Source: Fragilaria crotonensis
Lineage: Eukaryota > Bacillariophyta > Fragilariophyceae > Fragilariales > Fragilariaceae
Assembly: GCA_022925895.1 (NCBI GenBank)
Contig: JAKSYS010000518.1
Span: forward strand, 1-44,739
DNA length: 44,739 nucleotides
Reading direction: 5' to 3'
In this document: piece after piece, positions 1-44,739 of the stretch
Layout of the letters: each line of letters starts with the position of its first letter
How positions within the stretch are numbered: the stretch's first letter is position 1
Program-made: the position numbers and the translations under genes
The notes under the pieces: generated by a model
Seen by the model: only the letters and a program-made list of their open reading frames with translations
What the model was told of the DNA's origin: nothing
Databases searched by the model: none

Positions 1-716
1 AGACGATAGACTTGAGTACAGGAACTCTAGCAGTAGCTCTAGTACTAGCGTAGTCTACTTGTACAGCGTACTGGTTGCACAAGACAAAATTGGTGCGTTC
101 CTGAACCCTGAACCCTGAACACCTCCTCACCCCCAGGAATGTTCAGGCAAATGACGGTTTCGAACTAACTCAAAGATAGCTAAACTTCTCTTCGCCGAAC
201 CTTCCAGTGTCTCCCGGTGACTCACTCTGTGGACGGGGAGAGTCTCTGAATTCTGAATGACAAGCATTCCTGATGATTTCTTGAAGACCCAGGACAACTG
301 GCATCCGCTGCGGTATGATTTCTGCCTGCGTCAGGCATACTTAGGTCAACCGCAATTCGAGACTTCCGCTCAGGTGGCAATTGCATCAGCGTGGGGCTCT
401 CAGTCGTGTGGAGACCCAAATTTCGGTGTCCACGGGACCGAATCGATGGGTTCCCAACTCCCAAGCTCTGTTTGCGTACTGGAATGTAATCCAAGTACAA
501 CGTGTATGCATATGAGACATATACATGACAGTAGAATGTGGTCGTTTACCCAAAACCCACGAGCAGCTGAAGCTGAGCCCAGAGCTGACTAATGGCCCAA
601 GAAGCCTTAGCGTTGCATCCTAACTTTTAATACCGTAGTTGCTAGTATCACTTATCTTCCATACATTAAAAAGTAAAGAAGCGAGTCCCACCCCAACAGA
701 CTTCCCTAGAAGAGCC
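1..716. other. Intergenic, GTAC-rich left edge
   Basis: Positions 1-85 carry a small cluster of GTAC and AGTACT motifs like those elsewhere in the window. A short 7-bp tandem repeat (CCTGAAC, about three copies) lies near 102-121. Open frames on both strands between 220 and 600 have no recognisable domain and overlap each other, so I call no gene here. Confidence 0.5.
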
Positions 717-1607
717 TTAAACCATTTCTTGTTGCAGCGGAGTTTCACTCTCCATGCTGAGACGTGATTTGAGGAACTTCAAGCGAGGTCCTCCAGTATT
801 TCTCGCATCTTCCGAACTCACGTCTTTCGAAGGGTCATTGGAGGAAACTGTTGCATTGGCTTCATCCCAAGATGTAGGACGTGCTGCTGTCGACGTCTTG
901 GTCTTTTTGGAGGCATGCATAATGTTGTAGTCGGCACCGGAGAATTTACTCAAGGCATCAGTGATAGGGGCTAACGACCCCGTCGATGAGTTCGGCGTAA
1001 CGACATTTCCATCTACCGACTTGCGCTTCGTATCATGATCACGAATTTCCGGCGCTCCTTCTCTCAACGCTTGAGATGTCTTCTCACGTGCCTTGTTGTT
1101 GCCTACATCTCTCCAGACGCCCGCAGCCTGATCCTTCTTGAGGAATCGTCCTGTGCGACGTCGGACTGTATCGACGATAAGACGAGCGATCTTGGGCTTG
1201 TCGCGGCGCTTGGCCTTGAGGTAGAGACGTTGGTACTTCTTAACAAGCCCCCGGTACTGGACATTACCAGGGTGGTGATTGGTTTCACCTCCACGGCCGC
1301 AGAGGACATCGTCGGGTTGAACGGAGGAGATGATGTCATCTGCAGAAGGGGCAGGAGGGACTTCCTTGGGTTGCTCGTCCAGAATGGTTGCAAGCATCTC
1401 TTCTGGATCATCGATGGTATCATCATCGGACGAATCAGTGCCATTCGAGACGACGCGGACCGCATCGTGACAGTCTCGAAGGGCCGCAAGGACGCCACTA
1501 CCGGTAGGTTGGTCGGATGACTGAGAAATGATCGTTTCGGTTCCTTTTTCTCGTTGTGCTTCTAAATGGGCTGCTGCAAGAGCAATGCAAACTAGTCCTT
1601 GAGGCAT
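717..1607 (-). CDS. DUF6824-domain protein
   Basis: Single-exon frame. The strongest block, about residues 98-188 counted from the ATG at 1607, begins DDVLCGRGGETNHHPGN, continues through a basic helix and GRFLKK, and ends in a GNNKAREKTSQALRE-type motif. This is the pattern of DUF6824, a domain expanded in diatoms whose biochemical role is unknown; nuclear or DNA-linked roles are only suspected. The N-terminal part is acidic and low in complexity. The C-terminal part is Ser/Thr-rich with basic patches. An in-frame ATG at 1883 would add 92 residues, but that stretch is Cys/Trp-rich and unlike the rest, so I prefer 1607 (giving 296 aa). The frame is intact. The domain call is secure; the function is not known. 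Confidence 0.85.
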   Translation of the reverse strand: MPQGLVCIALAAAHLEAQREKGTETIISQSSDQPTGSGVLAALRDCHDAVRVVSNGTDSSDDDTIDDPEEMLATILDEQPKEVPPAPSADDIISSVQPDDVLCGRGGETNHHPGNVQYRGLVKKYQRLYLKAKRRDKPKIARLIVDTVRRRTGRFLKKDQAAGVWRDVGNNKAREKTSQALREGAPEIRDHDTKRKSVDGNVVTPNSSTGSLAPITDALSKFSGADYNIMHASKKTKTSTAARPTSWDEANATVSSNDPSKDVSSEDARNTGGPRLKFLKSRLSMESETPLQQEMV

Positions 1608-1883
1608 GATCAACTTGGAACGAGGAAGGTGCGATGAGCGTCGACTAATCCAATTAAACCAAACGACAGGTATTGCAGCACTCAATGCCAGGTTGTCTCG
1701 TAAGACAAGACTCGCTTCTTTGCTACAGCAAACGTCGTATGATTCCAGCGCCAACGATGTGAAGGCCACTACGGGACAGGGCAGATTTGTGGTGGAGTCC
1801 CGTGGTCTGTCCTTGCGTGCTTCGCCAGTGCCTTCAGGCGGGCATACGTATTTGAAACACACGAATTCTCCGAAGTGATGCAT

Positions 1884-2656
1884 ATTCTACTTGGAGCTGC
1901 CCAACTACTGGTATCCATAGTAGAATCCTACGGCTGGTTGCAATAAAGGAAAACTAATAGTAGCCCACGTAGACCCTAGTTCATAAGAATAGCATTAACC
2001 CTGTTGACCTAAAATAATCACGGCAAATTACATGCTTCGTTCGTCTCACAATGGTGCTCAAAGATCTCTCAAGATCTCCGTTGTTTCTTGAGCTGCCGTA
2101 TTTCCACAAGAGGTTATAGACTTGTGTTTGTCCATGAATGAAAACCTTTCATGGAAATACAGCAGCAATGAAATTCACAAGCAAAATTATGGCAACAGCA
2201 GTGAACACGCCGCTGCGCTCATCCACAGGATTCCCAGATGTCGCCTCGGCTTGTCACAGCATCCGGCGATACGGCTAGTGTGCGTAGTGAATGTCGTACG
2301 AGTAGTAACTGCTGCGATTGCTGGATTGCACGCTACTTGTCTGTAGGTGGACTCTAGTATTCCTAGGTCTCTACAGGCGGTGTAGTGGGCTAAAGACGGA
2401 GTGGCGAAAAAATGGTTAGGCAGATGTAACATCACCATTGCCATCGATTCGATCACTTGTGAGAAAAGTGAGTGATCGATTCTCCGTCCAGGTACAGTAA
2501 TTTCCCGCCAGTATTGTGGTTCTACAGGCTGTCCTTGGTCCATCATTCTCCAATTTTGTAGCAACTGAGGCTGTAGGTTATATTGTAGTGTACTATGCGC
2601 ACTAGTATGCCTATGTAGTTTGGCCTACAGTCTTTTCTGTAATGATCCAAGAGGGG
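1884..2656. other. Intergenic, no supported gene
   Basis: A/T-leaning sequence upstream of the DUF6824 gene. A 125-codon minus-strand frame at 2187-2564 has no recognisable motif and I do not call it. Confidence 0.4.
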
Positions 2657-2818
2657 TGTTAGAGATCTACTGTCACTCTGTCACACTGTCACTCGTAATT
2701 ACTGTAAGGATAAATACCATATAGTAATACAGTAGACAGTCCTTCATTGTTCTTAGTCTGTCCGTGACCTGCTTCAGTAATATTCTGAGAATCAGAACCC
2801 TGGTACCAGTTTGCAACA
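2657..2818 (+). repeat. Possible solo LTR or LTR fragment
   Basis: The stretch starts TGTTAGAGATCTACTG and ends ...GCAACA, with a TGGTACCAG motif (2801-2809) that loosely resembles a tRNA-Met primer-binding site. Copia-type LTRs commonly start TG and end CA. There is no second LTR and no gag or pol frame beside it, so this is a weak, solo-LTR-like call. The flank to 3060 holds hairpin-prone sequence, for example around 2960-2985. Confidence 0.2.
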
Positions 2819-3063
2819 CTCACAGTTTGAATTCACTTCCCTAAGTAATTCAAACCATGAATGTTGTTGATAACTTCAACAAAACTCTTTTTATCATGGA
2901 CAACAGTCCCCAAACACCACTCAGGAAGTGGGACTAAGACAACACTTCATTTGTGAGACTCCAACTAATCATGTTGGAGATCTCACCTTCATTTTTCATC
3001 CTACTAGTTTAAGCTTATAATACTCCCAAACCAAAAACAGTAAAGGCCTTTACTAGTTAGCAT

Positions 3064-3300
3064 CTACATTATTCTACACACTTGTACCAACAAATCTACC
3101 GCCATGGTGTACCTCTTCAAGACACCATCGCCCAGGGCTGGATGATCCGTCAGGTTGGCTTCCTCACCCGTCAAGTCCGACGCCACCAGACGTAAGGTCC
3201 TAGTACTAACCTTAAGTCTACCGTCCGCCAGTACTCGCGTACCGACCACACGAATACTGTCACCCATCTCTTTGTCACATTCTGCTGATTGCTGATTCAT
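3064..3300 (-). CDS. Small uncharacterised ORF
   Basis: A 78-residue frame with a fairly balanced protein-like composition: a hydrophilic start, then alternating hydrophobic residues and a repeated VxTRxLxxx(L/V) pattern. I recognise no family. It ends about 100 bp before the ABM gene, which runs the other way, and it may be part of a decayed mobile element next to the LTR-like sequence. It may also be chance. Confidence 0.2.
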   Translation of the reverse strand: MNQQSAECDKEMGDSIRVVGTRVLADGRLKVSTRTLRLVASDLTGEEANLTDHPALGDGVLKRYTMAVDLLVQVCRIM

Positions 3301-3401
3301 TCAGATATTTTTTTATTAGTTGATGGCGTATCTGCGCATCTGCTTTCTGGATCGCAGCACAATACACGAGTACACATCGACCAGGTCACGGAAAGATCAA
3401 C

Positions 3402-4415
3402 ATGTTGCGCTCCATCCTGCTCGTATGCTCTCTCCTAACTGTCTCGGTTCAGGCCTTCGTGCCTCCATCTCACTTAGCTCAGCAACTGTTGACTCGACCG
3501 ATGTCGGCTGTTGACGTTGAGGAGGACATCCAGACCGAAACCACTGCGAAGGGCCTTTTGAAGCGGGATCGGTACATCGCCACCAATCGTTTCGCCGTTC
3601 GGAAGGGCAAGGCTGGCAAATTCGAAAAACGATGGGCGACCCGAAAGTCACGCCTTGCCACCTTAGAAGGCTTCAGGTACTTTCATCTGATGCGTAGAGT
3701 TACCTTGCAAGAAGATGGGTCTTCGACATACGACGAAGGCTCTGGAGACGATGCGTTTGGAAACTATGTCAGTTTCACAATTTGGGAGAAGAAGTCGCAC
3801 TTTTCAGCCTGGCGCAAGGGTGATGCCTTTATTGAAGCTCATGGTGGGACTTCGATCGGAGCTTTTCTTAGCACCATGGTGAACTCCGCGTTAGTTCTCC
3901 AAGGTGCTCCTAAACCAGCATTCTACGATGGGCTCATGTTGCAATCCGTGCCTCCAACAGATCTTCCCGAAATTGTTGATGGGTGGAGAGCAGTGGATGC
4001 GGATGGCGAAAATACGTTGCCAGCAGAATGCTTTGTAGCGTGCAATCAGTTCTTCGTACCAGGAGAGAACGCCGCAGCATTTGAACAACGATGGAATGAG
4101 CGTGAATCCAAACTCAAGGATTGCGATGGCTTTGTCTGCTTTAGCTTGTTGCGACGCGATGGACAAGCAAAGGGCCATGGAATAGTGGCCATGAATGATT
4201 CGGAACCAACCTATCTATCAGCCACTATTTGGAAGAACCGCCAGGCGTTTGAAGCGTGGAGGAAGGGTCCTGCCTTCGGTGAAGCACATGGTCAAGGCAA
4301 GCTCAAGGTGGAAGGGGAAGCTCCGAAGCAGCCCCCAGCACCATTGTGGTCCAAGCCACCTCAACCTGTTTTTTATGAAGGAACTCTTGTTATCACGCAG
4401 ACTGATGGGGCGTAA
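3402..4415 (+). CDS. Plastid-type tandem ABM (IsdG-like) heme monooxygenase homologue
   Basis: A 337-residue, single-exon protein. Residues 1-18 form a signal peptide ending VQA, followed by FVPP at 19-22: the Ala-Phe cleavage motif of diatom bipartite plastid presequences. Two ABM (dimeric alpha-beta barrel) domains follow, about 58-150 and 211-300. Each keeps the spacing of the Asn-Trp-His triad of IsdG-type heme-degrading monooxygenases: N62/W137/H147 and N215/W286/H296, with Trp and His ten residues apart in WRKGxAFxEAH. This family opens the heme ring using the substrate itself for oxygen activation, and a chloroplast member (LFO1) is known in green algae. Heme breakdown for iron recovery in the plastid is inferred, not shown. 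The fusion suggests an intramolecular pseudo-dimer. ATG at 3402 fits the signal peptide. Confidence 0.85.
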   Translation: MLRSILLVCSLLTVSVQAFVPPSHLAQQLLTRPMSAVDVEEDIQTETTAKGLLKRDRYIATNRFAVRKGKAGKFEKRWATRKSRLATLEGFRYFHLMRRVTLQEDGSSTYDEGSGDDAFGNYVSFTIWEKKSHFSAWRKGDAFIEAHGGTSIGAFLSTMVNSALVLQGAPKPAFYDGLMLQSVPPTDLPEIVDGWRAVDADGENTLPAECFVACNQFFVPGENAAAFEQRWNERESKLKDCDGFVCFSLLRRDGQAKGHGIVAMNDSEPTYLSATIWKNRQAFEAWRKGPAFGEAHGQGKLKVEGEAPKQPPAPLWSKPPQPVFYEGTLVITQTDGA

Positions 4416-4780
4416 GCTTCTCAATAAATCTCTATTGATTATGGTGATCATAGTTTTTGGTCGAAGTTGCCGTACTCCTCTCTACTAGCGAAGACTCTAG
4501 TAACACCAGTGTTTCATAGTGACCACACTCATCAGCGTGATATATGGCACTGAGACCGCCGTAGTCGCTTTCACCCAAATGTCTATTCACAACGCGACCA
4601 GAAATTCTACCATATCCGCAAGCCCATTCTCAATTGCCAGCACTAAACACGACATTCCCTCCCGACTAACTGCGTTCACATTTGCCCTGAAGCGATCAAG
4701 GACAGCCCACTACATCCCCATTTGAAGCGTGCATGGAAGCGATCATGAGCCAGGAGTTCCCTTGTCGAAACTCCGCCGAT
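4416..4780. other. Intergenic
   Basis: The 3' flank of the ABM gene. The short frames here have no recognisable features. Confidence 0.4.
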
Positions 4781-5290
4781 GTATCTGTACCCCACACACT
4801 CTAATCGGTCGCTCTACAATATGAGCATCCCCTTCTGCAGCAGCATAACAAAGGCAGGTCCATCAATTGATATCATAGGGGAGCACGTCCATTCCATAAT
4901 CGTTAACCAGTTGCATGACCAGATCCTTGCCGCCGCTGCTCTGCACAACGCAAGGCAGTGCGGTAATTCGTGCTTGGTTGCGTTGATGTATACCGGTAGC
5001 ACCGGTGTCGTAAGGTGCTTCTACCATTCTCCAACAACCACTGGTACAGGCGAACCTCAAGGTGTTCACTTTCTCCTCGTTTCGTGTAAGGTAGTTTCTT
5101 TCCATGAGAGGGAAAATTCCACGTTCCCTTCTCCGCGCACATCACCAAAGTCGTCGTGCCATTGATTTTGGCATGGTGAACATCCACACGAAATTCATTA
5201 ATGAGCAGCCGTACCTGAGCCGCAGAGCCTGATTCGGCGGCAGCCAGAAGCACAGTAGCTCCTTCCCAGTCAACGTGAGTCACGTTCGAG
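4781..5290 (-). pseudogene. Ankyrin-repeat gene relic
   Basis: Read on the minus strand, pieces in different frames give ankyrin-like units: WEGATVLLAAAESGSAAQV...LLI near 5270-5190, then NGTTTLVMCAEKG near 5160-5130, then a unit ending KDLVMQLVNDYGMDV near 4925-4880, then CLCYAAAEGDAHIVE near 4850-4805. Frames change at least twice and a stop interrupts the last unit, so no continuous protein can be read. I see no convincing small introns that would rejoin it. It is most likely a decayed ankyrin protein; indel error could exaggerate the damage. The 5' part beyond 5290 cannot be followed. Confidence 0.55.
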
Positions 5291-5547
5291 AGAAAGCACC
5301 AGAGTCAACATTTCAAGCATCTCTAGTCAACGCAAGCACGAACAATTCGTTGTCAGCGTCTACAGGATGCAACATTTAAGGCGCTTCATAATGTTTTCCG
5401 AGGTACCCGCGGTGGAAGGCTCCAGCCGCAACGAGTTGTGAATCGAATTATAGGTTTACTTGTAGAGCGGGGATGGTAATAATAGGAAGTTCAAAACCTT
5501 CGAATACTTTGCTGCAACTTGTGGGGAATGCTTGATACGTCATTCCA

Positions 5548-6409
5548 TTATTCCTCCATGGTTTCGTCCGTTGCTGCGATCGAAGACTCCGTGGTCCAAT
5601 CCCCACCGAATGGAGCCGCCAATGGGTCACTATTGCCGGCCTCGAGGGCTTTCTTCTTCCAGGCAGGGATATCCTCTGCATGATGGTGATCATGGTCATG
5701 CTTGTGCCCAGCCTCGTGTTTGTGGTCAGGTTTATGTTCATGATCGTGCTTATGATGATCCTGGGCGCGTGATCAAAAGTAGAATGGATCAACATGTGAG
5801 CAACACGGGGACCAACAATCTGGGCCGCATCCGTCCATTAATCAAAACCAACTTACGTGACTTTCGTGCTTGCACTCCGCGTGGTCACCGTGGCCATGGT
5901 CGTGTCCGCTATGCTCTTTGTGGTCATGGGCATGAGCACTGGAACGTTCCCAAAATGTCAGTGAAACATCTTTCTTAAAAAGTAGGAACACTCTATCAGA
6001 AGTAACTTACTGCTTATCATGACCATGATCATGTCCACAGCAATCCTTGTGTTCCGTGTGGTCGTGGCTATGTCCGCTGGAGCGAGTCAAGAAAGTGAGT
6101 TTCGAGTGTAAAATCGTCCACTGTTTAGCGACAAATACACAACGTGCGTCAATATTGCTTGACTTACTGGTCATGAACCTGACTTTCCCCGTGCCCGTGT
6201 GATTCGCCTGCATGTCCGTGATCAATGGTGCACTTTTCGCTACCGTGATAATGCGCATGTGGATCAGGATCGTTGGCAGCGTGAGCCTGTTCCTCAAACT
6301 CTTTGATTTGCTCACGAAGTGTCGCAATGTAACCTCTTAGAACCACTTGCTGCACGCTCGTGAGTTCACTCAGAGTGGCCTTGACCGTATCGGGGAGTGG
6401 AGCCGGCAT
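5548..6409 (-). CDS. Histidine-rich, probably metal-binding protein (4 exons)
   Basis: Coding exons on the minus strand: 6168-6409, 6011-6076, 5857-5938 and 5548-5760. All three introns (91, 72 and 96 bp) are GT-AG with GTAAGT donors. Together they give 200 residues. Residues 1-45 form a helical, weakly coiled-coil N-terminus (LREQIKEFEEQAHAA). Then come repeated His modules such as HSHDHTEH..CCGHDHGHDK, one or more per exon, and a short non-His C-terminus with a Trp and an acidic end. His-x-His runs of this kind bind Zn, Ni, Cu or Co in chaperones and transporter loops; there is no membrane segment, so a soluble metal buffer or chaperone is inferred. Introns 1 and 2 are both phase 2, so exon 2 is symmetric. 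The start is ATG at 6409. A MITE lies 48 bp upstream of it. Confidence 0.8.
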
Positions 6410-6456
6410 GATCAATGGCGGCTACGACTGGATTCGAGTCGAAAGTGAAAATGGCA

Positions 6457-7152
6457 GCTATATTTGGGAGTGCCTAATGCGCTTAGAATTAATGCGCTTA
6501 TAAAGCACTTGCACCAATCAAAATCTTCCAAAACGTCATCATTGCAATTTCGAAGTCAATAATTCTGTTTCACCCCTTGTCTAAGTATGAAGGTCACTTT
6601 TAACGCTTATGACCACGAGATCAAACATGTATGTCATACACGAAGTCTGTGTATGCATACATGTGCCGTATCTGAACTATGACATACCACCACTGAGTGT
6701 ATGTATAAACAGGGCTGGAGTACTTCTTTAATAGATCAACAAATTTAGAAGTCTTCGTCGCACTTCGCAACACTCAGAGTACTTGTACTTTTTACCAAGA
6801 GAAAGCAAAAAAAAAACACATGCAAAAGAGACTCGCCGATGCATTGGATGTGTAAATCCGTCTGTTTAACCCTCACCCATCGTCGTCGGCCCCCTCTTAC
6901 ACACGTGAACGTACTGTCGTCCTACTACGAACCAATGACAACTTCATTCACTCGAGTAAGGTAAATTAAAATATATAAACTCAAGATTGGCGTAGCTTGA
7001 AACCTGAATTAAACCGTTATTGATATTTTCAGAAAAGGTCGATGACTCTTTCGGGGAGGGGCAACCCCACCCGAAATTTGGAAGATTTTGATTGGTGCAA
7101 GTGCTTTATAAGCGCATTAATTCTAAGCGCATTAGGCATCCCCGCTATATTT
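6457..7152. mobile_element. Mutator-like MITE with 9-bp target duplication
   Basis: The element spans 6466-7143 (678 bp). Its terminal inverted repeats are 67 bp (6466-6532 and 7077-7143); the inner 62 bp match perfectly and the outer 5 bp differ at two positions. It is flanked by the 9-bp direct repeat GCTATATTT at 6457-6465 and 7144-7152. Long TIRs with a 9-bp target duplication are typical of Mutator-like elements. The interior has no convincing frame and includes A-rich sequence, so the element is non-autonomous. The near-perfect TIRs suggest a young insertion. It lies in the upstream region of the histidine-rich gene. Confidence 0.8.
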
Positions 7153-7836
7153 GCGCCGCTGCTGTTTTCTGGAACATCGGGTAAATGGCAGTTTGATCTT
7201 GATCAAAAGTTGGATTATCTTATATGCTCGTAGAGTAGGGTTAAAAGGATTTCCTTATTCCTTGATCTCTCACGGGCCAATACAGTAGTATAATTGTCAT
7301 ACGAGTACTGGTACTAGTACGACTACTTTGTTGTAGTATCATGGCGATCATGGCCATCATGGCCATCATGTCAGTACTCGGAGTGATGGAATCTTGGTTG
7401 ACTGTTGCGCCGCATTCCACTATGCTGAAGAATTTCAAATCGAAGTATCGCTCCATCGCTCCGAGTCCCTGTTACTTGTTACTGTAGTACCAGCTAACAA
7501 GTACTGTAGTACTCGAGTACCTCTTCTCAGAGAAGTTCCGAGTTCCGAGGCGTCCAACCGTAATATGTCATACTGGTACCAGTACATGTACTCTGTACGA
7601 TCGGATCCCATTTGAATGCAGTGAAATCAGGTCAATCATCAATCATGACGTCGTAGGACGAAAGAATCACGTATCATGACGTCGTAGGACGGATGACTTC
7701 ACGTACTTCATACTTACGGTCACACAGTACGCCAGCATGACACGGGACACGGGACAGGGGACTGGTTCCACATATGTCCGTTGGAGTTTTCGATATTTCT
7801 CCTACACTGGCGTATCGCATATCATATATTCATACT
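7153..7836. other. Intergenic with GTAC cluster
   Basis: Positions 7290-7605 are dense in AGTACT, GGTACC-like and GTAC palindromes, with a short ATGGCCATC-type tandem repeat near 7340-7370. A direct repeat (ATCATGACGTCGTAGGACG) occurs at about 7643 and 7675. No gene is seen. Confidence 0.5.
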
Positions 7837-8355
7837 CTCAGGCGCGTTCTTAACTCAGCAATTTTCGGGTAGGAGGGTAGGATGATTTTTCGGTTAAATT
7901 CGTTTTTTGACGTTATTCGACCGTAAAAACCCGGAAAAGATGGTAGGAGGCAATTTTGCATCCTACGGTAGGATGAAACAGGCGTGGAGGCTTTTTTCAT
8001 CCTACCACATACAACGTGACGTCGTCACATTGCCCTGCATTATTTATTTCAAAAAATCAAATCTGAAGATGTACATGCGGAAGTACCAATGCTCAGACTC
8101 TTCTTCGCACTTTACATAGGTGACCTTGAGAATGAAACACGAGTTCTTCGTCACACATGATAGATTTTTAATTAGGTAGAAACAAGGTCGTTTTCCTAAG
8201 TAAATAAAGTTGGATGAGAGGACGGAAAACTGAGTTGAGAATGGAGAAGAGTAGGATAAAAATTTGAGCGTTATAATGGTGTTATCAACTCCGTTGCCTC
8301 CTACCATCCTACCAGCATCCTACCCGAAAATTGCTGAGTTAAGAACGCGCCTCAG
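7837..8355. mobile_element. Foldback/MITE element with 5-bp target duplication
   Basis: Inverted termini of about 33 bp (GCGCGTTCTTAACTCAGC...) lie at 7842-7874 and 8318-8350, flanked by CTCAG direct repeats at 7837-7841 and 8351-8355. The interior repeats the TAGGATG/CATCCTA motif, including an inner hairpin near 7964-8008 (GGTAGGATGAAA pairing with TTTCATCCTACC). No transposase frame is present. The superfamily cannot be assigned from the TSD length alone. Confidence 0.7.
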
Positions 8356-9219
8356 AGACTTAGTACTTGTACTGGAGTACTGTACCTGGTATTTCTTAAC
8401 GCCTTGAAGTGCACCGCCGAGTTTATGTGCGTAGTGCGTAGTATATTCTGTAGAGGCAACCGTTGAACGACACAGAAACTTTAGGAATGTGTGATACGTA
8501 TGCATTGTTGTGATAATGGTACAGTACCAGTAAGAATATGTACAACAAGGTATGTTGGCGAGCATTCACGAAGTTTCTATTACTTGTACCTGGTACGAAA
8601 ATGAAATACGGGCGAGGACGAACATGTTACGGAATAGTACCAGTGTACCAGTACGACCTTTCCCATCAATTTAACGGCACGTATATAAACATATATACAG
8701 TATGTTACGTAAGCGAAGTGGATGGGAGCGCGGTCACAAAGTCACAATCGAGTACCAGTACCTGGTACCTGGTATCATACCTCGTATGCATATGCAATAT
8801 GCACATGACGAAGTCGACAAATCTATGATATCCCTGTACTGCGTACTTGTACCGTGAATGTCATACCAGCAGCAACTGGATCGGAATGACTACAGTACTC
8901 TACTACTACAGTACGGTAGTAGAGTACTACAGTACCTGGTACGTCTGATCGACGTACTGTACCCCTGTACCTCTGTACTTCGTAGTTTTTTCCGAAGTAC
9001 GGTAGTACTCCAGTACCTGGTAAGTATCATTACACAATAGAGTTTTACAAGCCGAGAACTTCGATTTTTTTGTTTTGGCAGGACGAAACCAATTGCATAT
9101 GTCGTGACCGAGACTCCAAGCTACAGGCTACGACGAGGTATCACAATCAATCTAAGAGTTGAGCATACAATCGCTCACTGTCGAGGGTCAGTCACCCCGT
9201 GTCACTCATTAAATTGAAA
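8356..9219. other. Intergenic with dense GTAC cluster, promoter side of LRR gene
   Basis: Positions 8365-8400, 8515-8660 and 8750-9025 are packed with GTAC palindromes, including repeated CCTGGTACC-type units. The last cluster ends about 195 bp before the ATG at 9220. No frame here looks coding. Confidence 0.5.
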
Positions 9220-11733
9220 ATGGCGGAGGACCGCAGTGTTCACTCGTTCGCTGATGACGATTGTAGCTCAGAATCGGACACCCAGCGAAGGCGAACATCT
9301 CGATTTGATGTCGGTTATGACCACGAGGGTGAAACCAGTCCAGCTGGATTGGTGTTGTTGGCGTCGCCCATGGAAGACCATGCGCCAGACGCTCATATGA
9401 TTCGCTCCTTTGATCGCTACGACCAAGGAAGTGAACGGTTTGATGATGAAATCGATGCGCCGATGTCGCGTGAAGAAGAGCAGTTAATTCGAGAAATTGA
9501 GCACGATCAAAGGGTGGATGAAGAGCTTGGGCGAAAGTTGACGCGGGCAGCGTTGCTCAACTCGCCTCTTCTCATGGCAGCAACTTCTGAGGTAGTCAAG
9601 TCGGGAGGAACTCAGGGGGTTCTATTCTCCTATGGAAACCGCTACACCATCATTGTCGAGAGGGACGTACAGTACTTTGGAAAGCAGAGATAACTACGGG
9701 AGCGACTCATCTGACCTTGATCAAGACACAAATGAAGATGATCTTGTGTTTGCAGGAAGGCAAGATATTTCAGACAAGGATCAAAGTGGTCCACTTGACT
9801 TTGATGAATCTATGGACCACACAATGGCTGGGGGAAGCAGCCGAGCGGTGCGCTTTCGAAGGCACCTTTGTATTATTGGCTGGACAGTCGCAGTTCTGCT
9901 CGTAATTTCACTCGTTGTTGTCTTAGGAATAAGGCAAACGACAAGGAGTAGAGAACTACCGGGCACCGTCGAACCGTTTGGTGCGCCATCATCTTCGATC
10001 AATCCTTCCCTAACCCCGAGCGTGTCGCCGCGACCAACTATTACTGCGCAACCAACTGTTTCTTCTTCTATGGTGCCTTCTGAAACGCCCTCAAGGCCTC
10101 TGAGAACGACGTCACCGTCGATGGAACCAGAAACACCGTCTTCGGAGCCGACCTATCAAACCCTCATCCCTACAAATCCGCCATTTGAGCCTTCGCCTTT
10201 GCCCACTTCGTTCAATGTTTCCGCGCCGACGTCTCAACCTTCTCAAGCGATACTGGCACCTTCATTAGTTCCGACAACCTTGCCATCATCTCAATCGCCC
10301 GATAAATCATCGTCAACCTCGCCCTCTTCTCCCATAACTTTGGAACCGATATTGTTCCCAACGCCATTACCGTCTGTCCAGCAGACAACACCATCATCGC
10401 AACCTCCTCAATCACCAACGACATCACCAAACAAGGCTCCCACTACTTCGCCTTCGTCTTCGCCAGACGATGCCAACCGCCGAGCTGATATCACATCGTT
10501 GTTTGTTTCAATATCCGGTGCGATTGCGCTGATGGATGCTCGATCGCCTCAGTACCAGGCTATGCAGTGGATTATTGACGACGACCCGTTGATGCTGCTG
10601 GCAAACAACACCCCAGCAATTATCCAGCGCTATGCTTTAAGTACCTTGTACTATGCAACGTCCGGAGATACTGCCTGGTTATCCTGCGGGCCTCCAAGTG
10701 GATCTTCCCCTTGTAGCACTCAGCTACGTCGCTTCTTAAGCGGCGCTCCCGAATGCATGTGGCTAGGGGTATCGTGCGATTTTAATAAGGAAATCACTGG
10801 TATAAACATTCGTAAGTGCCCTTTGTGATAGCCAGCCGATTGTTGCCTGTGCTATTATCTGACTCACCACTCCAATCAGGTGGGAACGGTTTAAACGGGC
10901 AACTGCCTGCGGAGGTTGGCGAGCTCTCTCTTGTATCGTCGCTGAGTTTCGGTGGGAATTCACTGTACGGAACGATTCCAACCAACTTGGAATACCTGAC
11001 TCTCCTCCGGTTTCTCATCCTCAACGATAACAAATACTCGAGTACCATACCGACACATCTTGGGAGCCTGGCTGCGCTTTCTTACCTGCACCTTGGGAAC
11101 AATCTTTTTTCAGGTACCATCCCGTCGGAAATCTTTGTACCGTCTTTGGAACACTTTGATGCCGGGTATAACAGACTTTCTGGAACCATACCTATCACGG
11201 CATTCACAATTTCAGACAATTTGCAGCACATTGATATCTCCAACAACAAGATATCAGGAGCTCTTCCCTCGGGGTTGGGGGATTTAGTGGCGCTGAACAC
11301 ATTTTCAGCTGTCAACAACAGCTTTACGGGGACTTTGCCAGGAAGTATCATTAGTGATACCTTGGCGACATTAAACATCGGAAACAATCGATTGCGCGGA
11401 ACACTCCCGCCAGAGATATACATGTTTGGATCCTCATTGACGTTCCTCAACCTGGGTGTGAATAGCTTTCAGGGTACCATTTCACCTCGGTATGGAGAAA
11501 TGGTACGGCTCCAAACCCTTGTCTTCTTCTTCAATGGACTGACCGGAACTATTCCAACGGAACTTGGTCAGTTGACAAGCCTAGGAGTGCTTCATCTTGC
11601 CGGTACGAATTTACAGGGCACAATGCCTGATGAAGTATGTAGTCTGACGGAGCGTAACCTGAGAACCTTAACATCCGACTGCATGGGAAGCGATGCAGCG
11701 GTTCAGTGTTCTTGCTGTACCTTCTGTTATTAA
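9220..11733 (+). CDS. Diatom-type membrane LRR protein
   Basis: The parts in order are an acidic cytoplasmic N-terminus (9220 onward), a single membrane segment after RFRR (about residues 187-209), a long Pro/Ser/Thr stalk of PSxxPS units, then a Cys-containing cap (QRYALSTLYYATSGD, CMWLGVSC). About nine plant-type leucine-rich repeats (NxLxGTIPxxL) follow, and the protein ends in a Cys cluster (CSCCTFC). This is a diatom LRR receptor-like layout with no kinase; it is probably a type II surface protein for adhesion or sensing. The intron at 10812-10879 (68 bp, GTAAGT...CAG, phase 1) restores the first repeat. A frame change near 9600-9690 needs either a second intron (9600-9687 keeps frame but has a weak GTCGGG donor) or an indel. 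With that intron the protein is 785 aa. Confidence 0.8.
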
Positions 11734-12342
11734 AAAGCTAGCCAAGGCGAGCGCATACATAGGACGGTGGGAAGATAGAGCTCTAGATTTCTACAGCATA
11801 GCGCCACGCATTTGGATGTCCCTATTGAGGCGAAATATCTACGACTTCTTCAATGACGATACATCTTCCATAGGGAACACACTCAACCTAACATCCCAGT
11901 AAGTACAGTACTAGAATGACGAAGACGACACGGAAGCCCTCAGGTGTTGACTTGCTTCGCCTAGCCCATCTTTTGACCACGGTGTGGCTTCAGAAATGTG
12001 AGTTCGCCGTAGGCAAATGATAAATGGAGTGAATCAAGTCCGACACAAAAGCGATCTTGTCTGCAGCTCCTTGGAAGTGTGATTTAAAGTGGGGCTTTTT
12101 TATTTTGACCCATCAGGTGTCGGCTGAGATCGTGACGCCCAACGACAGTCGTGCATTACAGGGCGCAAAGTTTCAGCAGAGCGGTTATGGATAGAGAAAC
12201 AGTATCGCCCAGTTGTTATGGATCCCTCGATCTATCAGTTCTGCGCCGTCATGAACGTGGCATGGCGAACTACTCGTAGTCAGCGAGCTAACCATCGTTC
12301 ACGCGAGAGCGAGCGATTGCTAGATTCCTCATCACCAGGACT
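11734..12342. other. Intergenic, convergent gene ends
   Basis: Lies between the 3' end of the LRR gene and the 3' end of the WW-UIM gene. No supported feature was seen. Confidence 0.4.
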
Positions 12343-14074
12343 TTACGGAGATCGATTTTCCGTTGGACTTTGTGGAGATCGATTTTCCTTGGGACTTCTC
12401 GGGAACCAATTCTCCGTAGGGCTGCCAGTCGCCTGGGTTCGAGGGTTAGGTGATCCTGGCCGATATAAAGCCTCTTTGGTGTTTCTATCGCGACTATCAC
12501 GCTGCAGTTGCGAGACAGAAGACATCGCAAGCGGTTCGTCCTGATGTGATGATGTACGAGCTTGTGCTTGGGCAGTGCTTCCAGGCATTCGGGGATCGCT
12601 CCGGCTCCACTGTATATCCAAACGACGAGGCGTTCGTTGTTTCGAGAATGAATATTCATCCTTGTCGGCAAGAAGTACGCTTTCTAAGCATTGGAGGCCA
12701 GCACAATCATTCGTTGTAGATTCTGGAGGCGACTGGTGCACAAGACTGCTGAGAATATCGGCGCAGTAAACATCAGTAGCAACACCTCCAGCTGGCGTTT
12801 TTCGATCTCCCCAGGCGCTCTTGAAAGCTCCAATAGCCGATGCCTCTGGGCGATCTTTCAATTCAGGAGGAGACATCGCCAAGCTTTCCTCCATTGCTTT
12901 AGTGAGCTGCTCTTCTTCCGTCATTTCTGATGCCTCGGGCATGGATGCTACTCCAGTGTTTGTCCTAGGTGGCGAAACATCCAACAGGCTCAAGCTCAGA
13001 GCAATTGCTAACGCTTCCTGGTCGTCGTGCGAAAACTGATAATGGACAATAGAACCGTCGTCTACAGACTCATAAAAATTGACGTCAGATGGCGGATCAG
13101 CTCTAGGCTTCGTGCCCTCCGATTGAAGTGACAAGTGTCCATTCTGGAGATGACCATTTCGCCGTTGGGTTCCATCCCAGGCAACAGAGCGATGCCTCTG
13201 GTGATCAGGAGATGCACTTCCCTCTTTTGCTGAGATTTCTTGAAAGCCATGACTTCCATGACGCCCCGACGAGCCCCTGTGTTTTCCCCGTGAATTCGAA
13301 CGATTTCCATCGCTGGAAGAGCTACGCAGGCGCGACGATGACGATTCAGGTCGTGCGTTGTTTGTCAAAGGATTGGCATTTTCGGCCTCCAAAAGACTAA
13401 GGGCCATGGCACGTTCTAGGTCAGCGTCGTGGTAGTGGGCACTCGAGCGATTTTTGCTGGACATGCTACTCACAAGCGCTCGTTGCATGGCAGGATCCAA
13501 GTGTTCGTCATACATCGGTGAATTTTTGTGGTCCCTCTTACTTCGGCCAAGAAAACTATCAGGACGGTGTTGCATGCGACTTTCGGCAGGCGGAGTTGAC
13601 GCATCGCCTTTCGATCGCCTGAAAAATCCGCCAAAACCCCTTTTTGATTTCGGAGTCGATTGTTCCACGTCTGGCACGGTCCCTATGGCAATTTGCATTT
13701 CTTGTAATTGAATCTTAGCCATTTTGCGCATCACATCCGACGCATTCACCACGTGGGACGCTCCTGAGGGAGGTTCATCCCAAATTCGCTCATGCGTTCG
13801 TTGGTTGGAAAAGAAAGATCGGATAGTGAGTTTGCCGGCCAACTCGCAAACTATATCACGGGAATCAAAGGGTGAGATCGTGAAGGAAAGGTGAAAGAAC
13901 CAAGAAAAAGGCGTCGGCGTTGTCCCTACCTGCCAAACTTTCCTGCCAGGTATCACCATCCGCATTCGTAGGACCCGTCACATGCGTCGATCTGCGGGGA
14001 ACAAACCCATCGTCTTCAGTGACAGCACTTGCATTGCGGCCGGAATCACCAAGTGTAGAACTTTTTCGTCTCAT
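12343..14074 (-). CDS. WW-like domain plus four UIMs, ubiquitin-binding adaptor
   Basis: Exon 1 is 13930-14074 and exon 2 is 12343-13850; the 79-bp intron has GTAGGG...TATAG ends and phase 1. The product is 550 residues. A WW-like module spans about 40-77: W43, then FFSNQRT at 61-67 and WDEPP at 72-76. The intron splits it, and the Trp-Trp gap is longer than usual. Four ubiquitin-interacting motifs follow near 163-180, 189-206, 322-340 and 358-375 (for example DADLERAMALSLLEAE). The C-terminus is disordered, ending in SPxENRSP repeats that show as imperfect 27-bp DNA repeats near 12341-12420. WW domains bind Pro-rich partners and UIMs bind ubiquitin, so a trafficking or protein-turnover adaptor is likely. 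ATG at 14074 is chosen; no upstream in-frame ATG was seen. Confidence 0.75.
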
Positions 14075-14500
14075 TGCGTCGCAACAGCACTCGTCTTGAG
14101 CTCCACACTTGCGCACCCGATTATCCTTCACCAGTGATACAGGAATTCAGCCTAGATCACGCCCTTCTCACGCCTTGATGTTGCTCCCAAAACGGCAGGG
14201 ACTCTCGACGCCGAGTGCGACGAGGTAAAGGTCGAGGTATGTGAGAAGGTGTGCTCGCATGACGTCTTGGCGTGTTGTGGTTGTTGGTACTAGTAGTACC
14301 TTGTACTACAGGATGTACGTGTGTACAGTATACGACGAGGACAGTACCAGTAGTACTCCGCCAAATCGGAGAGTTTTTGAATTTGATCGAAGGAACTCCA
14401 AATACCCCAGTCTACTAAAGTGTACTGGAGTATGATGTACTAGTACTTCGTACCTGGTATCATATGAATACTAGCTCCAAACGGGTTGCAAGTGTACCTC
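14075..14500. other. Promoter side of WW-UIM gene, GTAC cluster
   Basis: A dense GTAC/AGTACT cluster at 14286-14462 begins about 210 bp upstream of the WW-UIM start codon. No gene. Confidence 0.5.
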
Positions 14501-16300
14501 CGATAAAAATAGAACAGCTCCAATAGAAAATTGGGTCAAATCGTAGAAGCCAGTACAACTCTACACTATGACCATAGTAGAGCATGTATACTCGAGTACA
14601 TCGGTCCTTCCTATCACAAAAAACTGCGCGGCGGAATACTCATCGTGACCACAATGACGCAACAATCAACAATAATTGAACTCGACCTATCGGTACTTCG
14701 GATACTAGGTCTTGTCATCATTCAGGCAATCCTCAGCAGTTGTTTGATTCCTTTCAGATTGGTACTGATACGACAAAATTCCGCTTCGGGACAGTAAACG
14801 AGAATGATGTGATGATGCCAGTGAGGACGCTGGGGTCTAACATGATTTAAAGAAAAGCAAGAATGCAGCCCGCGTTCTGCGCTCCAATACTTTTGGTACG
14901 AGTGGCACACCGCAGCCCCCGTAATCATTAAGATTTGCATCCAGGTTGGTTGTCTCCAGACGAAGTGCTATCCAGCAGTTCACAGTTGGGACAATTGGCT
15001 TACCGTCGAGACGTGGAAACGAGAAATCTACAGCGCGACAGCGCATCCCCAACCCAAAGCAGAAACAGATGCAGCAGAAAGCAGCCCAGAAGCTTTAAGA
15101 TGCTCAGTATTGTAGAAAGCATGTACCCCAAAGGGCGTGATGCTTTTGCATTCCACAGCACTGAAGACACAGATGAGGCAAGCGCGCCTGGGTGTTTCTT
15201 TGAGCTTGACCCTGTCAACACCAGATCAATTGATGGCTACCAGATTGCCCACGGTGCAGGCTAAGGCAAGATCATCATGGGATTTTGTGGGTAAACGCGC
15301 TTGTAGTATTCTCCGCCCAGAAATAAGTGATGCCCGATTGGTGCAGGTGTTCACGCGGCAGAGATTGACAAAGACACTGCTGTTGTGACTTTGTTTCCAT
15401 TGTTACATCTGGAATAATGAACCTGCCGCACGTTGCGAAGCTCCTACTCCAGACACTGTATGGGGACTTGTGCGGGTACACGGGGCAACTCTCCGACGTC
15501 GACTTGCAACAATTGCATGGAAATCAAGTATTGGTTGTAAAGAGTCTGTTCTTCAATACTACGTCCAGTAAACCCCGACATTAGACGAAGTGACAGGAAT
15601 GACAGAGATTTCCCTGGAGAACTAGCCAGACTTGGGATATCATCAATTGGTTCTGCGGATGGCAATGTCGAACTTGCTTGACGGTGTTCTGCAAGGTGCG
15701 GCTTTGATGGCTCACATTTGGGCAGATGGAAAGGTAGACCTTGAACGCTTGCTGGTTGACATGACAGAAGGATAAAAACAACAGAGCGGCATCAGAGATG
15801 GAAAGAAAAGACTCTGATGGCTTGCTGGTGCTCGTGGTAGTCCTCGGATTCTCGACGTGATGACTGATGATGACGAAGAGGACTGAAACGACGAACGCGT
15901 AGGAAACAAGCAACTCGAGGGGAATATGGACCACCACAACGGGAGCGCAACAAACACACACATACACCAGTTGAAGCGAAACGCAGATCGAATAGCAACA
16001 GTAAATGATAACAACAATTGTTGGCAGGAACACGCTTCTGTCTCACATCTTCTGCCTCTGCACTGTATGACTCCGAGTAGCACGGATCTGATACCTGATT
16101 TCAATTGGATATGTCTCCTGTAGAGATATACTAATTTTCTACGAGATGACCATATTTCGGATTTCAGCGCTGTCTTTTTTACCGGAGGTACACTTGCAAC
16201 CCGTTTGGAGGTCGTATGAGGAACGAGGAACATCCGGGCACCCGACAATGTACATTATACCAGGAAGGTCCGGCCCAAGCACGTTTCGCGATTAACAAGA
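14501..16300. other. Gene-poor stretch with weak coding remnants
   Basis: A plus-strand frame at 14935-15264, with a second frame on to 15388, has protein-like stretches (SFKMLSIVESMYPKGRDAF, then FHSTEDTDEASAPGCFFELD) but no ATG at its start and no known domain. It could be a decayed gene. The region 15400-16300 has no convincing frame. Confidence 0.25.
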
Positions 16301-16339
16301 TGTACCTTAAGGATGTGCATTCGAGCTGGCAAGGTTAAG

Positions 16340-16605
16340 CAAATGTCAGCAGATTCCTTTTTCGTCAGCAAATGTCAACAGATTTGCTTTTCGTCAGCGA
16401 ATGTCAGCAAACTTGATTCTCGTCAGCAAACGTCAGACGATGTCAGCATCACCGTAGCTTTTGTACTGGGAAAAACTCGTTTTCGTCATCATATGTCAGA
16501 AAATGTCAGCAGATTCGATTTTTGTCAGCAGACGTCAGCAAATTCGTTTTTTGTCAGCGGATGTCAGCAGATCTGTCTTTTCGTCAGCAAGTGTCAGCAA
16601 AACGA
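16340..16605 (+). repeat. Minisatellite, about 30-bp unit
   Basis: Imperfect tandem units built around TCGTCAGCAAATGTCAGCAG, about eight in number, interrupted by a non-repeat insert at about 16440-16490. Because the unit length is near a multiple of three, the plus strand stays open and reads like (S/N)xFxVSxCQQIC, but this is a by-product of the repeat and not evidence of a gene. Confidence 0.75.
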
Positions 16606-16745
16606 CGATGACGCTGGCATATCCAGTTTAGCACCAGCCAGACACAGCACGGAAATGATTTTCGCCTCCGGCCAGCGTGAATTCGACCTTGATTCACGAC
16701 TTAAGCGTGTATTGCCGGACCTTCCAGGTACTACTAGTTGCTCTC

Positions 16746-16790
16746 ATATATACATACATAGATACATACATACATACATACATACATACA
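16746..16790. repeat. (TACA)n microsatellite
   Basis: About ten ATAC/TACA tetranucleotide units with minor interruptions (one GATAC unit). Confidence 0.9.
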
Positions 16791-16800
16791 CCATACACCT

Positions 16801-18480
16801 CTATTCCTGGCAAAATGCTACTGTATATGGGTACTAGTATAACCCATATAGTGGGAAGGGTTTTTTTCAAAGAGTAGTGGGACGCCAAACAAAATTGTCG
16901 TTTTCACATGTAATCCATCCCTGAAGGCTGCCGATTGTGCTACTTTGGTGGTAAGTCTTTGATTAAAGATACTAGCCACAAACCTTCCTCAGCAACAGGA
17001 AGCACCCAGCACCAGTGGCTCATGGGTGGCCATGGTGGGAGAATAGTAATAGATGAGGTGGAGGAGGGTTATAAAAATCTACCACTTTTCTGATAGTGGA
17101 TAGCTACCTTGATTGTAGTCACCTCAATCACATCTCATTTGTCATCAATGCTGTTCCTCATAGTTACTAATGGCTGCTGCCAAATCCCAAATAAAGAATG
17201 TCGTACTACGATATGAGATCCATGTAAGTGCATGTAGCTACCACCTGTTCCCAGTGTTGTATGCATAGGCTAGGAGTAGAGTACATATGTTGCAACATTG
17301 AAGGTCCGGAAATGACGGTTTCAAATCTGGAAGCTAGTATTTGAAATGCTCAGGCGGTGTCCATACAAAAATTTGATCCAAGTATCCAACTTCCAGCAAG
17401 AACAAGGGCGAATAACCGCCGGTTAATTTTGGGTTCAGTTTTTTGTCACTCCATGTGGTGTCCATAAAAAAATCACATCAAAATATCGAAATATTGTACT
17501 CCCAAGAAGTTCACCTGCTTGACACCAGTCAATGGCGAGTACAAGTGCTACTACTAGCTAGCTAGTACTGTACAAGAAGGGTGAACTACTCGGCGTAGGC
17601 CACAACGCCACAACTCCTTCTGCATGATTGCTATGCTATGATATCGGATACTCTCCTGGAAATGGTGATCACCTTCTTGATCAAAAGAAGACTTGTTCAT
17701 AATGACCGCCACTATTTGTAGGGTCCGGGAAAGGAGAGTGTTACAGTATGGCTCTGCGTCCAACCCTCAGATTCACAACAATGATGAAAACATGTACTCC
17801 AAGTACTCGCCAAGCTCTCGAGTACTCGAGTACCCAAGTACCCAAATTAGCTAGTTAGCATCATGAGCGAGTGAAGAAGGAGAAAGTATGGGTGATGTCG
17901 TATGAATTGAAATTCATTAGATGTTGGCTCATTGTCACACAGGCAAATCCATTCCTGCTGATTAGATCCTGGGCCTCATGCGCGCCCTGTGCCCAAATTC
18001 CTCATTCATAGGGTTGTCAATTTCTAAGTCTTTTTGATTCTTCCGTTTGCCTCCTGCTCATATTTGTGCTCCTGAATGTGTCAAGAACTACTTCCCAACA
18101 TGTGTCCTTCATCACTTTTGCCAAGTATGACCATGTTGCGACAGTTGTTGTGAGCAATGATTTGCAAGTGGGAGTTGCATTGGTGCTGAGACTTCAATGT
18201 CATTCCTATCAGTGGAATGAAGGCTTTGAATGCTCACTCCCACAACATCACTCTCTAACTTGCTTCTTTGCAAAAGGAGATCTTAAAGATTCAATCAAAC
18301 CTGGATTAAATTGGTTCTTTCAAAATGAACCCTTTAGAAATAGCTCATGAGTTACACAAACTGAATTACAAAAGCTCTACCGTAGGTCTATGTTTGACCG
18401 ATCCCAGATTTTCACAAACTAGTACGCAGTGTGCAGACTTGATCACGCAGGTTGTACTTCGAATCCTTATTGCATACTCC
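16801..18480. other. Intergenic, probable decayed repeats
   Basis: A/T-leaning sequence with related segments GGTGTCCATAcAAAAATTTGATC (about 17356) and GGTGTCCATAaAAAAATCACATC (about 17457), and a GTAC cluster at 17535-17840. Short open frames, such as 18066-18350, have no recognisable domain. Confidence 0.35.
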
Positions 18481-19028
18481 AGTATGAATCTGTATGGAGT
18501 ATTGTTGTACAAGTACTGGAGTACTACTTTTACATTGTACTGTTGGACAAGTACTGCCACGTGGTATGCATATCATAATAATGGGAAGCATTCACGCTTC
18601 CACTCCGCGTCACATTACCAGGTCCTACAGTATAGTACAAGGTACCTGGTACCTGGTACTCCGCACTCCGCACTCAAAAGTATCGTGTACAATTGGCTCT
18701 ACTAGAGTAGTAGCAGTCTAGCAGTACATCGATTATTGTACTCCAGTACTTACATGCATTGACGACGGCTTCCGGTGTACGGTGTGGATTACTTGTACCA
18801 GGTACCTGGTACAAGTACTGTCCATCGACCATCGTCCTATGTGTACGTCGAACAAAACCAACCAAGAGCGCATGCCGCATGCCGCCAACGCGATGAGCAG
18901 CATTTTGTGGCCGAGACTACCTACTTTAGGCGAATCAGACCAGCGCGGCAACTGCCTTGCCATCATACCACCAGCATTCCTGCAACTCGTCCACAACCAG
19001 CATCGCTACCAGGTACAAGTTCTGCGAA
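18481..19028. other. GTAC-rich promoter side of capping-enzyme gene
   Basis: GTAC palindromes are concentrated at 18480-18550 and 18620-18830, including GGTACCTGGTACCTGGTAC. The last ends about 200 bp before the ATG at 19029. Confidence 0.5.
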
Positions 19029-21386
19029 ATGTCGAAACGCTCTAGGTTGGACGAAATCCTTAGCACCAAGAAAAAGGAAGACGCACGCGCTGCGACGCAA
19101 TCGACAGCAGCCAGACCGACTCAGCCTACAAATCCCTACTTGACACGTCCTGTCCATCCAGAAAACGCTATCTACATTTTCTTGAATCAAGTGCGCAACG
19201 CCGCACTGGCACATGCGCCCAAGGGACAGTCAATGCCGATCGACACTGTGAGTATCACGAAATGCAAAAAGAGAACGAGTATGCCATGATGAAAAATAAG
19301 ACTCACAACCTTACCAATTCCTCTCTCCATCATTTTCACTTAGCCCTTTTGCGAAATTGAAGCCCGCATTGGGATTCTTAAATCACCCTTTGGTATGCAC
19401 GATCGTCGCGTTTGCAGTTCCGGTCCCAAGCAAGTCAATGGCCAACCAGCGAAGGCCTTTCAATGTTCGGATATCGAACCTCGGTGTTTTTTTGAATCTG
19501 GTATTACTCGGTCACATAATGTACACTGGACACAAGCGGGACTGTCGGAAGTCTCTCCACTGTCGCAGGCTCTCGCTGTGAACCACAAGGGTGAGGGAGC
19601 GGCTGCAGCTGTGCGAAGGGAGTTGTTGGAAGTTGAATTTGTCGAGACCGTCTACGGAGGGTATCCTCACGATCGCCGAGTCTGCTTTCCTGGCGTGCAT
19701 CCAAGCTCAAAACCAACTGTGGGAAAGATGGAGAATAAGGAGCGATTGTTATACTTGGATTTAACTGTTCCAGCTGCTCCATACGATCTTCGTATTCAAC
19801 TAGCAACGGAAAAAATTGTTGATGCTAATATTCCCGATAATCCACCTCCTGGATGGTCAACGAAACGAATCAAGCGTCGTCGTTCGTACTCTCGACGAGA
19901 TAATACGATCTCCTGGCAAATTGATGTCACAGAGGTTACAACAACATATGTCGATACCACCAAACCTGCCGAAGTAACCTACGAGCTGGAAATGGAACTC
20001 AGTCCTGCGGCTACGCTCAAAATAATCAACGACGACAATCCTGACAGCGTCCGAGCGCGCGCCAAATCCTTGGCGAGCCAATTGTGGTGGATCATAGGTA
20101 ATCTTAATCCCCTTACGGATGTGCTCCATGCCGACGCATTCTTACGCGATCATCCCGATTCCCATGCGGTCCGACTCGCCCAAGCCCAATGCGGCGCTCT
20201 AAAACAATGCAATACGGAGGCTCTCAGGAAGAACTTCCAATCACCCATTCTCAATGACTCCCCTTCACCGTCGCTTGCCAATGTTAACTTTGTGGGTTGC
20301 ATGCCTGTCAACTTTTCACGCCATAACATCGAACAAGTGCAACGGTCGCCGGAAAATGGATATTTTATAAGTGAAAAAACTGACGGTGTTCGCCACTTTC
20401 TAATCTTTACTGGTAAGACGGCGGTCCTCATTGATCGTGCGATGCGTGGGAAACAGCCTATTCCTCGATCGTCGGATGACGAAGACCCCTTGGGGTATTT
20501 GTTGCCGCTGATTAAACCTGGAACCGTCTTGGATGGGGAAGTAGTGATGCATCGCAAATTACGCCGTCCAGTCTTCGTCGTCTTTGATGTATTAGCAATT
20601 CCAGAACCCATCCTGCATTTACCTTTTGAAACACGTCTGCGTCATTTGAAGCAAGCGTCGTTCCGAACACCCACCGCAAAACGCGACATGTTTGATCCCA
20701 AGGCGGTCGCAGACCCAAAGGTGGCGTTACCTCTCATCCGCAAGAATTTCGTCAAGCGTCAGGACTTGGACGAGCTCTTGGATTCCAGCGTGACGGAGGA
20801 AAAAGGCATGCGTTGCTACCGCCACGGAGAGACGCATGATCACCTGACCGATGGAATCATTTTCCAACCAAACACTCCATACGTCTGTGGAACTGACGTG
20901 AATTTATTGAAGTGGAAGTACCTGGACACAGTAACGATTGATGTGGAGATACTCCCTTCCCGACATGAGGGCGATTTGTGTGTTGGTTGTTTGGGGGAGG
21001 ACAATACGCGTATTGACATGACACGTCACTTGCGCTTGCCTGAGATAGAACGACGTCGGCTGGAAGCAGATCGCGAGGAAAGCAAATGCAAGATCGCAGA
21101 AGTTGGTTTCGATCCTACGACTGGTGAATGGTACTATCTTACCATGCGGCCGGATAAGATTGCGCCGAATCATATTAGCACCGTGTTGGGAACATTGCTT
21201 GAGTTGGCGGAGAGTTTGACGACGGAGGAGCTTCGGTACAGAATGAGTGTGCCTCCAGGATCTCGTGACACTTATTGGAAAGATGTGCGTGGAATGCAAA
21301 AGCAACTTTTGGATCATCTGCGGAAGAAGAATCAAGCTCAACATCCAGGAAAGCCTCGTCCTCCTCCTCCTCCTGGATTCAAGTAG
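19029..21386 (+). CDS. mRNA capping enzyme: tunnel-type RNA triphosphatase fused to guanylyltransferase
   Basis: Exon 1 is 19029-19247 and exon 2 is 19344-21386; the 96-bp intron has GTGAGT...TTAG ends and phase 0. The product is 753 residues. The N-terminal half is a TTM/Cet1-type RNA 5'-triphosphatase: metal-binding glutamates in CEIEARIG (E77, E79) and YELEMEL (E287, E289, E291). The C-terminal half is a nucleotidyltransferase with motif I EKTDGVR (Lys418 is the GMP-attachment residue), motif III DGEVV, IIIa VFDVLAI, IV TDGIIF, V LLKWKY and a motif VI-like TMRPDKIAPN in the OB-fold. It caps nascent Pol II transcripts in the nucleus. The N7-methyltransferase is not in this protein. The tail is Pro-rich. 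The fusion differs from yeast (separate proteins) and from animals and plants (Cys-phosphatase fused to GTase). Confidence 0.92.
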
Positions 21387-21883
21387 TGCGGGCGTCGTCA
21401 ATGGTGAATTTAAACGCAACCTAACCGACTGGTTTAGGTAACTCAGTTTCATCAAGTTCATATGTCCCTTGTGCAGAGAGGCGATTCCAGAGTTACTTGC
21501 CCTGGAGTCGTACTGTGGCGTAGAAATGCGAGCAACAGGGATTAGGGGTGAAGTTAATGTAGGGTCGAAGATCAACATGCGAAGGGGGACAAACGATCTG
21601 TGGAAAGTATGGGCAACAAGAGTATACGAATTAAAGGGATGAGGATTCACGATTGGTTGACCTTCCAGCATCTCCATATTTGCGCGTACCAGGTATGGTT
21701 TGATTCGCAATCGCCACGCTCCTTTTTTTGAATTTTTTGTGTCACGAACTGAACGAACCCAGTTCCCATGGCGAACGGCACCGCCGTGTTTCTCGCGCTG
21801 CCACGATGCCGAGAGTGGTGTTTTTCTTCTTTAGCTCACTTTTTTCGGCATCCCATCAACTTTCGTTGACGAACCCAGTGACC
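21387..21883. other. Intergenic between tandem plus-strand genes
   Basis: Holds the 3' end of the capping gene and the upstream region of the membrane-protein gene. Only one isolated GTAC motif (about 21686) was noted, unlike the dense clusters elsewhere. Confidence 0.4.
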
Positions 21884-24168
21884 ATGAACGCCCCTTTGCT
21901 TCATCGCCTCCCCAAACCACAACGTCTGTTTGTCCACCAAGACACCCTCGAGGAGATCACCAATCCCCAAAACTTCCAATTTCATCGGAGACTCAATGCG
22001 CCTGTTGCGAATAACGAGGTGATTGTCGACGCAGGAGGTATCTCCCCCATCGACCACAAACGAAGGCTATTTATGAAGGAACTCCCCCACTACATCAGGC
22101 AAAGCACAGAAGATGCTGTGAATCTCCCCTTCAGGCATCGCACGGCTGGCGCGATCTCGCACTCCTGATTCTCTTCGGGCACATCGTAGGGGCGGCACTC
22201 CCCCAAATCACATTGCTTTTCCTTCCATTGCCCTCTGTCAATGCCGGCCTCGATGGCAATCGCCTTTTCGTGTACGGAGTGATGACATTCTACGAGCTAA
22301 TGATAACGAGTGCTTTCGTTGCAACTTTCTATCTTGCTATGTCGCAAGGGAGTATCCCTCTCCATGTCCGAATTGCGGCGGTTGCCACTGGAGTCAGCGT
22401 TGCGAAGCTGTTCGACGCTTTTATTGCCGAGTGCTGGTTCATGTCGAAGCAAGCAATTTTTCCGATCCCGTTCTCGATCATTGGCTCAGTCAGTGTGGCT
22501 CTTCCATTTGCATTTGCAACAATCTACGTGATGCTTCCGAACAAGGCTGAAATCGCGACGCGACAGAAGTTCTGGCGTTGCTTGTTGCTCATTGTTTCGA
22601 TAATTGTCTCAATAGACATCGCCATCCTATGGGCTGTCGTCCTTGTTATCCTCCGAGGAAGCAAGTGGCAAAAAGCATGGGCATTCGCGTTTGAGATTCT
22701 CAAGATTTTCTGCAGAAACATTCTGGTTGGACAAATTGCCTTGAGAGTCAATCCAAAGAAACTCGTCGCTTTGCAGTTTGTCGTCGAAATCATTTTCACT
22801 GGCACACAGATCACATCCCTTGCCTACATTCAGGGACTTGCTTCCTTCTTGGTGTTGCTCGTGTCCACACCATTGTCTCTTTTCTTCCGGTACTACGCAG
22901 GACATGACCGACTAATGATCCTTCTGTGCTACTCGTCGAAGAAGGCTATTCGTAACGCAATTGGAGACACACGTAACGATGAAACTGTTCAACAGCATTT
23001 TGGGAGCAACCATGTGCTTCAAGTGGCATCTGGCTTGATCACGATGTCTCGGTCGCAAGTGCATGTCTTCGGTATGGCGCTTGAACAAGCGCAGGGAAAA
23101 CCACAATTGCATGCAGATTGGTCTGAACGTGCAATTGAGCGAATAGGGGGAGATAATAAGGGAATTGAGAGGACCGTAAATGAGGATGTTGACGACGAAG
23201 AGTGCCCTACTGAAAGGCTGGCCGTTGACGATTGTGCTTCACACACTTCAGACATCGAAAGCTACAGTGACGCCGTCAGCGTTGAGGTGGAATCAGCCGC
23301 TGAGAAGGATTTAATGCCAGTTGTACACGACGTTGACGACGGGTTGTCACATGAAAGAGACGACCATGCCGGAGCTTCGAAGTGCGACTGTGCTGTTGTA
23401 TCGTACTCAAGCCCCATCACGAGGGACGGAGAGAGTACTACCGAAGCAGAATCTGCATCTGAAGATGACGCTCTTCACATGATGGAGCAAGGCCAATCCG
23501 TCATCGACGAAATGGAACTGTCATATGGAGGCGATTCTTCCAGAGCGATTCAAGACTGTGGCGAGTCAGTCAATGGTGTCGAACCACTCGAGTCATGCGA
23601 CTCCCATTTTTCTCTTTCACACACGGTTCGAGCTGAATCGGAGGAAGAACAACGCAGACTTTACCGAGAGTATCTTATGGCTCCCATCGAGGAAGCAGAG
23701 CACGTGGAGGAGAGCCCTGACCAACGGCAATTATACAACACCGTCGATGCCGTTGGATCAGAACTCCTGGCAACCATCATTCGTGTGCAGTTCTTGATAG
23801 CCATTGTTCTTGGACGAAGCCTTCCAATACGAAAACATGTGAACCACACATATGACGTGCCAGATGTGCCTTGGCGCAATGGAATAATCTACGGCTGGGT
23901 GCTTGTCATAGTGAACGTTCTTATGATTGCCTTCTTTTCGAGAGCATTCCGCGGGCATGAGGGCGATCGAAAGCTGACCATGAGTGGCATCGTGTCGTAT
24001 GTTTTTCGAAACAATTTTTGGATCATATTTCTGTGGCTCGCAGCATCCGGTATCCTTGCCAACTTTGTTCGAATCAATCATTTTGGAGCCGATTTTTCGT
24101 TCGAGTTCGTGTGGCTTTTGTGCCGATCTCCAGGAGAGATGGCATGGCCAGGGTGTGTGATAAATTGA
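21884..24168 (+). CDS. Polytopic membrane protein of unknown family
   Basis: Probable exons are 21884-22018 and 22135-24168, joined by a GT-AG intron of 116 bp (phase 0, CTTCAG acceptor), giving 722 aa. ATG 21884 (ACCATG context) is preferred; ATG 21806 is a possible longer start. The N-terminal half has about six or seven hydrophobic spans, from LALLILFGHIVGAALPQITL near residue 50 to LASFLVLLVSTPLSLFF. A long acidic, Ser/Glu/Asp-rich loop of roughly 200 residues follows. Three more spans come near the end (LLATIIRVQFLIAIVLG, IIYGWVLVIVNVLMIAFF, FWIIFLWLAASGILANFV). I recognise no transporter or channel signature. The acidic loop could be cytosolic and regulatory or metal-binding. The intron rests on splice sites and frame only. 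Confidence 0.6.
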
Positions 24169-24817
24169 TCGATGACACGTTGCAGGCTAGAAAGTCAAGG
24201 TGTTCCCCTTTGTTTAGGGTGACAAGATAGATGATCTAAGCCACCCTCACCGCCAGATACAGCATTCCTTCGTCGTCCCCGAGCATTGTATGTTCATAGC
24301 ATTGTAGCAGTACTACAAGTACCTGGTACCTGCCATCGTGTTCTCACATCACTCGTATGACATAATCTCGCAAGTCATAAAACGTCCTACTACTACCGGT
24401 AGTAGGTACCGGCAGTATGCATACACCAAACACGGAGTAGCTGGTACTGCATACCAGTACTCTACTACAGTGGGCTTAAAGCTCAACGCTCAACTACGAC
24501 AGTATGTTAGCCAAATTACGGGTGCTGGTAATACTGTACTGGAGTAATCAGTAATCCAGAACACCGATCTCCGCAACCCGCAGCAAGGGTATGGGATACT
24601 GTACTGTTGTACCTGGTACTACGGAGTACAGTGGAGGGCGAGTACCAGATAGACCAGTACCGGTACAACTGACATCCAGTGCAACGATATGACAGTGCAA
24701 CAGTGCGCGTGGACAACGCAACAGGCAACACACATCAGACACGATTCGGGCGACAATGACAAACAATGACGACTCAGTAACTCAGGGTGGTAACAACGAC
24801 AACCACAACTTGAGATA
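24169..24817. other. GTAC-rich promoter side of TTL-like gene
   Basis: GTAC and GGTACC-type motifs are dense from 24305 to 24665, ending about 155 bp before the ATG at 24818. No gene. Confidence 0.5.
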
Positions 24818-26468
24818 ATGAAGAGACGCGTCAATCGACCGCAGGAGTCTGTCGCGCTTAATCATGGAGCAACTGGCGTCTATCAACGGAATGACAGAAG
24901 TAACGCTACCATAAAGTATCTCGCAACACACGGCCTCAAAGTTGCAGCCATAACCATTGTCGCCGTCCTACTTGTGGCCTTCAAAAACCCTACCTCAACG
25001 CGCCGAAGCAGACTCCATATAGGCCCACCTTCTGGTTTCGTGGTACGCCCCACCAAAAAGGAGCGATACACTCGCGTGCCTGAAACCTGTAAACGCACCT
25101 TTCACATCCCAGCCAGTGCCGACTTTCGTCTTCCCGTCATTCGCGCCCTGCGAAGTCTCGGTTGGAGGATGGCGACAAACGAGCAGACGGCGCACCTTAT
25201 TTGGGACAAATTTGTTCAGAGAAAGCGATACTCTGCTTTGCATCCCTGGCAACGATACAATCATATTCCAGGCTTTGAAAGCTGGGATCGAAAGGACTTG
25301 TTTGTGAAAGGATTTCAGGACTATCGAACACGACATCCAGAAAAGTCACTCTACTTTTTACCAGAAACCTACATATTGGGAACGGAAGAGGGTCAATTGG
25401 CATTTGAAGAACGTCTAGAAAACGGAGGGTTGAAACAGCCGTGGGTTTTGAAGGTAGGTTAAGGGCCTTGTAACTTTCTAAGTTGCTCTTGCTACACTGG
25501 GCCCTCACCTGTCTCGTCAGATTCCTAGCGTCAACAACGGTAGAGGTATTGAGATGCTGGGTGGTGATTCACGTGGACTTCATAACGTCGTCGAGCGAGT
25601 CCGGTCCGAGATTGAGGCTCTGGCCAAGAACGAAACGCTGGATCAAGACGAAACCATTGGTGAATCTTCTGGACTTCCGCAGTCGCCTGAGGAGGAAAAG
25701 CGTTTGAGAAGGGGTAAATCCAAATGGATTAAGAAAAAGTACAGTAGCTACGTCATCCAGACGTTCATTTGTAATGAATTGACATGGACCGGGAACCGCA
25801 AGTTCGACTTTCGCATGTGGTGGATGGTGGCGTCAATCGACCCCCTCATCGTGCTTTACGCGGACGGCTACGCACGAATCGGCAATTCAGTCTACGACGA
25901 GACCGACTTCAGTGACACCTCAAAGCAGCTCACGGCAATGACAAACCTCGCAGGCGAGCTCAAGGGGACTATGGACGAGGTGAAAGAGGTTGTATACCAA
26001 CACTACTATCGCAATTATGGCGTGCTTAGCAAGAGGTTCAAAGGGGACCCCGTTCAGCATGTGCGCAATCAAATGATGGAAGCAATTGCGGAGACTGTGG
26101 CTGCTTTCAAAGAGAAAACATTTGGCAACGACAAAGGAGCCCGGTTTTCACCCGAGAATGGCATATCACTCTACGGCGCCGATTTCGTGTTGGACAACAA
26201 CTTGGATGTTTGGTACTTGGAATCTCAAGCTGGGCCTGGATTGATTGAAGACTACGATTTTCGCGTTGCTATGCATCGTCAGTACCTCAGAACCATGTTC
26301 ACAGTAATGGAGGAGATTCAGGACAAGATAGAGGCCAATCCAAATGCCAGTGTCCTGCCGTTAAACGCCGATATCGAAGGTTGGGACATCATATATGCCG
26401 GAGATTGGATGTACCAGTACAAGGAGTATGAAAGAGGGCCACCAGTGCAAACATGTAGCATCACTTAG
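24818..26468 (+). CDS. Membrane-anchored tubulin-tyrosine-ligase-like (TTLL) protein
   Basis: Exons 24818-25453 and 25521-26468 are separated by a 67-bp GTAGGT...GTCAG intron (phase 0); the product is 527 residues. A single N-terminal membrane segment (about 40-56) suggests a type II anchor, which is unusual for a TTL family whose known substrates are cytosolic. The TTL/ATP-grasp domain runs about 120-460: WVLK at 209-212 followed by NNGRGIEML, YVIQTFI near 290, RKFDFRMWWMV near 305 and YGADFVLDNN...WYLESQAGPGL near 430-452. Family members ligate Tyr, Glu or Gly to proteins. With a luminal catalytic domain the target need not be tubulin; that is inference. The usual LExN metal site appears here as LESQ. 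Confidence 0.85.
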
Positions 26469-27763
26469 GTCAATGACGGTGTTTCAAAGAGTCGATCGCG
26501 CCACATGGAGGAACGCATGGCAATAAAATCCTAGTTCTAACCTTCAATCGCTGACCCCGTCACGTTTGTCCTTGTCGAGTAGCTTTCCAAGCATACAAAC
26601 ATATCCTGGATCTTTCACAAGACGCAGATGCCAGGAGTATCGCATTTGCCTGCACTATATCTTTGGGTATGACTTGCACATGTGACGTCATGTATTTGGT
26701 CAGTGATCATGACTATGTTTAGCAGCAACACGTCAATCTCTTTGTAGACAGGGAGACGCGTGACCAGATTAATTGATTCTGGGGAAGGAAGTGGTATTAT
26801 CCAACATGCCGACGACTGCACTAAGATGCTGATAAAGATTGATATTGACCCCCCCCCCCCACTTCGGGGCACATCAACTGGTAGTACGACGCAAGAGACG
26901 ATGGCGCTGTGGAAAAATCGATGTTACGAATTACCGCAGAAATTCCAGGCTCGGCACGACTGCAAGGAAATCGCCCGATCAAGACATAACTTAGCGCCTG
27001 TGAGCCAAAACCTTTGCCCTTGGCCTTGATAGGGATGATTCCTTGTCGACAAGAGGAAGCGAATGCCATGTTTACGAAAAGATTTTATGGCAAAGAACTG
27101 GTCACACGTGACCACAATTTCAAAACGCAAGAATCGATGCGCCATCATTAAATCTTCTGTTCGGCAGTTGTTCCACTAGAAGCAGTGTCTAGCATGGGAG
27201 CACTCCCGCGTAGAGGGTTCTCATCGTAACCAGCAAGGAATGGGATTCGAAACCATTCTGGAACCCGCTACTAGGCACTTTTGCCGTGGGCGTTAGTGGA
27301 AGCGTCCAACTAATAAGGAGAAGGACCTTCCATTAAGGGAACCCAAGTCTAAGTTTTAGATGTGCGGCTGGTTCCATTCTGCAACATGCGATCTTCCGTT
27401 TGACCTGTGTTCAAGTGGAAGCATTTGACAATCGTCGAGACAAACTTTGCACCTCGCAAGCTCCAATAGTAAAGCGGCAAAGGGGCGCAGTCGTGCCTTT
27501 GTGGAAGTCCCAACTAGAAGAAACCCAGGCATTTCCCGTCACGGAAAAGGGAAGTGCAGGTGAAGATGGGACATTGCTTCGACGGAAGGTCGAAGCACGG
27601 AGAGTCCCGAGCTTTGGGTGTTAGGTGGATACCGAGCAACTCGTAGACTCATAGTCAAGCTACGAGCATCCCACTAACCTCCCATGACGGCAATCTCAGC
27701 CAACAGATCACAATTCGATTTGAAGACAAAGCAATAGGCTCATTCATCCATCACAATCGCAAA
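26469..27763. other. Intergenic, no supported gene
   Basis: A run of C residues lies at about 26850-26859. The sequence at 27170-27345 contains small hairpins (GGAATGG...CCATTC) but does not fold as a tRNA. No GTAC cluster lies here. Open frames up to 89 codons have no recognisable domain. Confidence 0.4.
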
Positions 27764-28988
27764 ATGAAACTACTTCTGGTTCTTCTTTCGACATTGGCCT
27801 TTGCCGCTGCCAAGAAGTCTTCCTTGCGAAGCGCTGATGACATGGTTGTGACCGTCCAAGAGACCCACTACACATTCGACGTCGACGCGGACATTGAACC
27901 CGAGGCATCCGCAGCAGTCGACGACTTCGTGTCTGCTTGTCTCACCAAATCCTTCAATACCATCCACGATCCCAAACAGTATCGTGTCATCGCCGTCGAC
28001 GTCGAGAGTGAAATCGTCGTCCCTGATTCCAACAACTTCGCCACGAGTGTCGCTGCCGCACCGACGAGGAGCTGTAAGTACCTCAGATGCATCCTGCTAC
28101 GAGTAAAATTCATGGCCATCAGCGTGTCTCACAAAGTTCCTGATTTCCTTCCTTGTCACTCCCAGGGAGCCCATTCCGCTACGGATACTGGGGCGATCTC
28201 TGGACTGTCTCGTGCCGCTACTGCAACCCCGACTTGCTCACATCGGAACATGACTACCCAGCCTGGGAGGAAGCGTTCTGTACTTGCCTTCAAGGATCGT
28301 CCGATGAAGTCATCGCGACAGCAACCATGTGTCACATTGAACGCTCTGATCATGCCGTCGAGGATGTCATCTTAGACAGTAAAGTTGTCGACGCTGCAAC
28401 AGGGAATGACATGGTTGTGACCGTCCAAGAGACACACTACACGTTCGACGTCGACGCGGATATTGAACCCGATGCATCTGCAGCAGTCGACGACTTCGTG
28501 TCTACTTGTCTCACCAAATCCTTCAATGCCATCCACGATCCCAAACAGTATCGTGTCATCGCCGTCGACGTCGAGAGTGAAATCGTCGTCCCTGATTCCA
28601 ACAATTTCGCAGCGAGCGTGCCTGCAGCACCAACTAGGAGCTGTAAGTATCTCAGATGCATCCTGCTACGAGTACACTCTGCTTGCACAGCATGGCCATC
28701 AGTATGTCTCACAAAGATCCTGATTTATTTCCTTCTCACGCACAGGAGCCCTTCCGCTACGGATACTGGGGCGATCTCTGGACTGTCTCCTGCCGCTACT
28801 GTAACCCTGACTTGCTCACATCGGAACACGATTACCCAGCCTGGGAGGAAGGGTTCTGTACTTGTCTCCAAGGATCGTCCGATGAAGTCATCGCGACAGC
28901 CACCATGTGTCACATTGATCGTCCAGATGATTCCACAACTGATATTGTTGCCGCCAACATGGGCGAAACGTCGACAAAGTTCGCTTAG
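27764..28988 (+). CDS. Secreted protein with two near-identical halves
   Basis: The signal peptide (MKLLLVLLSTLAFAAA) is followed by a unit repeated at a 569-bp offset: DMVVTVQETHYTFDVDADIEP...SEIVVPDSNNF, an intron, then FRYGYWGDLWTVSCRYCNPDLL...FCTCLQGSSDEVIATATMCHI. The unit is Cys-rich at its end. No known family. Exon 1 is 27764-28073, intron 1 28074-28165 (GTAAGT...CCAG, phase 1), exon 2 from 28166. In the second copy the equivalent sites (28643/28745) put a stop codon at the junction; a donor at 28672 with the same acceptor keeps the frame to 28988 (352 aa). Compared with copy 1, copy 2 lacks two single bases right after the acceptor. Probably an extracellular or cell-wall protein made by a recent internal duplication. 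Confidence 0.7.
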
Positions 28989-31088
28989 TACACAGTACAG
29001 AATTGGTTGGAGCCGTGTGCTCTCATTTTAGAAAATGATCGAGCTGGATTCATGTGGTCCTCATTTGTCAATTGAACTGGTCGTCAAGGCTATATAATGT
29101 CTGACAAATAACAGGACAACATAATGCATAACTCTCATCTCCTCACTATCCTGGGTGTTCATTTGTCTGACAGTCGCATTGTACAATCATCGTCGTGCCA
29201 GTAGTTCTAACCGCCGAGTGCAACACCTACAGTAAAAGTCTTCGAATGATATCATGTTCTTGAACACGCGTCACTCCTTGGAAATTTTTGGAAAGACTGC
29301 TCTCCTGAATTGTGGAACGAGCAGTAGTCGAAACGTCAGTAAGAGAAAGGCGGAGTTATGTCCACGTGTCGCCAATGACCGTTGACAAGTTATCATAACA
29401 ACATTGGGCGTTCTAACATCTGGCACCCTCTCAACTCTCAACCCACTCAACTGGCATTTCGACTTTCGACCATAGACGTCACGGCTTCAGGAGTCGTACG
29501 GATCAGAGATGTCTCCTTGCCCAGTCATTCGTTTCGATCTGTGCACATCACACTGACGAAAACAACCGTGTTGTGCGTTCGACGCACTTCACAAGGTATC
29601 TGTAGTTACTGCGGTAGTTAGAATTACTAATAAAATAAGTAATATATGGTGCAGGTTCTGAGCATGAAGTCATTCATCGACACTTTGGTTAGAATTGTCG
29701 ATTTTGACGTCCGGCATAGTACTGTAACATGCACGTTGACTCGTAGTACCACCTAGCTAGTAGTTGAGACTTTGTGAATCATGTCCAATGTCCAATGTCA
29801 AGTTATACTTCACTCTCCGAGAACGACGAAGTCATAGGTGGGAGCCCGTGTATGTCCCCTAATCAAGCCGGCCATGACCTGCAGTAGTGTACGGGAGTAC
29901 TGAATTCTACTCAGTACTGGTACAGTGTACGGTGTTTCCATCCTCAGAGGTGCAGACTGAGATTCGTAGGTAAAGTTGATGTGTAACTAAATTTGCAATA
30001 TATAATTTGTAAAGTTGATTTTTTTAGAAAAGCTCGATCGGCTCGATTAGGGGACATACACGGCCTCCCATTAAAATTAAACTCCATTGGGATTGCCCTG
30101 TTTTTTAGTTATAACTCTTCATATAGAGCTTATCCTACTAAAACATACCCGCTCAGGTTTGACTTTCTGTCGTACAATGTACTGGAGTGCTCCAGTAGCA
30201 ACGACACTACCACAGACTCGATGACCAAAGGAGGGGTATTGTATGAGCATACTTTGTACTGGTCCTAAGGACTCGTTCGCTGGTACTACAGTACATGTAC
30301 CAGGGTACGCCCAGACTCCGCGCTCCTGCTGACCTGGCAACTCAAGTTCTCCGAACTTGCTGAGTACAAGAACCTGCTATGTTCATACACATATAATCGT
30401 GAAATTTATGATCGACTAACTTACGATAGTACTGACTACTAGAAGTACTGGCAGAACCGAGTATGTCATACGACTACCTGTTTTGAGGACTGCAGAACGT
30501 AGCACATGAATAATAAATGCAGTTGTACTGGTACAATTATTACAAGAACGAGGTATTCGGAGTACGGTTTGCACGTCGAAAGACTGAAAATCTATGCTAC
30601 GGGGTGGTTTATGGTCTTTTGATGATGGATCATGGATCAGACATTGTCACATCGGGACATAATCGCAAGTGGGGACATCGACATGTTTCAGAGTGGACGG
30701 AATAATTGTACCTTGTCATAGTATTTTTCTGCTTGCGGTACTTCCTGCTTTCGACCAAAAGTTGTTCGTATTGCTTTTTAGAGGAATCTTGCGTTCCTGT
30801 ATCATATGCACATAATAGGTTTGCATGTCTACTAGTACCAGGGACAGTCGTAAACTCAACACACGACACCATACTCGTACCCGTTCAAAGGCCGCTTGCT
30901 TCTTCGGTTTACGAACACCTCGTGTTAATCGCTCTACACTTCGAATATTCCAGTACATCGAGTAAACCGCATGTTGTTTTCCGCTCATCCGAAACAACGC
31001 AGCTCCACGTCAATTATTAAGGCTATAGTACGCATCAGATTGATCAGTTCAACAGCTACACCCTATCACTCCCCAGGCAGAACAACAG
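28989..31088. other. Long intergenic stretch with GTAC clusters
   Basis: No gene is supported. GTAC clusters lie at about 29715-29745, 29885-29930, 30170-30300, 30430-30545 and, sparsely, 30830-30960. The last ends about 130 bp before the GPCR start. Holds the inverted-repeat element noted separately. Confidence 0.45.
29839..30070. repeat. Inverted-repeat element, 31-bp arms
   Basis: Arms 29839-29869 and 30040-30070 are reverse complements at 29 of 31 positions (TGGGAG..CGTGTATGTCCCC core). The 170-bp interior is A/T-rich and non-coding. No clear target duplication flanks it, so it may be an old MITE or a chance-kept hairpin. Confidence 0.5.
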
Positions 31089-34000
31089 ATGATGAGAGCC
31101 GTTGGCCTGGCGTTGTTGAGTATTTCAGTGTCTCAAGCAATCTACGACCTTGACTACTTCGACAACTTGCGCAGAAATGGAAATGAAAGTAATGTTACAG
31201 CCATTAAATCTCCGTCAAATACTGAACGCCTCTGGAATGTGACCTTAGACAATGGTGACACGTTTAATTTGGCGCAATTTTCTGTGTTCCTACCCTTCAG
31301 TGACGGAACCAATATTCGCGACGCTGCTGGAAACGAAATGGCAGCGGCACTCATGGCCGTTCACCATTTCAACAACCCTGAACTCTCTCCCCATTTGGCA
31401 CTCACTGAAGATCTCGAGGCCATCGCAGATTGCAAAATTAAGTTGACTGCTGACTTTCACGATACTCGTTACAGCCCCATTGATACCACCCGTCTCTTCA
31501 CCAATATTCTTCAACGTGAAAATGTCTTCCAAGAACCTGCACCATCCGGGGTCATTGGAGCATACCGCTCGGCTGTGACATCCCCGCTAGCCATTCTGAC
31601 TGGTGTCAATGGCATTCCCCAAGTCAGTCATGCTTCTACATCCACTGATTTTGATGTCAAGGAACAATACCCCTACTTTGGGAGAACTGTTACTTCTTCA
31701 ACCGGTGAAGCAGCAGTACTAGTACAACTCTTTCAGAGTCTCGGCTCCACGCATGTCGGGGTCCTCTTTGTCACCGATGCTTTTGGAAGCGCGCTCCAAA
31801 AAGCATTTCAGGATGCCGCGTCCGAGGCATCCATTGTTACCGACTCTGTGGCCTTTTCGTACTCGGCGGATCTCTCTGGCGATGAGATCCCAAACGCTGT
31901 TGCCTCTCTCAAAGGAACTCAATTTCGTCACCTTTTAATCATTTCCTTTGAACTTCACTATGACACTATCATGACGGCGGCGTACGACCAGGGATTGGTG
32001 GGCGATGACTATTTGTGGATTTTCGATGGCATGGATTATATCACATTTCACCGTAATTTGACTTACCCCGAAGGTACGTGCATTTTGTTTTTGGAATCCT
32101 GCGTGCTTTACTTTCACCATAGAATTGCGTCGCAAACTATCGCAACCCGCGCTAAATCTCGCTTTATCTCCTTTCAGGTTCCCCACTTGCCAAGGCAACT
32201 AGCGGCGTCGGAATCTTCAATATGCAAGGCGGACTTCGACCTGAGATTCGTTTCCCGATGTGGACACCGTGCCCCTCGAGGAAAATCCAACTACGTCATT
32301 CGAATTATTCCGCACGGCCTGGCGAAAGACCGTTGAAGACGACGCCTTCACTGAGTATGCCCGAAGCCGCGTGCCAACGACTCTGGCCAATATCACGGGT
32401 TTCGATCCAGATTTCCTAATCAGCGAAGAAGGCGCAGGTTTGGCGCCTTTTGTATATGATGCCGTGACGGGCCTTGCATTATCCTACTGCCGTGCCGCCA
32501 ACGCTGCTAATGCCTCGGTCAACTTTGAATTCGACGGAGCAGACGTGTTTGCGGAGTTTTCCATTCTTGACATTAACGGCGCATCCGGCAACGTGGAGAT
32601 AATTGAGGAAACGGGTACGAGGAATTTCACAACTGTGCGTTTTATGCTGTTTAATGTTCAGCCCTATGAGGTTGATGATAATGGCATTCAAAGCTACAAA
32701 ATGGTTCCTGTCAAGTTCTATGATAATGAGTGGAGCGTGGTCGAAGGTCGAGATTATGTCTATGCTGAGGGAGGCACCGCTACGCCCTCGTCCCTCCCTC
32801 CTCCGCAAATGGAATATAATTACATTGGTGAAACTGGCCGTGCGGTCGGTTATACCTTGATGGGCATTGTCATCCTTGGATCGTGCGCCGCGTTTGTCTG
32901 GATGATCTTTTACCGAAACGAGCGCGCGATCCGGTCGTCCCAGCCACTTTTCCTCTTCATGGTAGCCTTTGGTTCGTTGGTGATGGCGTCATGCATTATT
33001 CCTCTTAGTGTTGAAGAGCCTGTTCCGGAGAGCGGCCTGGATGCTGCGTGTATGGCAGCTCCTTGGTTGTATGTGTCAGGAGCTGTCATTGCCTTTAGCT
33101 CTCTCCTCGCTAAAACTCGAGGTGTTCGCCATGTACGTCTGCCACCAATGTTTGCATTGCTCGGTCTTCCGCGGTTACTCACATGTTTCTTGCTGTACAG
33201 GCCTACATGAACCCCAACCTCGATTTCATTCACGTCACCACTTTCGACATTCTTGGAACTTTTTTTGTTCTTTTCATGGCGAACTTTATTGTTATGATTA
33301 CGTGGCAATTGGTCGCTCCTTTGGAGTGGACTCGGGTGGATCGCGATTCAACCGACGTCTTTGATCGTGCAGTGGAATCTTACGGTCTTTGCACGAATGA
33401 TGGTGCTCTTCCTTTCGTTGTCGTCATTGTGATAATGAATATTGGAGTCCTCATTGTTGCCAACTGGTGGGCATACCAGGCTCGCAACATTGAGACTGAG
33501 TACCACGAGAGTCGCTACATTGGAATCGCCATGGCATCTATTTTGCAGGCGTGGGGCATGGGAATTCCAATCCTGATTGTCGTTTGGGACAACCCTCAAG
33601 CCAAGTTCTTTGTTGAGGCTGGTATTATCTTCGTTACCGCCTTGGCAGTGCTGCTCCTAATCTTCATTCCCAAGATTCTTGCCGTTCGCTCTGACCGTGC
33701 CAAGGATGCGGAGGAGAAGAAGCGTCATAACGCCGCCACCACGACCACCAGCACATCGCAAGACCGCAAGAAGGAAGACGTTGAAGAGCGCTCGAGGTCG
33801 AAGTCCGCTGAAGGGGACAGTGACAAGGAGGATAGCATCGCAGATTATGCAGAAATACTCCAAGCGTCTCAAGATATGACTGCGGCCGCTGCGGAGGTAG
33901 CTCAGGGCATGCAAGGAAGTTCGTCCTCAAATGAATCCATATCAGGAGAGGAGGATGCACATGCGCAAGGAACAGAGTCGCCATCGACCGGGTCAAGACG

Positions 34001-34382
34001 TAGCACACTCAGAGGTAGTTTTGTGGATTCTCTTGCCAAGTCCATGCGTTTCAGCTCAGGGGCGCTATCATTGTCCACAGAAGGTGGCGATGGAAGCGTC
34101 GCTGACACTGTGGGGGGGATTCGAGTGACGCACAATCCAAGAGTAAGTAACGATGACGCTATGCACCTTCCCTTGACTCAAGTATTTCTCTGACAACTAT
34201 GTTTATCGTCAAAACAACAGTCGATACGAAATTTGCAGGTTTCCGGCGGGGTCGAGTTTTCGCGCGCTCAGTTGGAATATTTAGAGGATTTGCCGCAGCG
34301 CATCGATAGTGTCCAAGAAGTGAGCGAAAATAACGAGGACAAAGATTCCGAACCGGCAGAGAGGACTATTACTTGTCCATGA
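31089..34382 (+). CDS. Class C (GABA-B/mGluR-like) G-protein-coupled receptor
   Basis: Exons 31089-32073, 32178-33132, 33201-34142 and 34221-34382; introns of 104, 68 and 78 bp are GT-AG (a second in-frame acceptor for the last lies at 34238). A signal peptide (about 17 aa) and a periplasmic-binding-like Venus flytrap domain are followed by seven membrane spans starting GRAVGYTLMGIVILGSCAAF. TM3 carries the class C cysteine (ACMAAPWLYVSGAVIAFSSLLAKT); ESRYIGIAM precedes TM6 and FIPK ends TM7. The Ser/Glu-rich tail is about 190 residues with a helical end. Such receptors bind amino acids or small ligands at the cell surface; the ligand is unknown. A 1-base frame break lies at about 32244-32260 in otherwise continuous homology. 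The start is ATG 31089 (or 31092). Confidence 0.88.
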
Positions 34383-34596
34383 TGTCATTTGATGGTTTTG
34401 TGACATAAAGCAATATTTTGAATCTACGTAATAATAGTCAAGGACATTATATGCACTTCTGTGGCTTTATCTTCGAAGTTATGGGGACGCTCACAGATCG
34501 CGGTCCCTGACGAACATAGAAGGGAAACGAGAAGCTACACATTAGCAAAATCAGCGATGAAGCGAACCAATAAAAATGCTGAATGGTAATGGAAAC

Positions 34597-35421
34597 TCAC
34601 GAGCTGCTGCCTCGTCCCATCCATCGGCTGAAACAGTGAGCGATAATCATGGCCTGTAACTTGGCACATCCTACAATCACGGGTTGCAGAATTCTAGCCA
34701 TTGCTGCCAGAACTATCGAAAGTCCTGCCGATCCACCCGGTAAAAAGGAAATCAGGTACCACAGAAGTGCCACAAGTTGCATCCCACTAGATCCCAGTAC
34801 AAGGACAAATCCACTTGCACCGCCGGCATGGAAGGTAAAGTAAATCGTCATGAGCATAGTCCCAAGGTATACGGTGGTAAAGACGAGGCGATCGGGACTG
34901 ATCATGCCCTTGATGTGTGCCATAGGACCCTTTAGGATTCCAAAGGATGCCATGAACGTGAGGCTACCAAATGTGAAACTGAGTGCAAATTTTTGAGGTC
35001 TGACAACAATCATTGGGAGTCCGACAAAGAAGGCCAGCGCGAAGAAGAGCGCCGAGAGAAAAAGTAGGGCACAAAATGCCTGTCATGTACGGGGAAAAGT
35101 GAGCACACCTGATGTGAGATATATTCTTGTATACCATGTGATGCCAATACGGTGCCGTTGGGTGTATGTACATAGCAAACAACCGCGGGTCGTTCGAAAA
35201 TGTGACAAATAACTCACTTGAAATCTTTGTTGATAGTTCATTCCCATGACGCTTTGCGGCAACTGTGATTCCAGGGACGCCCTCATACCGGAAAAGGTTG
35301 GCAGCTCTGCATTTTCCCATAGTGGCAGGGTTTCGGTGGACAACCAGCTGCCACTGCTCGGAGTGGTCTCTCCAGCATCTTCTGCCTTCTTCTCCTCGTA
35401 CCATTGTCCGAACGATGACAT
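34597..35421 (-). CDS. SFT2-family Golgi vesicle transport protein
   Basis: Exon 1 is 35218-35421 and exon 2 is 34597-35079, with a 138-bp intron (GTGAGT...GACAG, phase 0); the product is 228 residues. A soluble N-terminus of about 65 residues (QWYEEKKAEDAGE) is followed by four membrane spans: CALLFLSALFFALAFFVGLP, then KFALSFTFGSLTFMASFGIL with GPMAHIKGM, then LVFTTVYLGTMLMTIYF, and LVALLWYLISFLPGGSAGL. GPxAHxK and the WYLxSFxPGG ending mark the Got1/Sft2-like family, which acts in retrograde endosome-to-Golgi vesicle fusion. The stop sits inside a possible GTGAGT donor at 34593-34598, so the last residues could differ. It converges with the GPCR gene; the ends are 214 bp apart. Confidence 0.88.
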
Positions 35422-35659
35422 TATGATAGGGCTGTGATTTTTACAGAAGTGTGGGGCTTGATCGTTGGCTGATTTCGATAAAGAAGTTGGGATGGGAATG
35501 CCATTCAATGCGATATAATCATATGTTAACTTTTGCTGATCGAGTATTCCTGGAATGCGAAGTGGGACAGTGTGAGTGCGTGAGAGATCCACCTTAAAAA
35601 TGCGAATCACCTTCTGTACGACTAGTAGTATTAGAGAGATCCTCTTTTTATTGTTTACA

Positions 35660-36367
35660 GTACCACCTAAAAACTGCTTAGAACCAATAATTTAACGCAT
35701 GTTACGACTCAATTTATCCATTCCTTCAAGCTTCGCACTCTATTTCCGTTCCGTTACAACTTCTTCTCCGTATAGTTCTCCATGTTACAATTGAATCAAT
35801 CTTGTACTGGAGCAGATATTCATCAAGAAATGGAACGATTTCATCGCCTCGTTTTGAGATTATTGGTTCTAAGTGATACATAAAAATTTATACATGCATG
35901 AAGAAAAATTTATATGTGCGCGCGTAATTTTTTTCACACGTTCGCCCAAAATCGATGTAATTTTCGGTCTACTGTTACGCTGGTAGCCACGTGTGTCTTG
36001 TACCACCAACGTTGGACCACAAGAAAAATACGGCGCGGTATCGTGTGTCACGCGTTTCTATAAAAATCGCAACACTGAAAAAAATACTCCGAGCATTCAT
36101 GGGAAGCCCACCTCGATGTGTTAAAATCGTGAGCTGGATTTGAGCTCAATTGCCAAAATACAGTGTGAAATATTGAAGCGACCGCTCACTCAACCTCACT
36201 TTCCTGCAAGTATACGAAGGCTGTAGGATGAATAAAGGAATGAGGTTGTCATACATATTCTTTGGGAAAAACATAATTTGAGCAACTTTTGTGTAGGAGA
36301 TATGGATTTTAACGCGTTTATTGGTTCTAAGTGATATTATTGGTTCTAAGCAGTTTTTTGGTGGTAC
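35660..36367. mobile_element. Terminal-inverted-repeat element with a doubled right end
   Basis: TIRs of 31 bp lie at 35660-35690 and 36337-36367, identical but for one base (GTACCACC...AACTGCTTAGAACC). The outermost CCACC is flanked on both sides by TA, which would fit a mariner-type TA duplication, but the flanking GTAC makes this ambiguous. The TTATTGGTTCTAAGTGATA part of the end recurs at 35862-35880 and again directly inside the right TIR (36318-36336), so the right end is doubled. No transposase frame. It lies about 240 bp upstream of the SFT2 start. Confidence 0.65.
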
Positions 36368-38315
36368 GGAACCCGTAACCTTACGAAGATTTGGTGTAAA
36401 TTTGTTCCAGTAATTTACAGTGTAAATTTATGTCCTCTTTTTTGAAAATACAACATGAATTTCACTACTCAGATTCCTTTGACATTTCTCGTATCATTCA
36501 ACAAGATTCCGTTAAAAACACTTGGACTCGGACTCACATGTACTACACTGAGATCATGCAACAGCAAGTATGCATACATCGACTCTATCACTCACTCTAT
36601 CGGCGTTGTCCTATCTCTTCGTACGTAGTATAAAAAGTAGGATCTTGATTAACTATTTATCACAACTGCTACTCTAGTTCCTTTGCTGTTTTCCTGCCCT
36701 CTGACAAATGCTGCTGCAAAATTCTGAACATGTCGGCTTTTTGCTGCTTTTCAATTGCCTGTCCTGTTAAACGTCCTTGATTTGAAGATGCTTGGTTCAA
36801 GTCAATCTGCTCCTTCTGATATGCTCCTTTGTGTGGCTTTGTGCCTCCAAGGTGTGCTCGCCCACGCCTTCGTTGATTCAAAAACCAAAGAAATCGCCAC
36901 TGCCTGCGATAAGTTCAGCTGTTTCTATGGAAGTACTCGGAGTGCTTATCATCCACAAGACCGACCTCTTGCATCGTTTCCTTCATTGGATCAAAACGTC
37001 ACTTTTCAAACTTGACTGTCACCGAAGTACTTAGGCATGATCGTTATCTCCTCCTTGTTGCTTTCAGAGCTAAGCCACATACAGTGGCCGGTGCGTAGCC
37101 AGCGACATCCATCTGCCTTCGGTACAAGATGTCAAGTTTCTTGTTTCCAGTGCACGCCACCGCAGATAGATGTCGTTTCTTCCGTTGAATCACCCGAAAC
37201 AAGGGCGATCGAATGACCCACATGCGAACATCATCGTCGAGTTCCGATGAGGACATCGTACAAGATACAATATTTGGTGTTCGCAAACTTCCAGTAACAT
37301 GCAAAGCGCCGCCGCCTAAGTCAGAGCGCGCCGCAAGATGAAAAGTCTACAAACTACTAGAACGTACGCTAATATACACATATTATTTTCCACGTGGAGG
37401 TACTTTCCGAACAAAGTAAACACGTGGAACGGAATTTTGTTTAGTGTCAAGTGGTAGGGAAATTCAAGCTTCAAATTTACCAAAGGACCCCAAAATTCAT
37501 GAAGTTAAGGGAAAATCGAATCTCAACTTTACAAAGCTGAGGACCCAGAACCGGTACTGGGTCCAGAGTTCTGTAATTTTGTACTGTAAAAAGTCAAAAG
37601 AGGAGCTCTCTATTTGTTTAGTGCGGTGCACTGCTCTTGCAACAACCGTAGTTATAGAGCACAGAGGTACTGTACTGTAGAAACCAGGCAGAATTCAGCG
37701 GTACTGGTGTACTACATTTCTACAGTATTCGATACTCCATATCGTACTGCTACTCCTTCATTTGAGTACAAATCGTACTCGAGCAATGGAGTGCACAGTA
37801 TACAGTATACAGTACTTGGAGAAAACAACTCCGAGTCGAGCATCATGGTATCATGGATGATGGTCGACCAAAGAAAACTCTGCAGTGGGGATGAAGGATG
37901 AAGTGCATGAGACATGAAGCCCAGTATCAAATCATCTACTCGAGTATCATAGTATCGAAACCCTTGTTGACGCTCAACTTCAACGTGTAGACTGTAGACT
38001 GCCAAGAACTTACAAACCAGCCCCCGGAATTGTGAGAACATATTCGTTCAAGTACTCCGCCGTCAGAACAAACGCTATCTAATGGTTGTTGGATGCTTTT
38101 GCAAAATTCTGAAAGCAGCTTGTCAATAGACAGGGCTACCGTAGCTTCTTTCAGACTAATACGTTGGTAGCGACGAGTCTCTTAAGTGTATTGAAGCAAA
38201 TCTATGTAGAGAGACCCTCTTGGTATATCCCAAAGCTCAGAGTACGTGATGTATCTCGGTATCACAGTACGTTGGTAACTTTTGAACGGAACACAGCAAT
38301 TAACACAAAGTGCTT
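36368..38315. other. Intergenic with possible coding relic and GTAC cluster
   Basis: On the minus strand, 36669-37020 reads in pieces as protein-like sequence (FDPMKETMQEVGLVDDKH; KADMFRILQQHLSEGRKTAK) broken by stops, and 37044-37304 is another open piece. These could be parts of a decayed gene; I recognise no family. A GTAC cluster lies at 37550-37815. Confidence 0.25.
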
Positions 38316-39191
38316 TTATTTCTTGGCAGCCGCAAGTTCCGCGCGCATGGCATCAATGGTCTCCTTGTACGCCTCCACGGTACGCGGTTCCTTAAGTATG
38401 GCAGATCCAGCCACAAACATATCGACACCTGCTTCGCAAACTTCCTTGATGTTGTCAACCTTGACACCTCCATCAATCTCAAGGCGGCAGTCAATGCCAG
38501 CTTCGTCAATCAGTTTTCTAGCCTCGCGTGCCTTGTCCAAAGTGGCTGGGATGAACGCCTGGCCTCCGAAGCCTGGGTTGACAGACATGAGAAGGATGAT
38601 GTCGCTTATCCATGACAAACTTGGCAACATCAAGGAGGTGGCTGGGTTGAAGACTAGTCCCGCCTTGCAACCTCCAGCCTTGATGAGCTGAAGGAGCGGT
38701 CAACGTGATTGGTGGCTTCAGGGTGGAATGTAATGTATGAAGCGCCGGCACCAATGAAATCTTGGATTGCGGCGTCCACAGGAGAAACCATCAAGTGAAC
38801 ATCGATTGGGGCGGTGACACCGTGGTCACGGAGGGCCTTGCAGACCATAGGTCCGATAGTGAGGTTGGGAACATAATGGTTGTCCATGACATCGAAGTGA
38901 ACAACATCAGCCCCAGCTTCGAGGACATTGTCAACTTCTTCACCAAGACGAGCAAAGTCAGCGGACAAAATGGAAGGCGCAATCAGGTAGTCCTTTCTCC
39001 CCAGACCATTTGACGAGCGGATGATGCTCTTGTTACTGAAGGCTGACATACACGACCAGAGGGGACAGGCAGGGTGAGGATACGCCGGCACATTAAACAT
39101 GTGATCAGAGTTCTAAAAACATGGGTGATCCACTCACGGTAACGAACGCGGACGCGGACGCGAGAAGGGTGGCAGCGACGGCAAACTTCAT
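38316..39191 (-). CDS. RPE: Ribulose-phosphate 3-epimerase, plastid-targeted, frame-broken
   Basis: Exon 1 (39138-39191) encodes [18 protein letters not shown], a signal peptide ending in the diatom ASAF plastid motif. Exon 2 holds the TIM-barrel: [46 protein letters not shown], then [10 protein letters not shown] and [10 protein letters not shown]...[12 protein letters not shown]. The conserved metal and catalytic residues (HFDVMD, HLMV, DGG) are present. It interconverts ribulose-5-P and xylulose-5-P in the Calvin cycle. Three small indels between about 38698 and 38606 shift the frame, two of them cancelling, against clear homology. The intron donor is GTGAGT; the in-frame acceptor is an AAG at 39029-39031, while nearby CAG acceptors are out of phase. 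It is either a recent pseudogene or indel error. Confidence 0.85.
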
Positions 39192-39500
39192 CTTGATAGA
39201 GCGTATGTGGGTGGGTGGTGGCCTTTGTCAACGAGTAGGTCTTAAATCCACAACAAAGTACACACGTACGTGTCCTCCAGAGACGTCCGCATACCGATGT
39301 CGTCATCTGCGGAAGATTCAAGAGTGCATTTGAATACCAAAATACTGTAGCAAGGGGCTCCAGTACTTTCGCTTGATTTCTGTACAGTGTGTTCGAAGTC
39401 GTGTAGGTGCTTGCTAGTTGTGGTGTCGTACTGTAGAACTGTAGCGCTTCAGAACGTTGACAGTACGAGCTCGAGTATCTGGTTTCTGGTACCTGGTACT
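39192..39500. other. Promoter side of RPE gene, GTAC cluster
   Basis: GTAC palindromes at 39361-39500, including GGTACCTGGTAC just before the Crypton-like array, lie about 170-310 bp upstream of the RPE start codon. Confidence 0.5.
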
Positions 39501-42143
39501 GTGATAGTAGTCCTTTTTTTATTCCACTCTCAATTCCACCCCGTGAAAAGGGGTCGTGATGGGGGGGGAGTCGCTTGCCGCTCTACCAACCCTGCACTGG
39601 CATCTACGTGGTACTACCGGTACCGGTAGGTGCAGTGTGGTCTACCAGGTACAGTGGAAACAACACGACACTGTACATCAGATATCAGAGTAATTGTACT
39701 ACTGGTAGAGATTTACTTGCTAGTGTACCTGGTGCTGCAGATCCCATCGCATCACTGCGTTACCAAATCTCAATAAAAATGTGACGAGATCATTGCGGAC
39801 CATGAACCAAACCGAATAACTATTTAACATCCCACTGTTCCATGACAGTGCTTACTACTCCAGTGATATTTTTAATAGTAGATGCCTATGTGAAAATATG
39901 AATGTTCACTCCGAAGATGCTGCGATTCCATTTGCTCAAACATGGTAGCCAAGGTTATTCCGATCCCGCATGCGATGACGCCTCATATCATTGATAATTT
40001 GTGTGACAGGCTTGTCACGACCATACTGATAATACAGGTAGTCTATTGCTGATTGTGCCGTGTGTCCAGCACGAATCATGCTGGCAATCTGATCCCAAAC
40101 AACTTTCCGACGATGGTATAAATATTTGCATCGTCCACGTTCTGCTGGTGTAAACAACCTAGCAGGCTTCCGACCTCCCAACCCAAACTCATACTCATGC
40201 CAGAGGATATGAAGATCACGAGGCGTTCGCGACAATGTAGCAGTTCTATCCATACCACCAACATTATCCCTGTTCTGCTGCTCCTCCTCCACCACTGCTG
40301 CCCCTCCAGCATCAGGGCGCCGCACTCGAGCAGGTTGTATTCCAATTCGAGTAATGTTTGAATTCATTCGATGCATGAAATCCCTTGTAGAGTTGCGGAA
40401 AACCTCAAGACTATCTCGCAATTCCTGCACCTCACGACGCAGGGCCACGTTCTGTGCATACAACGCTCGGAAGTGCTGTGCATTCACCATCCCACCACGA
40501 GTGCCACCAACAATATGGGTGCCATTTGCATCCTCCTCACCCAACTCCTCCCCCACGATTTCATCAATATGCACTTGATTCTCATATCCAGTAACAACCA
40601 AAAGCACTCTATCGACCGGATTGACATCAGCCTCTAACACTCGGATACCTGCATAGGCCTCACGAATACGAGTGCGAAGTTCAACTGGCATTGCTGACTC
40701 CATGCGAGCATCAAAGCATGCCCACAAAATTGGTCTCGCAAGAACAAGACTTACACTCCTGTGGATCCTGCGGTGCTCCAAAGAGAAGGAACAACATGCT
40801 CCCCAGCCATTGATCAGTCACCCCGCCCTCCTTCACGACATACTTGCATGGCCCACCAACGCAAAGAATTGATGCAACCTTTGCATCAGGGTAGGGCAAG
40901 TTGACATCCATATAGACATCACTTACTCTCTTTCGCCTCCAACGCCCACGGGCATCAACGTCATCTTTGTACACCCATTTCGGCGTGCGTACGTTGCAGG
41001 AAACTTACGGAGACTGTGAGTACCAAGTGGACCCATGGCCTCCGGGACAAAGCCATCTGAATCCCAAAGCTTTCTCAAGACATTGTACATGAACTCCTTT
41101 GTCCTTTTAGGCTTGTCAGAAGACCCAAACAGAAAGTTATTTGTCGCCCTAGGCCAGAATTACACCAAGTTTCAAGATAAATGCCAAGGGAAAGCAAAAC
41201 GCAATACCTGATATCCATCGCACCCAGAATAATTTGGTCGGGAGCGTCACGTTCCTCTCGTACATTCTTTGACCAACACATCCTTGCTTGGAGGGCAAAT
41301 GGGAACTGAGGGTGCGGTTTCAGGTCGGCTTCATCAAAATGGCTAGTATCATCAATCCGTGCCATCATGTGAAATTGAAATTTTGCCGCCGCTGGAACCA
41401 AGTACTTACGCCGGATGTCACTAAATCGTGACACCAGTGCACTCATTGTATACTCAAACTCTCCAGGTTCCAAGGGCGTTGTGCTGACTCTTTCCAAGTT
41501 TCTTACCTCTGCCTTTTCACTCGCTTGATCACATCATTTACAATAGCAGATCGAGTTGGATTTCCATCCTGGATCCTTTCGTTCCACGCCTCGGACTTGA
41601 TGACTCTCACGTAGTAGGAAATTGCTTTCTTGTATTGCCCGAGGGAGTTTGCCCTTCCACAATGTGGTTGCATGTCTGGGGTAGGGTCTGCAGTTCCAAA
41701 TGCCTTCAAACGCAGAAATCGTGCGACATCATTTGGCTTGACTTCTGCGAGCAAATCGATTCCAATCACCGAATTTGTGTCAAACATCGCGTCTGGGTGT
41801 AGAAATGCCATAAATTCAGACAAATAGGGATGATATTGTTTGTTGTATTCCACAAGATCAGTCATGATGATGATGTCAATGATGGTGCCTCTAGTAGTTG
41901 ATTGCTTTGTATTTAATACAACGTTTTAAAGCGAAGTGCGAAGAATGTCGACAACCAGAACGAGTGGAATAGTGGATTTTCAATAGGCACCTCATACGTG
42001 GGAAAAATCCACTCTCAGCGCCACTTGTGCAACAAAACTTACCCATATTATACTTGCACCAAAATTACAGTATATTAAAATTCTACGGGGACCCCTGTTA
42101 CCCTCTCGTACATAATACCACTTTGGTGGAATTTCCGTTCTTT
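39501..42143 (-). mobile_element. Crypton-like tyrosine-recombinase element, copy 1
   Basis: A unit of about 2.64 kb, repeated head-to-tail with copy 2 (same order and strand; offset 2643 bp at the left, 2631 bp further in). It encodes a recombinase on the minus strand (41865 to 39936). The non-coding left part holds a CCCCGTGAAAAGGGG hairpin and GTAC motifs. No terminal inverted repeats or target duplication were seen, as expected for Cryptons, which move through circles. Confidence 0.75.
39936..41865 (-). pseudogene. Tyrosine recombinase with GCR1-like C-terminal domain, copy 1
   Basis: Read on the minus strand. The N-terminal SAM-like core-binding part is at 41865-41510 (DVARFLRLKAFGTADPTPDM). 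Then comes a linker and RIDDTSHF near 41350, and an intron-like gap at about 41146-41205 (GTATTG...CCTAG). The catalytic box GTHSLRKFPATYARRNG is near 41020-40975, RGRWRRKRVSDVYMDVNLPYPDAKVA near 40945-40885 (H-x-x-R, W, and Tyr at about 40912), and GGPCKYVVKEGG near 40860. The C-terminal GCR1_C-like DNA-binding part (LWHEYEFGLGGRKPARLF...GRCKYLYHRRKVVWDQI) lies at about 40190-40080. Frames change at about 41515, 40975 and 40740, so no full protein is readable. Catalytic residues are kept. Decay and indel error cannot be separated here. Confidence 0.7.
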
Positions 42144-44739
42144 GTGATAGTAGTCCTTTTTATTCCACTTCAATTCCACCCCGTGAAAAGGGGTCGTGAT
42201 GGGGAGTCGCTTGCCGTCACCTTCCTGCACTGGCATCTACGTGGTACTACCGGTACCGGTAGGTGCAGTGGTCTACCAGGTACAGTGGAAACAACACGAC
42301 ACTGTACATCAGATATCAGAGTAATTGTACTACTGGTAGAGATTTACTTGCTAGTGTACCTGGTGCTGCAGATCCCATCGCATCACTGCGTTACCAAATC
42401 TCAATAAAAATGTGACGAGATCATTGCGGACCATGAACCAAACCGAATAACTATTTAACATCCCACTGTTCCATGACAGTGCTTACTACTCCAGTGATAT
42501 TTTTAATAGTAGATGCCTATGTGAAAATATGAATGTTCACTCCGAAGATGCTGCGATTCCATTTGCTCAAACATGGTAGCCAAGGTTATTCCGATCCCGC
42601 ATGCGATGACGCCTCATATCATTGATAATTTGTGTGACAGGCTTGTCACGACCATACTGATAATACAGGTAGTCTATTGCTGATTGTGCCGTGTGTCCAG
42701 CACGAATCATGCTGGCAATCTGATCCCAAACAACTTTCCGACGATGGTATAAATATTTGCATCGTCCACGTTCTGCTGGTGTAAACAACCTAGCAGGCTT
42801 CCGACCTCCCAACCCAAACTCATACTCATGCCAGAGGATATGAAGATCACGAGGCGTTCGCGACAATGTAGCAGTTCTATCCATACCACCAACATTATCC
42901 CTGTTCTGCTGCTCCTCCTCCACCACTGCTGCCCTTCAGCATCAGGGCGCCGCACTCGAGCAGGTTGTATTCCAATTCGAGTAATGTTTGAATTCATTCG
43001 ATGCATGAAATCCCTTGTAGAGTTGCGGAAAACCTCAAGACTATCTCGACTGCACCTCACGACGCAGGGCCACGTTCTGTGCATACAACGCTCGGAAGTG
43101 CTGTGCATTCACCATCCCACCACGAGTGCCACCAACAATATGGGTGCCATTTGCATCTCCTCACCCAACTCCTCCCCACGATTTCATCAATATGCACTTG
43201 ATTCTCATATCCAGTAACAACCAAAAGCACTCTATCGACCGGATTGACATCAGCCTCTAACACCTCGGATACCTGCATAGGCCTCACGAATACGAGTGCG
43301 AAGTTCAACTGGCATTGCTGACTCCATGCGAGCATCAAAGCATGCCCACAAAATTGGTCTCTGCAAGAACAAGACTTACACTCCTGTGATTCTGCGGTGC
43401 TCCAGCAAGAGAAGGAACAACATGCTCCCCCAGCCATTGATCAGTCACCCCGCTGCCTTCCACCTTACATACTTGCATCAACAACGCAAAGAATGATGCA
43501 ACCTTTGCATCAGGGTAATGACAACATCATCACATTATCTCTCTCGCCCAACGCCCACGGGCATCAACGTCATCTTTGTACACCCATTTCGGCGTGTGCA
43601 CGTTGCGGTGGGAAACTTACGACTGTGAGTACCAAGTGGACCCATGGCCTCCGGGACAAAGCCATCTGAATCCCAAAGCTTTCTCAAGACATTGTACATG
43701 AACTCCTTTGTCCTTTTAGGCTTGTCAGAAGACCCAAACAGAAAGTTATTTGTCGCTCCAGGCCAGAATTACACCAAGTTTCAAGATAAATGCCAGGGAA
43801 AGCAAAACGCAATACCTGATATCCATCGCACCCAGAATAATTTGGTCGCGTCACGTTCCTCTCGTACATTCTTTGACCAACACATCCTTGCTTGGAGGGC
43901 AAATGGGAACTGAGGGTGCGGTTTCAGGTCGGCTCATCAAAATGGCTAGTATCATCAATCCGTGCCATCATGTGAAATTGAAATTTTGCCGCCGCTGGAA
44001 CCAAGTACTTACGCCGGATGTCACTAAATCGTGACACCAGTGCACTCATTGTATACTCAAACTCTCCAGGTTCCAAGGGGCGTGCCGCTGACCTTTTCCA
44101 AGTTTCAACCTCGCCTTTTTCACTCATTGATCACATCATTTACAATAGCAGATCGAGTTGGATTCCATCCTGGATCCTTTCGTTCCACGCCTCGGACTTG
44201 ATGACTCTCACGTAGTAGGAAATTGCTTTCTTGTATTGCCCGAGGGAGTTTGCCCTTCCACAATGTGGTTGCATGTCTGGGGTAGGGTCTGCAGTTCCAA
44301 ATGCCTTCAAACGCAGAAATCGTGCGACATCATTTGGCTTGACTGCGAGCAAATCGATTCCAATCACCGAATTTGTGTCAAACATCGTCTGGGTGTAGAA
44401 ATGCCATAAATTCAGACAAATAGGGATGATATTGTTTGTTGTATTCCACAAGATCAGTCATGATGATGATGTCAATGATGGTGCCTCTAGTAGTTGATTG
44501 CTTTGTATTTAATACAACGTTTTAAAGCGAAGTGCGAAGAATGTCGACAACCAGAACGAGTGGAATAGTGGATTTTCAATAGGCACCTCTACGTGGGAAA
44601 AAATCCACTCAGCGCCACTTGTGCAACAAAACTTACCCATATTATACTTGCACCAAAATTACAGTATATTAAAATTTGTGGGACCCTGTTACCCTCTCGT
44701 ACATAATACCACTTTGGTGGAATTTCCGTTCTTTTGTAC
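42144..44739 (-). mobile_element. Crypton-like tyrosine-recombinase element, copy 2 (cut by window end)
   Basis: Second head-to-tail copy, beginning GTGATAGTAGTCC at 42144 like copy 1 at 39501. It differs from copy 1 mostly by 1 to 4 bp deletions (T run 5 against 7, G run 4 against 8) and few substitutions. At the end of the window it re-enters the ACTTTGGTGGAATTTCCG sequence that joins copies 1 and 2, so a third copy may follow. Confidence 0.75.
42567..44461 (-). pseudogene. Tyrosine recombinase with GCR1-like C-terminal domain, copy 2
   Basis: Same domains as copy 1. The C-terminal GCR1-like part is still open (42567-42926). The N-terminal core-binding part is open at 44140-44400 but breaks near 44400 and lacks residues near the start. 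The catalytic region (about 43620-43490) is damaged by deletions: the GTHSLR block survives only in part and the region that holds the catalytic Tyr in copy 1 is shortened. It is more broken than copy 1. No in-frame product spans it. Confidence 0.65.

What the first reader, a model, noticed from the sequence alone, without database searches (positions are those of the whole stretch)
7290..39500. GTAC-palindrome clusters at a set distance upstream of seven genes
Dense runs of GTAC palindromes (GGTACC, AGTACT, CCAGTACCTGG) are confined to intergenic DNA. The near edge of a cluster lies about 200 bp upstream of the LRR ATG, 210 bp for WW-UIM, 200 bp for the capping enzyme, 155 bp for the TTL-like gene, 170 bp for RPE and, more sparsely, 130 bp for the GPCR. 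For the histidine-rich gene it is about 190 bp once the MITE and its duplication are removed. Convergent or downstream intergenic gaps lack them. This could be a promoter-linked element (nucleosome-free region, factor array, cruciform) or a dispersed repeat that inserts upstream of genes.
Basis: partly seen in the sequence, partly recalled or inferred. Interest (0 to 1): 0.7.

Follow-up and report, generated by a model that had tools for sequence, protein, structure and literature searches.

The report
Diatom promoter arrays of GTAC sites
In this diatom genome, short GTAC sites spaced 6 to 9 bases apart are packed into the stretch 150 to 600 bases upstream of about half the genes sampled, which looks like docking sites for an unidentified regulatory protein rather than hairpins or jumping DNA.

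Summary
The window is contig C468 of a 62-Mb diatom genome. The GTAC clusters are real, and the pattern holds outside the window. In an independent 200-kb stretch, GTAC is the tetramer most enriched upstream of genes relative to 3' flanks (rank 1 of 136): 4.4/kb in the last 150 bp before the ATG, 10.6/kb at 150-600 bp. Sixteen light-harvesting gene promoters elsewhere show the same onset.

The unit is not a long palindrome: arms are not extended beyond GTAC. Sites prefer 6-9 bp spacing and avoid 10-11 bp; genome-wide pair counts agree (9,626 per spacing at 6-9 bp, 4,379 at 10-12). Neighbouring spacers are no more alike than chance. Nine of 80 array chains lie in alignable repeats, no more than ordinary intergenic DNA (11 of 80).

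Best reading: homotypic binding-site arrays for an unidentified, probably oligomerising, promoter factor. Known GTAC-binding families (SBP, AP2) were not detected, by weak tests. Function is inferred; conservation could not be tested with power.

The parts
7305..7730 (.). GTAC array, distal part of the LRR-gene promoter
   Evidence: 14 GTAC in 7300-7839; 6-9 bp chains at 7305-7320, 7501-7520, 7576-7598
7840..8353 (.). MITE-like inverted-repeat insertion splitting the LRR array; GTAC-poor
   Evidence: matching inverted ends, 2 GTAC inside
8363..9016 (.). GTAC array, proximal part, LRR-gene promoter; near edge 205 bp from ATG 9220
   Evidence: 30 GTAC in 8354-9016, seven chains of three or four sites, distance
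14287..14599 (.).
   Evidence: 14 GTAC; no Pfam hit for this ORF
18422..18846 (.). GTAC array, mRNA capping enzyme promoter; nearest pair 212 bp from ATG 19029
   Evidence: 21 GTAC, distance; capping enzyme domains
24310..24666 (.). GTAC array, TTL-like gene promoter; nearest pair 153 bp from ATG 24818
   Evidence: 14 GTAC at 150-700 bp; TTL domain
29889..30741 (.). Looser GTAC array upstream of the class C GPCR (ATG 31089); its chain 29914-29930 lies in a repeat also found at L042 and C108
   Evidence: 20 GTAC; 9 at 150-700 bp, nearest pair 556 bp; repeat matches; receptor domains
39258..39728 (.). GTAC array upstream of RPE (minus strand); nearest pair about 67 bp from an ATG read by eye at 39191
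   Evidence: 14 GTAC, sequence, RPE domain
37554..37815 (.). GTAC cluster downstream of RPE, an exception to the upstream rule unless an unrecognised gene starts here
   Evidence: 10 GTAC, in a gap classed convergent; the Got1/Sft2-like gene starts about 2.1 kb away
42244..42359 (.). GTAC cluster upstream of the minus-strand gene at 41524-41795
   Evidence: 6 GTAC, nearest pair 458 bp

Best explanation
The clusters are homotypic arrays of binding sites for an unidentified nuclear DNA-binding protein that marks promoters in this diatom. Shown: GTAC is concentrated about 150-600 bp upstream of predicted start codons, sites lie preferentially 6-9 bp apart (2-5 bp between them) with diverse but non-random spacers, 10-11 bp is avoided, and 31 of 69 upstream regions in an independent contig carry five or more. 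Inferred: one homodimer sits on each self-complementary GTAC, neighbouring dimers touch at 6-9 bp spacing so that doublets to quintets bind cooperatively, and the bound array keeps the region just upstream of the transcription start open and sets the competence of the promoter. The 0-150 bp low zone is read as 5' UTR plus core promoter.
For: Position: C108 alone, the 65 of 70 genes for which an ATG was placed: 43 GTAC in 9,727 bp at 0-150 bp, 271 in 25,608 bp at 150-600 bp; ratio 2.37, bootstrap 1.58-3.86, highest of 136 tetramers; 69 upstream against 37 3' regions, mean 10.2 and 3.7/kb, Mann-Whitney p = 4.7e-5; 10.9 against 3.8/kb after masking repeats. Window plus C108, 75 of 82 genes: 323 in 200-600 bp against 232.7 +/- 18.7 under rotation, 0 of 2000 as high. 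Light-harvesting genes: 1, 1, 20, 16, 26, 22, 19, 15, 15, 10 GTAC per 100-bp bin over 16 promoters, two of them 99.4% identical copies. Grammar: pooled spacings 6-9 = 72, 71, 59, 35 (jitter expectation 22-24), 10-11 = 11, 11 (23-24), 13-14 = 43, 39. Genome-wide per spacing 9,626 (6-9), 4,379 (10-12), 6,207 (13), 5,374 (14-16), 4,368 (17-19); CATG control 2,924, 2,258, 2,058, 2,411, 2,392. GTACCWGGTAC 3,604 against 73 for the backward control. Adjacent spacers identical in 1 of 32, 1.0 expected. Arrays share short phrases: 31 of 80 chains have a short match covering at least half the chain, against 2.4 when only GTAC positions are kept, as a site with extended specificity would give. Paralogues L030/L031 align only over their last 135 bp (95.6%), yet both carry GTAC (17 and 6 sites). 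A conserved diatom iron-response site lies about 200 bp (150-250) before the ATG (PMC3491386, passages).
Against: No binder is known: SBP and AP2 families were not detected. 10 of 69 C108 upstream regions have no GTAC and 28 of 69 have fewer than three. Some clusters lie outside the zone: 37554-37812 here and C108:65884-70467. Shared phrases could also reflect small duplications. Conservation gave no support: in near-identical copies 2 of 67 GTAC sites differ, like other tetramers (0.4% divergence, no power). No TSS, chromatin or expression data. The gene caller is ab initio and missed at least one gene (Got1/Sft2-like).
Confidence: 0.62

Rival explanations
1. A chromatin or mutational signature: open promoter DNA in this lineage accumulates or keeps GTAC without a dedicated binder, for example as a DNA-modification target or through nucleosome sequence preference.
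For: Position fits a nucleosome-depleted zone; base composition changes near -100; conservation test has no power.
Against: Such a signature has no obvious reason for a 6-9 bp spacing preference with depletion at 10-11 bp, nor for the GTACCWGGTAC excess.
Confidence: 0.14
2. A dispersed or tandem repeat: remnants of transposons or minisatellites rich in GTAC that sit near promoters.
For: CCAGTACCTGG occurs in the 27-bp inverted ends of a roughly 3.4-kb element. 9 of 80 chains align over 40 bp or more to another place, 5 of them elsewhere in the pool, among them 29914-29930 of the window; four lie in a local repeat at C108 66.7-69.2 kb. 44 of 80 chain windows have some non-self match at E 1e-3.
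Against: Chain-free intergenic windows align as often (11 of 80) and the upstream bias survives masking. Adjacent spacers are as different as chance. A 6.6-kb query with two arrays found 40 further matches, 39 to the repeat at 18300-18484 and one an array palindrome matching itself (only 40 of 112 candidates were scored and very common words are skipped). The MITE inside the LRR array is GTAC-poor. The pool is 0.4% of the genome, so low-copy repeats escape.
Confidence: 0.12
3. Cruciform or hairpin elements: the function lies in self-pairing DNA or RNA.
For: Perfect palindromes of 12 bp or more: 29 observed, 10.6 to 13.5 expected upstream, including one of 28 bp. Fold z-scores of six arrays -2.6, -1.3, -1.5, -1.9, -3.1, +0.4 against four controls -1.2, 0.2, -1.6, -0.7.
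Against: Arms around 396 upstream GTAC match no more than composition predicts (0.25-0.29 against 0.25-0.27 at 12 positions). Excess folding is expected of DNA rich in self-complementary words.
Confidence: 0.05
4. An RNA-level element in long 5' UTRs.
For: Arrays begin about 150 bp before the ATG and transcripts were not mapped.
Against: Density is lowest in the 0-150 bp next to the ATG, where UTR is most likely, and GTAC is its own reverse complement, as suits a DNA site.
Confidence: 0.05

Closest known systems
Homotypic clusters of transcription-factor binding sites (general class; recalled)
   Same: Many copies of one short site in cis-regulatory DNA, copy number varying from gene to gene, most clusters not homologous to each other
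   Different: Found at about half the promoters sampled; binder unknown; tight 6-9 bp spacing with 10-11 bp avoided
Heat-shock elements and HSF oligomers (TTC/GAA arrays; PMC11267843, section 15 read, an oomycete)
   Same: Short units in closely spaced arrays read by an oligomer
   Different: TTC/GAA units with a 2-nt gap or none; here GTAC with 2-5 bp between sites
SBP-domain copper-response element (GTAC core; PMC4606839 passages)
   Same: GTAC core
   Different: SBP described there as found in green plants; none detected here (weak test); the window genes are not an obvious copper regulon
ApiAP2 AP2-G site (GxGTACxC; PMC4537280 passages)
   Same: GTAC core; a double GTAC motif is described upstream of the Theileria gene
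   Different: G at -2 is the least common flank base here (70 of 407); AP2 not detected
MetJ and TrpR tandem operators in bacteria (recalled, not tested)
   Same: Self-complementary boxes about 8 bp apart bound cooperatively by stacked dimers
   Different: Bacterial, few operons; no homologue sought
Yeast general regulatory factors Reb1, Abf1, Rap1 (recalled)
   Same: Sites just upstream of the TSS at many unrelated promoters
   Different: Usually one or two sites rather than arrays

Membership tests
Homotypic TF-site cluster | Multiple copies of one motif, clustered beyond chance | tested here: met
Homotypic TF-site cluster | Located in regulatory DNA | tested here: met
   upstream against 3' and coding in independent DNA
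Homotypic TF-site cluster | Not merely a duplicated repeat | tested here: met
   9 of 80 chains in alignable repeats against 11 of 80 control windows; bias survives masking; spacers
Homotypic TF-site cluster | Bound by a sequence-specific factor | not testable with these tools
   needs binding data
SBP copper-response element | GTAC core | tested here: met
SBP copper-response element | SBP-domain protein in the genome | tested here: inconclusive
   0 matches, but the control genomes also gave none
AP2-G type site | Flanks G-x-GTAC-x-C | tested here: not met
   G at -2 and C at +2 are the least or among the least common bases (70 and 72 of 407)
AP2-G type site | AP2-domain protein in the genome | tested here: inconclusive
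   0 matches at E 0.001; control rang in 1 of 14 genomes; a short, diverged domain could be missed
Cruciform or long palindrome | Arms extended beyond the core | tested here: not met
Tandem repeat (slippage) | Neighbouring units alike including spacers | tested here: not met
   1 of 32 identical, 1.0 expected; a local repeat does exist at C108 66.7-69.2 kb
MITE or transposon family | Arrays are alignable dispersed copies | tested here: not met
   not for most: 9 of 80 chains align over 40 bp or more, control 11 of 80; the pool is 0.4% of the genome

The most novel reading that the evidence does not exclude
A lineage-specific promoter-defining protein, with a DNA-binding domain outside the SBP and AP2 families, polymerises along GTAC doublets to quintets at a non-helical 6-9 bp pitch and opens a large share of this diatom's promoters, a diatom counterpart of general regulatory factors. 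It may come from a captured transposase, since a transposon-like element in this genome carries the same CCAGTACCTGG in its inverted ends.
Probability: 0.3. Interest if true: 0.82.

Novelty: new variant of a known kind. Interest (0 to 1): 0.6.

Why it matters
The diatom regulatory sites that I met in papers are mostly tied to one pathway (iron, nitrate, B12: passages; a second motif of the nitrate paper was common to other response types). A site with a clear spacing grammar at about half of sampled promoters would give a handle on how diatom promoters are marked, help predict promoter positions from sequence, and offer a bait for the binder. It is directly testable with a doublet probe or a respaced reporter.

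Tried and rejected
Long-palindrome or cruciform unit: rejected on arm matching, noting the excess of palindromes of 12 bp or more and of folding. Slippage: rejected as the general source. Dispersed repeat: rejected as the general source. My first wording, that array DNA has no dispersed copies, rested (40 of 112 candidates scored) and did not survive a closer test: of 80 chain windows 44 have a non-self match at E 1e-3, 31 with a match covering half the chain, 9 with one of 40 bp or more (5 elsewhere in the pool); chain-free controls give 16, 11, 11 and 8. The 239 genome matches to CCAGTACCTGG partly count an element whose inverted ends hold it; its three scanned ORFs had no Pfam hit. Conservation: two pairs (C77/C86 and C268/C327) differ by only 0.4%; 2 of 67 GTAC sites differ, no information. 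Correlates of array size over 71 genes: none with gap length (rho 0.06, p 0.63); weak with gene length (rho 0.27, p 0.024). SBP and AP2 as the binder: not detected. Literature: in the searches no listed title or abstract opening describes a GTAC array in diatom promoters; lists were capped, and subscription papers and preprints are not held. The second motif (HNS_B) of the Phaeodactylum nitrate paper is not spelled out in the passages seen and could be related. Species not identified; diatom rests on silicon transporters, light-harvesting genes and DUF6824 (its diatom link is recalled).
Full report
What the window is. The window is contig C468 of a 62,107,879-base, 881-contig assembly. It encodes a capping enzyme, a TTL-like protein, a class C GPCR, RPE, an LRR protein and a DUF6824 protein. 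The genome has 19 silicon-transporter matches (best E 4e-193) and 61 matches to light-harvesting proteins, so it is a diatom. The species was not determined.

The observation. The window has 294 GTAC, 6.57/kb. They are clumped: 8 of 223 bins of 200 bp hold seven or more.

Gene calls. To test position I trained a 3-periodic Markov gene finder on the window plus 200 kb of contig C108 taken without regard to GTAC. It gave 12 and 70 genes of at least 240 bp; an ATG could be placed for 10 and 65. It missed at least the Got1/Sft2-like gene at about 34.6-35.4 kb (its start counted by hand), so gap classes are approximate.

Position. GTAC density is 2.45/kb in coding regions including introns. In C108 gaps it is 4.18/kb (19 convergent), 7.49/kb (20 divergent) and 8.37/kb (28 tandem). 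For C108 alone, which is independent of the finding, it is 4.4/kb within 150 bp of the ATG, 10.6/kb at 150-600 bp and about 5/kb at 1-1.5 kb. GTAC ranks first of 136 tetramers both for 150-600 against 0-150 bp and for upstream against 3' regions. Rotation of each upstream region never reached the observed count in 2000 trials for window plus C108. The window is denser than C108: 16-26/kb at 150-400 bp over 10 genes.

A second independent set. Light-harvesting genes were placed by homology, and 1-2 kb upstream of the 16 best-scoring of the 61 matches was fetched. Counts per 100-bp bin from about the domain start are 1, 1, 20, 16, 26, 22, 19, 15, 15, 10. All 16 fetched stretches have at least one GTAC and 14 have three or more; two of the 16 are 99.4% identical copies.

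Distance. The nearest close pair lies at 164-696 bp (10th-90th percentile) in 56 of 75 genes. The constant part is the GTAC-poor first 150 bp, whose first 100 bp have more A and C and less G, as 5' UTR might. RPE, the cluster at 37554-37812 and the 4.6-kb gap C108:65884-70467 (73 sites) are exceptions.

Grammar. In upstream regions GTAC-GTAC distances peak at 6-9 bp, dip at 10-12 and rise again at 13-16. Pooled over 1,432 GTAC from window, C108 and 17 of the 20 loci (three near-identical copies left out; L001-L008 not used), distances 6-9 occur 72, 71, 59 and 35 times against 22-24 after local jitter, while 10 and 11 occur 11 times each against 23-24. Per spacing GTAC has 59.2 pairs at 6-9, 16.0 at 10-12 and 34.2 at 13-16. 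Of the 15 other palindromic tetramers none exceeds 14.5 at 6-9; CCGG, CGCG, CTAG and TTAA show a similar fall from 6-9 to 10-12, but on 9-14 against 2-4 pairs, too few to judge. Whole-genome counts per spacing: 9,626 (6-9), 4,379 (10-12), 6,207 (13), 5,374 (14-16), 4,368 (17-19); CATG gives 2,924, 2,258, 2,058, 2,411, 2,392 (the value at 13 is minus). Chains of three to five sites: 20 in the window, 33 in C108. GTACCWGGTAC occurs at 3,604 places against 73 for the backward control.

What it is not. Arms around GTAC are not extended. Neighbouring spacers are identical in 1 of 32 cases, as chance predicts, and same-length neighbours are no commoner than chance (7 against 8.6). Repeats: of 80 chains of three or more sites, 9 align over 40 bp or more to another place covering the chain, 5 of them at another locus or over 3 kb away; of 80 chain-free intergenic windows the figures are 11 and 8. 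After masking repeat-like DNA (20% of C108), upstream and 3' densities are 10.9 and 3.8/kb. So repeats hold some arrays (29914-29930 in the window; 66.7-69.2 kb in C108) without being their general source. Short matches are another matter: 31 of 80 chains share a 20-40 bp phrase with another array, against 2.4 when GTAC positions are kept and the other bases shuffled. The spacers are therefore non-random across arrays, either extended site specificity or small duplications. Two paralogous light-harvesting promoters, L030 and L031, align only over their last 135 bp yet both carry GTAC (17 and 6). After masking GTAC and 3 bp around it, remaining tetramer enrichments are weaker (ACTG and ACGT 1.5-fold), but some longer words rise, such as AAGGTC 25 against 1, so GTAC is the dominant signal and not the only one.

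Mechanism. A self-complementary 4-bp core suggests one dimer per site. A 6-9 bp pitch with 10-11 bp avoided suggests neighbours contacting around the helix rather than sitting on one face. Variable copy number (0 to 25 per region) suggests graded occupancy. These steps are inferred. The proposed outcome, an open and competent promoter zone just upstream of the TSS, is also inferred; no TSS or chromatin data were available.

Known relatives. Two families are described as reading a GTAC core: SBP (PMC4606839, passages) and AP2-G (PMC4537280, passages). Neither was detected here; the SBP test had no positive control and AP2 domains are short. The AP2-G flank rule is not met. An oomycete binding survey has no GTAC in its main text (PMC11267843, find and section 15).

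Limits. About 0.4% of the genome was read for position; the rest rests on pattern counts. Gene starts are predicted. The conservation test had no power. Repeat tests used only the DNA fetched here. No relative genome was available.

Noticed in passing
L007 1487-1513 and L008 1499-1525 (C15 about 57.7-61.1 kb): A roughly 3.4-kb element has 27-bp inverted ends containing CCAGTACCTGG; paired + and - matches about 3.4 kb apart also occur on C45, C109 and C202, and about 2.7 kb apart on C81 and C120 (listing). Three scanned ORFs gave no Pfam hit.
   Followed up: partly
window 18300-18484: Dispersed repeat with at least 39 copies at 73-77% identity elsewhere in the genome.
   Followed up: no
window 29840-30069: Inverted-repeat element whose ends match L002, and whose GTAC-bearing part matches L042 (88 bp, 81%) and C108.
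   Followed up: partly
L009-L028 joined, C108 66.7-69.2 kb: Diverged local repeat with 66 GTAC in a gene-poor gap.
   Followed up: partly
window 34597 to about 35421, minus: Got1/Sft2-like gene with only sparse GTAC upstream.
   Followed up: partly
G000 C97:29749-33762: One 1,456-aa open frame holding three silicon-transporter domains in tandem.
   Followed up: no
L045/L046 with L047/L048 (C77/C86) and L033/L034 (C327/C268): Contigs share stretches at mostly over 99% identity with insertions, perhaps unmerged haplotypes.
   Followed up: partly
window 38316-39112, minus: RPE is spread over more than one frame, with a break near 38.65-38.70 kb, possibly a sequence error or an intron.
   Followed up: no
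upstream regions of C108 and window: GGGGTTAATTAACCCC occurs three times upstream and once in 3' regions of the sample; AAGGTC is 25 against 1 after masking GTAC.
   Followed up: no
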